In this document: piece by piece, positions 1 to 64,000 of the stretch
Layout: every line of letters starts with the position of its first letter
Numbering within the stretch: the stretch's first letter is position 1
Assembly: GCF_000186865.1 (NCBI RefSeq)
Contig: NW_008705562.1
Span: forward strand, 1,219,192-1,283,191
Direction: 5' to 3'
DNA length: 64,000 nucleotides
DNA from: Aureococcus anophagefferens
Taxonomy: Eukaryota > Sar > Pelagophyceae > Pelagomonadales > Pelagomonadaceae
Made by a program: the position numbers and the translations under genes
Notes under the pieces: model-generated
What the model saw: only the letters and a program-made list of their open reading frames with translations
The model's database searches: none
What the model was told of the DNA's origin: nothing

Positions 1-3000
1 GCCTCGGCGTCCGCGCCGATGGCCGCGTAGCGCACGATCGTCGCGGAGAGGGCGCTCGAACTCGCGGCGCAGAGCGCCGTCGGCACGCGCCAGGCGCGGC
101 CGGGGAAGGGCACGAGGCGCGGCGACGCCACGCTGAAGGCCGTCCAGTCGCGGCGCGCGCCCGACGCCTCGAACGCGTCGTCGATGGCCTCTCGCTCCCT
201 CGCCGCCTCCGCGGCGTCGAGCTTCTTCGCCTTGGCGGCGTCGACGGCGGCGCGCTTGCGCGCGTCGTAGGTCTCCGCGGCCTCCGCGCTTTTCGCCGCG
301 GCCTCCGCGGCCGTCTTCTCGCGCGGCGCGAAGTGCTGGTGGTAGAAGGACCGCGCGCGGCTCGCGTCCGCGACCTCGCCGGGCGAGGACGCGACGCAGG
401 TCGCGGCGCCCCAGGCGTAGAGCTCGTGGCGCGCCGTGAGGGCCGCGCTGTGGCGCCAGCCCGCGACGATCTGGGTCACGGGGCACTTCGCGAGCCGGCC
501 GCGGACGACCGCGTACGCGCTCCGGTCCTCGCGGTCCCCGACGCCGAGCTGGCCGTCGCCGTTGTGGCCGCAGGCCAAGACGACGCCCGACGCCGCGAGC
601 ACGAGCGCGTGGCGGCTGCCGCACGCGACGTCCGCGGCGCGCCGCAGGAACTTCTTCGCGAGCTCCGTCGCCGACGCGTTCGCCTTGGGCGTCGCGACGG
701 CCTTGCGCGTGAGCATCTCCGGCGCCCAGCGCCGCGCGCCGTCGCCGAGACCGAGCTGGCCCTTGTCGTTGTTGCCCCAGGCGAAGAGGTCGTGGCGCGT
801 GCCGACGCGCGTGACGACGACGGAGAACTCGAGGCCGCAGGCCACCTTCCAGGCGAAGCGCTTGCGGTGCGCGTCGAGGCCCCGCACGAGCGTCGGCGAC
901 GGCACGTCGTGGGCCGCGCGCCAGGCCGGCGACCGGAGCTCCGCGTCGCGGCCCGGCGACCGGCCGCCGTCGATGCCCAGGCACTCGCGCGCGCCCCAGG
1001 AGAAGACGACGCCCGGGTTCGCGACGCAGACGGCGAAGTGGCCGCCGCAGGCGACGGCGGCGACGCGCCGGCGGCTCAGGCCCCCCGCCTCCACCGCGCG
1101 CGGCGACCCGCGGCGCGGCAGGAGGTCGCCCAAACCGCACTGGCCGCGCCGGTTGTCGCCCCAGGCGAAGAGGCGCCCCCCGGCGCTCAGCGCGACGCAG
1201 AAGTCGGCCCCGGCGCTCAGCGCCGTGAAGGCCACGCGCGTGAAGCCCTTGGGCGCCGGCACGGACGGCTGGCCCGCGGCGCCCGGCTTCGCGCGGGGCG
1301 TCTCGAAGCCTCGGCCCGCGTACTGGGGCCCCGCGGCGCCGAGCGCGCGGCTCCCGCCGTGGGCGCTCACCTCCAGGTCCACCGTCGCCGGCGCCACCAC
1401 AAAGTCGCGGTGCGCCGGCGCGAGGACGTGCGCTTCGCCATCGTGCTTCGCGGCCGCCGCGGACCCCGGCGCGGGCCGGCCGAGCTGGCCGGCGTCGTCG
1501 AGCCCCCAGGTGTAGAGCTCGCCGCGGTCGCTCAGCGCCGCGCTGTGGCTCCGGCCCACGGCCACGTCCCCGAGGCGCCGGCCGCCCCGCCCGAGGTCGC
1601 GGCAGAGGCGCCCGAGCGTCCGCGCCCAGCCGTGCGGGTACGTGTCGTGCGCGTCCGACCTGGGCAGGACAAGAGAGAGATTCAACGTCGCTTCAACGTG
1701 GGTATTCCGCGCGCGCGCGTTCCAAAGAAAGACGTTCATGTCCGAGGCCGTTCCGAGAGATGATCGCTCGTCCAAAAATCAGCCGAAACGAGTGGAAAAC
1801 GGCCGAGAAAGGAGGCTTTGAAGTTGGGAATTTCGCTCTCTTGTGCTGCCCTGCGTCCGACGCCCTGGCGTCGACGTCGACGAGCTCCGCCCGGCTCGCG
1901 AAGCGCTGCGCCGCGAGCTTGGCCGCGCGGTTCGGCAGGGGCCGGCGCAGCGCGAACTCGAGCGCGTGGTGGCCGAGGTGGCGGCCCGCGCCGCGCTGCT
2001 CGCCCTTGCGGATCGTCGACGACCGGCACGCGTCGACGGGCGCGTCCGGGTCGCCCTTGGTGTCGTCGACGGCGTACTCGTTGGCCGTCGGCGAGCTCAG
2101 GTTCGTGTTGCTGCACTTGCAGTGCGCGACCGCGTCCGCGTCCCCGAAATGCTCCGCGAGCGTCAAAAACTCGCGCTCGCGGACGCAGCGCAGCGCGAAG
2201 CGCTCCGCGACGACCATCGCCGCGACGCGCCGTCGACGCGCGTCGCCGCGGCCCGCGGCGCCGCGGCCCATGCCCGCGAGCACCGTCGCGGCGAGCCGCG
2301 CGTCGAGCATCCAGAACCGGAGGAAGCGGCTCCGCGCCCACCGCTGCGCGACGACGGCCGCGCGCCGCAGCTGGCGGAAGCGCCGCACGACGAGGATGCG
2401 CTTCCAATGGGCGCCGAATTTCGTCGAGGCCCTGCGGAGCGCGCGCGCGCGTAAAGCGCGGCGCCACGCTTTCGCCGCGGCGTACGCGGGCCCGCCGGGG
2501 CTCCGCGAGTGGGACCCGCGCCACGCGCAGGCCAGCGTCGTCGCCGCCCGGCGCCGCAGGACCTTCAACCGTAAAATCCGCAGCACCTCGCCCACGATGA
2601 ACACGCGGAGCTTGTCCGCGTGGCGCTTCACGGCGCCCGCGCGCCGCCGGAGCACGAAGCCGCGCGCGAGCGCGGCCGCGCCCCTGGCCGCGAGCTTGAG
2701 CGTGGTACACCGCGCCTTGGCCCGCGTCGCGCGGCTCCAGCGCTGGAGCCGCACGGCCATGGCGCCCCGGCGGCGCGCGGCCGCGCGCCGGAGCTTCCGC
2801 CGCGCCAAGCCCGTGATCGCCGCGCCCGCGCGGCGGTGTTTTGTGATGTAGGCGCGCATGGGCGCGTACTTGACGAGGGCGACGACGAGCCCGAGGCCGT
2901 TGCGCACCTTGACGTAGACGCGGCGCTGCTCGCGCGCGCGCTGCATCGCGGCGAGCCGCGTCGCGCAATTCGCGAAGATCGCCGTCGCGTCGTCTAAACG

Positions 3001-5829
3001 CCGCTCGAGCGACGCCGCGAGCGGGCTCGACAGCATGACCAGCGTGCGCCCCAATTGGGCCTCGCCGCGCCGCGCCGCCTCCTTGGCCTCCGCCGCGAGG
3101 CCCGGGTCGCAGAGGAGCGCGTCGAGGAGCCGCTTCGCCCGCTCGCGGCGCTCGCCCGCGTCGTCGTCGGCGACGACGAGGGGGAACGCGCGGCTGTAGA
3201 CGCCGAGCCCCCGCGCGGCGATGGCGTACTTGGCGTAGAAGCGGTCGTGGGGCATGCGCCAGCGGAGGCCGATCTTCGTCAGCGTCGCGAACTCGGGCAC
3301 CGCGAAGCGGTCGAAGAGCTGCTTGCCGACGTAGCTCGGCTCGAAGAAGTCCCGGGCCAACTCCGGGTCCTTGTCGAAGAGGCGCTGGGGCGCCGCGCGC
3401 GTGCATAGCACGTGCGTCGCCAACGGGCGGCCCGTGCCCCGGCTCAGGCCGCCGAGCTGCGATAAACCGCCGTAGAGCGCGTCGAGCTGGCTCCGGAAGC
3501 TCGCGATCGCCGACGCGCGGCCCTGCTCCTTGGCGTGGACGAAGCGCACGGCGCCGCAGGCCGCGAGGTCGCCGAGGGTGAGCCAGGGGCAGGCCGCCTC
3601 GTCGACGTCGCACTCGGCGAACAGGGCCCGCACGAACGGCCGCGTCGACGTCTCGAGCGCGGCCACGGCCGCCGCCGGCGCGGCGACGCGCGCGCGCCGC
3701 AGGAGGTCGTGGACGTCGTAGGACACGTCGCCGCCCGTGTGCTTGACCGTGAAGGACGTCGCCGCGCGCTGGCGCCGGCCCGGCTCGAAGGACGGCGACG
3801 CGCCGTGCGCGGCGACGACGGCCGCGAGCGCGCGCGCGTCCGTCTCGCCGAGCGCGGCCGCGGACGCGTCCACCGTGCCCAACAAGCTCGCGGGGCCGCC
3901 CAGGAGCAGGTCCAGGACGTCGGCGTTGGTCTGGACCGCGGGGAACTTGGTCGTGGACACGTCGAGGCCCTCGTCGTCGTAGAGCTTGAGCTCGTCGGAA
4001 AAGGTCGTCTCCGCGTAGTAGGCGTGGTGCCGCTCCGCCGCGGCGTTGTGGAGCAGCTCGTCGAAGAAGTTGCGCCCCCCCGCGCCCTTGGCCGCGTCGT
4101 CGAAGCCGCACGCGTCGAGGACGTAGACGTCGGACGGGGCCCGCGCGGCCTCGCGGCACTCGCCCGACGCGCGCTTGACGACCCAGGTCACGAGGCGACC
4201 GTAGAGCGCCTTGATGAGGCCGTCGCGCGCTGTCTCGGCGTCGGAAGGCCTAGCGGGCACCCTCTTGCCGACGCCCGCGGACGACGCGCCGGACGCGACG
4301 TCCAAAACGCGGCAGAGGAACGCGTCGCGCAAAACGCCGCCGTCGACGCCCAGCAGCTCCGCGGCGTCGGCGGCGCGCGTCTTGCTCGCGGCCGTCTCGC
4401 GGTACTTGGCCTCGTCGCCGCCGCCGAACTCGACGTCGCCCAAAGCTAGGATCGCCGCTAAAAGGCCCGCGACGCCCTCGGCGAACGAGTCGCGCACGCC
4501 CGTCGGCCGTTTCGACTTGGCGTCGCCGTCGCGCGCGACGACGCCGTAGGCCGCGGAAAGAGCGGCCCAGTCCGCCGCGGCGTCGTCCGTCGCGTCCAAA
4601 AGCCGGTAGCCCGCCTTGTCCCTGGCGTCGCGGAGCCGGAGCGCCGCGCGCTCCGACGGCGACTCGACGCCGCCGGCGAGCCAGTGGAGCGCGTGGAAGT
4701 TGCCGTCGGCGGCGCCCTCGGCGTCGCCGGGCGACCGCGCGACGCGCGCGACCTCCAAGCCATAGATCTCGCAGGACCCGCCGGCCACCAAAGCCTCGCG
4801 GCGCGGGCCGGGCCGCACGGCGAGGCGGTACATCGTCGCGCCGCGGCTCGCGTTCGCGTTGCGGCCGCTCCGGGCGCAGGAAAAGGCCTCGACGAGCGTC
4901 GGCGTCGACAGCAGCTTCTTCGCCGCGCGCGCTTGAGATGATGAGAACCCTCTTGCCTCCGGGCCGGAGAAGAAGAGCGGGTTCGCCGCGCGGCCGAGCG
5001 GCGCGGCCCACGCCTGCGTCGCGTCGTCGCGCCGCGCGGCGACGAGCGCGTCCCCGCCGAGCCGCGACGTCGTCGGCCCCGCGGCCGCGACGCCGAGGAA
5101 GCTCGGGTCGCCGAAGGCGATCGCGGCGAACTCGAGTGCGAGCTTCGCGGACTCGGACTTGCCGCTGCCCGACTCGCCGACGAAGCTGAGCAGCTGCGGC
5201 GCGCGGAGCTCGAACGCGCGGCGGACCGCGTCCGCGACGGCGTCGTAGAGGTGGGGCTGCTCCGCCTCCGCGGCGTCGCCGGCCGGCGGCGGAAACCGGC
5301 CTTTGCGCCGGTCCGCGCCGGGCGTCCGGTACCGGGGCTTCGCGGCGCCGCCGGCGTCGTCCCGCGCGCCCGCGGCGCGCGGCCCGGACCGGCGCTGCAT
5401 CTGCAGCAGGCCGAAGTTCGACTCGCTCCGCGGCGCCCCGGGCCCGTTCGGGTTCAGGAAGACGAGGGGCCCGTCGCGGCGGCCCGCGTAGGTCCAGTAC
5501 TCGCCCGCGACGTGGCGGCCGTGCGCGGCCGAGACGACCGAAGGCGCGTTGCAGTGCGTCGCGCGCGCGAGCTCGCTCAGGTTCCTGCGCGACCCGCTGC
5601 GCAGGCGCGAGTTCGACGGGAGCACGTCGGCCTCCCTCTTCGCGATGGTCATCTTCGGCTCGTCCACCGTTTCCAAGGTCAGCTCGCCGCCGTTGCGCGC
5701 GACGACGCGGCACGGCACGTACTCGGGCCGGCCGCACGTGCCGCCGAGGCGCTTCTTGTAGAACTCGCCATCCGTGAGGGGGAAGGGGTTCTTGAGCCAC
5801 ACGAGGTTCGCCTCGGACGCGGCGTCCAT
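1..5829 (-). CDS. Unconventional myosin fused to C-terminal RCC1 repeats (3' end off the window)
   Basis: An actin-based motor joined to an RCC1-type beta-propeller. Exon 1 is 5829-1862 and exon 2 is 1659 to beyond base 1, separated by a family B introner. Visible protein is about 1875 residues. The head has the P-loop GESGSGKSES near residue 216, a switch I-like NANASRG, a divergent switch II (DACGFD for DIxGFE), and a converter region followed by arginine-rich IQ-like helices. After the intron, RCC1 blades recur, for example LFAWGDNRRGQCGLGD, LFAWGNNDKGQLGLGD and VLACGHNGDGQLGVGD. The degenerate switch regions suggest slow or altered ATPase activity (inference). It shares a 240-bp divergent promoter with the kinesin at 6070. 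I cannot assign a myosin class. The start is the first ATG of the open frame. Confidence 0.85.
1660..1853 (-). mobile_element. Introner family B, copy B1 (intron of the myosin gene)
   Basis: A 194-bp element flanked by the duplication CGTCCGAC (1652-1659 and 1854-1861). In gene sense it starts CAGGGCAGCACAAGAG and ends CTTGTCCTGCCCAG, so the ends are inverted repeats differing at position 2. The intron is 1861-1660 (202 nt): its GT is the start of the duplication and its AG closes the element. Removing it joins ARA-SDAHD in frame. Confidence 0.93.
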
Positions 5830-6069
5830 CGAGCTTGACGGCGTCCGATGGCAGCCACAGAGAGCAGCCTCACAGTTCCTGTTACGGCGCGCTGCGGGGG
5901 TTGTGATACGTTGACATAAAGATCATCACGGTCGCACGGGCAGCCCCTCTGATTCAACAAAGCGCCGCTTGAAAGCCGAGCGTCGAGCACCACTGTTAGC
6001 TCGCGCGCGCGCTCGGCGCCTCGCCGCCGACGCGTGCGCGTCGCGCGCCGCTGCGCCGGAGGCAGCGCC
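5830..6069. promoter_or_regulatory. Divergent promoter region, myosin and kinesin
   Basis: 240 bp between two start codons on opposite strands, locally richer in AT than the genes. It contains TACGTTGA at 5907-5914, an octamer also found upstream of the patatin gene and between CFAP91 and ALG12. No TATA box is evident. That both genes are co-regulated is inference. Confidence 0.5.
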
Positions 6070-9000
6070 ATGGCGCCGAAGGAAGACACGGTGCGCGTGG
6101 CAGTGCGCATCCGGCCGCTCAACAAGATCGAGCTCAACGAGAAGAACGCGGCGATCTTCGAGGAGGCGAGCGGCAACACGGTGCGCGAGCTCGACGAGAT
6201 CGAGGGCACGAAGCCGGACCGCTTCTACGACTTCGTCTACGGCGACGACAGCACGAACCGCCAGGTCTACGAGGACGTCGCCGCGCCCATCGTCAAGCTC
6301 GCGGTCGAGGGCTTCAACGGCACGGTCTTCGCGTACGGCCAGACGAGCAGCGGCAAGACCTGGTCCATGATCGGCAACGACGAGAACCCGGGCATCATGC
6401 CCCAGTCCATCCGCGGCCTCTTCGAGGACCTGGGCAACCGCGAGGGCATCAAGGAGTTCTTGGTGCGGGTCTCGTACATGGAAATCTACAACGAGGAGAT
6501 CAAGGACCTGCTGGGCACGGCGCACCCGCCCGGGGGCCTGAAGATCGCCGAGGACCCCAACCGGGGCTGCTTCGTGCGCGACCTCACGGAGGAGGTCGCC
6601 ACGGACGCCGCGTGCATCAAGTCGATCTTGGCGCGCGGCGAGAAGGCGCGGTCCTACGGCTTCACGGAGATGAACGCGAACTCGTCGCGGTCCCACGTCG
6701 TCTTCAAGATGATGATCGAGACGAAGATCGGCCACAGCCCCGTCTGCTCGTCCTGCATGTACCTCGTGGACCTCGCGGGCAGCGAGCGGCAGAAGAAGAC
6801 GGCGGCGACGGGCCAGCGGCTCAAGGAGGGCAACGCGATCAACAAGAGCCTGCTCGCGCTGGGCGCGGTCATCTCGAAGCTGAGCGAGGGCAAGAAGGGC
6901 ACGGGCCACATCCCCTACCGCGACTCGAAGCTCACGCGCATGCTCTCGTCCGCGCTCGGCGGCAACTCCAAGACGGCGATGATCGCGGCGATCTCGCCCG
7001 CGGAGCGGAACCGCGACGAGTCCCAGTCGACGCTGCGCTTCGCGTCGCGGGCGAAGCGCATCGTCAACTGCGCGAAGAAGAACGAGATCAAGGACAACGA
7101 GTCGATGATGGTCCGCATGACCGCGGAGCTCGAGGACCTGAAGACGAAGCTCAAGGAGATGAAGGAGCGCGACCTCGAGGCGAACGCGAACCTGGTCGAG
7201 GAGAAGAAGAAGCTCGACGAGGACAAGGCCAAGGTCGAGGAGGAGGGGGCGACCTTCGCGAAGATCGTCACGCTCTCCGCGGCGGCGGCCAAGGTCAAGG
7301 ACGTCGAGACGTCGCGGAAATTGCAGAAAAACCTCACGGACTTCGCCAAGGGCCGGCGCCGCGCCCAGTCCGTCATGATCGAGAACACGAAGCTCGCGGC
7401 CGACGCGGGCGTCCTCGCAGCCGAGGAGGAGGCCGCCGAGGGCGGCGACGACGACGAGGGCCACCGCCGCGTCTCGGGCGTGTCCATCGTCGGCGACGAC
7501 GAGGAGGCCGAGACCATGAGCGCCGCCCAGCTCGAGGCCGCCGACGTCGAGCTCAAGCGCACGGAGGCCGAGGCCGCCGCGTTCCGGGAGGAGAAGGACG
7601 CGCACGCGGCCGCGCTCAATGACCTCAAGCTCAAGAAGGACACGATCGTCGAGGAGACGAATTTGCTGCAGCACCAGCTCATGGCCGCCAAGGCGAGCCT
7701 CCTGCGCGCGGAGACGGAGCAGGACCGCGAGCACAAGCTCTGCAAGTCGTTCCAGCAGTCGTACGACGCGAACGTCGCGGAGATCAAGAAGTCCAAGCCC
7801 GCGATCGAGGCCTGGGCGAGGGAGGCCGCCGAGGCGCGGAAGCGCGTGGAGGCGCTAGACCGCGAGCTCTCGTCCCTGCGCGTCGAGGCGTCGTCGGCCC
7901 ACGAGCGCCTGGAGCACTTGACGGACGAGGTCCGGACGCAGACCGCCGAGGTCCGCGGGTTCTCGAGCGCGATCCGCGCCTGCGAGGAGCGGGCGAACGC
8001 GGCCAAGAACAAGATCGACACGCTCAAGGCCGCGAAGCACCGCATCTCCGAGGAGCTCGCCGAGCTCAAGGACGCGGACGCGGAGCTCGCGGACGACTTG
8101 GAGCGGAAGCTGAAAAAACAAAAACTCCTCGAGATGCAGTGCGACACGGCGCGCGAGGAGAAGCGGGGCTTCACGGCGACCATCTCCGCCACGGAGCAGA
8201 CCGTGAACAAGATGGCGCAGACGCGGCGGGAGATGGAGCACCGCACGGACGAGGCCGAGACGACCGTCGCGCGGTGCCGCGACGACGAGCAGAAACTCAA
8301 GGCGCGCGTCGGCGACCACGACCGCGACATGACCATGGCCATCCGCGGCTCCGAGGCCGCCGTCGCGCGGCTCCAGCAGGAGATCGAGGACCTCGAGACG
8401 CACGTGTCCCGCGAGTACCACGACGAGCACGAGTACGACGCGGTCGTCGAGGCCATCAACCACGGCGAGCGCATCGGCACGTCGGACGTCGCGGACCCCC
8501 ACCTCAGCGCCAAGCTCCTGGACCTGGGCCACCTCGCGGACGGCGCGGAGCGCGCGGCCGCGGCGCACGACGCGCTCGCGGCGCGCGCGCGGGGCCTCGA
8601 GGCCGCCGCGGCCCAGCGCGAGCTCGACGCGACGGACCGCCGCGGCGCCGCGGACCGCGAGATCGACCGCCTCACGCACGCCGCGGAGCGCGCCGAGGCG
8701 ACGTGCCGCGAGCTCCGGACGCAGCTCGCCGCGAACCAGCGGCGCTGCGACGACGAGATCCACGCGATCGGCCTCGACCTCGAGGCCGAGTACGACCGCG
8801 CGGCGGAGTGCTCGCGCACGGCCGCCGAGGCCGAGGCGCAGACGCGCGAGGCGACCAAGCGGGCCGCGGAGTGCGCCCGGCGCGCGGAGCAGGCGCGCGC
8901 GCGCGAGAGCGCGGCCATCGAGCGCTCGGAGCAGGCCACCTGGGACCTGGCGACGCTCGAGAAGCAGGTCGCCGCGTCGCACGCGTCCTTCGACCACGCG

Positions 9001-11747
9001 GCCAAGGAGTGGGCCGCGTCCAAGGCGCGCATCGAGGATTTGGGGCGCCGCGAGGTCGACATGCAGCAGCGGCTCAACGAAGCGCTCAAGGCCAAGAGCG
9101 ACGCCCTCATCGCCGGCGGCCGCGCCGCCGAGGAGCACGCCAAGGTCTCCTCCGCCGTCGCCGCCATCAAGGCCGAGGTCGGCGTCTGGCACCGCCGCGC
9201 GGCCGAGGCGCAGGAGAAGACGCGGTCCGTCGAGGCCCAGCTCAAGGAGCTCCAGACCCACGCGCCCCCGGCCGTCGACGAGTCGGAGCGCGCCCGCCTC
9301 GGCGACATCGACGACGCCGACGTCGAGGAGACGCGCGCGAGGGCCGACGCCGCGGAGCGCGACCTCGCGGAAGTACGTGAAAACCACAAAAAGCGCGAGC
9401 GAGCGTCCGGGGACCTCGCCGGGCGCCTCGCGGCCCTCGACGCCGCGGGGCGCAAGGCCGACGAGGACTTGACGGCCAAGGCCGACGGCATCCGCCGCCT
9501 CGAGCGCGCGATCCGCGACGCGCACGGCCTCGCGGCCGCGCGCGCCGAGGCCTCGGCGAAAGCGCGGGAGAACCTCGACAAGCAGAAGCTCGCGCGCGCG
9601 GACCAGAAGCGCCGGCTCGACGAGGCCCACGCCGAGGCCGACGCCCTCGCCGCCGAGCTCAAGGCCTGCCGGCGGGCCACCGCGCGGCTCGTCGAGGAGA
9701 CGCACGACGCGCGGCGCACTGTGCCGAATTCAACCACTGGTTTGGGTGGTCCTGACCAAACTTCAGAATTCTCTAGCCTGGTCAAATCGAAGTCGATTCG
9801 GCTGATTTTTAGACGAATCGATTGCTCTCGTCGAGTTCTCGAAGCACGGCCGAAGAGATTTTGTCGAAACGGTCGCATACGCGCACATTGAAGTCGGGTT
9901 GAAGATTTGAATTCGGCACAGGCGGCGCGAGGAGCGCGAGCTGGACGCGGAGCACCGGCGCAAGGAGGCGGAGCTCCTGGCGTCGCGGTCCAACGAGGAC
10001 CTGCGCCAGGAGATGGAGACGCTGGGCGAGGCGCTCGCGGGCCTGCGGTCGCAGCCTGTGTGCACATCAACCACCGGTTTGGGACGTCCCGACGAAACTT
10101 CAGAATTCTCTCGCTCGGTCACATCGACGTCGATTCGGCTGAGTTTTGGACGAATCGATCGCTCTCGTCGAGTTCTCGAAGCACGGCCGAAGAGATTGCG
10201 TCGAAACTGTCGCGCACGCGCACATTGAAGTCGGGTTGAAGATTTGACGTCCACGCAGGTCGCAGCTCGCGCTCGCGGCGGGCGACGACTACGAGCTCGA
10301 GGGCGACGACGGCGAGCTCGACGAGTCCAAGGTGCTCGAGAAGGCGTTGGCGCCCCTGCGCGAGAAGCTCGATCTGACGTGTCATGAGACGAAGGCCCTC
10401 CAGGAGGAGGCGAACAGGCTCCGCGCGGAGCTCCGGGACACGGTGCACCTCGAGGCGGAGATCGACGCGCTGCAGGACGAGACGAGCCGCGTCGGCGCGA
10501 AGCGGCAGGCGGCGCTGGCCAAGCTCGCGTCGTCGAAGCAGCACATCTTCGCCCTCGAGGAGGCCAAGGCCGCCAAGGAGCGCGAGCGGACGCGCGCGGA
10601 GGCGCAGCTCGAGGCCGCGGAGCTCGAGGCGAGCCATCAGGCCGAGATCTTAAAACACGAGCAGGACAAGGCCGAGCGCTGGAAGGAGCAGACGGCGGAG
10701 AGCCTGCGGGACGCGGCGGCGGCGGAGGCGTCGAAGCACGCGGCGCTCGCGGCCATCGCGGACCTCGACCGCGCGGAGGCGGAGCGGTCCGCGCGCGCGG
10801 CCGCGGACGCGGGCGTCCCCGACGGCGATCTAGAGTTGGAGGCCATCAAGGGCGACTACCACGAGGCCATGGAGGCCTGGGCGGCGTCCCACGACTCGCT
10901 CCTCGTCAGCAAGCACGCGCGCGCGCGGACCGAGCGAGAGCGCGAGGCGAACGCCGCGGAGAAAACGGAGCTCGAGGCCAAATGGGCCGACGAGGCGCGC
11001 GCGCGGGCCCGGGAGCTCGACGCGCTCCAGAAGTCCCTCGACGAGAAGCGCGCGGAGCTCGGGCGCCTGCGGTCGACGCTCGGCGAGTTCGAGGCGCGCG
11101 CGGCCGCGCCCGAGGCCGCGCCGGCGCCGCCCGAGGAGCAGGCGAAGCTCGCGGCGCTCGCCAAGACCGTGGAGAGCGCCGCGGACCTCATCGACGACGC
11201 GCGGCGCCGCGACCTCGCGGACCAGCGCACGCTCGACGAGCTCGACCGGCGGACCGAGGCCGGCGCCGCGCGCAACGAGGCTTTGAAGGCCGAGCTCGGC
11301 GACCTCGAGGCCGAGCTCGCGGCCGCCGAGGCGGAGCTCGCGGAGTACCGCAAGACCGACGTCTACGAGGTCACGCGCGACGAGTACATCTCGACGCTCC
11401 GCGGGCCCGACGCCGCGACGCCCGCGCGCAAGCTGCCGACGCGGGCCGCGAAGCCGTCCGTCGCGTCCGTCCGCGCGACGCCGCGGCCCCGGCCCGCCGG
11501 CGGCCGCCGCAGCCGCGACTCGCCGCTCACCATCGACATGCTCCGCACGCCCAAGGCCCGCGAGGTCCACGAGTCGCCGCGCGAGAGCCCCCGGTCCAGC
11601 CGCCGCGCGTCGCCGCGCGACTCGCCGCGCGACTCGCCGCGCGACTCGCCGCCGACGCTGCCCCCGGCGCCGCGCGGCGTCGTCGACGACGAGGAGGAGA
11701 GCGGCTCCGACGACGGCTCCGTCGAGGGCGGCGACGGGGGCGTGTGA
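6070..11747 (+). CDS. Kinesin, CENP-E (kinesin-7)-like, with long coiled coil
   Basis: A plus-end microtubule motor, 1751 residues from exons 6070-9710, 9922-10047 and 10259-11747. The N-terminal motor begins VRVAVRIRPLNK and has the P-loop GQTSSGKT (about residue 92), switch I NANSSRSH and switch II DLAGSE, all intact. About 1200 residues of charged coiled coil follow, then a basic tail with SPR repeats (SPRDSPRDSPRDS) that could be proline-directed phosphorylation sites. N-terminal motor plus very long coil fits kinesin-7/CENP-E; kinesin-4 or -15 is less likely. Both introns are family A introners, and splicing them restores heptad-like sequence (DARREERELDAEH and GLRSQLALAAGD). The chosen ATG has a good context (gcgccATGg); an upstream GTG in frame is ignored. 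Confidence 0.9.
9719..9921 (+). mobile_element. Introner family A, copy A1 (kinesin intron 1)
   Basis: A 203-bp element with 15-bp perfect inverted ends CTGTGCCGAATTCAA and TTGAATTCGGCACAG. It is flanked by GCGGCGCA (9711-9718) and GCGGCGCG (9922-9929), a duplication with one mismatch. The frame-restoring intron is 9711-9921 (211 nt) with GC-AG ends: codon GC|G is rebuilt and the coiled coil reads through. Confidence 0.92.
10056..10258 (+). mobile_element. Introner family A, copy A2 (kinesin intron 2)
   Basis: A 203-bp element, clearly a sister of the A1 copy 126 exon bases upstream. Its ends are CTGTGTGCACATCAA and TTGACGTCCACGCAG (12 of 15 positions pair). The perfect 8-bp duplication GTCGCAGC lies at 10048-10055 and 10259-10266. 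The intron 10048-10258 (211 nt) has GT-AG ends, with GT from the duplication and AG from the element. Confidence 0.95.
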
Positions 11748-11908
11748 GTAAGAAAAAAGATCCTTCCGTGGCGGTACGGAGCTGTGTTGAGGGTCGGCGA
11801 TCGCGCCTCGGCTGATCCGCTGATCCGCGTTCGGGTCGAGTTTTGAGCGATTTTGCCTTAGCGAGTCCAAGAGCTGAGGCGACGCCCCAGTGAACACGCG
11901 CGCCGAGT

Positions 11909-12967
11909 ATGTCGTGGCAGGAGAAGAAGTTGGAGTATGAGAATCGCATGGCCCGAGCGAGGGGCAAAAAACTCGACACTCTCAAGACCTGCACGATCTG
12001 CGGCGCCGACAAGGCCAAGGCGTGCAAAGGGTGCGGCACGACGGCCTACTGTTCGACGGACTGCCAACGCATCGACTGGCGCGACCGGGGCCACCGGAAG
12101 GTCTGCAAGAAGATCCAGGCCGCGGAGGCGGCGCGGGCCGAAGCGCCGACGCCCCCGCCGTCGCCGCCGCGGGACGTGTTCTACGGCCCCGCGCCGCGGT
12201 CGCACGCCGACGAGGTCCGCGCGCGCATCGCGGCGGAACACGAGGCGGCCCGCGTGCGGCGCGAGGCGAACCCGGAGCGGGAGCCGCTGTCTGCGCGGTA
12301 CGGGTCGCGGTGCCCGATCTGCCTCGAGGAGTGGGACGTGAATACTGGGGGCGTGTTTCGCGTCTGTTGCTGCCGAAAGGTCTGCCAATCGTGCGAGGAC
12401 AAGATCGGCTTCGGCGCGTGTCCCCTCTGTCGTCTGCCGCGCGCGGAAACCAATGCGGAGGAGCTCGCGCGTCTTCGCCGCCATGTGGAGAACGAGGTGC
12501 CGGAAGCGATTACGTTTTTGGGAGAGGGGTACAAACGCGGTCTCTACGGCCTCGTGAAATCCGACAAGAAAGCCGCGAAGATTTATCGGCGCGCCGTGGA
12601 GCTCGGAGATGTGGACGCGATGGGACACCTTGCGGAAATGCACGAGTATGGAAGTGGCGTCAAGCTGGACAAGAAGAAGGCGGAGCGGCTGTATCGCGCA
12701 GCTGCAGACCGGGGCTACGCGGCCGCGCAAAACAATTTAGGGATTCTACTTGATTCTGAGCAGAAATTTGAAGAAGCGGTCCGGTACCTCGCGCTCGCGG
12801 CGAATCAAGGCCATGCCGATGGAGAGAGCAACCTTGGCATTTGTTACATGGTCGGAAAAGGCACGGAAGTCGACCTCGGCAAAGCCAGATACTGGTTCGA
12901 GCGCGCCGCTGTCAAGGGCGACGAGAAAGCTACAAGGAACCTCGCGCGCCTTGACGCGCGAGCATAG
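11909..12967 (+). CDS. MYND finger - RING finger - Sel1 repeat protein
   Basis: A 352-residue single-exon protein, probably an adaptor or E3-ligase-like scaffold. Residues about 28-66 form a MYND zinc finger (CTICGADKAKACKGCG ... CSTDCQ ... H ... C). Residues about 133-175 form a RING-like finger (CPICLEEW ... CCCRKVCQSC ... CPLC). The C-terminal half holds four Sel1-type helical repeats, such as AKIYRRAVELGDVDAMGHLA and AERLYRAAADRGYAAAQNNLG. Ubiquitin ligase activity is inferred from the RING only. A relative without a MYND finger lies at 41529-42800 on the other strand. The 3' half uses noticeably more A/T-ending codons than its neighbours. Confidence 0.85.
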   Translation: MSWQEKKLEYENRMARARGKKLDTLKTCTICGADKAKACKGCGTTAYCSTDCQRIDWRDRGHRKVCKKIQAAEAARAEAPTPPPSPPRDVFYGPAPRSHADEVRARIAAEHEAARVRREANPEREPLSARYGSRCPICLEEWDVNTGGVFRVCCCRKVCQSCEDKIGFGACPLCRLPRAETNAEELARLRRHVENEVPEAITFLGEGYKRGLYGLVKSDKKAAKIYRRAVELGDVDAMGHLAEMHEYGSGVKLDKKKAERLYRAAADRGYAAAQNNLGILLDSEQKFEEAVRYLALAANQGHADGESNLGICYMVGKGTEVDLGKARYWFERAAVKGDEKATRNLARLDARA

Positions 12968-13245
12968 CCTAACAATCTTCACGCCGCGTCGTCGCCCGAG
13001 CCCGAGATGCGGCGCTTGCGCGCGGGCGAGTCGCGCTTGACCTTGGCCTCGTCGTCGCCGCGTTCCCCTCCGCGCCGACCTTCGCGGTCTGGATTCTGGC
13101 GTTCTTGAACGCGAAGCCCGCCTGGCGCAAGGACGCGTCGCCGAGGGGGCATGGAGAAAGACATGAACGCGATGAACTCTGGGTGCGCTTAGTTCCGATG
13201 ATTTTGAGCGATTTCTGCCACGTTGTGAATCTGTCGCCGCGCGCG

Positions 13246-14133
13246 ATGTTTAAGCGCGCCGTCCTCGGGCTCTGCCTGCTCGGCGTGGCCCGGAGCAAGC
13301 GCGGCAGAGACGTCCGGACGAACCCGTTCGTGCTGATCTCGACGCAGCGCACGGGGTCGTCCTTCGTCATGCTCACGCTTCGCCGGGAGCTCTGCGACGT
13401 CGACACGGAGACCGAGCTCTTCCAGCACCACGAAGGGTGGAACGCGTCGTCGCAGCTCGACGCCCTCGTCGCGCTCTTCGACGGCTCGCGGGCCCCGCCG
13501 CCGGCGCTCGCCGCGGTGCCCAGGAGCGGCAAGTGGCGCGCGTTCTACGACAAGTCGCGCGCCTACGAGGCGCCTACGGCGTTCGGCTTCAAGTGGATGA
13601 TGTCGCAGGACGCGGGGCGCCTCTGGGACGCGTTCCTCGACGGAACGAGAGACGTGCGCCTCGTGTTTTTGAAACGCGACAACTACCTCAAGATGCTCGT
13701 CAGCAGGACGGAGAACGGCGCCAAGGACACGCTCGCGCACCCCCGCTCCGCGGAGGACGTCGAGAAGCTGCGGCGCGAGCGCGTGGAGCTGCCGACGACG
13801 ACGCTCGTCGCGGCGCTCGACGACTGCGCGAAGAAGTTCGCCCAGATGGACGACCTCCGGAGGCGCGCGGAGGCCCGCGGGTCCGCGACGCGCGTCGTCG
13901 TCTACGAGGACCTCGTCGCGGACCGCGGCCGCTTCGACGACCTCCGCGCGTTCCTCGTCGAGGGCCTCGACGTGAACCGGAGCGGCTGCGACGCGAACCC
14001 GCGGAAGGAGGTCGTCCAGATCCACGACCGGCCGACGTCGACCTACGTGTCCAACTGGGACGACGTCCGCGCCACCGTCGCCGCGTCGCCCTACGCCTAC
14101 CTCCTCGGCCGGCCCGAGGAGCAGGGGGCCTAG
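13246..14133 (+). CDS. Sulfotransferase-like protein, secretory (copy 1 of inverted pair)
   Basis: 295 residues, likely a Golgi-type sulfotransferase moving sulfate from PAPS to a glycan or lipid. A hydrophobic N-terminal signal (MFKRAVLGLCLLGVA) leads to the 5'-phosphosulfate loop STQRTGSSF at about residue 30. A 3'-phosphate-type stretch, VFLKRDNYLKMLVS, sits near residue 145. Substrate unknown. I chose ATG 13246 because it starts the signal peptide; the open frame extends to 13105 with no targeting character. It is tail-to-tail with a paralogue at 14136-15116 (same QRTGS loop, GFKWMxxQ, YVxNW near the C-terminus). The stop codons are two bases apart, so the 3' UTRs must overlap as natural antisense transcripts. 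Confidence 0.8.
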   Translation: MFKRAVLGLCLLGVARSKRGRDVRTNPFVLISTQRTGSSFVMLTLRRELCDVDTETELFQHHEGWNASSQLDALVALFDGSRAPPPALAAVPRSGKWRAFYDKSRAYEAPTAFGFKWMMSQDAGRLWDAFLDGTRDVRLVFLKRDNYLKMLVSRTENGAKDTLAHPRSAEDVEKLRRERVELPTTTLVAALDDCAKKFAQMDDLRRRAEARGSATRVVVYEDLVADRGRFDDLRAFLVEGLDVNRSGCDANPRKEVVQIHDRPTSTYVSNWDDVRATVAASPYAYLLGRPEEQGA

Positions 14134-14135
14134 CC

Positions 14136-15116
14136 CTATGTACGCCGCCGCCGGAGCTCGTCCTCGCCGAGGAGGTGCTGGTACCGCGACCCGCGGAGCG
14201 TCGCCTCGACGGCGCGCCAGTTGGCCACGTAGGCCGAGGGCCGGTTCGAGTGGATGACGACGTCCGTGGAGTTGTCGAGGGGCATGAGCCGCTCGGGGCG
14301 GCACGCGCTCCGCGCGAGGTCGAGGTCCTTGACGAGGAAGTCGCGGACGTCGTGGAACATTGTGTGGTCCGCGGCGATGTCCTCGTAGACGAGGCGGTAG
14401 GTCTCGACGCCCGCGCGGCTCGCGTCGCTCCGGTAGGCGTCCATGAGGGCGAACTTGGCCGCGTACTTGCCGAGCTCCTCGAGGAGGTCTTGGCCCGTCG
14501 CGAGGTGGACGAGCGAGTGGCGGATGGCCTCGAGGTCGGCCTCCGTCTCCGGGTGCGCCTCGAGGGCCGTGTTCTTGAGGTTCTTCGTCGAGATGGCCAT
14601 GCGCAGGTAGTCGCGGCGGTGGAGGAAGACGAGCTTGACGCGGCGCGCCGCGCACAACCGCAGGAACCACGGCCACTGCTCGGCCATGCCCTGGTTCAGC
14701 ATCCACTTGAAGCCGTAGGCGACGGGGCCCAGGCCGTCCTCGCGGCGCGTGCGGTTGATGAAGCGCTGCGCGACGACGTGGCGGCCGTCGGCCGCCGGCA
14801 GCGGCAGGCTCTGGTCGAAGATCGCCTTGATGGCCTCGCGGTGGTTGTACTGGTCCCAGCCGTGGTTGTCCGTGAAGAGCTCGCTCTCCGCGTCGACGTC
14901 GCAGGTCTGGCGCCGCAGCGTCTTCATGATCCACTTGCTGCCCGTGCGCTGCGTGGCGACGACGACGAAGGGCGACCGCTTGCGCAGCCCGGCGTCGGGC
15001 AGCCGCGGGAAGGTCGGCACGACGTCGTCGAGGTGCTTGCTCAGGCTCGCGTTGTCGTAGTAGCTCGCGCCGGCGACGCGCAGCACCAGGGCCAGCGCGA
15101 GGCGGAGACGCATCAT
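14136..15116 (-). CDS. Sulfotransferase-like protein, secretory (copy 2 of inverted pair)
   Basis: 326 residues, a paralogue of the convergent gene at 13246-14133. A signal peptide (MMRLRLALALVLRVAGAS) precedes the PAPS-binding loop ATQRTGSKW and a second motif VFLHRRDYLRMAIS. Shared landmarks with its partner include CDVDxExELF, GFKWMLNQ, YEDI and SxYVANW, which place the two as an old inverted duplication (clearly diverged, not recent). Start chosen at the first of two adjacent ATGs (15116 and 15113) at the head of the signal peptide. The acceptor molecule cannot be read from the sequence. Confidence 0.8.
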   Translation of the reverse strand: MMRLRLALALVLRVAGASYYDNASLSKHLDDVVPTFPRLPDAGLRKRSPFVVVATQRTGSKWIMKTLRRQTCDVDAESELFTDNHGWDQYNHREAIKAIFDQSLPLPAADGRHVVAQRFINRTRREDGLGPVAYGFKWMLNQGMAEQWPWFLRLCAARRVKLVFLHRRDYLRMAISTKNLKNTALEAHPETEADLEAIRHSLVHLATGQDLLEELGKYAAKFALMDAYRSDASRAGVETYRLVYEDIAADHTMFHDVRDFLVKDLDLARSACRPERLMPLDNSTDVVIHSNRPSAYVANWRAVEATLRGSRYQHLLGEDELRRRRT

Positions 15117-15245
15117 ATGGGAGACTCTCGTCACGCTGCCATCGTAATAATTTTTATCGCAGTCGAACACGCCGGTTCAACCAGTCTTCATCATCTACTT
15201 TTGCCAAGGGCTCCGGAGTACCCCACGACGCACACGCGCGAGGGC

Positions 15246-17885
15246 TTACCCCACGCGCGCGCGCTTCGGGGGCCCGGCTTGGCCCCGCCCCCGGTTGTGG
15301 TTCGCGCCGCGGCCCGGGCCGCGGCCGCCGCGCTGCTGCTGCGGGGGCTGGCCGCGGCCGCGGCCGCCGCCCTTGCCCTGCGGCGGCGGCTGGAGGTTGC
15401 GGCGGTCGAGGCCGAGGTCGAGGAGGCTCGTGTCGCAGAGCGCGCAGACCGTCGGCTCGAGGTCCGTGCCCGGCGGCGCGCGGCCGCGCGGGAGCTCGAG
15501 GCGGAGGAGCTTCACGGGCGCGCCGCGCGCCGCGGAGCAGCGCGCGCAGTCGCGCGCGAGGACCTCGGCCTTGCGGACGCAGGACGGGAGCCAGACGGCC
15601 GCGCCGCAGTCCTTGGTGCACGACACGAGTTTGCGGCCCGACTGCGTCGTCGACAGGAGCAGCGGCTTCGCGCAGCGGGGGCACGCCGCGACGGGCGCCG
15701 CGGGCGCCGGGTGGCGCTCGTAGCACTTCGGGCAGCGCGGGAAGACGCGGCCGCTTTCCGGGTGCCGCTCGTCGACGGTGCCGAAGCCGCACGCGTCGCA
15801 GGCCCGGCCCCGCGGCGCGTAGTCCCTGTTGTGCGCGAGCGGCCACCACGCGTCGCAGCCGTCGCAGCGCAGCGTCGGCGTCGGCCGCGCGCCCCGCTCG
15901 TAGAGCGCCATCGTCGCGCCGCAGTCGCCGCACGCGACGCCCGCGAAGTTCGCGACGCGGCTCGCGGCCGGCGCGGCGGCGCCGCCGCCGCCGCCGCCGC
16001 CGAAGCGGCGGCGCATGGCGTCGTCGAGCTTGGCGACGTCGCGGCTCACGGCGTCGAAGGAGTCGCGCATGGTCCGGAGGCAGTCCGCGAGCACGGCGTC
16101 CTTGGACTTGGCGCCCGACGCGACGAGCGCGACGTCGGCCTCGAGCGCCGCGCGGAGCTGCGGCAGGTTCAGCCGCATGCCCATGGCGTCGTAGGCCTCC
16201 ACGAGGGCGCTCCCCAGGGGCGTCGGCCGGAAGACGTGGGGCGGCGCGTTGTCGCGCAGCGCGTAGTCGCGCGTCAGCACCGTCTTGATGTGGTCGGCCA
16301 TCGTCGCGTCGGTGCCGATGCCGTGCGCGTCCATCTTCGACAGCAGGTCCGCCTCCGTGAGCCCCCGCGGCGGCTGCGTTCGCGACCTGGCCAAATTGAG
16401 CGCGGACGGCCGCGGCAGCGCGTCGCCCGCGAAGAAGGGCGGCAGCGTCGCGGTCGACCACGACTCGTAGGGGTAGACGTCGAGGTAGTTCCGCTCGTCG
16501 ACCATGAGCCCCCGCGCGTCGAAGCGCTCGCCGCCGAGCTGGGCCGTGGCGTTCGTCTGGCGCCCCCGGGCGTCGCGGGCGCAGCAGGCGAGGAAGTGGC
16601 GCGCGATGAGCTCGAAGACCTTCGCCTCCTTGCCCTGGAGCTCGTTCGCGGCCACGGCCTTCGTCGGGTGGATCGGCGGGTGCGCCTCGTCGTCCTTGGC
16701 GCCCTGGCGCGGCCAGAGGAAGGCGCGCCGGTCGTCCGGCGGGAGATCTAAGAGCTGGGCCGCGAAGGTGCCGAAGCGGCCGTCGGGCCGCTGGCGATCC
16801 ACGAGCTCGCGGACGTCGCACGTGTCGCGGAAGAGCTCCGTCTCCGTGCGCGGGTAGGACACGTAGCCCCGCTGGTAGAGCGCCTCGGCGACCTCCATGG
16901 TCTCGGCGGACCCGAGCTTGAGCCACCTGCTCGCGCGCTTCTGCAGCTCGAGCGTCGACAGCGGCAGCGGCCGCGGCTTCGCCGCGGGCTTCGCCTCGAC
17001 CTTCTCCAGGACGCCTTGATCCTTCCCCGCGACGCAGCCGTCGAAGAAGACGTGGGCCGCCCCGACGTCGAAGACGCGCTTCCGCCGCCAGTCCCAGCGC
17101 ACGCGCGGCGCGCCCGCGGACCCGCCCGTCTCCATATCGACGCGCCAGAAGTCGCGCGCGTCGTGCGCGTCGATCTCCTGCTGCCGCGCGACGATGAACC
17201 CGAGCGTCGGGAACTGGCAGGGGCCGTAGGACACGACGCCCTCCTCGGCGACGCCCGCGTACTTGCCCTGGACGCGGAAGGTCTGGAACCGCGTGAACGC
17301 CGCGCCGCTCCGCAAATCGAGCTCGCACCGCGCCGCGACGGCGTCGGCCTTGCGCTTGTCCGGCCGCCCGAGGGACCGCCAGGCCTTCAAAATCTCCTTC
17401 TCGTCGACGGAGGAGAACTTGGCACGCCAGAGGTCCACGTTCGGCTTTATTCTCCGGCACACGTCGACGACCTCGAACGCGATGGCCTCGCCCTCGCGGT
17501 CGCAGTCGAGCCAGAGCACGAGCCAGTCCGCCGCGCGCGCCTCGTCCTCGAGCTGGCGCTTCAGCGGGGCCTTCTCCTCGGCGACGGTCCACTCGACCCG
17601 ACTCAGATCCTCGCAGAGGAGGTCCCGCGGCGCGCACGCGTGCCACTTGTTGTGCGGCTCCTCGAACTCCGTCGACATGAGGTGGCCCGTGACGGACGTG
17701 ACGACGTGCCGCACGCGGCACGCGCCGTGGCTCGGCGGGCCGCCCGTCTCGAAGTCGAAGAGCCGGTTGTACACCGACGGGCCCTGGCGGTTGTTGCAGG
17801 CGACGCCCTTGCTCAGGTGCTCCGCGACCTTCTTCGCCACGCTCGGCTTCTCCGCGACGTGCAGCGCGCGGATGAGGCGCGGCAT
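15246..17885 (-). CDS. TOP3A: DNA topoisomerase III (type IA), TOP3-alpha-like
   Basis: 879 residues, single exon. A type IA topoisomerase passes one DNA strand through another and, in eukaryotes, works with RecQ/BLM and RMI1 to dissolve double Holliday junctions. The Toprim acidic motif is DCDREGEAIAFE (about residue 125) and the active-site tyrosine lies in GYVSYPRTETE (about residue 340). After the core, a Gly-rich linker precedes several zinc-binding CxxC clusters (CGDCG, CDGC, CDACGFG, CPKC, CPRC, CSAARG) and an RGG-rich tail (GGRGRGQ, GRGPGRGANHNRGRGQ). The RGG and zinc tail fits eukaryotic TOP3A/TOP3B; I favour alpha for the multiple C4 fingers. Length is usual for the family. Confidence 0.93.
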   Translation of the reverse strand: MPRLIRALHVAEKPSVAKKVAEHLSKGVACNNRQGPSVYNRLFDFETGGPPSHGACRVRHVVTSVTGHLMSTEFEEPHNKWHACAPRDLLCEDLSRVEWTVAEEKAPLKRQLEDEARAADWLVLWLDCDREGEAIAFEVVDVCRRIKPNVDLWRAKFSSVDEKEILKAWRSLGRPDKRKADAVAARCELDLRSGAAFTRFQTFRVQGKYAGVAEEGVVSYGPCQFPTLGFIVARQQEIDAHDARDFWRVDMETGGSAGAPRVRWDWRRKRVFDVGAAHVFFDGCVAGKDQGVLEKVEAKPAAKPRPLPLSTLELQKRASRWLKLGSAETMEVAEALYQRGYVSYPRTETELFRDTCDVRELVDRQRPDGRFGTFAAQLLDLPPDDRRAFLWPRQGAKDDEAHPPIHPTKAVAANELQGKEAKVFELIARHFLACCARDARGRQTNATAQLGGERFDARGLMVDERNYLDVYPYESWSTATLPPFFAGDALPRPSALNLARSRTQPPRGLTEADLLSKMDAHGIGTDATMADHIKTVLTRDYALRDNAPPHVFRPTPLGSALVEAYDAMGMRLNLPQLRAALEADVALVASGAKSKDAVLADCLRTMRDSFDAVSRDVAKLDDAMRRRFGGGGGGGAAAPAASRVANFAGVACGDCGATMALYERGARPTPTLRCDGCDAWWPLAHNRDYAPRGRACDACGFGTVDERHPESGRVFPRCPKCYERHPAPAAPVAACPRCAKPLLLSTTQSGRKLVSCTKDCGAAVWLPSCVRKAEVLARDCARCSAARGAPVKLLRLELPRGRAPPGTDLEPTVCALCDTSLLDLGLDRRNLQPPPQGKGGGRGRGQPPQQQRGGRGPGRGANHNRGRGQAGPPKRARVG

Positions 17886-18192
17886 CGCGTAGGCGGCGGC
17901 GCCGGGCCGCGCGCGCTCAAGTTCTACGGCGCGCGCAGCGCGGATGGGGGCTTGCGAGCACGCAAACTGCGGCCCATCAGGCCTTCTAGGGATCGATCGG
18001 TCCTTTGCGCCAACCGCGCGGCAGCATGTCGGCCGCGCAAACCAAAGTGAGCGATCCGAAGTCGGAGCACGAAGGATGAAGGGCTGCTCCAGTCGAGGCA
18101 GTGAGGGCGTGGAGACCCTGGGGGAGGCCCTCTAGCTGTAATCCCTCCTAGCCTAGCCGCTGGATCTTGCCGCCGGCGAAGTGAGAAGCACG
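17886..18192. repeat. Intergenic region with duplicated 5' end of the MFS gene
   Basis: 307 bp between TOP3 and MFS starts. Bases 18065-18115 repeat, with a few differences, bases 18184-18235, which include the MFS start codon. The upstream copy opens a short reading frame from ATG 18075 to a stop at 18133-18135 (19 codons), a possible uORF. Nothing else recognised. Confidence 0.75.
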
Positions 18193-19521
18193 ATGGATGA
18201 AGGGCTGCTCAGTCGAGGCAGCGAGGGCGTGGAGATCTCCGCGACTACCTCCTACGCGGCGCTCCCTCCCGGTCACACCGAGCAGCCGACGGCGAAGAGC
18301 TGGCGGGCCTGCGCCGTCCTCGCCGTGAGCGTGCTCCTGTCCATGTCGACGTGGCTGTCGGCGTCGGTGGTGCTGCCCTACCTCGAGGCGTACTTCCGCA
18401 TCGACGAGGACGACGCGCCGCTGCTGACTATTTCTGTCCAGCTGGGCTTCGTCGTCTGCGCCGTCGCGCAGGCCATCGTGCAGCTCCCGGACCGGTGCAA
18501 CTGCCGGCGGCTCATGTGCGCCGGCGGCCTCGTCGCGTGCGTCGCGAACCTGGCCATGCTCGCGTGCCGCGCGTTCTGGCACGCGCTCGTCGCCCGGTTC
18601 TTCACGGGCGTGGCCATGGCGCTCATCTACCCGCCGTCGACGAAGGTCCTGGCGACGTGGTTCGCCGCGCGGCGCGGCTTCGCGATGAGCTTTTTGGTCG
18701 GCGCGATCTCGCCGGGCTCGGCGCTGCCGAACCTCGTCAAGGCCATGCCCGGGGGCGCGGGCCTCTGGGAGAGCCGGCGCGGCTTCGTGCTGCTGACCGT
18801 CGTCACGACGGGGCTGACCCTCGTCGGCGCGGTCATGCCCGTCGCGCTCCTCGGCGACGGGCCGTTCCCGTTCCCCGCGTCCACGAAGTTCAGGGCGTCC
18901 AACCTCCTGAAGATCGCGCGCAACGGCCCGGGCATGCTCGTCATCGCCGCCTACTGCGGCCACAACTGGGAGCTCTACGGCGCGTGGTCGTCGATCCCGA
19001 GCTTCTTCGCCGCGGGCGTCTTCGGCGCGCGCGCGGCCGCGGTCCTCGCCTTCCTCGCCATCACCATGGGCGGCGTCGCGGCCGTCGTCCTCGGCCAGTG
19101 CGGCGACGCCTACGGCCGCGCGAAGTTCTGCGTCGCCTGCTCCCTCGTCTCCTGCGCGTGCGACGTCGCCGTCGGCCTCTGCGGCGCCGCGGCGCCCAAG
19201 GCCGCGACGGCCGCCTTGGTGCTCGTCTGGGGCTTCTTCCTCGTCCCCGACTCGCCGCAGTACTCCACGCTCATCACGGAGCTCTTCGAGCCCGAGCTCG
19301 TCGGCACGGCGCTCGTGCTCACCCAGGCCCTCGGCTACGTCTGCACGATGCCGTCCATCTACCTCATCCCGAAGCTCGCGGAGGTGCCGGGCGTCCGGTG
19401 GCGCTGGACCTTCGCGTCCCTCGCGCCGGGCGCCGCCCTCGCGGTCGCCTGCATGCTCCGGCTCGACGCGAGCCAGCGGCGCGAAGGCCGGATGGCGCTG
19501 TCGACCCAGGAGGCAGCGTAA
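18193..19521 (+). CDS. Major facilitator superfamily transporter
   Basis: 442 residues with about twelve hydrophobic spans (from ACAVLAVSVLLSMSTWLSAS near residue 40 to FASLAPGAALAVACMLRL near the C-terminus). A central hydrophilic loop at about 220-240 splits it into two six-helix halves, the standard MFS fold. It carries a weak A-loop-like stretch between helices 2 and 3 (DRCNCRRLMCAGG). Substrate not assignable: SPGSALPNLVKAM and FLVPDSPQYSTLITELF are not signatures I can tie to a known family. Translation probably starts at ATG 18193, inside a duplicated segment (see 17886-18192). Confidence 0.8.
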   Translation: MDEGLLSRGSEGVEISATTSYAALPPGHTEQPTAKSWRACAVLAVSVLLSMSTWLSASVVLPYLEAYFRIDEDDAPLLTISVQLGFVVCAVAQAIVQLPDRCNCRRLMCAGGLVACVANLAMLACRAFWHALVARFFTGVAMALIYPPSTKVLATWFAARRGFAMSFLVGAISPGSALPNLVKAMPGGAGLWESRRGFVLLTVVTTGLTLVGAVMPVALLGDGPFPFPASTKFRASNLLKIARNGPGMLVIAAYCGHNWELYGAWSSIPSFFAAGVFGARAAAVLAFLAITMGGVAAVVLGQCGDAYGRAKFCVACSLVSCACDVAVGLCGAAAPKAATAALVLVWGFFLVPDSPQYSTLITELFEPELVGTALVLTQALGYVCTMPSIYLIPKLAEVPGVRWRWTFASLAPGAALAVACMLRLDASQRREGRMALSTQEAA

Positions 19522-19569
19522 CGAGCGGTCCGACGTGAAGTGGCGTAGCTTGGGAATTGCCTCACTCTT

Positions 19570-19593
19570 CTTGCAGTGGCATTGCACTGCAAG
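19570..19593. repeat. Hairpin between the MFS and F-box-like genes
   Basis: Perfect 9-bp inverted repeat CTTGCAGTG / CACTGCAAG with a six-base loop, 49 bp after the MFS stop. Could help 3' end formation; unproven. Confidence 0.5.
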
Positions 19594-19656
19594 ACCTTCG
19601 CAGCCAGCCCGGATTTCGAAATGGCAATGCCCGAATCGAGCTGAGCGATCTAGCAC

Positions 19657-20604
19657 ATGGAGTCGACGAAGAGACCCCGAGAAATTCAGGCGGCGCCTCC
19701 ACAAGATGGCGCTCGCACGACGCCCGCCTTCCTGTCCCTCTGGTCGCGCGCTGACTTGGCCGACAACGTTGTCTCGTACCTGCCGGCGTTTCACATCGCG
19801 CGCCTCTCGCGCGTCGCGAAGCCCGTCTTCGCGTCGCTACCGCGGATTCTCTTCGCAGCAGCTCGGCGGCGGCGCGTCACTGGGTTGGCCATGCGCGCGT
19901 TCGTCGAGGCGCTGGCGACGGGCGAGCCGCGCCACTTCCGCGAGACGTGGATCGACGGATTGGCGCACTGGGATGTGATAAACGGGGCTTGCTCTCCGAG
20001 CATCGTCGGCACACCACCCCGACTCGAGCTTGCGAATGGGTCATTTTCTCACAACGGCCTCCGCTACCGGATCTCGGGCGAGCACCAGGTCATCACACGG
20101 TTCCGGGTGAATGTGTCAGTCCAAGGCAAAGAAGGCAGCAGACACCCGAGCGGCATCGGGTATGCATTTATATGTGGTCCGAATGTGGATGATACTCGTG
20201 AAAAATTTATTCATGCCACCAACGACTTCGTAGCTGGCGTGTACTTCCGAACTGAAGACGGTCCACCCCGCCGACTCGTCTGGCTCCATCCGACTATCGA
20301 TGGAAATCGGCAGTCTTCCGTGCTGGTCGAAGACGCTTCCGTCGGGTGGTACTGCGTCGATGCGACTTTCTCCTATGCCGAGGGCGACGACCGCGACGGC
20401 ACCGTTCACGTCGTGGTCAACGGAGTACTTGCAGGGGTTTACCCTTTCCTTTCGCGCCCGCTGGATTCCATTCAACTCTACAACTTCTGCAACGGCGGCA
20501 GGGCGACCTATGGCGACATCGACGTCTGGCACAAGCGAGTGCCGGCGAGCACCCAGTTCGGGCCGCCTATTCGAGAAAGGGCGAACGAGACGGTCGAGGA
20601 ATGA
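19657..20604 (+). CDS. F-box-like protein with C-terminal lectin/SPRY-like beta domain
   Basis: 315 residues. The first 75 contain an F-box-like helical stretch (DLADNVVSYLPAFHIARLSRVAK), the kind of module that binds SKP1 in SCF ubiquitin ligases. The rest is rich in alternating hydrophobics (VGWYCVDATFSY, TVHVVVNGVLAGVYPF, LYNFCNGGRATYGDIDVW), resembling a concanavalin-like or SPRY beta sandwich that would bind a target. Both assignments are by pattern only. The codon usage is less GC-biased than the neighbouring genes, which could mean a younger or less expressed gene. Confidence 0.55.
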   Translation: MESTKRPREIQAAPPQDGARTTPAFLSLWSRADLADNVVSYLPAFHIARLSRVAKPVFASLPRILFAAARRRRVTGLAMRAFVEALATGEPRHFRETWIDGLAHWDVINGACSPSIVGTPPRLELANGSFSHNGLRYRISGEHQVITRFRVNVSVQGKEGSRHPSGIGYAFICGPNVDDTREKFIHATNDFVAGVYFRTEDGPPRRLVWLHPTIDGNRQSSVLVEDASVGWYCVDATFSYAEGDDRDGTVHVVVNGVLAGVYPFLSRPLDSIQLYNFCNGGRATYGDIDVWHKRVPASTQFGPPIRERANETVEE

Positions 20605-20689
20605 CTGGCAGGATTGAAGCCGGCTGTAGCGGCCGCCTACTAGCGCCCCTCGCTAAGTGGAGTCTATTATCATGCAGGGGGGCGGCCGC

Positions 20690-22072
20690 TCAGAGCGAGG
20701 TCGACGCGCGGGGCCGCCTCGAGGGCGTGTGGCCCTCCGTCTCCGCCGGGATGAAGGCGGCCACGGGCCTCGCGAAGCCGTCGAGGATGTTCGCGAGCGC
20801 GAGGGCGAGCGGGTGGTCGATGGACGCGAGGTAGATGCGGAGGATCGCCGTGATGGGCACCGCGAGCACGCAGCCCGGGATGCCCCAGAGGAAGCCCCAG
20901 ATCATGAGGCTCAGGAGCACGACGACGGGGTGGAGCTTCATGGAGTGGCCGAAGAGGATGGGCTCGACGACGTTGCCGACGACCGCGTGCATGACCACCA
21001 AAGACGTGAACGCGAGGAACGAGTTGAAGAGGCTCCCGCTGGGGTCGATGAGCACGACGGGCATGGGCAGCACGACGGCGACGACGGCGCCGATGTTCGG
21101 GATGAAGTTCGCGAAGAAGGCGACGACGCTGAACGCGAGCCAGAGGTCCACGCGCAGCGCGCAGAGCAGCGCCGCGGTCAGCACGCCGACGAGGAACGAC
21201 AGCGCGATCTTGCCCTTGATGTAGGCGTTGATCTGCTTGTCGACGCGCTTCGTGAACGAGCTCTCCTTGCTCGGCGGCGGCCCGGGCGAGCCCGGCGCCG
21301 CGCGCTCCTCGCCGAGGCCCGTCGGCGTGAGGAGCAGGTAGAGCGTGAAGAGGATCACGAGCGCGGTCGTCGACAGCAGGCTCAGCAGCCCCTCGCCCAG
21401 CCCAAAGACCGTCGCCGTGACCCAGGAGCTCAGCTCGAGCTTGTCCGCGACCTTCTCCAGCGACTGGGACTTGCGCCACTTGCGGTCGATGCCCTGGCGG
21501 TCCATCCAGCGGACGATGTGCACGAGGAAGTTCTGCACCTGCTCCGCGTAGGCGTCGGCCCGCGACGTGAAGTCGCGCACGCTTTCGGTGACCACGGCGC
21601 AGACGCCGCCTAAAAACGCCAGGGCCACGAGCAGGCTCACGAGCACCGCGAGCCAGTGCGGCAGCGCCGCCGCGCGCGACCGGCGCCGCGCGGCCCGGAC
21701 CGCCGCGCCGACCGCGCCGAACCTGGCGCAGCGCGCGTCCCACTTCTCCTCCTCGTCGCGGTCGTAGCGCCGGTGCTTGCGCGTGAGCGCGTCGATCATG
21801 GGCTGGAGCAGGTACTTGAGCGACATGCTGAGCACGAGCGGCACGAGCGCGAACTTGAGCTTTGCGAGGCCGTAGGACAGCACGCCCATGGCGCAGATGA
21901 CGAGGCACACCGTGCGCAACCGCTCCTCGAGGTCGTGCTGCGACGCGTTGAGCGCCCCGAAGCGGATCGTGCCCCGCCGGTGGTGCAGGTCGTCCTCGCT
22001 CCCCAGGCGCTGGATCATGGGCTCGCTCGCCCCGTCCTTGAAGTAGCCGCCGGACTCGCTGTCGTAGTTCAT
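20690..22072 (-). CDS. AI-2E / PerM (UPF0118) family membrane protein
   Basis: 460 residues. This family is mostly bacterial; members export autoinducer-2, act in Na+/H+ exchange, or are uncharacterised. The family signature is clear in the C-terminal half: FFANFIPNIGAVVAVVLP (about residue 320) and GNVVEPILFGHSMKLHPVVV followed by WGFLWGIPGCVLAVPI. About eight membrane spans, with a hydrophilic stretch at 105-140 and another rich in Pro/Ser at about 250-275. The eukaryotic substrate is unknown. Nothing suggests contamination, since flanking spacing and codon use match its neighbours. Confidence 0.85.
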   Translation of the reverse strand: MNYDSESGGYFKDGASEPMIQRLGSEDDLHHRRGTIRFGALNASQHDLEERLRTVCLVICAMGVLSYGLAKLKFALVPLVLSMSLKYLLQPMIDALTRKHRRYDRDEEEKWDARCARFGAVGAAVRAARRRSRAAALPHWLAVLVSLLVALAFLGGVCAVVTESVRDFTSRADAYAEQVQNFLVHIVRWMDRQGIDRKWRKSQSLEKVADKLELSSWVTATVFGLGEGLLSLLSTTALVILFTLYLLLTPTGLGEERAAPGSPGPPPSKESSFTKRVDKQINAYIKGKIALSFLVGVLTAALLCALRVDLWLAFSVVAFFANFIPNIGAVVAVVLPMPVVLIDPSGSLFNSFLAFTSLVVMHAVVGNVVEPILFGHSMKLHPVVVLLSLMIWGFLWGIPGCVLAVPITAILRIYLASIDHPLALALANILDGFARPVAAFIPAETEGHTPSRRPRASTSL

Positions 22073-22245
22073 GCCGCTGCCCTCCGGCGACGGCCGGCGG
22101 GCCGTAATGGTGCCGGGACGGTGGGACTCTGGCGCGGGCGGCGGCGCGGCGGCGCGGCTAGTTTTGGCTGGCCAGGTTCAGCGACCACTGCATCTTGCCC
22201 GTGTTGAAGGCTGCGCAATGGGCTGCCTCGATCGTCGACGGTGAC

Positions 22246-23277
22246 ATGTCGAGCTTCAAGGCCTTCCTCGCGCAGAAGCAGGCCGGCGGCGTCCAGGTCG
22301 GCGTGCGGCACTGGAGCGGCAAGGCCGACGCCGACGCGCGGCAGCGGGTCTGCTCCACGTCCCAGCCCTGCCGCTGCGCGCCGTCGACGAAGCGGCACCG
22401 CGTCGGCGCGGACGCGCTCGTGAGCGTCATCGCTCCCACGACGGGCGCGCGCGCGGAGCTCCACGCGGCGCTCTACGCGTCCTTCGCTCGCCAGCGACAC
22501 GCGAAGAAGGAGCTGCTCGTGCTCGACACGGGCGCCGCGGCGCCGTCGCCGTTCTTCGCGGCCCTCGACGACGCCCGCGTGCGCTACGTCCACGAGCCGG
22601 ACCTCGTCACCGGCGACGACGGCGACGCCGAGAAGGTCGGCATCAAGCGGAACCGGCTCTGCGCGATGGCGCGGGGCGACGCGATGGCGTGCTTCGACGA
22701 CGACAACGTCTACGGGCCCGACTATCTGACGGTCATGCTCCAGCATCTGGCCGCGTCGGGCTCCCAGCTGCTGACGCTGGGCGCGTACTACACGGCGGAG
22801 ATCGCCGGCGACGGCTTCAACGGCGGCTGGCTCAACAGCAACCGCGGCGCGGCGTCGGACCGCTACCTCGAGATCCGCGGCGTCGTCGTCGGCCGCGCGC
22901 GCAAGTGCTGGGACAAGCGCGGCGAGACCTTTTTCTTTTCGAAGGATGCCTTCGACCGGGGGCGCGCGCGCTTCACGGAGTCGAAGAGCTGCGGCGAGGA
23001 GGAGGCCTTTTACAGGGGCGACGACTTCCACGCGGTCGTCGACGATTTTGGTATCTTCGTACACGTGGACCACGGCAAGAACACGGGCGCGCCGCTGTCG
23101 AACGACTACAACCGGCGCGACCTGCCGGCCGAGCTCGCCGCGTTGCTGCGCGAGCAGCTGCCGTGCTACCGGCGGTTCGCGGCCGCGGTGGCCAACGGCA
23201 CGGCGTGCGCCGAGATCGCCTACGAGCCCAACGTCGACGGCTGGGTCCAGAAGCCCGCGCGGCGCGCCGGGGCGTAA
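22246..23277 (+). CDS. GT-A fold glycosyltransferase, family 2-like
   Basis: 343 residues. The core reads ALVSVIAPTTGARAELHAALYASF, then ELLVLDTG, then KRNRLCAMARGDAMACFDDDN at about residues 127-147. The last part gives the DxD-type metal site (DDD) expected for a nucleotide-sugar-dependent GT-A enzyme. No signal peptide is obvious from the chosen ATG, although a 5' exon cannot be excluded. Sugar and acceptor are unknown. It lies between a divergent AI-2E gene and a co-directional patatin gene that starts only 72 bp downstream. Confidence 0.75.
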   Translation: MSSFKAFLAQKQAGGVQVGVRHWSGKADADARQRVCSTSQPCRCAPSTKRHRVGADALVSVIAPTTGARAELHAALYASFARQRHAKKELLVLDTGAAAPSPFFAALDDARVRYVHEPDLVTGDDGDAEKVGIKRNRLCAMARGDAMACFDDDNVYGPDYLTVMLQHLAASGSQLLTLGAYYTAEIAGDGFNGGWLNSNRGAASDRYLEIRGVVVGRARKCWDKRGETFFFSKDAFDRGRARFTESKSCGEEEAFYRGDDFHAVVDDFGIFVHVDHGKNTGAPLSNDYNRRDLPAELAALLREQLPCYRRFAAAVANGTACAEIAYEPNVDGWVQKPARRAGA

Positions 23278-23349
23278 CGGTGGAGGTGCTTGGGTGCGGT
23301 ACGTTGACGGAAACTTGCAGTCATTGAAGCTTCTCGTCATCGAGAGAGC

Positions 23350-24150
23350 ATGCTGCGCGTCGTCGTAAGCGCGGCGCAGCGCTGCGGCAGGCGCAGGCGC
23401 CAGTTCTCGAGCGATAAAATAGCCATCAGCTTCGGAGGCAGCGGCCTCATGATGATCTGGCAGTTCGGCGTGGCGCATGCGCTTGCCCAGGAGCGCAGTC
23501 TCATGGAGAGAGTCGAACGCGTCCACGGCACGAGCGGCGGCGCCATCGCCGCGTACCTGCTGCTCGAACAGCCGGAGCGGCTCACGGACTGCGTGGCGCA
23601 CTACACGAACCGCGACTTCTTCGACGGCTTGAAGCTCCGCGACGTCGTGTCGCCGCACGACGCGCTGCTCCGGCGGACGTTCGCGCGGCTCGACCTGCTG
23701 CGGCCGGGCGCGGCGGCGCGGCTCGGCGGCCGCTTCGTCGCCCACGGCACGTCCTTCGCCGGCGGGCGGCCGGCGAACGTCGCCGTCGACGTCGCGGAGG
23801 ACGGCGACGTCCTCGACGCCATCTCCGCGAGCTGCTGCTTCGACCTCTCCGGCGTCGACGTGGACGGCGAAACGCTCTGGGACGGCGGCCTCAGCGAGCC
23901 GCTCTCGCCGGACTCGACACTGCCGACGCTCGAGGTGTCCATCATCTCCGGCGACGCGCACGTCTCGCCGGGCGCCGCGCGGCCGATGGCGGCCGACGAG
24001 GCGCCGAAGCACCCGTTCCTCCGCTACGACTGGTCGCCGCCCAACGCCGCGGCCCTCGCCGAGGCCGCGTGCCTCACGCCGGCGCGGGCGCAGTACCGCT
24101 TCGACCAGGGCCGGCGCGACGGCGAGGCGTTCCTCGAGCTGAGCCGATGA
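23350..24150 (+). CDS. Patatin-like phospholipase
   Basis: 266 residues. It has the complete patatin catalytic dyad architecture: oxyanion-hole glycines in ISFGGSGL (residue 25 onward), nucleophile Ser in GTSGGAIAAY (GxSxG, about residue 60), and aspartate in the DGG motif (LWDGGLSEPL, about residue 180). Members hydrolyse acyl chains from phospholipids or triacylglycerol. The N-terminal 20 residues are Arg-rich without acids (MLRVVVSAAQRCGRRRRQF), compatible with a mitochondrial presequence. TACGTTGA occurs 43 bp upstream of the start codon. Confidence 0.88.
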   Translation: MLRVVVSAAQRCGRRRRQFSSDKIAISFGGSGLMMIWQFGVAHALAQERSLMERVERVHGTSGGAIAAYLLLEQPERLTDCVAHYTNRDFFDGLKLRDVVSPHDALLRRTFARLDLLRPGAAARLGGRFVAHGTSFAGGRPANVAVDVAEDGDVLDAISASCCFDLSGVDVDGETLWDGGLSEPLSPDSTLPTLEVSIISGDAHVSPGAARPMAADEAPKHPFLRYDWSPPNAAALAEAACLTPARAQYRFDQGRRDGEAFLELSR

Positions 24151-24198
24151 CATTTTTTTCTCCGCGGGGTTCAATTAGGATCTCTTCGGCGCTCTTAG

Positions 24199-24212
24199 CT
24201 AGGAATTCCTAG
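24199..24212. repeat. 14-bp perfect palindrome CTAGGAATTCCTAG
   Basis: A perfect palindrome in the short 3' intergenic space between the convergent patatin and ARM genes. Function unknown. Confidence 0.4.
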
Positions 24213-24224
24213 TGGCGATGCGTC

Positions 24225-24812
24225 CTAGAGGTAGGGCCCGATGACGCCGCGGATGACGTCCTGGACGTCGACTCGGCTCCGCAGTTCGTCCGGGACGCAG
24301 GCGCGAAGCAGCGCGGCGACGACCAGCGCGGCCTTGCGCTTGGCGGCGAAACTCGCATCGTCCACAACCGACCGGTTGTCGACGGTCACGCGGCCGCACC
24401 GCGCGAGCTGGACGAGCGCGTCGAAGCCGGCGGCCACCGCGATCGCGACCGCGTTGGCGTCGTTGTTGTGGGCGATGTTGCCCAGCGCGTACGCGGGCGA
24501 CCACTTCGCGTACGTGCTCCCGTCGCGCAGGAGCTCGACGAGCGACGCGATGCCGCCGGCCTCGGCGATCAGGACCTTGTTGGCGGCGTTGTAGCACGCG
24601 AGGTAGCCCAGCGCCCACGCGGCCGTCCATCTGGCCTCCGCGCTCCCGTCGTGCACGAGCTGGACGAGCGGCGGGATGCCGCCGGCCTTCGCGATCAGGA
24701 CCGTGTTGGCGGGTCTGTTGCACGCGAGCTCGCGCAGCGTCCGCGCCGCCGCCACCTTCGCTGCGTCGTCGCCCCAGCGCAAGGCGCGGACCAGCCCCTC
24801 GATCTCCGCCAT
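24225..24812 (-). CDS. Armadillo-repeat protein, copy 1
   Basis: 195 residues, about four ARM repeats with the phrase AGGIPPLVQLVHDGS / AGGIASLVELLRDGS recurring every 42 residues, forming a short right-handed superhelix for protein binding. A paralogue lies at 49699-50406. The two genes share not only the first residues (MAEIEGLVRAL) but also the 5' leader (a conserved ATCAAGGGGTCAAGC directly before ATG) and the stop region (CTCTAGGACGCATCG). This fixes the start at 24812 and shows the duplication unit was larger than the CDS. Partner unknown. The divergent gene at 24880 begins 67 bp away. Confidence 0.8.
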   Translation of the reverse strand: MAEIEGLVRALRWGDDAAKVAAARTLRELACNRPANTVLIAKAGGIPPLVQLVHDGSAEARWTAAWALGYLACYNAANKVLIAEAGGIASLVELLRDGSTYAKWSPAYALGNIAHNNDANAVAIAVAAGFDALVQLARCGRVTVDNRSVVDDASFAAKRKAALVVAALLRACVPDELRSRVDVQDVIRGVIGPYL

Positions 24813-24879
24813 GCTTGACCCCTTGATAAAACGCCGATGTTTCCCTCTGCTTGACATTCAACCTTCGGGGCTGCCGACG

Positions 24880-25419
24880 ATGGCCCTCGTGGCGGCGGCC
24901 CAGGCGGGGTCTTTAGCCGCCATGCGGCGGCGCGAGGACGCCAAGCCGCAGACCTACATCGTCCCGGCGTCGTCCATGACCACGCAGGCCGAGCGCATGG
25001 CCATCCTCGCGCGCTCGGACTCCATGCTCCGCCGCCTCTCCCTGGAGCAGAACAAGGCCGGCGGCGTCGTGGTCTACGCGAGCGAGTCGACGATCGCCTA
25101 CGAGGCGGCGCGGACCGCGCCCTTCGCGGCCTGCGACGACGCGCCGACGACGCGCGCGGAGCGGCTCTCGATGCTCATGTCGAGCCAGTCGATGAGCCGC
25201 CGGCTCTCGCGCGTGGAGCCGGCGCCGGCGGCCGCCGACGCGGCGGTCGTCGACATGCCGGCCCTGACGACGCGCGAGGAGCGACTCTCGCTCCTCCTCC
25301 AGACGAACACCGTCATGGGCGACGCGCGGGCCGCGCGCCGCCGGTCGTCCGCGGCCGCCGCGCGCCGGAGCGCCGGGCACCGGAGACCGCGGCGGTCCGC
25401 GGCGTGCGTCGTCTCGTAG
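24880..25419 (+). CDS. Small protein with three TTxxERLSxL repeats, function unknown
   Basis: 179 residues, not recognised. Three spaced copies of a motif are visible: MTTQAERMAILARSDSMLRR, TTRAERLSMLMSSQSMSRRL and LTTREERLSLLLQTNTVM. Each is a TT-x-x-ER-L-x-x-L helix with a following Ser/Arg segment, and the RRLS in two of them looks like a basophilic kinase site. The C-terminus is Arg/Ala-rich. No signal or membrane span. Start chosen at ATG 24880, just after a short leader shared with the divergent ARM gene. Its stop codon lies in a tandem DNA repeat (25408-25475). Confidence 0.6.
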   Translation: MALVAAAQAGSLAAMRRREDAKPQTYIVPASSMTTQAERMAILARSDSMLRRLSLEQNKAGGVVVYASESTIAYEAARTAPFAACDDAPTTRAERLSMLMSSQSMSRRLSRVEPAPAAADAAVVDMPALTTREERLSLLLQTNTVMGDARAARRRSSAAAARRSAGHRRPRRSAACVVS

Positions 25420-25475
25420 ACGCCACGCTCACGCGCGTCGTCTCGTAGATGCCGAACGCACGTCGTCTCTTCGAT
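25408..25475. repeat. Three imperfect tandem units starting GTCGTCTC
   Basis: Units begin at 25408, 25437 and 25462 (29- and 25-bp spacing) and share GTCGTCTCGTAGA-like starts. The first unit contains the stop codon of the upstream gene. It lies in the 95-bp gap to the convergent CFAP91 stop. Confidence 0.6.
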
Positions 25476-25514
25476 GTTACGCTCGCGCGGGGGGGTGGTG
25501 GGGCAATGGGACCC

Positions 25515-27571
25515 CTAGAGGGGATTCCTCGTGATCTCCGTGATGCTCTCCGTGAGGGCCTTCTGCGCGGCGTCCGCGAGGTGCTTCTCCGCGTCGCGGT
25601 CCTCGCCCTTCTGCTGCATGAGCTCCACGGAGGGCGTGAGGAAGGACGCGACGAGGTCCTTGACGAAGGCGTCGCGCGCGACGCCCTCGGCGGCGTCGTT
25701 GACGACCCCCGCGGCGAGCGCGCTCGACTTGCCCCGCAGGCTGTCGGCCATGGCCGCGTTGAGGCCGTCGTCGCTCTGGAGCTCGACGATGGCCTGGCGC
25801 CGCGCGGCGTCGTCGATGGACGCCTCGAGGATCTCGTCCACAAAGGTCCGCGCCGCGCCGAGGTGCGCCGCCATGACCTGCTTGTAGACCTCGTCGGACC
25901 GGCCGCGGAGCCGCTCCTCGGCCTGGCGCCGGCCCGCCTCCTCGGCCTCGCGCTGCCGCCGCTCGTTGTCCGCGCGCTGCGCCAGAGCCTTGAGCCGCTC
26001 CTTCTCCTCGCGGCGCACGAGCTCCTTGGACAGAAAGTCGAGCATGGACGACGCCATCTCGCCCGCGATCGTCTCCATCGCCGCGCGCGCCACGGCCGCG
26101 CGGTTCTCCGCGGCCGCGACCTCCGCGCCCGCGCGCGCGTCCGCCGCCGCGTCGTCGTCCGTCTCCGCGGCCCTGGCCTCGTCCGCGGCCCGCAGCTCGC
26201 GGATGAGCTCGAGGCGCCGCTCCTTGCCCTCGTACATCTGGTTCTGCACCGCGCGGCCGCGGATCAGGCGCTGGAAGAGCTTGACGGCCATGTCGAAGAC
26301 CTCCGCGTCCTCGTCGCGCGGCTCGACGCGCGGCGTCGGCGGCCGCTCGGCCTTGGACACGCGCGTGCGCCAGGACGGTAGCAAGTCCTTCTTCGCCTTC
26401 TCGGGGTCCTCGGCGATCTCCTTCTTCGTCGCCAGGATCGTGTTCATCTTCAGCAGGTCCGCCGCGAGCTGCTGCTTGTGGCGGTCCTTGGACGTGCGCG
26501 CCGTCGCCTCGTTCTCGTTCTCCGGCTTCGTGACCTTGGTGGCCGTGAGGTGGCCCGGCAGGTTGTATTCCAAGGACGCGAGCACGCCGTGGTTGCCGAG
26601 GTCGGGCACGCGCCGCGTGACGTCGAAGACCTCGCCGTCCTTGTCGGGCCGCTGGCCGAGGCGCGCGATGGGCGCGTAGACGCGCGAGCTGTAGGTGCCG
26701 TACTCCGAGATGATGTCGCGGTTCCCGGACCGGCGCTTGGAGCCCGGCGGCTCCGACGCGGGCATCTGGAGCCGGCCGCGCGCCATCGACAGCTTCCGCA
26801 GCACCTTGATGCGCTGGCTCTGGATCTGCTCCACGGACCGGTCCCGCTCCTCGATCTGCCGCTGGCGCAGCGCCTCGACGCGCTGCTCCGCCAAAAATTC
26901 GTTGTCCTGGTCGCGGTCGACCAGCGCCTGGCGCAACAGATCCAGCCGCTCCTCGTGGGCCTCGTCCATCTCCCGCTGCCGCAGCCGGAACTCGCGCATC
27001 TCCTGGAGCTCCAGGAGCTTGCGCCGCAACCCCAAACTCGCCTCGTCCGTCGCCGGGGGCAGCGACGCTTCCAATTTGTGCTTTTTCTGCGCGTGCTCGA
27101 TCATCAGCACCTCCTGCTCGCCCGCGGGCAGCCCCCGCTCGTGGCTCAGGCCCTTCAGCATCAGGATCTGGGGCGACTCGCCCGGCGGGATGACGTACTC
27201 GGGCGAGTAGGGGTCCGTCTGCGCCTCGGACTCGCGGTACTTGGTCTGGACCGTCGCGTCGCGGACGCGCGACTCGGGCGCGTCGTCGAGGGGCGTGGCC
27301 TACAAAAAGGGGGGGTCGTCGGCGGGCGCGCGGCGCAAAAGTGCGACGCGGGCGGTCGTGCGAGCGGGTCCACCTCCGCCGTCGGCGCGAGGAGCACGCC
27401 CGGCGCCACCGCGTCGAGGTGGGGCACCATGGGGCGCTGGAAGAACTTGTAGCGCCCGGAGCCCGACATGGCGGCGGCGTCGAACTTGACCGCCGGCGCC
27501 TTGGGCCCGCCCGCCGTCGCCCACACGGGGTCGAAGTAGGCATCGTAGGCCCGCGACTCCGTGCGAGCCAT
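25515..27571 (-). CDS. CFAP91: Cilia and flagella associated protein 91 (MAATS1/AAT1)
   Basis: 660 residues from exons 27571-27374 and 27299-25515. CFAP91 is a structural axonemal protein of the calmodulin- and radial-spoke-associated complex, bridging spokes 2 and 3 and needed for flagellar beating. The hallmark N-terminal block is present: QTKYRESEAQTDPYSPEYV, then IPPGESPQILMLKGLSHERG and GLPAGEQEVLMIEHAQKKH. Long charged coiled coils and a VFDxAVKLFQRLIRGRAVQN segment follow. The single 74-nt intron (27373-27300) is conventional: GAG|GTGGAC donor and a CCCCCCCTTTTTGTAG acceptor, with no repeat features. It is head-to-head with ALG12. Confidence 0.9.
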
Positions 27572-27696
27572 AGCCGATAGCGCACCCCACCAGACGACGA
27601 TAGTTATACAGAGATACGCTGCGGCTACGTTGAGTTCAACGTGCTGTCTCGCCACAAGCACTCTGCGAGCTGCGAGTAGCTGCTTGTGCCGGCGCG
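27572..27696. promoter_or_regulatory. Divergent promoter, CFAP91 and ALG12
   Basis: 125 bp between two start codons, AT-richer than the genes, with TACGTTGA at 27627-27634 directly followed by GTTCAACG, making a small CGTTGAGTTCAACG palindrome. Possible shared regulatory site (inference). Confidence 0.5.
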
Positions 27697-29274
27697 ATGG
27701 CCTGGGAGGACCTGCCGTTGCTCGCGGTGGTCGGTCACGCGGTGCTCGCGCCCTTCAGCAAGGTCGAGGAGTCGTTCAACACGCAGGCCGTGCACGACCT
27801 GCTCTTCGCGGACTTCGCCGACTTCGACCACCACACGTTTCCGGGCACCGTGCCGCGGACGTTCCTCGGCGCCATCGCCGTCGCGGGCGCCTACCGCGCC
27901 GCGGCGCTCCTGCACGCCCCCGTCGCGCGGCTCTGCCCGGCCGCGAGCGCCGCCGCGCTCGCGCGGCTCGCGGGCTCGGCGTCGCCCGCCGCGGGGCCCC
28001 GGCTCCTCGGCGTCCAGGTCGCGTGCCGCCTCGCGCTCGGGTGCCTCTGGGCCGCGGGCTTCCGCCGCTTCGCCGCCGGCGCGCGCCGGCGCTTCGGCGG
28101 CGGCGCGGCGACGTGGCTCTGCGTTTTGACGGCCGTCCAGTTCCACCAGCCTTTCTACGCGTCGCGGTTCCTGCCCAACTCGCTGGCCATGCCCGTGGTG
28201 CTCTGGAGCTACGGCGAGGCGCTCGCGGGCCGGCGCGGTTTGGGGCTCGCGCTCCTCGCGGCGGCCTGCGCCGCGTTTCGCTGCGACGTCGCCGCCGTCG
28301 CGATCCCGCTCGGCTTGGTCTGGTGCCTCTGGCCGGGCCTGCCCGGCCGCGCGCGCCTCTTCCGCGTGGGCGCGCCGTGCACGCTGTTGGGCGCCGCCGC
28401 CGCCGTCGCCGCGTCCGTCGCCGTCGACTCGCGGCTCTGGGCGAAGCCCGGCGGGGCGGTGGCGTGGGTCTGGCCCGAGGGCGCGGTGCTCCTCTACAAC
28501 AACCCCGTGGACAACCGGTCCGCGGCCTGGGGCGTCGAGCCCTGGCACTGGTACGCGTCGAGCGCCCTGCCTAGGAGCCTCGCCGGCGCGCTGCCCCTCG
28601 CGGCCGCGGCCGCGGCCCTCGACGCGCGCCGCGTCGTCCCGGAGCTCGCGCTGCCGGCGGCCGCGTCGCTCCTGCTCCTCTCGGGCCTGCCCCACAAGGA
28701 GCTCCGCTTCGCCTTCCCGGCCCTGCCGCTCCTCACGCTCGCCGGCGCCGTCGCCGCGGACCGCCTCGCGCGGCCCGACGCGAAGGCGCGCGGCGCCGCG
28801 GCGTTCGTCAAGCGGCTCGCGGTGCTCGGCCTCGTCGCGGGGACGGCCGCGGCGACGTGCCTCTTCGCCGCCGCCGCGCGCGTCAACTACCCCGGCGGCG
28901 TCGCCCTCCGCGCGCTCCACGACCACTTCGGCTACGACCTCGGCCGCGGCGCCGCGGTGCACCTCGACGACAAGGTCGCGACGACGGGCGCGTCGCGCTT
29001 CGGCGAGGAGCTGCGCGGCGCGGGCTGGACCTACGACAAGACCGACGGCCTCGAAGACTTCGACGGCTTCGACTTCGCGCTCGCGGAGCTGCCCGTCGCG
29101 AAGCGCGGCCTCGCGGACGGCTTCGACGTCGTCGCGACCGTCGACGCCTACGCGGGCCTCCGCGTCGACGTCGCAACCTTCCCGTTCCTCCACGTGAAGA
29201 CGGCGCCGAGCGTCGCCGTCCTCCGCCACAAGAGACACGCCGACACGCGCAGGGAGCCGCTCGCCTTGGTGTAA
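27697..29274 (+). CDS. ALG12: Dol-P-Man:Man7GlcNAc2-PP-Dol alpha-1,6-mannosyltransferase
   Basis: 525 residues, a GT22 family multi-span ER enzyme that adds the eighth mannose to the lipid-linked oligosaccharide on the lumenal side during N-glycan assembly. Diagnostic motifs are KVEESFNTQAVHDLLF (residue 27 onward), FPGTVPRTFLG and the conserved HKELRF (about residue 332). About ten hydrophobic spans, and the length matches the family. The C-terminal 130 residues are soluble, as in other ALG12 proteins. PIGB and ALG9 are relatives, but the FNTQAVHD and FPGTVPRTF phrases favour ALG12. Confidence 0.88.
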   Translation: MAWEDLPLLAVVGHAVLAPFSKVEESFNTQAVHDLLFADFADFDHHTFPGTVPRTFLGAIAVAGAYRAAALLHAPVARLCPAASAAALARLAGSASPAAGPRLLGVQVACRLALGCLWAAGFRRFAAGARRRFGGGAATWLCVLTAVQFHQPFYASRFLPNSLAMPVVLWSYGEALAGRRGLGLALLAAACAAFRCDVAAVAIPLGLVWCLWPGLPGRARLFRVGAPCTLLGAAAAVAASVAVDSRLWAKPGGAVAWVWPEGAVLLYNNPVDNRSAAWGVEPWHWYASSALPRSLAGALPLAAAAAALDARRVVPELALPAAASLLLLSGLPHKELRFAFPALPLLTLAGAVAADRLARPDAKARGAAAFVKRLAVLGLVAGTAAATCLFAAAARVNYPGGVALRALHDHFGYDLGRGAAVHLDDKVATTGASRFGEELRGAGWTYDKTDGLEDFDGFDFALAELPVAKRGLADGFDVVATVDAYAGLRVDVATFPFLHVKTAPSVAVLRHKRHADTRREPLALV

Positions 29275-29327
29275 TCTTCAACAACTGATGGTGCCGAGGC
29301 TGGCATCGATGGGATGCTCTTGTTGGC

Positions 29328-30149
29328 ATGCTCTCTGTCGCTCTCGCGCTGCAATGCATGGCCTTTACGCTCGCCGCGCTGGCGCGCGCCGACGACTGCG
29401 CGCGCGAGCGGCTGAAGATGGCCGCGGAGGCCGACGTGCGCGCGGGGCGCGGCACGACCTGGTATGAGCACATACAAAAGGCCGGCGGCCATGCGGTGTG
29501 CGAGCTCTATAATCTCTTCGGTGAAGCGCGGCCATGCGTCAGCGTCAGGCGCTGCGGACCGCTTCACAACGGCCGCTGCGGCGACTCGCGCGCCGACGAG
29601 GCGCTCAACGCGCTCCGCAACGCGACCGCGGCCCGGAGCTTCCTCCGCGACCGCGGCGCGTCGTTCTACGGCCACGAGTTCGGCGCGCTGCCCCACGCGC
29701 CCGAGCCGGGCGTCATGGCCTACGTCGCCGTGGTCCGCGAGCCGCGCGCCTGGTCCGCGAGCTGGCGGCGGAGGTTCCGAAGCCGCGACGCGACGAGCTT
29801 CGCGGAGCAGCTCGGAGCCTGGCGCGTCCCCGGCGCGCACGCGGCGCCCGAGGCGCTCCTCGCGGCCGCGAAGCAGTTCGTCGACGCCTGCTCCGTCGCC
29901 TTCGCCCTCGACGACCCAGCCGACGACGACGGCGGCTTCGCGGTCCTCGGCTGGGGCCGCCGCGATCCGGCGGCGCTGCGTTTCGCGATGGCGCGGAACG
30001 CGAACCGCACGCGCGCGAGCAACGCGCGGCTGGTCGCCGACGACTCTGGCGACTCCGCGTCCGATCTCGACGCCGAGATCTACGAGTACGCGCGGTCGCA
30101 CGGGACCCGGCAGCGCGAGCGGAGGATCGCCTGCGGACTAGGCTCTTAG
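29328..30149 (+). CDS. Carbohydrate sulfotransferase-like secretory protein
   Basis: 273 residues. A signal peptide (MLSVALALQCMAFTLAALARA) precedes WYEHIQKAGGHAVCELYN, matching the HIPKTGGT type PAPS loop of the heparan sulfate 2-O and carbohydrate sulfotransferases. YVAVVREPRAWSASWRRRF (about residue 130) matches the FLRDPxxRxxSxY 3'-phosphate site. Shorter than typical (300-400), so it may lack a C-terminal part. Its type differs from the pair at 13.2-15.1 kb. The stop TAG (30147-30149) overlaps the stop TAA of the convergent methylase gene. Confidence 0.72.
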   Translation: MLSVALALQCMAFTLAALARADDCARERLKMAAEADVRAGRGTTWYEHIQKAGGHAVCELYNLFGEARPCVSVRRCGPLHNGRCGDSRADEALNALRNATAARSFLRDRGASFYGHEFGALPHAPEPGVMAYVAVVREPRAWSASWRRRFRSRDATSFAEQLGAWRVPGAHAAPEALLAAAKQFVDACSVAFALDDPADDDGGFAVLGWGRRDPAALRFAMARNANRTRASNARLVADDSGDSASDLDAEIYEYARSHGTRQRERRIACGLGS

Positions 30150-31996
30150 GCGCATTCGCTCCTCTGGCGCCCGCGCGCCTTGGAGGCGGAGGAATTGATG
30201 CCGAGCGCGAGCCAGGCGGCGAATTTGGGCGGGAACTCGGAGGTCTCCGCGGTGTCCCCGTCCCGGACGCGGACGTGGTCGCGGTACTTGGCGCACGGCG
30301 TGGCCGCCGAGCAGACCATGTCCTTCGCGCCGGAGATGAGGAACTGCGAGTTCGTCCAGATGTGCGTGTGCTTCCGCTCGTCGGCGCCGAACTGGCAGTA
30401 CCTAAACACCGGCGAGTCGGCGCGCGACCGGCAAGTCGGCGCGCGAACGATTCGCGAGACGCGGAGTTCCCACGACACCTGGACGCGCGTCAGGCCCAGC
30501 TCGAGCGCGGCGTCCGTCCAGGGCTTGTAGTCCTTCAACACGCCCACGGGGTTCTCGATGGTCATGACCACGTCGGGGTTGACGCGCTTCGCCTCGTGCA
30601 GGAGGTCGATCGTGCGCGCGACGACGCTGTTCGCGCGGCGCGCCTCGTCCGTCGCCCCTTCGATCTTCCGCGCGGCGCCCTTGCCCGGTCGGTGTTTCCC
30701 GGCGGCCAAATACGAAAACGTCTTGCACGGGATCGACGCGTGGACGGCGTCGCGGTAGCCGACGGCGGCGACCTCGAAGTCGCGGACGTCGCACGCGTAG
30801 GTCGCCGGCCGCGCTCCGGACCACGAGCCGTCGTCGAGCGTCTCGACGTCCCAGGCCCCGCCCAAGAGGGCGTCGGAAAGGACCTGCTTCCCGGAGAAGA
30901 GCTCCAGGAACGACGACTTCGGCGACCGCCGCGCGTCCGCGTGCGCGTCGCGCGATTGGCGTCGCTTGCGCTTCGCGCGCGTGCCGCGCTTCGCGTCCCG
31001 CGGCGCCTCCTCCTCGGCCGTCCGCTTCGGCGTCCGCCGCCGCACCTCGGCGACGTCCTGGCGGCGCCGCGCGTGGTAGCGGTCGCGCTCCTTGTAGGCC
31101 TCGATCTCCGCGAGGTCGCACTCCTCGACCTCCGGCGCGTCGACCTCGCCGGGCTTCATGAGCACCGGCCGCCACGTGACCTCGATCGCCTTGTCCTTGA
31201 GGCCCGTGATGACGCCGCGGTGCTCGCCGCTGCCGCGGAAGTGGACCTGGAACTCCTGGCCCAGCGCGACGCTCTCGCGCGTCGTCGGCGGCCGCCGGAT
31301 GAGGTTGGCCGCGACGCCGTACTCCACGTCGCCGTCGTCGTACGCGACGTCGTAGGTCGCATCGTCGCGCCGCGCCGCGATCTTGCCCGGGAACCAGTCG
31401 GACCAGTCGGCGCCGCCCTTCCAGCGCGCCTCGACGACCGTGCCGCGGTCGAAGACCCGCGGCGCGGGCGGCGGCTGCGGCGCCGGGGCCTCGTCGAAGG
31501 GCCGCGGCGCCCGGTGGCGCCGCGGGCCGAGGCTCGCGCCGAAGCGCACGAGCGCCGACTCCGCGAAGGACGCGGTCGTGCCGCGCCAGGCGTAGGCGAC
31601 CTCGACGCCGTAGCGGATGGTGTAGAAACCGTCCTGCACGGAGATGACCGTCACGGGGATGTGCGGGTGGAGCTTGGACGCGACGATCGCGCCGACGGCG
31701 TAGGTCGGCGCGGGGTCGTCGCCGGCGGCGTCCGTGGCGTCGTCCGGCGGCGGCGGCTCGGTCGGCGGCTCGGTCGGCGGCTCGGTCGGCGGCTTGGTCG
31801 GCGTCGGCTCGGTCTGCGGCTCGGTCGGCGGCGGCTGCGGAGGCGCAGGCGCCTCGTCCTCACTGTCGCCTGTGAGGTCGATGACCACTGGTCCAGAATC
31901 TGATGTCGAAGGCGGTGTCGGAACCGACGGTGCTACATCACGCACGCCGGCAGTGTTGTGGTCGGCGATCTCACGCAACATGCGCGACATATGCAT
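30146..31996 (-). CDS. SIM - Tudor-like - cytosine C5 methyltransferase-like fusion
   Basis: 616 residues, single exon. Near the N-terminus is a SUMO-interacting motif (VVIDLTGDSEDE), then 12-bp-repeat-encoded PTEPPTEPP. Next comes a Tudor/Agenet-like barrel around RWKGGADWSDWFPGKI and YDVAYDDGDVEYGV, a possible histone or DNA mark reader, then a basic stretch. The last 230 residues resemble a C5 cytosine methylase: motif I SSFLELFSGK, motif IV with the candidate catalytic cysteine ASIPCKTFS, and ENPVG for the ENV motif. The block YCQFGADERKHTHIWTN recalls viral or retroelement-type methylases (inference). A classic QxRxR motif is not obvious, so activity is open. Start at ATG 31996; an upstream GTG is ignored. 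Confidence 0.72.
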   Translation of the reverse strand: MHMSRMLREIADHNTAGVRDVAPSVPTPPSTSDSGPVVIDLTGDSEDEAPAPPQPPPTEPQTEPTPTKPPTEPPTEPPTEPPPPDDATDAAGDDPAPTYAVGAIVASKLHPHIPVTVISVQDGFYTIRYGVEVAYAWRGTTASFAESALVRFGASLGPRRHRAPRPFDEAPAPQPPPAPRVFDRGTVVEARWKGGADWSDWFPGKIAARRDDATYDVAYDDGDVEYGVAANLIRRPPTTRESVALGQEFQVHFRGSGEHRGVITGLKDKAIEVTWRPVLMKPGEVDAPEVEECDLAEIEAYKERDRYHARRRQDVAEVRRRTPKRTAEEEAPRDAKRGTRAKRKRRQSRDAHADARRSPKSSFLELFSGKQVLSDALLGGAWDVETLDDGSWSGARPATYACDVRDFEVAAVGYRDAVHASIPCKTFSYLAAGKHRPGKGAARKIEGATDEARRANSVVARTIDLLHEAKRVNPDVVMTIENPVGVLKDYKPWTDAALELGLTRVQVSWELRVSRIVRAPTCRSRADSPVFRYCQFGADERKHTHIWTNSQFLISGAKDMVCSAATPCAKYRDHVRVRDGDTAETSEFPPKFAAWLALGINSSASKARGRQRSECA

Positions 31997-32054
31997 CTCG
32001 CAGAGCACGGCAGGGCTCCACCTCGCGCCGATTTCCTACCCCTTCAAGGTGACA

Positions 32055-32170
32055 TTCAACTTCGGCGGTACGCTGCCTTCGGCTCAGTCGTCGCTACGCA
32101 ACAAACTGAATTTGAAGCGTTCAACATCGGCAGTTTAACGATGCCCTCGGCTCGCTCGTCGCTACGCAAC
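32055..32170. repeat. Tandem duplication upstream of the methylase gene
   Basis: Units 32055-32102 and 32120-32170 share TTCAAC..CGGC.GT and CGGCT then TCGTCGCTACGCAAC. It lies in the 190-bp gap between the methylase start and the channel gene stop, so it is most likely promoter DNA of the methylase gene. Confidence 0.65.
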
Positions 32171-32187
32171 GTGAAATTGATGCGAAT

Positions 32188-34608
32188 TTACGTTTCGAGG
32201 ATGGATTTGACGAGTTCTCCCTCGTTGTAAGTGAAGATGAAGAAGATGAGGATGTAGGAAGGGATGACGATGTAGCGGCCGACGAGGTCCGTGGGGTAGT
32301 CGTGGTAGACCTCCAGCTCGCCGTCGTCCTCGGGGGGCGTTCCCAACAGGCGCATCGACGCAGAGTGCGTCAGAGAGCCGAGCATCTTGCGCGTGGACGG
32401 CGCGTGCGCGGACAGCGTCTCCGGGGCCTCGTCCGGCAGCGGCGGCGACCCCCCCCGGGACGACCGGCTCGGCGACGGCGGCGCCTCGTCGGCGACGTCG
32501 ACGGCGACGAGCTCGTGGACGGCCCCGCCCTCGTCTTTTTCGTCGTCGTCGCCGGAGTCCCGGCCGCTCGCCGCGGCCTGGGAGGCCCGCCTCGACGCGC
32601 GCGCGACCAGGGAGGCCCGCGCCGCGGCGTTCCTCTCGTTTCCGAGGCTCGCGGAGATGACGCTCTTCATGCGCGCCAGTGGGTGGCTGTACATGTTCTT
32701 CCCGATGAGGTACTCCGTCTTCTTGTGGTACTTGAAGATCGCCAGCACGAGGCAGATCGTCTGCACCGTGATGTTGATCATGACGAAGATCTCGATCCAC
32801 GTGAGGTAGAACGCGTCGGGGAACTCGACGGTCTCGCGGAGCGCGAGCGTGCACAGCACCGTCGTGATGCCCAGCGCGACGCTGTCCGACGCGCTGTCCA
32901 TCCAGAAGCCGAGGAAGCCCGCGAAGTTGAGCAGCGCGACGGGGAAGACGAGCTTGATGTAGTACGCGAAGGGCTTGTGGTCGAATTTGAAGATGAAGGG
33001 CTGGAGCGCGCGGCCGTAGGACGTGGCGCCCCGGGCCCCGATGGACGTGGAGAGCTTGTAGTTGTGGCCCTCGAAATCGACGTGCATCTCGTCGACGTCG
33101 AGCTCGAGCTGCGACACGGGCACGTCCGCGTGGATGCGCAGTTCGCACTGGTGGTCGTCGAAGGGGAACATCTCCAGCGCCGAGTCGCAGATGCTCGAGA
33201 CGCGGAACGTGCGCGTCCAGCGCACCGTGCCGTCGCAGCTCACCTCGCAGGGCGTCGACCGGAGCTCCGCGACGTCGTAGGCGCCCACGAAGCTCAGCGA
33301 CGGGTGCCAGATGTCGGCAGGGGGGTAGACCATGGACTCGTTGAGCTGCGACGGCGAGTACGAGAGGCGCGCGTCGACCCAGCTCAGCGAGAGGTCCGCG
33401 ACGATCTCGAAGAAGAAGGCCTCCGTGGGCGTCACCTGCGTCACCGCGATGTTGTTCAGCTGCACGGTAGCCACGGTCGGGTAGGCCGGCGCGACGCTCG
33501 CCGAGTACGCGGGCAGGATCTCGTCCATGATCGACGTCGCCATGTCCGGCAGCTCGAGCTTCGGGCTGTACTTGATGAAGCGGTTCTCGAGGCGGCCTAA
33601 AATGGAGGACCGGGCCTTGACGAGCCGGACGAGGCGCTCGACGACGAAGAGCATGCCCTCGCCGGGGCTCTGGTAGATGACGTTCATGTTCGCGAAGACG
33701 TTGTCGCCGAGCGGCTCGTCGTCGTTCCAGAACGAGTTCGTCGACAGGTGGAGGCCGAAGGTGCCGCCCTCGCGGAAGTCCGCGGCGGCGAGCGTGGCGG
33801 CCTTGGCGTGCGTCGCGTCGTTCGTGAGGACGACGGAGATCTCCGGCCGCTCGAGGAAGTGGGCCGCGTAGAGCTCGTAGACGTCGTCCTGCGACCCGAA
33901 GACGATGCTCGGGTCGCCGCTGTGGTCGAAGGCGTAGAGCACGTGGCCCCGGTCGCCGCAGAAGGCCGCGACGCCGTCGGCGAAGGCCTTGGACCGCTCG
34001 TGGAGCGCCACCGTCGTCATCACGACGTGCCGCTTGTCCTCGGACTCGGTGATGCGGCAGAACTCGCGCGCCTGCGCGTAGGAGCCCTCGTAGTTGTTGG
34101 GGCCGACCATGAAGAGCCGCGCGTCGTAGGAGTGGTTGGCCGGGGGGGCGGGGCCGTAGTCGAGCTCCGGGTACATCATGACGCCGTTCGCGGCGCCGCC
34201 GACGAGGACCGCGGTGCTCCCGTTCTTCAGCGGCGCGGCCAAGCTCTGCATCCAGTCGCTGCGGATCCAGAACGGCACGAAGAGCACGTCCGCCGGGTCG
34301 TCGTGCTTCGCGAGCACCGCCGCGACGGCCGCCTTCCACTCCTCGAGCGTGTGGCCCACGCAGATCGTCTCCGCGGGCTCGACGGCGGCCTCGTAGAGCG
34401 CCGTGGCGCCCGCGCACCACGAGCCCGTGCCCTCGGCGCAGTCGATGCAGTGCGCGTTGGGCATCATGAGGTAGGCCGTCACGTTCGACGCGCTCAGGGT
34501 CGGGACGAAGTCGTCGTCGGCCTGCTGCTCCAGGCTCCCCCAGGAGAGGTCTTCGTCGGTCCGCGCGCGCCACAGCGACGCGAGGAGGAGCGCGCGACGC
34601 AGCCCCAT
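32188..34608 (-). CDS. Cys-loop ligand-gated ion channel with N-terminal periplasmic-binding-protein-like domain
   Basis: 806 residues. A signal peptide (MGLRRALLLASLWRA) leads to a type 1 periplasmic-binding-like domain (about 40-370; ISVVLTNDATHAKAATLAAA resembles the sugar-binding hinge). The pentameric channel module follows: an extracellular beta domain, the canonical Cys-loop C474-x13-C488 within CDSALEMFPFDDHQC, then M1 (about 545-568), pore-lining M2 (SVALGITTVLCTLALRE), M3 (about 600-625) and M4 at the extreme C-terminus (YIVIPSYILIFFIFTY). The M3-M4 loop is about 150 residues, Ser/Asp-rich. Bacterial channels with such fusions are known; ligand and ion are not predictable. Start chosen at the signal peptide ATG (34608). 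Confidence 0.87.
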   Translation of the reverse strand: MGLRRALLLASLWRARTDEDLSWGSLEQQADDDFVPTLSASNVTAYLMMPNAHCIDCAEGTGSWCAGATALYEAAVEPAETICVGHTLEEWKAAVAAVLAKHDDPADVLFVPFWIRSDWMQSLAAPLKNGSTAVLVGGAANGVMMYPELDYGPAPPANHSYDARLFMVGPNNYEGSYAQAREFCRITESEDKRHVVMTTVALHERSKAFADGVAAFCGDRGHVLYAFDHSGDPSIVFGSQDDVYELYAAHFLERPEISVVLTNDATHAKAATLAAADFREGGTFGLHLSTNSFWNDDEPLGDNVFANMNVIYQSPGEGMLFVVERLVRLVKARSSILGRLENRFIKYSPKLELPDMATSIMDEILPAYSASVAPAYPTVATVQLNNIAVTQVTPTEAFFFEIVADLSLSWVDARLSYSPSQLNESMVYPPADIWHPSLSFVGAYDVAELRSTPCEVSCDGTVRWTRTFRVSSICDSALEMFPFDDHQCELRIHADVPVSQLELDVDEMHVDFEGHNYKLSTSIGARGATSYGRALQPFIFKFDHKPFAYYIKLVFPVALLNFAGFLGFWMDSASDSVALGITTVLCTLALRETVEFPDAFYLTWIEIFVMINITVQTICLVLAIFKYHKKTEYLIGKNMYSHPLARMKSVISASLGNERNAAARASLVARASRRASQAAASGRDSGDDDEKDEGGAVHELVAVDVADEAPPSPSRSSRGGSPPLPDEAPETLSAHAPSTRKMLGSLTHSASMRLLGTPPEDDGELEVYHDYPTDLVGRYIVIPSYILIFFIFTYNEGELVKSILET

Positions 34609-34950
34609 GCCGCGGCGGAGGTACGAGCGATCGCCGCGACGACGCGGGGGGTGTCGAATCGAGTGTACCGTCACGCAACGTCGACTATTGTTCTTCCATC
34701 GATGTTTTTTTCCAGCGTAAGTGCACGTCTGGCGAGATCGACCTTGACACAATCAACACTTCAACTACGGGTACCACGTGGGTTCACACGGAGATGTACC
34801 AGCTTGCGCCTGCTCGCTCTGGTTTCCTCCGCTGGCCTCGCTCCCCTCCCCGGACGGGCGCCAGTCGAGCGCGCGTCCCCTTGGTCAGCGTAGAGCTCGT
34901 GCGCCTCTCGTCGCACTTCAGGACGCGGAGTAAACTTTGAAAAAAATCGC
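34609..34950. other. Intergenic region, nothing recognised
   Basis: 342 bp between the channel start (minus) and the lipase stop (minus). It should hold the channel promoter. It is AT-richer near 34680-34760 (TATTGTTCTTCCATCGATG). No gene, repeat or RNA seen. Confidence 0.4.
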
Positions 34951-35826
34951 TTATGGCCGCTTCGCGAGGGGCATCGCGAGGGCGTCGGCCCACGCGTCGA
35001 GGACCCCGTCGCTGCCGAACCAGGGGTAGGTCTCGGGGAGCTTGATGGACTCGAGCGCCGTCGGCACGAAGTCCGCGTGGTGCGCGTCGACGACGATCGA
35101 CGGGCAGCCGGCGAGCAGGGCCGTCTGCACGGGGATGAGGCCGTCGCCCTTGATCTGGAAGGGGTCGCCCGAGCCCGCCAGCACGGCGTAGGACGGCAGG
35201 GACACGAGGCTCTCCAGCAGCGGCGACCGGCGCTGCGCCTCCTCCCAGGGCCGCCGCTGGAAGAGGTCGAAGATCGTCGGCGTCCACGTCGCGTCCCCCG
35301 CGACGCACGTCACGACGGCGGGGTCCGGCGGGCAGTTGGCGTTGATGTAGGAGAGCAGGCCGCGCGTCTGGTCGATGGCCGAGAAGAAGCCCGACGGCGG
35401 CGGGTTGTGCGGCGTGCCCAGCGTCACGAGCCGCCGCACCTTGGCGCCGTTCCCGGGCCGGGCCGCGACGTAGGCCCGGAGCACCCAGCCGCCGATGCTG
35501 TGGCCCAGGAGGGCGACGTCCTCGCCGTCGCCGACGTCGGCGAAGGCCTCGTCGAGCGCCTCGAAGTAGAAGCGCAGCGTCGGCGCGGGCCGGAGCTCGC
35601 CGAGCCAGAACGCCTTCGTGAACACGGACGGCACGATCCTCAGCCAGTCGAAGCGCGACAGCGGCGCGACCTCCACCGCCGGGTGGCCGCGCTGCAGCAG
35701 GTCGGACACGAGCTTGTCGTAGTCCTTGGGCGTGCCGAACTGGGCCGGCGCGATGATGACGCGCGGGCGCGTGAGGGCGGTGGCGCTGTTTAGCAGTATT
35801 GCGAGCATTGCAGCGAGTCGCGGCAT
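34951..35826 (-). CDS. Alpha/beta hydrolase, lipase-like
   Basis: 291 residues. An N-terminal hydrophobic segment (MPRLAAMLAILLNSATA) suggests targeting to the secretory route or plastid. The nucleophile elbow is LLGHSIGGWV (GxSxG, about residue 107), preceded by DVA and followed by VTLGTPHNPPP, the TLGTPH block typical of lipases and PGAP1-like esterases. The catalytic histidine is probably in VVDAHHADFVP near residue 250, and the acid residue in the GDGLIPVQTA region. Cyanobacterial and plant chloroplast proteins have the same TLGTPH and GDGLIP layout. An upstream in-frame ATG (36084) would add 86 residues with no recognisable feature, so 35826 is preferred. Confidence 0.8.
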   Translation of the reverse strand: MPRLAAMLAILLNSATALTRPRVIIAPAQFGTPKDYDKLVSDLLQRGHPAVEVAPLSRFDWLRIVPSVFTKAFWLGELRPAPTLRFYFEALDEAFADVGDGEDVALLGHSIGGWVLRAYVAARPGNGAKVRRLVTLGTPHNPPPSGFFSAIDQTRGLLSYINANCPPDPAVVTCVAGDATWTPTIFDLFQRRPWEEAQRRSPLLESLVSLPSYAVLAGSGDPFQIKGDGLIPVQTALLAGCPSIVVDAHHADFVPTALESIKLPETYPWFGSDGVLDAWADALAMPLAKRP

Positions 35827-36932
35827 TGCTGCCGTGCTCTGATGCGTAGCGGCTGCGACCGACGCCACGACGCGACGAGACGAGCCTGATGTGGCAATAG
35901 ACGATTTCAGATTGGCTTTCCAACAAATTGTATCACTAAGTTTACGTCGGTATTGATGCCGTGACACGAAGTCCGCGTCGGCTATGGACGAAAAAGTCGT
36001 CTTCACCAGCCCGTAGCTCGACGCAGGAACCGAGTCAAGAGACAACCCCCGCTGCAGCGAGGATCGGAAGCCTGTCGACGACACATTCCCCGCGGGATGT
36101 CACTCCCCAGGATTGCGTCGCGTCGCGCACGAGGCGCCGCAAGGGGTCGGGAAAGGGTTGCTCGCGTCCCCCGCACCCTTTTCCGTCGTGTTCGAGTTCA
36201 CGGAGCGTCGGGGATCGTTCGTCTATGTAGTGTGGGAGTCCCCTTTGATGCGCTCGACCATAGAGGTCGAAGACTTTGACTTCCAAGGTCTCCGCGACAC
36301 GTGCGCGCACCCCGCGCCGCGCAGCACCCGGATCGGGTTCAACCGTCGCGCGAGGCTGCCCCTGGATCCCGGCAGCCAATGGGACCCCGAGCACGAGCCG
36401 CGCGGCCCCAGAGCACCGGCGCGGGGGCTCTGCGCGGCCCGGGCGCGCCATCACGAACGACTCGGCGCCGAGCAGCCCGTCCCCCGGGCGGCCCGTCGCG
36501 CTTCCAAGCCGAAGAAACGCCGGAATATGTCACCGTACATGGCCACGGCCGTGCGCAGCCCGCCAGGGTGGGCGCGGGGGCCCAACTCGCCGACTTCGGT
36601 TTGAGTTCCAGGAACTCACGCTCTTGGCATTCGATTGCCAAGAGCGCGAGTTCGCGTAACTCGGCGCCACTGCGGGAGATACATTAATTTCGATACATAA
36701 TTTTTGTTTGAAGCCTCGGACAGAAGAATCTGAAATCGTCTAATGCTCGGCGACGGCATCTCCGACTCGATCGACTCTCGTGCGCGGGCGCCGGAGAGCG
36801 GCTCCTCGCGCCCACCACAGCCGCCGTCGCGCGCCTGACACGCGCGCCGTCGCCACCATAAACCTGTTGTTGGGCGCGCTGCTCGCGTCGTCGTCGCTGC
36901 GGCGCGCGTCGTCGCTTCGAGGCGTCGTCGCG
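35827..36932. other. 1.1-kb gene-free region
   Basis: No open frame here resembles a protein; the several frames of 60-160 codons are low-complexity Arg/Ala/Pro. Composition alternates between AT-rich (35880-36000, 36650-36750) and GC-rich. It contains a strong hairpin (36619-36646). The last part must include the endonuclease III promoter. It may be decayed mobile DNA, but I see no terminal repeats. Confidence 0.4.
36619..36646. repeat. Perfect 11-bp stem hairpin
   Basis: CGCTCTTGGCA and TGCCAAGAGCG with a six-base loop TTCGAT. Immediately upstream is a second small palindrome GAGTTCCAGGAACTC (36603-36617). There is no T-run after it. Possible foldback end or 3' processing signal. Confidence 0.55.
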
Positions 36933-37910
36933 ATGGCGCCGAAGCGCTCGTCGCGGCACTTCGCTGCCTCAAGCGACGCGGCCCCGAAGAAGGCCAAGGC
37001 CGCAGCCCCGAAGAAGGCCAAGGCCTCGGCACCGAAGAAGGACGCAACGCCAACGAAGGCCGCGGCGTCGCCAAAAAAGGCCGCGGCGTCGCCGAAAAAG
37101 GCCGCGGCGTCGCCGCGGGCGCCGTTCGAGCCGCTGGAGCCGCCGCCGGGCTGGCGGAGGACGTGGGACTGCGTCCGGGCGCTGCGCGCGGACCGCACGG
37201 CCGTCGTCGACTCCATGGGCTGCGAAAAGCTCGCGGACCCGGACGCGTCCGACGAGGACCGGCGGTACCACACGCTCGTGAGCCTGATGCTCTCGTCGCA
37301 GACCAAGGACACGGTCAACGCCGCGACGATGGCGAAGCTCGTCGCGCGGGGCCTCAGCGTGAGTTCCATCCTCGACGACGTGCCCGAGGACGAGTTCCAC
37401 GAGATGATCAAAGGCGTCGGCTTCCACAACGTGAAGACGAAGACGATCCGCGCCGCGACGCTCAAGCTGAGGGAGGACCACGGCGGCGCGGTGCCGGGCA
37501 CGATGGACGACCTGCTGGCGCTGCCCGGCGTCGGGCCGAAGATGGCGCTGCTGGTCCTGAAGTGCGCCTTCGGCGTCACCGCGGGCGTGTCCGTGGACAC
37601 GCACGTGCACCGCATCTGCAACCAGCTCGGCTGGACCGGCGGCGCGCCGACGACGGACAAGGCCAACTTCGCGACGAAGGACCCGGAGAAGACGCGGCGC
37701 GCCGTGGAGTCGTGGATGCCGCGGGCCATCTGGGGCGACGTCAACTGGCTCCTCGTGGGCCTGGGCCAGGAGGTCCAGACGGAGAAGCCCAAGCTCCTCC
37801 GCAAGGCGCTCGCCGCGGACGACCCGGCCTTCGCCGTCGGCCTCCTCGCCGCGCTCGGCGTCGACGTCGCCCGGGTCGCGGCGAAGGAGGGCCTGGATCT
37901 GCCCGGGTAA
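36933..37910 (+). CDS. NTH1: Endonuclease III (NTH1) lacking the Fe-S cluster cysteines
   Basis: 325 residues, a bifunctional DNA glycosylase/AP lyase of base excision repair removing oxidised pyrimidines. A Lys/Pro-rich N-terminus with repeated KKAAASP and APKKAK units is probably a nuclear or DNA-binding tail. The core has SLMLSSQTKD, the helix-hairpin-helix LPGVGPKMALLVL with catalytic lysine, and VDTHVHRICNQLGW with catalytic aspartate. The C-terminal CX6CX2CX5C loop that binds 4Fe-4S in most members is absent: the segment after LLVGLGQE reads VQTEKPKLLRKAL with no cysteine. Yeast Ntg1 is a known cluster-less relative. Start at ATG 36933; the frame upstream lacks an ATG. Confidence 0.88.
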   Translation: MAPKRSSRHFAASSDAAPKKAKAAAPKKAKASAPKKDATPTKAAASPKKAAASPKKAAASPRAPFEPLEPPPGWRRTWDCVRALRADRTAVVDSMGCEKLADPDASDEDRRYHTLVSLMLSSQTKDTVNAATMAKLVARGLSVSSILDDVPEDEFHEMIKGVGFHNVKTKTIRAATLKLREDHGGAVPGTMDDLLALPGVGPKMALLVLKCAFGVTAGVSVDTHVHRICNQLGWTGGAPTTDKANFATKDPEKTRRAVESWMPRAIWGDVNWLLVGLGQEVQTEKPKLLRKALAADDPAFAVGLLAALGVDVARVAAKEGLDLPG

Positions 37911-37966
37911 GCTTGGCGCGGGCGGTTACGAGGGGGCGCGCGCGGCGGGTGTCGGCGGTTCGCGGC

Positions 37967-39016
37967 CTAGACCCGCTGGGGCACGGGGAGGGAGCCGCCG
38001 TCGTTGAGGGCGGCGGAGTCGACGGCCATGCCCATGGAGTGGAGGCCGTTGTCGACGTAGAGCGTCACGCCCGTGACCGCGCGGGACAGGTCCGAGAGGA
38101 GGAAGAAGGCGGACGCGCCGACGTCGTCGGCGTAGAGGTCCTTGTTGAGGGGCGAGTTGACCTTGGAGTAGTCGATGGCGAGGTCGATGAAGGACTTCTC
38201 GCCCTTGGTGGAGATGGCGCTCGCCGCGCGGCTCTTGAGCGGGCCCGCGGAGATCGTGTTCACGCGGACGCCGTACTTGCGGCCCGCCTCCCAGGCCAGG
38301 GTCCGCGTGTCGCTCTCGAGGGCCGCCTTGGCCGACGACATGCCGCCGCCGTAGCCCGGGATGACGTCCTCGGACGCGATGTACGTGAGCGACACGGCCG
38401 CGCCGCCCTCGTGCATGATCGGCGCGACGTGCTGCACGAGGCTCACGAAGGAGTAGGCGCTCGCGGAGTTGGCCGCGAGGTAGCCCTTGCGGGACGTCTC
38501 GAGGAGGGGCTTCGTGACCTCGGGGCCGTTCGCGAGCGAGTGCACGAGGATGTCGATCTTGCCGTAGTCCTTCGCGATGGACTCGGCGACCTCGCTGATG
38601 GTGAAGGACTCGAGGCCCGCGTAGCGCTTGTTCGCCTTGATGTCGTCGGGCACGTCGTCGGGCGTGTCGAAGACGGCGTCGAGCGGGTAGACCTTGGCGA
38701 TGTCCATCATGCCGCCGTTCGACAGCTTCCGGTCGTCGTCGAGCTTGCCCTTGTCGAGGCTGCTCTTGAAGATGTTGAGCACGGGCGGCCAGGTGCCGAC
38801 GATGATCGTCGCGCCGGCCTCGGCCAGGGCCTTGGCGATGGCCCAGCCGTAGCCCGTCGAGTCCGCGACACCGGCGACGAATGCGACCTTGCCGGTGAGG
38901 TCGCCCCCGATGCCCGCGGCGGGCGCCGCGGCGACCTTCGTCGGGGCGCGACCGGCGGGCGCCGCGACGAAGGCCGAGGCGGCGGAGAGGCAGAGGGCGA
39001 GGACGGCGAGCTTCAT
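37967..39016 (-). CDS. fabI: Plastid enoyl-ACP reductase (NADH)
   Basis: 349 residues. It catalyses the last step of each type II fatty acid elongation round in the plastid stroma. The N-terminus [20 protein letters not shown] is a signal peptide ending in the ASAF motif that marks transit through four membranes in heterokont algae, strong evidence for a secondary red plastid. The Rossmann glycine region is [20 protein letters not shown], the SLANGPEV block is conserved, and the catalytic Tyr and Lys lie in [10 protein letters not shown] (spacing of 8 as in plant enzymes). Complete and single-exon. It is head-to-head with the tyrosinase gene, starts 205 bp apart. Confidence 0.95.
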
Positions 39017-39221
39017 GGTGTGTGGGTCGCAGGTCGGTGCTCAAGTAGCAGTCCTCGGTCGGACGTAGGCGCCCGGGATCGAGGTCAACCCGGGATGATA
39101 TTGCACGGCAGCTTGCTGTCGATCGCAACATCCTGGCTGGCCGGAAGATACGAAACACCGGATAGCTCGCGGTGCCTTTTTTGGATGCGCTTTGGACGAT
39201 AGGGCTGCCCGGCGTCGCCTG

Positions 39222-41478
39222 ATGGCGTTCCGAGAGGAGGCGCTGCCCCTGCGCGGCGGTCCGCCGGCGGCGCCCGCGGCGCCGCCGCAGCGACGGCGAT
39301 GGCCGGCCTTGCTGGCCGCCGCCGGCCTCGGCGCGCTGGCGCTCGGCGGCGGCGTGCGACGAGCCACGTCTGAAACGCTGGCAACGACGAGCGGCCTGCG
39401 CCTGAGCGTGGCCAACGAGTACGGCGAGTGCACGACGGATCGCTACCCGTTCCTGCACGGCATCACGACCGCGGTCCTCGTCGAGCCCCACAAGTCGACG
39501 CGGCTCGCGGTCGCGCACCCGCAGCCCGGCGCGACGTACCGCTGGCACTTCCCCGACGCCGCGGCGGTGGAGGGAGAGACCGTCGCGACGGCCGTGCGGG
39601 CGACGTGGAAGCGCACGGGCGTCCACAAGCTCGTCGTGAGCGGGCCCGTGGACCGCGCCTTCGACGTCTACGTNNNNNNNNNNNNNNNNNNNNNNNNNNN
39701 NNNNNNNNNNNNNNNNNNNNNNNGAGACCGGCGGCTCACGGACCGCGACCGCCGCGCGTTCCTCGAGGCGTCCAAGGTCGTCTGGACGACGTCCACCGTC
39801 GACGGCCGGAAGCTCTACGGACCCCGCTACAAGGACATCAACCACCTGACGATCATCCACAACGACCTCGCGGGCAACTCCATCTGCGACTTCATCCACG
39901 GCAACACGGGCTACGCCTTCGCGAACGCGCACGCGGCGCTCAACAACATGCGCGAGCCGGCGTCCTGCGGCGATGTTCGAGAGATGTCGACCGGGGAAAC
40001 GACGGACGATCGTCACCGCCGCGCGTCGCAGGCTCGAGCAGTCGCTCCAGGCCATCGACCCGGCCATCGCTTTGCCCTACTGGGACTACTCCCTCGACTT
40101 CTGGGAGCAGGTCGACTCGCGGGACGGCGTCGCGACCTTCTCGAACGAGTCGGACCTCCTCCGGCTCTGGGACTCGGAGATCTGGTCCGCCAAGTACTTC
40201 GGGCGCGCGGACGCGGACACGGGCGTCATCGTCGACGGCGCCTGGGCGCGCACGAAGGTGCCCGTGATCTCGGAGGAGCTGCTCAACGCCTCGGGCTTCT
40301 CGGGCCACTTCCGCGACCACGGCTTCGCGTCGTGCTACGGCCAGGACGAAGACGTCTGCGAGGCGCCGTGGACCGCGGGCTTCCGCGAGGGCATCGTCCT
40401 CAACCCGTCGGGCGCGACGGAGCCGAAAACGGGCACGTCCGAGCGCCACGTCGGCAACTCGTTCGGCCTCCTGCGGTCGCCGTGGAACATGCGCGCGGAG
40501 CCGGCCGTCGTCCGGAGCCGCAAGAGCTGCGGGCGGAAGAACGCCCTCCAGTTCCCGGACTGCACGTCGTTCATCAACCAGCAGCACGACTTCGACACCT
40601 TCGAAAACTACGTCGTCAACCTCCAGGTGTCGCCGCACGGCGCGGTCCACGTCTGGGCCGGCGGCGCCTTCGGCCGGTGCTCGGAGACCTACGCGGCCCT
40701 CCACGACGTCGTCCCCGACGCGGCCCTCGTCGACGCCTTCAAGATCTCCGCCGCGAACATCCAGAAGAGCCTCTGGATGGAGGGCCTCCGCGCGTGCCCC
40801 GCGCGCGGCGCGTGCGCGGGCCTCGGCCAGGACGAATGCGCGTGCCACGTGCTCGAGGTCGACGCCATGGCGCGCAACGCGTCGCGGAACGTGAGCGCGT
40901 CCTGGACCTGGAACCAGGTCCTCCAGATCGTCTTCAGCACCGTCCACGTGAACCACGAGGTCAACGCGCGCGCCTACCTCAACGCGCTGCCCGACGCCGC
41001 GAAGCTGAAGATCCTCAAGGCCGTCTCCGTCGACGTGCTCACGGGCGACATGATCGGCTCGAACTCGCCCTACGACATCGCCTTCTTCGCGACGCACGCG
41101 TCCGTGGAGCGCCTCTGGCAGCGCAAGGCCCTCGCGGGGAACATGAGCGACATGGCCTGGCCCCAGCAGGACGGCCGGTCCGGCGCGCCCCTCTGCCCGG
41201 GCCAGAAGGCCGGCTACAGACTCGTCTGGTTCGACTACGCGCTCGACGACGACGACGCCGTCTCGTCGGACCTCACGAACGTCGAGTGGCGCGACATGCT
41301 CAACCCGGCGAACCCGGCCTACGCGACCCACATCCCCTACGTCTACGAGAACTTCGTCTGGGAGCACTGCATGAACTACATCGCCCTCAACCCGGACCAG
41401 GCCGGCGTCATCGACGCGACGCTCATGCGGCCGGACCAGTGGGTCTGGCAGAACACGGAGGACCGGACCGCGCGATAG
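39222..41478 (+). CDS. Tyrosinase / polyphenol oxidase-like binuclear copper protein
   Basis: About 724 residues from exons 39222-39949 and 40032-41478; a 50-N gap falls inside exon 1. A basic N-terminus and one hydrophobic span (ALLAAAGLGALALGGGV) suggest a type II membrane anchor. The copper A region runs IIHNDLAGNSICDFIHGN and then FANAHAAL, joined across the intron to LEQSLQAIDPAIALPYWDY, the tyrosinase LPYWDY signature. The copper B region has SPHGAVHVWAGGAFG and IAFFATHASVERLWQRK. Tyrosinases oxidise phenols to quinones; the exact substrate is unknown. The intron is a family C introner. It converges on the RING-Sel1 gene with 50 bp between stops. Confidence 0.85.
39674..39723. other. 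Assembly gap (50 N)
   Basis: Run of N inside tyrosinase exon 1. The reading frame happens to continue in phase across it; its true length is unknown. Confidence 0.99.
39958..40031 (+). mobile_element. Introner family C, copy C1 (tyrosinase intron)
   Basis: A 74-bp element beginning CGGCGTCCTGCGGC and ending GCGTCGCAG. It is flanked by GCGCGAGC (39950-39957) and GCTCGAGC (40032-40039), one mismatch in eight. The intron 39950-40031 (82 nt, GC-AG) yields LNNM-LEQSLQ, as expected for tyrosinases. A GT (39962) 12 bases downstream would also keep frame and add four residues. The same element is in the convergent RING-Sel1 gene. Confidence 0.85.
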
Positions 41479-41528
41479 CCCGGCCGGTCGCCGCCCCGCC
41501 TCGCACGCCATCGCCCCGCCTAAGCTTG

Positions 41529-42800
41529 TTACTCCGCGCGGTGCAGCAGGACCCGCCGCCGGATCTTCGCCGCGAGGCGCGCGCGCCACGTCCGCGGCGC
41601 CGCGGGGTGCGGCCGCGTCGCCATGGGCGTCGTGCTCTTCGGGTTCGGCCGCCGCGCGCCGCCGGGGAAGACGCGCCACTTGGCGACGAGGTCCCGCAGG
41701 GGCCCGCGCGTGAGCTGCGCGAGCGCGCGGCGCGCGCCCTCGTCGCCCTGGTCCGCGGCCGCGCGGTAGAACCGCGCGGCCTCGAGCTTGTCGACGGCGA
41801 CGCCGACGCCCGTCTCGTGGGCGACCTACGCGTGCGCGAAGCGTCGACGCGGGCGTCGGGCCGCGCGCGCGCGGACGAGGCGACGACGGGCGGGGATCCC
41901 GGATGGACGCGGGAGACGCTGACGCCCATGTTGTACTGCGCCTGCGCGAGCCCCCGCGCGGCCGCGCGCCGGTACCAGCCGACGGCCGCGGCGACGTCCG
42001 CCTCGCAGCCCCAGCCCTGCTCGAACATGAAGCCGAGGTTGTTCATCGCCTACGACGGTGACGACGTCTCGTCGTGTTCCCACCCGACATCTCTCGAAAA
42101 TCGTCGGCGGCCACAGGACGCCGTTCATCGCCGGCGCGACGTGCCGCCCCTCGGGCCGCGACGCGATGAGGTCCTTGAGGCGCTGCACGGACACGGACAG
42201 CGGCACGAAGAGGCTCGCGCGGCACGCGGGGCACCGCTGGAGCTTCTGCTCCAGGAGCGGGCGGCAGGCGCTGCAGAAGGTCGTGCCGCACTTGTAGCAC
42301 ATGCCGACCTCGCGGCCGGGCGCCGCGTGGTCGTCCGGGTTGTCGAGGCAGATGAGGCACCGCGTCGACGCGTCGTCCGGCTCGGGCGCGGCGGGCCGCC
42401 GCGGCGGGCCCGACGACGGCGAGATGATGAGCGGGAAGACGCCCCGGTGCCGCCGCTTCGACAGCGACGACGGCAGGGGCGACCGCCGCGGCGACCGCGG
42501 CGGCCGCGGCGCGACGTGGACGACGGCGGGCTGGAGCTTCGACGGGGGGGCCGGGACGACGCCCGTGAGGCCGTCGTCGGCGTCGTCGACGGCGCCCATG
42601 CCGCGTCGCTCCGACGACGGCGCGGCAAGGTTCCGGACGAGCTGCGGGCGCGGCGATGCGACGACGACGCGGCGCCTCGCTACAGCGGCGATGCCATCAT
42701 CGATCAGAGCGCTAGGCGTCGTGGGCTGCGCCCCAACGTGGGAATCCGTTGCAACGGATGAGAGATCTTCACCTTGGAGTTTTTTTGCGAGGCTGCCCAT
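41529..42800 (-). CDS. RING finger - Sel1 repeat protein
   Basis: About 363 residues from exons 42800-42132, 42049-41924 and 41825-41529. The N-terminal 150 residues are Pro/Arg-rich and disordered. A RING-like finger follows: CLICLDN ... CYKCGTTFCSAC ... CPACRASL (about 153-200). Sel1 repeats then span the introns: AMNNLGFMFEQGWGCEADVA, AVGWYRRAAARGLAQAQYNMG and VDKLEAARFYRAAADQGDEGA. Intron 1 is a family C introner. Intron 2 (41923-41826, 98 nt, GT-AG) shows no duplication and looks conventional. Related to the MYND-RING-Sel1 gene at 11909 but lacking MYND. Starts 59 bp from the divergent gelsolin start. Confidence 0.8.
42050..42123 (-). mobile_element. Introner family C, copy C2 (RING-Sel1 intron 1)
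   Basis: A 74-bp element in gene sense starting CGGCGTCCTGTGGC, containing TTCGAGAGATGTCG as in C1, and ending TCACCGTCGTAG. The perfect duplication GCGATGAA (extended GGCGATGAAC) flanks it at 42124-42131 and 42042-42049. Intron 42131-42050 is 82 nt, the same length as C1, with GC-AG ends; it restores VAPAMNNLGFM. An in-frame GT lies 12 bases inside. Confidence 0.92.
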
Positions 42801-42859
42801 TTCAAAGCTTCCGTCATCTCCCTCGGCGTCGCGCGGAGGCGGCGGCCGCCGGGTCCGGC

Positions 42860-45800
42860 ATGCCGTCGTCGATGCCGGCGCGGTGGCGGTCGTACTCGTC
42901 GGAGGAGGAGTCCTGCGACGCCTGCGACGACCTCGAGGAGCTGGGCCCCGGCGCCGACGACGAACGCCGCGACCCGTCGCCGCGCGAGCTCGTATCGGCG
43001 CACATGGAGTGGCTCATCGCGGGCGCGGCGCCCGACGCGCCGCGGCGCGACTCCGGCGAGTTCGACGCCCACGTGCTCACGGCCGTCGGCGTCTTCGCGT
43101 GGCGCGTGGGCCGCGTCGGCGAGCGCCGCTACGGCCTCCGGCTCGCGGCCGGCCTCGCGCTCGGCGCGCGCGCGTCCTACGTCGTGCTCGACGCGCGGGA
43201 GTCCGAGCGGAAGCGCGTCTTCCACTGGCTCGGCCGCGACGCGCCGCGCGGCGCCGCGGCGGCGGCGGCGTACAAGGCCGTGGAGCTGAACCGTTATCTC
43301 GGGGGCGGCGGCGGCGGGCCGCGCGCCGCGCGCCGCGAGGTCGAGGGCTCCGAGTCGCCGGAGTTCGCCGAGGCGGCGGACGCGCTCGGCCGCGTCGTCA
43401 CGGAGTCCGACGACGACGAGAGCGACGGCGGCGGCGCGGACGCGCCGCCGCCGCGGCTCCTGAGCGTCGAGGCGACGCGGACGGGCCCGCGCCTCGTCGA
43501 CGTGGAGCCGCGCGCGCGGTCCCTGCGGTCGCGGGACGTGCTCCTCCTCGACGGCGGCGGCGCGACCTTGTACGCCTGGCGCGGGCGGCTCGCGCCCGTC
43601 CGCGCGCGCGCGGCGGCCTTCGAGGCCGCGCTCGTGTTGCGCCGCGAGTGCTCGGAGCGGCGGGGCCGCTGCGACGTCGTCGTCGTCGACGAGGGCGACG
43701 AGCCGCGGGCCTTCGCCGGCCTCCTCGCGGGCCGGGCGCCGGCGCTCCAAAAGGCCGCGCGGACGCTCGCGGACGGCGAGCCGCGCGCGGAGGAATTCGC
43801 GGGCCGCGCGGCCGCGGAGTTCTGCGACGCGCTCCTCGAGGAGCTCCTGGGCGCGGCGGCGGCGGCGGCGGCGGCGCGCTACTACCCGTCGCTCTACGAC
43901 CACGGGCCGGAACCGCCGCCGCCGCCGAAGCGGTCCTGGTTTGGCTGGCTCGAGCGGAAGCCGCGCGCGCTAAGCGGCGACTTCGGGCATTTCGCGGACG
44001 ACGCCGACGGCGAGCCGCCGAAGCTCTTCCGCGTCCGCTGGCTCCGCGGCGGGCTGGACGTCGTCGAGGCGCGCGGCGCGCCGAAGCGGCGGGACCTGCG
44101 GTCCGACGGCGCGGCCGTGCTCCTGTGCGGCGCGGCGGTCTACGCGTGGCGCGGCGGCGAGTCGGGCGCCGCGTGCCGCGCGGCCGCGAGCCGCCTCGCG
44201 AGGGAGCTCGCCGAGGACGGCGCCGTGCGCCTCCAGGACGGCGTCGCCGAGGGCCGCGAGCCCCTGCCCTTCCGGTCCCAGTTCGCGGACTGGTTCGCCG
44301 CCGAGCGGCGCCGGTGCGAGCGCGCGCGGCTCGCGGACTTCGAGCGCCTCGCGACGAACGGCAGCCTGCCGCGGACGTCGTCGCTGCGGCCGTCGGGGAG
44401 CCGCTGCGACATCTTCTCCGTCGTCGGCGGCGGCGACGGCGTCGGCGTCGAGGTCGAGACGTTCGAGCAGTTCCGCGAGCGGCGCCGCGAGAAGCGGAGG
44501 CGGCGCTTCGAGGACGTGCGGTCCATGCTCGCCCAGAGCTGGCGGGCCGACGAGGCGCCGCCGACGGCGCGCCGGGCGTCGCCGTCGGCGGACCGGGGCG
44601 TCGACTGGGCCGAGGCCGCGGACGCGTTCGCCGTCGACGACGCGGAGCACCACGTCGTCGTCTGGGAGATCGACGGCAGACGGCTCCGGCGCGTCGACGA
44701 GGACATGCACGGCCACTTCGACGCGGCCAAGTCCTACGCCGTCCTCTACGGCGCGGCCGTCGACGTCGAGGCCCACGACGCGCGCGCGGCCGCCGCGGCC
44801 GGCGGCGGCGACGGCGGCGACGGCGCCCGGCCGTCGTCCCTCGCGGCGCGCCTCTTCGCCGCCGACGGCGACGGCGAGAGCTCCGACGGCTCCTCGGAGT
44901 CGGCGAGCTCGTCGGACCTCGTCACGCGCCGGTCGCTGCGGCTCTCGCGGAGCTCGCTGCGGCGGACGCCGACGGGAGCGACGGCCGCGGGCTGCCGCTT
45001 CTTCCTCTTCTTCTGGCGCGGCGAGCGGGCGCCCGTGGAGGACCGCACGCGCTACCTCATGGAGCACCGGCCCTGGATCCTCGAGGACTGGCGGGAGGAG
45101 CTCGCGTGCGCGCCGCCGCCGCACGAGTCGCACGTCGACATGCGCGAGGAGCCCCGGGCCTTCCTCGACGTCGTCGCGCGGTCCATGGGCGGCTACGTGG
45201 TCCACATGGCCGGCGGCGCGGACCGCCCGGCCCACCTCTTCCAGGTGCGGGGCTACGGCGACGCGGGCGACGCGGTCGCATTCGAGGTCGAGCCGGCCGC
45301 GGCGTCGCTTTGCTCCGCGGACTGCTTCGTGCTCTGCAAGCGGCCCCGGGGGTCCAAGGCCGGCTTCTCCGTGGCGCTCTCCGGCGGCGCGACCTGGTCT
45401 TTACCGAAAGCCCAGTGGACCATGTGGGTCTGGGTCGGCGACGGGAGCCGCGACGAGGTCCGGGCGACGTCCGCGTCGCTCGGGCTGATGGTCATGGCCT
45501 ACTTTGGCGTCGATTCCGACGCCACGAAGGTGAAGGTCATCGACGAGGCGCAGAGCGAAAACCACGCCGACTTCTGGAAGTGCCTCGCGGGGCGGCGGAC
45601 CTACGCGGACCACCGCATCCACAAGTTCGGCGCCGCGCTGCCGCGCGCGTTCACGGAGGCCGTCTTCTTCGACGTCCGCGACGGCGGCGGCGTCGCGCGC
45701 GTCGCCGGCGACCAGCGCTCGCTCGGCCGGTCGACGGCGCTCGTCGTCGACGCGCGCTGCTACGTGTTCCTGTGGCTCGGCGCGGACGTGCGGAAGAAAG

Positions 45801-46323
45801 CCGCGCGGCGCGCGCCTGTGTGGAAATCAACCACTGGTTTGGGGGGTCCCCACCAAACTTCAGAACTCTCTATCTCGGTCAAATCGACGTCGATTCGGCT
45901 GATTTTTGGACGCATCGATTGCTCTCGTCGAGTTCTCCGAAGCACAGCAGAAAGCCTCGCGTCGAAACGGTCGCATACGCGCACATTGAAGTCGGGTTGA
46001 AGATTTGAGTTCCACGCAGGCGCGCGCGGCGCCTCGCGGCGCACTACGTCGCCGCGACGCGGGGCGACCCGCTGCCCATCAAGGTCCAGGCCCAGGGCGG
46101 CGAGGACCCCCACTTCAAGAGCCTGTTCCACGGCTGGGCCGACCGGCCCGCGGACGCGCACCGCGCGCTCGCCCTCGACCGGCGGCGGTCCGCGGCCCTC
46201 GAGCGCGACGACCGCGTCGGCCGCGTCGTCGACGACGACGACGACGACGACGAGTCCGACGACGACGGCGACGAGCCCCGGCGGCCGCCGGCGCGGAAGC
46301 GGCGGAACTCGTGCGGGTTTTAA
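42860..46323 (+). CDS. Gelsolin/villin-type six-repeat actin-binding protein
   Basis: 1083 residues from exons 42860-45807 and 46020-46323. Six gelsolin-like repeats can be traced, each with a hydrophobic-W strand: VFAWRVG...VFHWLG, LYAWRG, VYAWRG, FLFFWRG, MWVWVG and VFLWLG. The first keeps the classical phrase AAAYKAVELNRYLGG then REVEGSESPEF. Gelsolins sever and cap actin filaments under Ca2+ control. Acidic linkers separate repeats, and the tail is Asp-rich then basic (DDDDDDDES ... RKRRNSCGF). No villin headpiece. The family A introner splits repeat six; removing it joins KKAARR-ARRLAAHYVAATRG and leads to FKSLFHGW, the usual end of a terminal gelsolin repeat. Confidence 0.87.
45816..46019 (+). 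mobile_element. Introner family A, copy A3 (gelsolin intron)
   Basis: A 204-bp element, ends CTGTGTGGAAATCAA and TTGAGTTCCACGCAG (13 of 15 pair), with a perfect duplication GCGCGCGC at 45808-45815 and 46020-46027. Intron 45808-46019 (212 nt) is GC-AG. A GT at 45820 would keep frame and add four residues, so the donor used is uncertain. Confidence 0.93.
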
Positions 46324-46390
46324 TCTTTGCGGGAGGCGTAAGTTGAACGACAACTTGCATTCAAATTCGTTGAATTGCCAAGGCGTCGGC

Positions 46391-48114
46391 ATGACATTCT
46401 TCTCCTCCTCCTTCGCAGCCACCCTGATGACTGCGCCGGGCGCGCTGGACGACGCCATCGTCCTCAAACTCGCCGGCGTCTTCCTCCTCCTTGGAATCGC
46501 CTGCCTCGCGTCCGTGGGCCGCCGGCGGCCGGGGAAGGCCTGGGTCAAGGACGCGCCGTTCCTCGAGCTCATGCGCCACTACGGCCCGGGCACGATCTTG
46601 GACTACCACGCGCGCTACGGGCGCGAGTGCCACCCGCGGTGCTGGTCCCTGAAGATCCCGCTCGACCCGCGCATCATCGCGACGGTGAACGCGGACGTCG
46701 TGCGCCACGTGCTCGTCGACAAGTTCCCAAACTACGAGAAGGGGCCGCAGTGGCGCGCGGCGTTCGACGATTTATTGGGCACGGGCATCTTCAACGCCGA
46801 CGGCCACCTCTGGCGCAAGCAGCGCAAGGTGTCGAGCCACGAGTTTTCGGTCAAGTCGATGCGCGACTTCATGTTCGACATCTTCGCGAATCACGCGCGC
46901 GAGATCGTGACGCTAGCCGGGGACTCGGCGGGCGCGGTGGACGCGCAGGAGCTCTTCGCGCAGTACACGCTCCAGAGCATCGGGCAGATCGGCTTCGGGG
47001 TGGACCTGGGCGCGCTGCGGGGGCCGGAGGGCGCGGCGGTCGCCGCGGACTTCGGCGACGCGTTCAACGCGGCGACGCAGCTGTCGGGCGACCGCTTCGT
47101 GGACCCGCTCTGGCGCCTGAAGCGCTTCCTCGGCGTCGGCTCGGAGCGGCGCCTCGCGGACGCCATCGCGCGCGTGCGCGCGTTCTCGCTGGGCGTCGTC
47201 GCGGACCGGCGGTCGGAGAAGGACGCGGATCTCAAGGCGAAGCGGGATCTCCTGAGCCGCTTCATGGCCCACCAGGACACGTCGAAGGAGTTCGCGTTCA
47301 CGGACGAGGAGCTCCACTTCGCCGTCATCAACTTCGTTCTGGCGGGGCGCGACACGACGGCGAACCAGTTGACGTGGCTCTTGTACGAGTGCTGCCGCCG
47401 CCCGGAGGTCGTCGCGGCCATCCGCGCGGAGTCGGACGCGTTGGGCAACCGCGTCGACTACGAGGCGGTGGGGAAGAGGGTGTACTTGAAGGCCGCGCTA
47501 ACCAGGGCAGCACAAGAGAGCGAAATTCCCAACTTCAAAGGCTCCGATCTCGGCCGTTTTCCACTCGTTTCGGCTGATTTTTGGACGAGCGATCATCTCT
47601 CGGAACGGTCTCGAAGCGTGGATGTGTTTTCCGGAACGCGCGCGCGCGGAACACTCACGTTGAAGCGACGTTGGATCACTCTTGTGCTGCCCAGGCGCTG
47701 ACGGAGACGCTCCGACTGTACCCGTCGGTGCCGACGGATTTCAAGACGGCGCTGAAGGACGACGTCCTGCCCGACGGCACGGGCATCCTGCGGGGCGAGC
47801 GCGTCATGTTCGCGACCTGGGCCATGGGGAGGATGGAGGAGTACTGGGACGACCCCCTGGCCTTCGACCCGGGCCGCTTCCTCGAGGACGGGAAGTTCCT
47901 CTTCCCGGACGCGTGCAAGATGCCCGCGTTCCTCGCGGGGCCGCGGACCTGCCTCGGCAAGGACGTCGCCTACCTCGGCACCGCGGTGCTGGTGGCGTCG
48001 CTGTTGGACACGTTCGACGTGGCCTACGCGGGCGACGCCGACCCCGTCTACGACACGGGCCTGACCATGTGGGCCGCGGGGCCCGTGCCCATCGCCTTCA
48101 CGCCGCGGCGGTAA
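46391..48114 (+). CDS. Cytochrome P450 monooxygenase
   Basis: 507 residues from exons 46391-47494 and 47695-48114. An N-terminal hydrophobic anchor (IVLKLAGVFLLLGIACLASV) suggests ER. Landmarks in order: helix C HLWRKQRK, helix I oxygen-binding AGRDTTANQ, K-helix ETLR (split by the intron just upstream, ALT-ETLRLYP), and heme-binding FLAGPRTCLGKD with the axial cysteine. The sequence resembles CYP86/CYP704-type fatty acid omega-hydroxylases (FPNYEKGPQW, LRLYPSVPTDFK), but substrate is not certain. The intron is a family B introner with an obligatory GC donor. Starts 67 bp after the gelsolin stop on the same strand. Confidence 0.92.
47503..47694 (+). mobile_element. Introner family B, copy B2 (P450 intron)
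   Basis: A 192-bp element with ends CAGGGCAGCACAAGAG and CTCTTGTGCTGCCCAG, flanked by GCGCTAAC (47495-47502) and GCGCTGAC (47695-47702). Intron 47495-47694 is 200 nt, GC-AG. There is no GT in the first bases that could replace it, so this is the clearest GC donor of the set. Confidence 0.94.
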
Positions 48115-48153
48115 CTCATCTTATCACATATTCCGCCGGCGGGAAATGTTATG

Positions 48154-49503
48154 TTAGGACCTGATATTTGCCACCATGTCCGCGGCGAGGTCCTCGACGG
48201 GCCGGAGGCAGTCGAGGACGACGAGGCGTTTGGGGTCGACGGACGAGGCGCGGTCGAGGCCGTGGGCCTTCCAGCGCTTCGCGACGTAGTCGGACCAGTA
48301 GGCCGCGTAGGCCGCCTCGGAGACGCCGCGGTCCTCGTAGGACGGCTTCCCGAGGTGGCCGCGCCGCGTGTACTTGCGCCTCCACAGGACCTCCTGCGCG
48401 GCGGCGTCGCCGTGGCGGTCGTCGAGGAGCACGACGGCGCCGCAGCGGTCCCGGAGCCGCTCCGCGGCGCCCTCGCCGAGGAGCAGCAGGCCCTCGACGA
48501 GCACGTAGCCGCCCGCGCCGCCCCGGAGGCGCGCGTCGACGACGGCGTCGACGGCGCCGTCGAGCGCGTCCTCCGCGGCCTTCCAGTCGACGGCGTCCGG
48601 GTGGTTCAGGTCCGCGTTGCCGCGCGCGAGGAACGCGTCCGGCACGTTCCCGCCGGGCCAGGCGATGTCGCCAGCGAGGTCGAAGGTCGGGCAGTCTTTG
48701 AGAGGCTTGTAGAAGTCGTCCAGACACACCGTCGCCGCGGGCTCGTCCGCGAGCGCGGCCGTGAGCGTGCTTTTACCGGCCGCGCTGCAGCCGACCAAGC
48801 CGACGACCGCCACGTCGAAGGCGTCCGGCCGCTCGAGCGCCGCGACGAAGCGGTCGATGCCCGCCTCGCGGCTGCCCTCGTTGCGCACGCGCGCGACGGC
48901 GAAGCCCTTGGCCTCGGGCGGCGCGTACGCGGCCGCGCGCTTGATGCGCTCCTCCACGGCCGCCTCGTCCTCCCTCCCTCGTCCCTCCAGCCGCGCGCGG
49001 AGCGCCGCCGCCGACGCCGTGACGAGGACGACGACCGCGTCCGCCTTCGACGCGTATGTGTCGCGCGCCGCCGCGAACGCGGACCGCGAGACGTTCAACA
49101 CGACGGAGCTCCCGCGGTCGAGCGCCGCGTCGACGGCGGCGCCGGGCACGCCGTAGGCCGTGTCGCCGTGGGCGCGCCAGGTTAACGCGTACGCCGCCTC
49201 GCGCGCCGCGAACTCGTCGCGCGTCGCGCTCCGCTCGAGCGCCGTGCACCGCTCCGGCGACCGCGTGACGTCGCGCGGCGCGAAGGCGACGGCGTCGGAT
49301 TTTTTTAAAGCGTCGCGCGCGCCCAGAAGCAGCGTGTCCTTGCCCGCGCCGGACGGCCCGCCGACGAGGAAGATCTTCGGTCTCTCCTGCGGCGCGGCGA
49401 GCGCGACGCCGCCGCCGGCCGCCAGGCCCGCCGCCGGCAACCGCAGCGCGCCGGCGAGGGAGCGGAACATCGGCAGGGCGAGCCAAGGGTTTCGCAGACG
49501 CAT
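48154..49503 (-). CDS. PhnN-like ribose 1,5-bisphosphokinase fused to nicotinamide riboside kinase-like domain
   Basis: 449 residues with two kinase domains. Residues about 42-215 resemble PhnN, which phosphorylates ribose 1,5-bisphosphate to PRPP: P-loop GGPSGAGKDT, then PRDVTRSP and the diagnostic YALTWRAHGDTAYGVP. Residues about 230-449 resemble nicotinamide riboside or uridine kinase: P-loop VGCSAAGKST, LDDFYKP, and LNHPDAVDWKAAEDAL, which fits the NRK1 DHPxAxDW block. PRPP and nicotinamide mononucleotide are linked by NAD salvage, so the fusion makes metabolic sense (inference). The N-terminus (MRLRNPWLALPMFRSLAG) resembles a mitochondrial presequence. Start at ATG 49503; the longer frame begins with TTG. 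Confidence 0.82.
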   Translation of the reverse strand: MRLRNPWLALPMFRSLAGALRLPAAGLAAGGGVALAAPQERPKIFLVGGPSGAGKDTLLLGARDALKKSDAVAFAPRDVTRSPERCTALERSATRDEFAAREAAYALTWRAHGDTAYGVPGAAVDAALDRGSSVVLNVSRSAFAAARDTYASKADAVVVLVTASAAALRARLEGRGREDEAAVEERIKRAAAYAPPEAKGFAVARVRNEGSREAGIDRFVAALERPDAFDVAVVGLVGCSAAGKSTLTAALADEPAATVCLDDFYKPLKDCPTFDLAGDIAWPGGNVPDAFLARGNADLNHPDAVDWKAAEDALDGAVDAVVDARLRGGAGGYVLVEGLLLLGEGAAERLRDRCGAVVLLDDRHGDAAAQEVLWRRKYTRRGHLGKPSYEDRGVSEAAYAAYWSDYVAKRWKAHGLDRASSVDPKRLVVLDCLRPVEDLAADMVANIRS

Positions 49504-49612
49504 GCAACGCTGCAAAGCGGACTGTTAGTTTGTGTGAGGAGCGCGGCTCGAGATGGCTGCAACGCTGCAAAGCGGATCTTGGTTGGTGTGAGGAGCGCGG
49601 CTCGAGATGGCT
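49503..49612. repeat. 55-bp tandem duplication in the divergent promoter
   Basis: Units 49503-49557 and 49558-49612 share TGCAACGCTGCAAAGCGGA and GTGAGGAGCGCGGCTCGAGA. The first unit includes the start codon of the PhnN-NRK fusion. The armadillo gene starts 87 bp beyond. Confidence 0.8.
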
Positions 49613-49698
49613 GCCATAATCGCTGAGCGCTGAGGTAAATCGATGTTGTTGAATGTGCACCCAGGGGGAAACGTCGGCGTTTCATCAAGGGGTCAAGC

Positions 49699-50406
49699 AT
49701 GGCGGAGATCGAGGGGCTGGTCCGCGCCTTGCGCGAGGGCGACGATGATGCGAAGGCGGCGGCGGCGGCGGCGCTGAGCGAGCTGGTGCGCGACTGCGAC
49801 GCCGGAACGCGCGGCAAACGGGTCCGGATCCGCGAGGCCGGCGGCATCCCGCCGCTCGTCCAGCTCGTGCGCGACGGGAGCGCGGAGGCCAAAACCCAGG
49901 CCGCAGCGGCGCTGGCCAACCTCACGCTCACCTACACCGAGGCCACCAACCGGCGACTGGTCGGTGCAGCTGGCGCGACCTCGCCGCTCATCGACCTCCT
50001 GCGCGACGGTAGCGCGGAGGCCAAATTATGGGCCGCGAGCGCGCTGCGCAACTTGGCGTGCGAAAACGACAACAAGATGCTGATCACCGAGGCCGGCGGT
50101 GTCCCGCTATTCGTCCAGCTCCTGCGCGACGGGTGCGCTAAGGGCAAACTCAAGGCCAGCGCGGCACTGAGCAGCCTCGCGCTCAACAACGACGCCGGCG
50201 CGGTCGCGGTCGCGGTGGCCGTCGGCCTCGAGGCGCTCGTCGAGCTCGCGCGGCACGGCCGCGTGATTGTCAACGAGGGGTGGCTCGTGTGGAGTGCGGA
50301 CGTCCCCGCCAAGCGCAAGGCCGCGCTGGTCGTCGCCGCCCTGCTCGACCGCGACGGCCGCCGGCTCCCGCGCGAGATCAAGGCCCTCATCGGGCCCTAT
50401 CTCTAG
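49699..50406 (+). CDS. Armadillo-repeat protein, copy 2
   Basis: 235 residues, about five ARM repeats (AGGIPPLVQLVRDGSAEAK, TSPLIDLLRDGSAEAKLW, AGGVPLFVQLLRDG). One repeat longer than its paralogue at 24225-24812. Both begin MAEIEGLVRALR, share the leader ATCAAGGGGTCAAGC before ATG, and end IGPYL followed by CTCTAGGACGCATCG. They are members of one duplicated family; further copies in the genome are likely. Partner and role unknown. Confidence 0.82.
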   Translation: MAEIEGLVRALREGDDDAKAAAAAALSELVRDCDAGTRGKRVRIREAGGIPPLVQLVRDGSAEAKTQAAAALANLTLTYTEATNRRLVGAAGATSPLIDLLRDGSAEAKLWAASALRNLACENDNKMLITEAGGVPLFVQLLRDGCAKGKLKASAALSSLALNNDAGAVAVAVAVGLEALVELARHGRVIVNEGWLVWSADVPAKRKAALVVAALLDRDGRRLPREIKALIGPYL

Positions 50407-50451
50407 GACGCATCGCTAGTAAAAGCGAGAGATCGAGATGAACGACTGCCA

Positions 50452-52225
50452 CTAATACCCGAGCTTATCGTTGAGCGCCGTGCGGCCCGAGCCGTCCTGG
50501 CCCTGGGGCGGCACCCAGGCCGCGTCGCCGCCCTCGAGCGACGCCGCCGCCGCCGCGTCCGCGTAGCCGGCCGGGGGGCGCTTCGGCCCGCGCGGCGCGC
50601 GCTTGCGCTTCTTCTTCGCGGGCCGGTCGTCGTCCTTGGCCTCGGTCTCAAAGTCCGGCGGCGGCGACGGCGGCCGCCGCGGGAGCGTCGGCGCCATGGG
50701 CGCCGCGGCGCGCTCCCGGGGCGCGTCCGCGCGCGGCGTCGGCAGTAGCGCGCGCGCGGCGCTCACCGCGGGCGCCGGCGCCTCGGCGGCGGCCTCCTCG
50801 GCCTCCTCGGCCTCCTCCTCCTCGGCGGCGGGCGCCGGCGCGACGGCCCCGGGCGTCCGCGCGGCCGAGAGGCCGTCGAGCGCGGGCCGCGCGACGTCCA
50901 TGAGCCGCGAGAGCCGCGCGCGCTCGGCCTCGAGCGCGGCGGCGTCGCGGCGCGCCGACGCGCGGCGCGCCGCGGCCGCCTCGGCGTCGTTCGTCGCCAT
51001 GAACGCGTCGAGGTCGTCGCCCGGGGCGCGCGCGGTCGCGCGCGCGGCGCCGGCCTCGGCGTCGCGCGCGGCGGCGAGCGCGGCGTCGACGGCGTCGCGC
51101 TTCGCGNNNNNNNNNNNNNNNNNNNNNNNNNNNNNNNNNNNNNNNNNNNNNNNNNNNNNNNNNNNNNNNNNNNNNNNNNTCGTCGTCGACGTTCGACTCG
51201 CGCGCGTGCTGCTTCGCGTAGAGGTAGCCGTCGTCGTCGCCGTCGGCCCCGCCCCGGCGCCGCTCCGACGTCTCGCGCTGCGCGTTGCGCCCGCGGATCG
51301 TCTCCTCGAGGTCGGCGATCTCGTCCGTGAGCTTGGCGATCTGGGCGTCGTTGACGTCGAAGGCGCGCTTCTGGCCGTCGCTGAGGCCGTCCGCGCCGCC
51401 CTCCTTGGACAGCAGCCGCTGGTTGTCGGACCGGCACCGGTTGAGCTTCCGGAGCTTCGTCTCGAGGCGCTCGTGGAGCTTGGCGTCCTTGGCGTGCTTC
51501 TCGCCGTCCTTGAGCGTCGAATTGATCTCGCCGCCGTACTCCATGAAGCCGCGGTTCGTCTTGAGGTACTCGGGTAGGTCCGCCTCGGAGACGCCCGCGA
51601 CGTCCCGCGCGTCCTCGGCGTCCTCGGCGAAGCCCCAGGTCACGGCGTCCCGGGCCGGCGGCGCGCCGCCGCCGGCGGCGGCGGCGGCGCGGGCCCGCGG
51701 CGCCTCGGCCGCCGCGCGGACGCTCCGCGCGGCCTCCGCGGGCGCCACCACGCGCGTCGGCACCGCGAACGTGCCCGACGCGTCGAGGCGCACGTCCTCG
51801 TTCTCCAACAGGGCGCGCGCCGCGCGGTCCTGGCCCGCGGCGTGGATGGCGAGCACGCGCGTCGACGCGCCGAGCTGCAGCACGTCGCCGCCGCGCGCCT
51901 CGACGTACTTCAGCGGCGGCAGCGGCGCCTTGTTGAGCCGCGACCCGTGGGCGCTGCCGCAGTCGGCGACGTAGAGCCGCCCGTCGTTGCTCCGCTGGAA
52001 GACGAGGTGCACGCGCGAGATGCTCGCGTGCGCCATCGCGTAGGCCACGCAGTCCGCCGCGCGGCCCAGGAGGAAGCGCGACGCCGTGAGCGGCACCGTC
52101 TCGACGGACGTGCCGTTCTTGATCATCTCCAGCGAGTACGCCGCGTCCGACGACTCGTCCGTCGGCGCCCAGGTGGGCAGAGGCGGGCCGCCGTCGTCGG
52201 CTTTTTGCGGAGGCGCCGCCGCCAT
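50452..52225 (-). CDS. SLC4A1AP: Kanadaptin-like FHA-domain protein (assembly gap inside)
   Basis: FHA domain at about residues 40-110 (FLLGRAADCVAYAMAHASISRVHL and GRLYVADCGSAHGSRLN), a phosphothreonine-binding module with the typical GR, SRxH and SxxGSxxN signature. Then a region WGFAEDAED..., coiled coils, YLYAKQHARESNVDD, and a C-terminus WVPPQGQDGSGRTALNDKLGY that matches the conserved end of kanadaptin, a nuclear protein linked to spliceosome-associated complexes. The run of 73 N at 51107-51179 removes 20-30 residues and the frame changes across it, so the true gap length differs. Head-to-head with casein kinase 1, starts 288 bp apart. Confidence 0.78.
51107..51179. other. Assembly gap (73 N)
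   Basis: Run of N within the kanadaptin-like gene. The frame on the two sides does not match for a 73-base length. Confidence 0.99.
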
Positions 52226-52513
52226 CGCGCTCGCGGCAACAAAAATGGCGAGGTTTTGCTTGCCACAACCACGGCCTGTGGCGCAGCGCTCTCGGCCTGC
52301 AGGACGCCCGCTAACTCGAGCGTCTGGTCGACCTCCACTCCGCGTCGCTGCCGTCGCTGCGTCGTCGAGGCCCCGAACGCCCCCGGCTCGCCGCCCCCGC
52401 CCTCGCGTGCCCCCGGGACCGCGCGGCCCGCGGGCGCCGCCGGGCCCGCGCCGCCGCCCCGGGACCTTTCCCCGGCCTCCGCAAGCGCCCCCGCCGGCGC
52501 GCCGCGCTCGACC

Positions 52514-54350
52514 ATGTCGGCGTCGCTCGTCGCCCACCGGTTCCGGACGCACAAGCGGCTCGGCGCCGGGTCCTTCGGGGAGATCTTCGTCGGCAGCGAC
52601 GTGAACACGGGCATGCGCGTCGCGATGAAGTTCGAGAAGCACGGTTTGCGGTGCCCGCAGCTGCGCCACGAGTACAAGGTCTACCGGGAGCTCCAGGGCT
52701 GCCGGGGCGTGTGCAAGGTCCAGTACTACGGCACGCACAACAATTTTAACGTCATGATCCTCGACCTGCTCGGCCCGTCGCTCGAGGAGCTCTTCACGAA
52801 GTGCGGCCGCCGGTTCTCGCTCAAGACGACGCTCAAGCTCGCGGACCAGATGCTCGAGCGCTGCGAGGCGCTCCACGGGCGCCACCTCATCCACCGCGAC
52901 ATCAAGCCGGCGAACTTCACCATGGGCGACGCGACGACGTCGCCCATGGTCTACTGCATCGACTTTGGGCTCTCGAAGCGGTTCCGGAACCCGCACACGC
53001 TCCAGCACATCCCCCACCGCGTCGGCAAGTCGCTCACGGGCACGCCGCGCTACGCGTCCATCTCGAACCACCTCGGCATCGAGCAGAGCCGCCGCGACGA
53101 CCTCGAGGCCATCGGCTACGTGCTCGTCTATTTCGCCAAGGGCCGGCTGCCGTGGCAGGGCCTCAAGGCCAAGAGCGCGCACAAGAAGTACAAGCTCATC
53201 CTCGACAAGAAGCAGGAGATCTCCATCGCCCAGCTCTGCCACGGCTGCCCGGCCCAGTTCGCCGAGTACCTGTCCTACTGCCGGTCGCTGAAATTCGACG
53301 CGTCGCCGAACGTCGCGTACCTCCGGCAGGGCAGGAAATGAGTGATTCAAGTTCGCTTCAACGTGAGTTTTCCGCGCGCGCGCGTTCCGGAAACAGCATC
53401 CACGCGTCGAGAGCGCTCCGAGAAATGATTGCTCGTCCAAAAATTAGCCGAAACGAGTGGGAAACGGCCGAGATATGAGCCTCCAAAGTTGGAAATTTCG
53501 CACTCTTCTCCTGCCCAGGTACCTCCGGCGCCTCTTCCGAGACCTCTACGTCCAGAGCGGCTACGACATCAACCACCTCCAGTCCAACGACTGGGACTGG
53601 ATGGTGCCCGGCGCGGGCGTCGACGCGAGCCCGCGCGCCGCGACCGCCGCGCCGGGCCAGCCCGCGGCGCCGACGGGCGGCGCCGCGCCCGCCGCGGTCC
53701 AGTCGGGCGACGCCGCGGTCCAGTCGAAGCGCGTCGTGTCCCAGGGCATGCGGCCCCAGTCCGCCGGCGCCGAGCGGCCGAAGTCCGCCGCCGCCGCCGC
53801 CGCGTCGAGCCGCGCCGACTTCTCGTCCGCCGCGTTCGCGTCGTCGAACGCGCCGCGGACGTCGTCCGCGCGGTCCGGCGGCGGCGCGCCCGCGGGCGGC
53901 CGCGACGTCTTCCTCCGCGACGGCGGGCCCTCCGCCCAGGAGGCGGCGAAGTTCGCCTACGACCACCGCTACCGCCGGCCCAAGACCGCGTCGAACGCGC
54001 GGGAGGCCGGCGACGACGGCGGCGGCCGCGACGGCGGCGTCGACCGGTCGCGCGCCTGGGGGTCCCACGCCCGCGCCGAGCCGCCCCACGGCGGCGGCGC
54101 GCGACGAGACCGGCCCGCGTCCGCCGGCGCCGCCGCCGTCGGCGGCGCGCAGTTCAAGGGCGCGACGTCGTCCAAGTCCGCGCACCACGTCTCCGAGCGC
54201 GGCGGCGGCCGCGGCCAGGGCGCCGGCGACGACGGCGCCCACGTCGTCGCGGGGGCCCGCTCCATGATGGGCCTCGCCCGCGCGCGGTCCATGAAGACGA
54301 GCTCCACGGGCGCCACGGGCTCCCGCCCCCGCACGTCGTCCCGCGGCTAG
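52514..54350 (+). CDS. Casein kinase 1 family protein kinase
   Basis: 544 residues from exons 52514-53316 and 53519-54350. Kinase domain in residues 1-290: glycine loop LGAGSFGEIFVG, catalytic HRDIKPANF, IDFGLSKRF for the DFG, and the CK1 phrase TPRYASISNHLGIEQSRRDD in place of APE. The intron falls in the C-lobe helix: FDASPNVA-YLRRLFRDLYV, matching the CK1 YLRxLF block. The remaining 250 residues are Ala/Ser/Gly/Arg-rich and disordered, likely for localisation or autoinhibition. CK1 kinases prefer primed or acidic sites and act in clock, trafficking and ciliary control. The intron is a family B introner in inverted body orientation. Confidence 0.93.
53327..53518 (-). mobile_element. Introner family B, copy B3, body inverted relative to the gene (CK1 intron)
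   Basis: A 192-bp element whose body is antisense to the host gene, unlike B1 and B2. Duplication GTACCTCCGG (53317-53326 and 53519-53528). Intron 53317-53518, 202 nt, GT-AG. Despite the inversion, the gene-sense right end is still CTGCCCAG and the left end CAGGGCAG. Without splicing, translation would stop at 53339-53341. Confidence 0.94.
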
Positions 54351-54619
54351 CGCGCGCCGCGCCGCGCGCGCCGGCGGCGGGCTCGCCCCCCCCGGCGCCC
54401 CCCCCACCTCCTCGCGTCACCGCCGCCGGCCCCGGGCGCCACCGACACCGCGCGCCCGGCCGAACCCCGTTCGATCTTTCTTAACGACGGCGCCTCGACA
54501 CGGAGCCGACGGTGCACCCCCTAGTGTTTGCCGTGCCGAGGTGATCCAACGATAGGCAGCCCCGGCATGGGCGGTTCGTCGGCCGGCGCCCGCGCCCCGT
54601 AGAAAAGTAAGACTTAAAG

Positions 54620-57600
54620 ATGGTGACGACGACGACGCTGCCGACGCTCGTGCGCGTGACCAAGTCGCGGGAGCGGCCGGAGAAGGTCGTGCGCGTCACG
54701 AAGGAGAAGGCCCAGCTCTGCCGGAGCGGCGAGGCGGAGCGGGCCCTGGAGGGCCGCGACGGCAAGTCGCTGGACAAGGCCTTCCAGCAGTACCTCGAGT
54801 ACCGCACGGTCAAGGAGCCCATCATGGAGGACAACCGCTGGCGCAACGTGCTCAAGCTGCAGACGCTGCTCACGCGGCCCGAGTACGCGAACATTTATCT
54901 CGCGGGCCGCGAGCACGCGCTCTACGAGGAGCTCCACCGGTCGAACCCGGAGCGCTTCGTGTCCAAGAGCCGGTTCATGGTCATCATGCGCCGCGTCTTC
55001 GGCTTCGAGCTCGCGCCGGTGCGGGGCGCCGTCGACGCGGACGTCAAGGAGCTCATCGAGAACGTCTACGACGCCTTCGACGAGCGGGGCAACGACAAGA
55101 TGGAGTGGCGGGGCATCTTATTGATGCTCCACGTCGTCCTCAAGCCCTGGCTGCCGCCCGTGGCCCACTTCTCCTGGGGCTTCGCGATGGTCGGCTCCGA
55201 GGGCTCGTTCGACCCGACGTGCTCCGAGCCCTTCGACGCGCGGCTCGCGAGCCTGAAGCACATGCTCTTCACGCTGGGCCACGTCAAGAGCCGGCCCATG
55301 CTCACGCGCATGGTCGACGACACCTGGGCCGAGCTCTGCCGCGTCGACAAGCGAGCCGCGGCGCTGACGCGGAACGCGGAGACGCGGAAGCTTTTAGACG
55401 CGGCGTCGGGCAAGAAGAAGGACGAGGAGCGGCTCGGCGGCGCCATGAACGACAACGAGGAGACGAACGTCGCCGACGGCGTGAAGATCGGGCTGGACAT
55501 CTTCGAGAAGCTGCTCCGGACGCAGCCCCTCGCGGGCCTCCTCTTCACGGGGGGCACCGCGTTCGGCGCGCGCGACCCGCGGACCTGGACCTACATCATC
55601 GAGGAGGAGCAGTACCACCCCCTCATCTTCAAGGAGATCCGGCGCCAGCGGCTCAACGCGCGCCACGAGGAGGCCGTCGCCGAGTTCCGGCGGACGCACC
55701 GGTTCCGCGAGAAGCGGCGCGTCCGCGCGTGGCACGACGTCGCGCACCGCATCCACTACCTCAAGGAGTTCGTGCTCGACGCGCTCTACAGCGGCGCGGC
55801 CTGCCGCATGCGCGTCTGCTTCATGCGCTGGCACCACGCCGTGCTCCTCGTCATCCGGGTCCTGGAGCTCCAGCGGCTCGCGCGGGGGTTTCTGGGCCGT
55901 CTGGACGCGCGGTGGATCTGGCGCATCCACGAGCTCGTCACCGCGGTCCAGGCCAAGGTGCGGAAATTCTTGGTGCTGACGGCGACGCGGAAGGAGCTGC
56001 GGCGGCGGCGCTGGGCGGCGACGGAGATCGAGCGCCACGCGCGAGCGCTGAACGCGCGGCGCCTCGCGATGTGGCGCCTCGAGGCCCACATCGACCGCGA
56101 GCACCGCAAGCTCGCCCAGCGGAAGCGCGAGTGGGCCGAGCGGCGCGAGCGCCACGCGGCGCGGGCCGTCCAGGGCGCCTGGCGCGCGCGCGTCGCGCGG
56201 CTCCGCGCGGCGGCGGAGAAGAAGCGGCGCGAGGACGCGGTGCTCACGGTCCGCGACATGGAGATGCTCCACGCGGACAACCTGCGGCGGCGCAAGATCT
56301 ACGAGGTCCAGCTCGAGGACTGGTACCGCGACCGGAAGCAGGAGCACGAGATGAACACGATCTACGAGGACTTTGGCGCGTCCGAGCGCGCGAAGATCCT
56401 GCACTACCGGCGGAAGCAGATGTACGACGCGGAGCGCGAGAAGGAGCGGCGCGCGGCCCAGCTCGCGAACATGCTCGAGGACGAGCGCGTCGCCAACTGG
56501 ATCCGCAAGTGGGAGATCACGAAGGAGGAGCGCGTCAAGGCGCTGCGGACGCGGCTCGAGTGGTGCCGGACGACGCCGGAGACGGCCGAGGAGCGCGCCA
56601 TCGGCCGCAAGCTCCAGAAGGAGGCCAAGGCGCGGGCCAAGCTCGTGCTGAAGCGCGCCTTCAAGGCCGGCGTGCCCCTCGAGCTGCCCGAGGCCGAGGC
56701 GCTCGCGCTCGAGGAGGTCATGCTCAAGCGGACGCGCGACGAGGAGCGCCAGGTCGACATCGAGCGCACGCTCGCCGCCGACGACCACTACGCGGCCATC
56801 GCCGCGCGGGAGCGCGAGGAGCGCGAGGAGCGCGAGCGCAACATCGAGCGCGTGCAGAACAACGCGTCGCGCGCGATCCAGAAGCAGTGGGAGCTCCACC
56901 TCAGCCGCCTCGAGCTCCGGAAGCGCGCCTTCGAGCGCTACGACAAGCGCTACGACATCGACCTGCGCGCCTTCTACTACGTCAACCGGCGGACGTCCGA
57001 GCCCCAGTGGAAGAAGCCCTACGCGCTCGGCGCCTTCGACATCAAGCTCAAGGACGAGTGGGTCGTGCTCCACGACGAGACGCGGGAGCCCTACTACTAC
57101 AACCCCCAGTCCCAGGCCATGTCCTGGCAGCGGCCCGCGGGCACCTGCTTCTGCGCGGGCTGCGACGCGCAGTTCTGCGCCGTCGTGTGCAACGACACGA
57201 ACCGGAAGCTCTGCATGGACTGCTACAACGCGACGCACGCGGAGAAGAGCGAGGACGAGTTCAACGCGCTGACCTTCAAGATCCTGAAGGGCGGCGACCC
57301 GGAGAGCGGCCGCGCGGACATCCAGGCCCTCGAGGACACGGGGAAGCGGCTCGAGGAGGAGCGCGCGAAGCAGGAGGAGGAGGCCCGCGTCGCCCGGCGC
57401 CAGTCCGTGCGCCGCCAGTCGTCGCTGGGCCGCCAGTCCGCCGTCGGCGCCGAGCTCGCCAAGCTCAAGAGCCGCCAGTCTTTAGCGGCGGGCACGCCCG
57501 AGGCCGACGCGCTCGCCGAGGTCCTCGCGGGCCGCGCGGAGCCCGACGAGGGCGAGGAGATGCTCGACCGCACGCAGCGCGAGACGTCCGAGCTCATGGC

Positions 57601-57928
57601 CATCGTCGAGGAGCGCGCGCGCCGGCGCGCGCGCCGCGACGCGGGCGAGGCCGACGAGGACCCCGCGGGCAAGCGGCCCATGCTCGAGTACCGCAAGGCC
57701 CGGCGGAGGCCCAGCGAGCTCCTGCGCATCGCCAACGGCGAGCCCGACGACGCGACGACGGCCACGGGCAACGAGGACAAGTCCCTCGTGCCCTCGACGA
57801 TCACGGGCGGCGAGTCCCTCGACGCGCCGGGCGACTCGCTCGCGTCGTCGCTCATCGACGCGCTCGACTCGTTCCCGGACCCGCCGTCCGAGGACGGGGG
57901 AGGCGTCAAGCCGCCGCGGCCGTCGTAA
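54620..57928 (+). CDS. Large IQ-motif, WW-domain, B-box-like protein, unrecognised
   Basis: 1102 residues, single exon. The N-terminal 250 include an EF-hand-like helical stretch (VYDAFDERGNDKMEWRGIL). The middle is Arg/Glu-rich helix with IQ-like sites (LELQRLARGFLGR, ARAVQGAWRARVARLR, NNASRAIQKQWELHLSRL) that would bind calmodulin. Two WW-like segments follow (FYYVNRRTSEPQWKKP and PYYYNPQSQAMSWQRP) with a Cys-rich B-box-like cluster CFCAGCDAQFCAVVC ... CMDCYNATH at about 865. The tail is Ser/Arg-rich with repeated RRQS. The layout resembles uncharacterised axonemal or centrosomal proteins of flagellates; this is inference. Also possible: a cytoskeletal scaffold unrelated to flagella. Confidence 0.72.
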   Translation: MVTTTTLPTLVRVTKSRERPEKVVRVTKEKAQLCRSGEAERALEGRDGKSLDKAFQQYLEYRTVKEPIMEDNRWRNVLKLQTLLTRPEYANIYLAGREHALYEELHRSNPERFVSKSRFMVIMRRVFGFELAPVRGAVDADVKELIENVYDAFDERGNDKMEWRGILLMLHVVLKPWLPPVAHFSWGFAMVGSEGSFDPTCSEPFDARLASLKHMLFTLGHVKSRPMLTRMVDDTWAELCRVDKRAAALTRNAETRKLLDAASGKKKDEERLGGAMNDNEETNVADGVKIGLDIFEKLLRTQPLAGLLFTGGTAFGARDPRTWTYIIEEEQYHPLIFKEIRRQRLNARHEEAVAEFRRTHRFREKRRVRAWHDVAHRIHYLKEFVLDALYSGAACRMRVCFMRWHHAVLLVIRVLELQRLARGFLGRLDARWIWRIHELVTAVQAKVRKFLVLTATRKELRRRRWAATEIERHARALNARRLAMWRLEAHIDREHRKLAQRKREWAERRERHAARAVQGAWRARVARLRAAAEKKRREDAVLTVRDMEMLHADNLRRRKIYEVQLEDWYRDRKQEHEMNTIYEDFGASERAKILHYRRKQMYDAEREKERRAAQLANMLEDERVANWIRKWEITKEERVKALRTRLEWCRTTPETAEERAIGRKLQKEAKARAKLVLKRAFKAGVPLELPEAEALALEEVMLKRTRDEERQVDIERTLAADDHYAAIAAREREEREERERNIERVQNNASRAIQKQWELHLSRLELRKRAFERYDKRYDIDLRAFYYVNRRTSEPQWKKPYALGAFDIKLKDEWVVLHDETREPYYYNPQSQAMSWQRPAGTCFCAGCDAQFCAVVCNDTNRKLCMDCYNATHAEKSEDEFNALTFKILKGGDPESGRADIQALEDTGKRLEEERAKQEEEARVARRQSVRRQSSLGRQSAVGAELAKLKSRQSLAAGTPEADALAEVLAGRAEPDEGEEMLDRTQRETSELMAIVEERARRRARRDAGEADEDPAGKRPMLEYRKARRRPSELLRIANGEPDDATTATGNEDKSLVPSTITGGESLDAPGDSLASSLIDALDSFPDPPSEDGGGVKPPRPS

Positions 57929-58124
57929 AGGTCGTCCGTGTGACGCGGGGCGCCAGGCGGTGGGGGGAAGGGCGCGGCGCGCCGGCGGGGAGTCCCGCGC
58001 GCGCGACCTGATCTCCGGCCTCGCGTACGCCGGCGGCGCCTGGAAGGCCGCCGCGCAATCCCTCTCCCGCCAACTCGAAGAGGGCGCGCGCCGCCTCGCG
58101 GTTACCGCGCCGCCCTCGCCACCC

Positions 58125-59980
58125 TCACGACCAACCTCCGCCGCGACGGCGAGTCGGCGGCCTCGCGTCGCCGGCGGGCTCGGTTCGAAGAGCCACCCCG
58201 CGACCCCCCCCCCCCCCACCAGATAAGCAGCCATCTATCATTCGGCCGGAATCCCCTGGGCGGGGGCGAAATCCCCGTGGGGGGCAGAGGTGGGCGAGCA
58301 GCGCGTCGACCATGTGCATCTGCAGATTCGCCGACGGGTGGATCGCGCGTCGTCGAACCAGCCTTCGCCGCCTTTGTTCCAGTCTTGATGGTATCTGCGC
58401 ACGTAGCGTGGCTCGCCCTTGAAGGCCGGCTTGATCTCCTCGTAGATGAAGCCCTTCGGATTGCTCCGCAGGCGCGCGACCCCCGCCATCTCGGCGCCCG
58501 CGTCCGTGATCGCCCAGTTGTCCCAGTACGAGACGTCGGCCGCCCCATCGCGTTCCGCGAGGGACGCCCGCGGGAGCTGCTCCGCGAGGGCCGTGGTTAG
58601 CGCGTCGCGGTAGAGTCCCGCGACCTGCCCGAGCTCGTCGTTCATGTCGCTCCGTCGCACGTCGGTGCTGATGGCGTTGAACATGGCCGTCGGACCCGCG
58701 AAGACGACCCGCGGCGGCTCGCGCGAGCCGAGGAGACGGCGCGCGGCGGCGGCGAGCGAGGACGGTATGCTGCCATGGGAGCCGCGCTTGTAGATCGATC
58801 CCCGCGCAACCCCGTCCTCCGCTTTCCCGTTGAGCTCCATTGCCATGAAGATGCTCATCCCAGCGACGACGACGTCGTACTCCTCGGGTCGTAGCTCCAT
58901 CAGCTTCGGAGGAATCTGATATAGCTTACCCGACCACGAAAAAACGATGCTCGCGTCCAAGTCGGGGATCAGCATTCGACAGCTGTAGAAGTGTTTGTTC
59001 AAATTGGTCTCCAGGTTATCCTCCTTCGGGCACATCTCCATCTGCTTCTCGCGCGGCGGAAGGAACGACCACCCGGAACCGTTGCCCGAAGCGCCGACGT
59101 GGCTCCCGTGGACCAGGAGCTCGCGGAGCGCGAACGCCGTGCCCCTCGTGACTGAGTTCCCGACGAGGTAGAGGCGCTTCCCGCGGAGGCACCGGCGCGC
59201 GCGCTCGCGGTCGAATTCGGGCGCCGCGCAGCCAGGGCCACACAAGGGGCCGACGGGTGCGGGTCAGGGTTCTTGGCCGACGGAGCCCCGCACCTTTACC
59301 CTCACCCTCCGGTCCGAAACCCTTACCCGCACCCGTTATCACGGGTCCTGGGAATTTGGGCACCCTTACCCTTACCCGCGGGTGGCACCCTACCAAAATC
59401 CTCTAATTTAAAAAAAAAATATATGGAAACCGCCGAATTTGGATTCGGACGCGCAAATTAAGCTGCTTTTGGATCGACCCGACAACCTGGCAGCTGCATT
59501 ACACGCCCTCGAACGGAAATCAGGAGGTCGGCCAGGCGCGGGACACCCTCGAGGGTAAGGGGCGTCCCTCGCACCCGTGGCTTTTCGTCGGTACCCGCAC
59601 CCGTACCCGAGCCAAGGGTTCTGGGAATTTGGCGGCCCCTCACCCTTACCCTCCCGAGGGTTTCGCGGGTTCTCGGGTCGGCCCCTCGCCCTTGTGTGGC
59701 CCTGCGCGCAGCGCGGAGCGACCGCGCCGTCGGGTCCGACGACGTTTCGCTCGTCGTAGGCGTAGGCGTACTCGGACGCGTCGGCGCGGTCGATGATGCT
59801 ATTATAGATCGAGCGATTGTTGATGCGCGTCGTCTCGAGGAGCGCCTTCGTCCGGCTTCCGTTGCGGAGCTTGAAGGTGCCCGTCCCCGCGTCCGTGCAG
59901 TAGGGTACGCCGCCGGCGAGGGAAACGACGACCGGTAGCCAGAGGACGGCGCACATCGCTTGTTGGGCGGACATCCTCAT
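58125..59980 (-). pseudogene. SGNH/PC-esterase-like secretory protein gene, broken by element D and a 2-nt frameshift
   Basis: The N-terminus has a signal peptide (CAVLWLPVVVSLAGG) in 59980-59713, interrupted by element D (59233-59704). Joining across one copy of the 8-bp duplication gives VAPRCAAPEFDRERARRC in frame. Next comes the nucleophile block RLYLVGNSVTRG (GNS for GDS), as in plant TBL and fungal Cas1-type O-acetyl transferases or esterases. The catalytic DxxH is out of frame: GWFDDARSTRR is read, but removing two bases from the GCGCG at 58345-58349 gives DDAIHPSANLQMHMVDALL. So two lesions affect one gene. Either it is a pseudogene, or the frameshift is an assembly error and the element is spliced by sites I cannot identify. 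Confidence 0.65.
59233..59704 (-). mobile_element. Element D: hAT-like MITE in an exon, related to introner B by its ends
   Basis: 472 bp with 16-bp perfect inverted repeats CAGGGCCACACAAGGG and the perfect duplication CGCGCAGC at 59225-59232 and 59705-59712. The CAGGG...CCCTG termini plus 8-bp duplication fit hAT transposons. No transposase frame. Subterminal GGGTAAGGG and CTGGGAATTTGG motifs occur at both sides, and the centre is AT-rich with a 10-A run. Its ends match the introner B left end at 13 of 16 positions. In gene sense it ends in TG, so it lacks the AG acceptor that all introners here have. Confidence 0.9.
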
Positions 59981-60187
59981 GCCCGCACCGTCGCTTTTGT
60001 CAGCAAGTGTTCAGCGATCCGATGCCGGCGATGGCCGATGGTAGGTACGCGAGACGCCCAGCCCCCCGGGGGTCGAGCCGGGCTGATCTCCGCAGACGGC
60101 CTCCTCGGACCAAGGGGCTGCGAGACGCCGCGCGACGAATGAGACGAACTTCTAGGAGCCCCGGCCGCACCCCTGCGCCCCCCCCGC

Positions 60188-61822
60188 CTAGGTCGGCGAG
60201 GGCATGGTCCACTCGTCGGCGACGGGCCCGACGTCGTGGATGATCTCGCGGTGGGAGGACCAGCAGAGGCGGATGGCCTCGGGCGTGTGGATGCCCGCGG
60301 AGCGGGGGTCGCCCGCGGGGCCGAACCAGTGGTTCTGGGGCGCGCCCGTCGTCCGCGCGCGGACGCCGCTGTACGTGGTGCCGTTGACCGTCGCGCCGAG
60401 GACCTTGTTGCAGAAGCGCGTGTCGTTGGAGACGACGGCGGCCGTGAGGTGGCTCGTCATGCGCTCGCAGGCCTCGAGGACCTTGTCGATCTCGTCGTCC
60501 TTGTAGGGCACCAAGATCTGGAAGGGCCCGAACAGCTCCGTCGTCACGGCGTCGAAGTTCTCCTGGGACGCGAGCATGGTGTCGAGGGGCACCTCGACGG
60601 CCGTCGGCACGAGGCCGCCGTAGCACGCCGGGAAGGCCTCGCTGCCCGGGAGCTTGGACCCGCCGAAGGCGACCTTGGCGCCCGGCAGGGCCGCCGTGCG
60701 CTCGACGTGCGCGAGCATCTGGTCCGTCGTCCACGAGAGCACGGGGCCCGAGCTGTAGTCCGCGAGCGACCGGCGCGCGGCCTGCCGCTCGAGCTTGCCC
60801 ACGAGGCCCGCCGCGACCCAGTTCTCGTGCATGAAGCAGATGGACTGCGCGGAGCACTTCTGGCCGCTGAAGGCGTAGGCGTCCTGGTCCGCCTGCCAGA
60901 CCACAAAGTCCTCGTCCTGGACGTCCGGCCCCATGATCTTCCAGTCGAAGCCCGCGTCCTCGAGCTTGACGCGGCCGCGGAGGTCGATGGTGAGCTTCTC
61001 CGCGACGGCCTGGGACCCCGTGAACAGGGTCATCTTCGAGTCGCCGGCGAGGAGCAGCTCGTTGAACGTCGGGCCGTCGCAGTAGATGAGGTCGAGGCAC
61101 TTGGGGTCGAGGCCGCAGTGGATCATGAGCCGCGCGAACTGCTCGTAGACGATCTGGACCTTCTCGTCGACCTTGACCGTGCACTTGTTGCCCATCCAGA
61201 CCGACGACAGCGACTGGAGCGCGGGGATCTCGAGGGGGAAGTTGAAGGGCGTGATGACGGACGTCGGGCCGTAGGGCCAGCGGTAGGACCGCGTCTCCTG
61301 GCCCGCGTGGTCGCCCGGGAGCGCCGCGCTGTTGGCCAGGCGCCGGACGCCGTCGCCCGCGTAGCCGTCGAGCCACTTGCGGACGACCGTGACCTCGCCC
61401 ATGGCCTGGACGTCGTGCTTGGGCACGACGCGCTGCAGCAGCTCCGCGAAGAAGTTGTGCACCTCCGGCTTACGGAGCTCGACGGACGCGCGGCCGTTGA
61501 CCTCGCCCATCTCGAAGTAGGCGCCGGGGTTGTTGATCGGGTTGTGGAGCCCGCTCTTGGGCACGGCCTTCATGGACGCGACGAAGGGCGCGAGCTCGGA
61601 CGGCCGCGTGTCCGGCACGAAGAGCATCGCCTCGCCGTTGAGCGGGTCCGGCACGGGCTTCGTCGCCGCGGCGGCACTCCACTCGCCGTCGACGAGGTTC
61701 ATGCCCTGCTGCGGGCTGGCGCCGGACATGGCCCAGGGGTCCACGGTCGCCCAGGACGGCAGCGGGCCCGACTGGAACGTGCGGATCTGCGCGCGGCCGC
61801 GCTGGAGGAAGGAGCGCATCAT
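60188..61822 (-). CDS. ALDH12: Delta-1-pyrroline-5-carboxylate dehydrogenase, ALDH12 type, mitochondrial
   Basis: 544 residues. It oxidises glutamate semialdehyde/P5C to glutamate with NAD+, the second step of mitochondrial proline catabolism. The N-terminus (MMRSFLQRGRAQIRTF) is a basic mitochondrial presequence. The catalytic cysteine lies in SGQKCSAQSICFMHENW (about residue 320), a phrase characteristic of the plant-type ALDH12 rather than ALDH4. TPFNFPLEIPALQ (cofactor loop), FTGSQAVAE and TTELFGPFQ are all present. Complete, single exon. Start at the first of two ATGs. It shares a 260-bp divergent promoter with the BRCC36-like gene. Confidence 0.94.
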   Translation of the reverse strand: MMRSFLQRGRAQIRTFQSGPLPSWATVDPWAMSGASPQQGMNLVDGEWSAAAATKPVPDPLNGEAMLFVPDTRPSELAPFVASMKAVPKSGLHNPINNPGAYFEMGEVNGRASVELRKPEVHNFFAELLQRVVPKHDVQAMGEVTVVRKWLDGYAGDGVRRLANSAALPGDHAGQETRSYRWPYGPTSVITPFNFPLEIPALQSLSSVWMGNKCTVKVDEKVQIVYEQFARLMIHCGLDPKCLDLIYCDGPTFNELLLAGDSKMTLFTGSQAVAEKLTIDLRGRVKLEDAGFDWKIMGPDVQDEDFVVWQADQDAYAFSGQKCSAQSICFMHENWVAAGLVGKLERQAARRSLADYSSGPVLSWTTDQMLAHVERTAALPGAKVAFGGSKLPGSEAFPACYGGLVPTAVEVPLDTMLASQENFDAVTTELFGPFQILVPYKDDEIDKVLEACERMTSHLTAAVVSNDTRFCNKVLGATVNGTTYSGVRARTTGAPQNHWFGPAGDPRSAGIHTPEAIRLCWSSHREIIHDVGPVADEWTMPSPT

Positions 61823-62082
61823 CGTCGAGCGTCGGTGTTACGAGGATACCTGCGCGGTCGCAGGCGGTTCGGAGAGCTTTGGACGAGCGTTGGAGACGCG
61901 GAGGCGCCGCACCGCTGGCGGTGTCGCGTGCAGCAGAGCCGGCCTATCGGAGCTCGTCTTCGCCGAATGCCACAAGAATCACAGCCGCCGCCAAGACCGG
62001 TCGACGGGGCATGAGCCCCTCGACGTCGTTGTCCGCGCGCGCATAATACACGCCTACCCGCTCGTCGACGCGCCGCGTTCCG

Positions 62083-63045
62083 ATGGCCTCGCTCGAGCGC
62101 GTCGTCCTGACGTCCGAGAGCGTCTTCGCGACCGTCGCGCACGCGCTGTCGACGGAGCGGCAGGAGGTCATGGGCCTGCTCTTCGGCCGGTGGGACGGCG
62201 CGGCCGTGGAGGTCGAGTCCGTCATGCCCCTGCCGCGCCTCGACAAGCGCAGCGACCGCGTCGAGGTCACGGGCCCGCAGCTCGCCGAGGCCGCGCAGGT
62301 CGCCGAGTCGCTGGGGCTTCGCGTCGTCGGCTGGTACCACAGCCACCCGCACATCACCGTGCAGGCGTCGCACGTCGACGTGCGGACGCAGGCGCAGTAC
62401 CAGGCGCTCGACGGCCGCTTCTTCGGCCTGATCTGCGCCTGCTTCCAGGGCGCCGACGGCGCGGGCGCCGCGGCGCCGCTCCACGGCCTCGCGGCGCCGA
62501 GCCTCCGCCCCGCGGCGTTCCAGTCCGTCGACGACGCGCGCGTGCCCGGCGCCTTCGCGCGCCCGCTCGCCGCGCCCGCCGCCGCGCCGCCGGCCTACGC
62601 CGCCGTCGTCGCCGGCGGCGGCGCGCCGCCGTCCTACGACGACGTCGTCGCCGCGCGCGCGCCGCCGCCGCCGCCCGCGCCCGCGCCGGCCGCGGCGCCG
62701 CCGCCGCAGTGGCGCGCGCGCGACATCCCCATCGCCGTGCGCCGCGGCGGCGGGCCCCGGAGCCTGCGGCGCGCGCTCGAGACGCTCGCGGCGCTCCAGG
62801 ACGCGCTCTTCCGCGAGGAGGCCGACGCGCGGCGCGCCCAGGCGGGGCTCGGGGGCGGCGCGACCCGCGGCGCCTACGCGGACGCGATCTTCCACAAGGC
62901 CGCCGCGCTCCTCGCCGCGGACGCGCTCCACCCCCTCATCCACGTCGCCGCCGCGTCCAAGGCGAACCTCGCCGCGCGCCTCGACGCCGCGAAGGCCGCG
63001 CGGTCCAAGCTCCTCGCGCGGCTCGAGGATGATAGCGCGGGGTAA
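62083..63045 (+). CDS. BRCC3: BRCC36-like JAMM/MPN+ deubiquitinase
   Basis: 320 residues. The MPN+ domain in residues 1-130 has the catalytic glutamate in QEVMGLLFG and the zinc site GWYHSHPHITVQASHVDVR (HxHx10D), with the BRCC36-specific SHVDVRTQAQYQ. BRCC36 enzymes cut K63-linked ubiquitin chains in BRCA1-A and BRISC complexes. A Pro/Ala low-complexity insert at about 150-215 (PPPPPAPAPAAAPPP) separates the domain from C-terminal helices that would pair with an Abraxas/KIAA0157-type partner. The stop is 11 bp from the stop of the convergent FKBP gene. Confidence 0.9.
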   Translation: MASLERVVLTSESVFATVAHALSTERQEVMGLLFGRWDGAAVEVESVMPLPRLDKRSDRVEVTGPQLAEAAQVAESLGLRVVGWYHSHPHITVQASHVDVRTQAQYQALDGRFFGLICACFQGADGAGAAAPLHGLAAPSLRPAAFQSVDDARVPGAFARPLAAPAAAPPAYAAVVAGGGAPPSYDDVVAARAPPPPPAPAPAAAPPPQWRARDIPIAVRRGGGPRSLRRALETLAALQDALFREEADARRAQAGLGGGATRGAYADAIFHKAAALLAADALHPLIHVAAASKANLAARLDAAKAARSKLLARLEDDSAG

Positions 63046-63056
63046 CACGGTGTTTT

Positions 63057-63680
63057 TTACCTCGGCGGGCGGATGGCGAGGACCTTGACGTCGAACATGA
63101 CCTTGCCGACGAGGTCCGCGCCGAGCGCCGCGGCCTCGCGGCTCCGCCGGTTGTCGTTGAGCACCGTGGAGTAGAGGCGCTGCTGGAACGCGAAGGACCG
63201 CGGGATCGGCTCCTGGCTCCGGTCCGCGTAGGCCAGCGCGCTGGGGACGACGATGCGCCGCACGCCGCCGACGCGCATGCCCTGGAGCCCGGCCTCGAGG
63301 CCCTCGATGACGTCGCCGCGGCCGAGGCTCAGGCGGTACGGGTCGTCGTCGTCCCTCGTGTTCTCGAAGGTCCAGCCCTGGCGGCCGACGAGGCGCCCGA
63401 CGAGGTCGACGGTCACGCGGCTGTCCTTGCCGACGACGGCGTCGCCGCGGCCGGGCGACACGTCGGCGTACTGGACGCCGCCCTGCTCCTTGAACTCGAG
63501 GCCGTCCGGCGACACGGCAGCGGTGGGTGTGGGCGCGAATGCTGTCGCGGGAAGGAGCGCGACGACGCCGCGCCGCGCGGAGCTTTCGACGGCCGATCTT
63601 CGTACGGCCAGCGCGCGGACGCTCGAGGCCTGCAGCGCGACGAGAAAGAGAGCGCGAGTCGCTTGCGACGCGCTCATCAT
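63057..63680 (-). CDS. FKBP-type peptidyl-prolyl isomerase, plastid or thylakoid lumen
   Basis: 207 residues. A bipartite leader (hydrophobic ALFLVALQASSVRALA, then basic residues, then LLPATAFAPTP with a TAFAP motif) suggests plastid import and possibly lumen transfer. The FKBP core is visible: VTVDLVGRLVGRQGWTFENT, the LSLGRGDVIEGLEAGLQGMR block and GGVRRIVVPSALAYA. The phrase QEPIPRSFAFQQRLYSTVLN is shared with plant lumenal FKBPs. These assist folding of photosynthetic complexes. Some active-site aromatics look replaced, so isomerase activity is uncertain. I chose ATG 63680 over 63728 because the leader fits better. Confidence 0.85.
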   Translation of the reverse strand: MMSASQATRALFLVALQASSVRALAVRRSAVESSARRGVVALLPATAFAPTPTAAVSPDGLEFKEQGGVQYADVSPGRGDAVVGKDSRVTVDLVGRLVGRQGWTFENTRDDDDPYRLSLGRGDVIEGLEAGLQGMRVGGVRRIVVPSALAYADRSQEPIPRSFAFQQRLYSTVLNDNRRSREAAALGADLVGKVMFDVKVLAIRPPR

Positions 63681-63809
63681 CGTCGTCAACGCGATTGTTC
63701 CCTTTGCCTTCAATTTTGCTTGTGGCAATTATTTTTTTGCTTGGCAGCACGGCGCGGGCGCGACGACGTCGACGGAGGCGCTGCGCGCCGGCCGACGCCG
63801 CAGCGAGCC

Positions 63810-64000
63810 ATGCCCAACGACTTCCTGCACCCGCCGGAGCCGGACCCGCAGCGCGACGCGACGGACAAGGAGCTGCTCGTGACCGTCGAGGAATGGGAGG
63901 AGGAGTCCTACACGGAGGCCCAAAAGATGCGCGTGCGGCGCGGGGACATCTTCGAGACGCGGCTCAAGGCGTCGAAGCACCTGCGCGGCCTCGCCAACGC
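63810..64000 (+). CDS. Start of a gene running off the right edge, unrecognised
   Basis: 63 codons are visible, open to the edge, from an ATG after a Gly/Ala/Arg-rich leader. The protein begins MPNDFLHPPEPDPQRDATDK and is acidic in VEEWEEESYTEAQKM, then basic. No domain can be named from this fragment. It is divergent from the FKBP gene, starts 129 bp apart, with typical codon use, so a real gene is likely. Confidence 0.55.
   Translation, partial: MPNDFLHPPEPDPQRDATDKELLVTVEEWEEESYTEAQKMRVRRGDIFETRLKASKHLRGLAN

Follow-up and report, generated by a model that had tools for sequence, protein, structure and literature searches.

Eight introns of Aureococcus anophagefferens are, with a probability of about 94% on the evidence of their sequence, introners, i.e., short non-autonomous DNA transposons that turned into spliceosomal introns on insertion. 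They lie within a 64,000-nt stretch of contig NW_008705562.1 (positions 1,219,192 to 1,283,191), analyzed here as a whole and referred to as the window. The initial annotation had described them as eight introns of three families (B, A and C, here named F192, F203 and F74, respectively), each made up of a target duplication of 8-10 bp and a repeated element ending in AG. All eight were recovered with this structure and at the same positions, the duplication being one of 8 bp (at least 7/8 match).

Introner-introns of the window and the genes that carry them

The introner-introns and the two conventional introns are as follows:

1660-1861, minus strand: F192 introner-intron, myosin-like/RCC1-repeat gene (the Pfam scan covered the RCC1 part); 202 bp, GT-AG; element 1660-1853, intronic duplication copy 1854-1861 (GTCGGACG), exonic copy 1652-1659
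9711-9921, plus strand: F203 introner-intron 1, kinesin gene; 211 bp, GC-AG; duplication copy 9711-9718, element 9719-9921
10048-10258, plus strand: F203 introner-intron 2, same kinesin gene; 211 bp, GT-AG; duplication copy 10048-10055, element 10056-10258
27300-27373, minus strand: conventional intron, GT...CCCCCCCTTTTTGTAG; without target duplication
39950-40031, plus strand: F74 introner-intron, tyrosinase-domain gene; 82 bp, GC-AG; duplication copy 39950-39957 (7/8), element 39958-40031
41826-41923, minus strand: conventional intron, second in the Sel1-repeat gene; GT-AG; without target duplication or likeness to the families
42050-42131, minus strand: F74 introner-intron, Sel1-repeat gene; 82 bp, GC-AG; element 42050-42123, duplication copy 42124-42131, exonic copy 42042-42049
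45808-46019, plus strand: F203 introner-intron, long gene of unassigned kind; 212 bp, GC-AG; duplication copy 45808-45815, element 45816-46019
47495-47694, plus strand: F192 introner-intron, cytochrome P450 gene; 200 bp, GC-AG; duplication copy 47495-47502 (7/8), element 47503-47694
53317-53518, plus strand: mirror-form F192 introner-intron (its body runs opposite to the gene), casein kinase 1 (CK1) gene; 202 bp, GT-AG; duplication copy 53317-53324 (or to 53326), element to 53518

When the opening 8 bases of each intron were compared with those of the exon that follows, the duplication was found to be perfect at 1660, 10048, 42050, 45808 and 53317, and to match at 7/8 bases at 9711, 39950 and 47495. 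At 53317, the match extends to 11 bases, so that duplications of 8 and 10 bp are indistinguishable. None of the eight intron lengths is divisible by 3. The acceptor is AG in all eight, and the donor is GT in the introns at 1660, 10048 and 53317 and GC in those at 9711, 39950, 42050, 45808 and 47495, a feature unmentioned in the initial annotation. The size classes had been assigned correctly: the elements measure 203-204 bp (F203; 9711, 10048, 45808), 192-194 bp (F192; 1660, 47495, 53317) or 74 bp (F74; 39950, 42050), and a blastn search of the window with the elements returned the same eight places and none besides. F192 and F203, however, are homologous throughout and collinear, and differ in their termini (alignment z 8.6 against mononucleotide shuffles); thus, the three size classes represent two lineages rather than three families, with F192 existing in two mirror forms. 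A target duplication and similarity to F192, F203 or F74 were looked for in the introns at 27300-27373 and 41826-41923, and neither was found, in agreement with their original description as conventional-looking. With eight of the ten introns noted in the window being introners, the proposed origin of most of them by DNA transposition is supported. An Rfam scan of the window yielded no families.

In seven of the eight introner-introns, the joined frame is open, while the retained reading hits a stop or a frame shift. The 300-base flank of the remaining intron (10048) contains the first kinesin intron, from which it is separated by 126 bases, and its join was judged from the full kinesin frame instead: a single open frame of 1,790 aa runs through both kinesin joins. 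The joins in the P450 (YLKA^ALTETLR), tyrosinase (NNM^LEQSLQ) and CK1 (NVA^YLRRLF) genes agree with homologues on either side, and at the tyrosinase F74 join, zero residues are inserted in comparison with P0242-P0250, P0252 and P0253. Of the conserved blocks said to be restored by the joins, those of CK1, P450 and tyrosinase are borne out by homologue alignment, and the kinesin joins are supported by the open frame.

Public proteins are contiguous across the joins of CK1 (P0002, 100%) and P450 (P0121, 98%), for which an origin from cDNA or from an intronless allele is conceivable. Four others run into an element, namely P0010 and P0008 (CK1), and P0257 and P0241 (tyrosinase). An unspliced genomic reading could account for these four records; failed splicing would as well. 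Among the records named A. anophagefferens, P0010 (99% over 74%) includes the element of 53317 in the same place, and P0122 (93%) has a 9-aa gap at the join. For two of the genes, the models in named Aureococcus records appear to be wrong at the introners.

Genome-wide copies, exact excision and the borrowed donor

The initial annotation had proposed that copies be counted throughout the genome and checked for 8-bp duplications. In the 49.05 Mb assembly, searched with core patterns and with reversed patterns as controls, F192 gave 2,095 and F203 gave 1,543 matches (reversed controls, 0 and 0), and at least 31 copies of F74 were found; duplications were present in the sampled copies. Spread by viruses found no support, as the shared core pattern had 0 exact matches in viral contigs in one scan for exact matches, from which near-host records may be left out.

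A sample of 124 full copies (67 F192, 42 F203 and 15 F74) was analyzed further. The duplication matched at 8/8 bases in 91, at 7/8 in 16 and at 5/8 in 2 of the 109 F192 and F203 copies; that of F74 (67-81 bp in the sample) was perfect in only 4/15 copies and imperfect in 11/15. Cutting out the element together with precisely one copy of the duplication, compared with cutting out 1 base more or less, gave the best codon score in 63/67 F192, 40/42 F203 and 12/15 F74 copies, where 1/3 would be expected. In total, exact excision was favored in 115 copies and not favored in 9, and keeping the element improved the score in none of the 124. The frames of the left and right flanks agree in 111/124 copies. 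Coding context surrounds 98/109 F192 and F203 copies, as compared with 687/1000 random window points.

The duplication begins with GC or GT in 94 of 97 coding copies (background, 20%; p 3e-61), and its first base is G in all 97. As many as 47/97 donors are GC, and 3/97 are GA or GG. Per available site, GT survives well, GC 0.1-0.5 times as readily, and GA and GG hardly; the intron phases fit the codon positions of GT and GC (p 0.47 and 0.91). At the far end of the duplication, the final two bases show no such bias (27/97 against a background of 21.5%, p 0.14), which argues that it is splicing that selects, rather than the choice of target. The two F192 forms differ in GC:GT ratio (24:13 against 6:16, p 0.007), but with three such comparisons run, no conclusion is drawn from it. 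A search for U1 snRNA (RF00003) gave 0 matches, with 0 in the control genomes as well. Folded as RNA, one F192 intron (stability z, -2.06) and one F203 intron (z, -0.75) paired at their ends; for a pair of F74 introns, z was -0.12 and -1.41. Since the overall stability of the F192 and F203 folds is weak, a role for the stem is a conjecture.

The repeats, duplications, restored frames and donor bias are features of the DNA itself. The mechanism that they suggest is one in which a transposase, presumably supplied in trans, would drive transposition and each insertion would duplicate 8 bp of the gene. The duplication copy that precedes the element, as read on the coding strand, would, if starting with GT or GC, supply the 5' splice site, and AG would be supplied by the last bases of the element. 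Splicing would then remove one duplication copy together with the element, and the codons would be rebuilt exactly. Insertions whose duplication does not start with GT or GC would mostly be lost from coding sequence, with selection probably acting as the filter. F203 would work in either orientation, F192 with one AG end in two mirror forms, and F74 in one orientation only.

Other origins have to be weighed against this one. The start of the duplication with GY might reflect a target preference of the transposase rather than selection by splicing, as the invariant first G and the enrichment of copies in coding context could suggest. An element with symmetric ends should, however, bias both ends of its 8-bp target, yet the far end is unbiased; furthermore, F203, which bears AG at either terminus, is found inserted in the sense (20) as well as the antisense (15) orientation, and still GY stands on the coding-strand 5' side in 35/35 confident copies. 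Such a preference is thus improbable as the explanation. Ordinary gene-breaking MITE insertions, left unspliced in decaying genes, would explain why P0008, P0010, P0241 and P0257 read into an element, but hardly the frame-restoring exact excision, the agreement of flank frames or the donor bias on the coding strand, and are more improbable still. The occurrence of many near-identical introns at unrelated sites would also be expected if introns were copied via RNA, by reverse splicing or intron transposition and with no DNA transposase; given the 8-bp duplications and terminal inverted repeats of F192 and F203, and a donor that is not borne by the element, this is the least credible of the three, with hardly any likelihood left to it.

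Acceptor placement and the mirror forms of F192

The element ends with CAG in 61/63 F192 and 35/35 F203 confident copies. In contrast to F203, with AG at both termini, F192 has two mirror forms with AG at one end of each: 995 of its full-length copies have one acceptor, 6 have two and 0 have none. The mirror form may have arisen, perhaps repeatedly, when the body of F192 was inverted between the inverted repeats of the element, a reading to which we give slightly less than even odds; the alternative is an ancestor lacking an acceptor, in which point changes from CA to CT occurred independently at one end and at the other. A single inversion would leave the donor side, the CA end and the AG end in place, and the consensus bodies of the two forms are identical, with the difference confined to the outer ~17 bp. 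In antisense copies with clean ends (n = 23), the left end is CT in 22, and the right end is CA in 20, CG in 2 and CT in 0, although 18 of the 24 antisense copies came from loci fetched for a CT left end (the right end was unused in selection). On the F192 tree, the orientation label needs 6 changes (5-7 in bootstraps), at least 2 of which are forced by supported branches, but the tree is poorly resolved (7/64 inner branches supported). Inversion is further weakened by an antisense copy with sense-type ends (L032, with a weak coding score) and by breakpoints that cannot be placed. Point changes from a CA/CA ancestor would be equally costly, though no CA/CA copy with intact repeats was found. 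A broader proposal is that F192 has evolved into a transposon that makes introns, its two mirror-image forms, with one acceptor each, being the product of internal inversion between its repeats, and that, since the borrowed donor needs little beyond GY and is GC in half of the cases, this donor is set mainly by the element, e.g., through inverted-repeat pairing in RNA, rather than by U1 pairing. Taken as a whole, this proposal is tentative and rather unlikely.

Relation to known introners and transposons

Huff, Zilberman and Roy reportedly described in 2016 introners of A. anophagefferens that carry one splice site and take the other from duplicated gene sequence, with a phase bias following the borrowed site. 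As the mechanism was thus already published for this species, in Gozashti et al. 2022 as well, the finding itself is known, and its novelty had been overstated in the initial annotation. The details added here are the looseness of the borrowed donor and the built-in acceptor at either element end; no priority is claimed for the mirror forms.

With ~200 bp and a splice site borrowed from the duplication, F192 and F203 resemble the published A. anophagefferens introners, whose length is given in one account as around 210 bp (PMC9481584). The splice motifs of Aureococcus introners are termed "canonical" in another, later paper (PMC7789003), whereas GC makes up 47/97 of the donors here. The pelagophyte introner described as family 4 of Aureococcus sp. 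(TARA_AOS_82_MAG_00129; Gozashti et al. 2022, PMC9860276), with an example at 3289-3365 (77 bp) and an 8-bp duplication, is near F74 in size, as compared by description. That family brings both of its splice sites with it and lengthens the mRNA by 12 bp (PMC9860276), unlike F74, which adds nothing at the tyrosinase join. The introners of Amoebophrya, as characterized in PMC7789003, share with those studied here terminal inverted and direct repeats and ends that can pair in RNA, but have highly variable splice motifs and direct repeats of 3-5 nt, in place of GY-AG and 8-bp duplications.

A mobilising transposase for these ends was not found by a hAT-dimer search, in a shared block or with a terminus pattern. 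In the genome search for the hAT dimer domain (Pfam), 4 weak matches (22-24 bits) turned up, none tied to F192, F203 or F74 ends; a 5.4-kb block shared at 99.2% contains two of these, and a search of it for terminal repeats flanked by an 8-bp duplication came back empty. A pattern made of the F192 terminus followed by a foreign interior, which covers part of the possible interiors, gave 5 matches; on visual inspection, each was the ordinary right end with one base changed. MITEs of the hAT superfamily have 8-bp duplications and CA-G type termini at both ends. The 8-bp duplications and the outer end of F192 (CAGGG) are hAT-like; however, F192 starts with CT at its acceptor end, as do most F203 copies at both ends, in departure from the CA-G type.

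The long-contig assembly supports transposition as the source of most introns noted in the window (8/10) and of thousands genome-wide. Countable rules are gained as to which borrowed donors survive, how the element holds the acceptor, and how the coding-strand bias would arise from selection. In addition, standard Aureococcus gene models can fail at introners, about half of which start with GC.

Introner-derived introns and the proteins they interrupt

The introner mechanism, in which a short DNA transposon acts as an intron by taking its donor from an 8-bp target duplication and its acceptor AG from the element, is already known in Aureococcus anophagefferens, where it was reportedly described by Huff et al. 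in 2016. All eight segments that the initial annotation had attributed to such insertions (1660–1861, 9711–9921, 10048–10258, 39950–40031, 42050–42131, 45808–46019, 47495–47694 and 53317–53518) were confirmed at these coordinates, and blastn with the eight segments found no ninth copy in the 64-kb window, where two further introns were recorded. Each of the eight starts, on the coding strand, with an 8-bp copy of the opening bases of the following exon and continues as an element ending in AG. The duplications are perfect over 8 bases in five introns and carry one mismatch in three, none of the eight lengths is divisible by three, and the 5' splice site is GT in three cases and GC in five. The further claim that the joins restore proteins also held, as the joined proteins read through and homologues are contiguous at the P450, tyrosinase and CK1 joins.

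Joined proteins of the window
Protein with RCC1 repeats (Pfam) and a myosin-like part (by eye): reads through the introner join
Kinesin-like protein (by eye), 1,790 aa: open across both introner joins
Tyrosinase-domain protein and Sel1-repeat protein: read through the introner joins
Long protein of unknown kind: reads through the introner join
Cytochrome P450 (P450) and casein kinase 1 (CK1): read through the introner joins

Among public homologous proteins, the P450 join is uninterrupted in P0121 (98%) and P0123 (84%), the tyrosinase join in P0242–P0250, P0252 and P0253, and the CK1 join in P0002 (100%), P0004–P0006 and P0009. The CK1 and P450 of the window match named A. anophagefferens proteins at 99% over 74% and at 93%, respectively, and both of these are encoded on a single contig of 893,394 bp. 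The named CK1 model P0010 terminates in YLRQGRK, the window's read-through into the element at 53317, which places the same insertion in that record. In P0008 the CK1 frame is lost at this point too, and an F192 element (families are named by element length in bp) is translated in another frame. The A. anophagefferens P450 model P0122 lacks the 9 residues immediately before the GC-donor join. Both P0010 (at 53317–53518) and P0122 (at 47495–47694) appear to be wrong at these introns. The public sequences P0257 and P0241 contain a translated F74 element at the same tyrosinase site.

In the gene at 3–5922, a part that by eye resembles a myosin head is joined to consecutive RCC1 repeats (Pfam), and the exon separating the two kinesin introners (9922–10047) is 126 bases long, near nucleosome size. 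Two repeat-protein genes in opposite orientation (24228–24857 and 49639–50403), which by eye resemble armadillo-type repeats, form arms 72–85% complementary over several hundred bases.

Copy number and coding context in the genome

The genome searched comprised 49,050,692 bases in 86 contigs, the window being C2:1219192-1283191. The G–C content of the window is 71.1%; the report on the CCMP1851 assembly gives 49.9 Mb and 70.5% (PMC11237714). The genome-wide copy count suggested by the initial annotation gave 2,095 matches to the F192 core pattern and 1,543 to that of F203 (≤3 mismatches; reversed patterns, 0 each), together about one copy per 13.5 kb, and at least 31 blastn matches for F74, a lower bound from a single diverged query.

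From the window and fetched loci, picked by family matches and hence non-random, 124 full copies were sampled (67 F192, 42 F203, 15 F74), with 31 partial copies, 3 at edges and 5 duplicates excluded. Flank strand and frame were assigned by a window-trained codon model (third-position GC, 94%) that does not use splice sites. Coding scores were highest after exact excision of one copy of the duplication together with the element in 63/67 F192, 40/42 F203 and 12/15 F74 copies, and with the element retained in none of the 124; the frames of the left and right flanks were consistent in 62/67, 37/42 and 12/15, respectively. A confidently coding context was found for 98 of 109 F192 and F203 copies versus 687 of 1000 random window points (p = 7 × 10−7). 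Two loci (C1:943540 and C13:599794) share a 5.4-kb block, 99.2% identical, encoding a hAT-dimer protein; no recognisable terminal repeats or target duplication were found in these two copies.

Borrowed donors and element-borne acceptors

Gozashti et al. 2022 (PMC9860276) describes introners with borrowed donors and terminal repeats, Aureococcus included, and GC donors of up to 50% per family; introners of ~210 bp in A. anophagefferens are cited in a Pelagomonas paper (PMC9481584). In 97 confident F192 and F203 copies (one more, with a 5/8 duplication, was omitted), the exonic duplication starts with GC in 47, GT in 47, GA in 2 and GG in 1; GC and GT make up 20% of flanking-exon dinucleotides (p = 3 × 10−61). 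As a mirror test, RC was counted at the final two positions of the duplication, giving 27/97 against a background of 21.5% (p = 0.14). F203 has AG at both ends (CTG...CAG): in its confident copies the coding-strand end is CAG in 35/35 and the other end likewise in 29/35. These copies lie in both orientations (20 and 15), with GY (G, then C or T) on the coding-strand 5' side in all 35. Since the ends are alike and GY is always on that side, the donor bias is probably filtered by splicing and not by insertion targeting.

Past GY, base counts judged by eye give no visible donor consensus. Per available site, GC is retained relative to GT at 0.51 and 0.10 in the two F192 forms and at 0.28 and 0.18 in the two F203 orientations, and GA and GG at ≤0.05. 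Intron phases follow the availability of GT and GC in exons (phases 0/1/2: GT donors, 29/0/19, p = 0.47; GC donors, 17/13/16, p = 0.91); the mild departure of the pooled donors (p = 0.03) arises because GT is over-represented. The two duplication copies mismatch at 14 of 776 positions, one being an exonic GC with an intronic GT. Two copies in clearly coding context (loci L020 and L105) borrow GA, and are either GA-AG introns or non-functional.

F192 has AG at one end only, and its body may be sense or antisense to the gene. Sense copies read CA...AG in 34/39 and antisense copies CT...TG in 20/24, which is CA...AG on the gene strand. Three sense and two antisense copies depart from this by a CG free end, and two sense copies and one antisense copy (that at 53317 in the window) by shifted ends; a single antisense call, with a weak coding score, has sense ends (L032). 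Full-length F192 copies with intact repeats number 995 one-acceptor, 6 two-acceptor and 0 acceptor-less genome-wide, by patterns that do not cover other second bases, e.g., CG; among the matches listed, 31 of 100 one-acceptor copies have an inverted body (counted by eye). Three of the six two-acceptor loci were read, and in the two where the coding strand is clear the donor on that strand is GC.

The consensus bodies of the mirror forms are the same, and differences are confined to the outer ~17 bases. Orientation would have to switch 6 times on the tree versus a shuffled mean of ~19.5, and at least two changes are forced by supported branches of this poorly resolved tree. Independent gains of AG at opposite ends would fit as the origin of the mirror form. 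An internal inversion between the element's own repeats is favoured because both ends differ together, at a probability somewhat short of even.

Relations among the families

The initial annotation had distinguished three families, A (here F203), B (F192) and C (F74). At the alignment sensitivity used they form two lineages: F74 stands apart as proposed, with no clear relation to the others by alignment (z up to 2.0), and the separation of F192 from F203 was not upheld, as the two are homologous, aligning over their whole length with a shared core (z = 8.6; reverse strand, z = 1.8; mononucleotide shuffles). No description of this shared ancestry, of the mirror forms or of the donor tolerance figures was found in the accessible portions of the introner literature searched. 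The terminal repeats of F74 are at best weak in the two window copies, its duplications are imperfect in 11 of 15 sampled copies, and all 12 confident copies have a single orientation, features that would fit an older family. Judged from these alignments, the eight introners of the window would come from two lineages.
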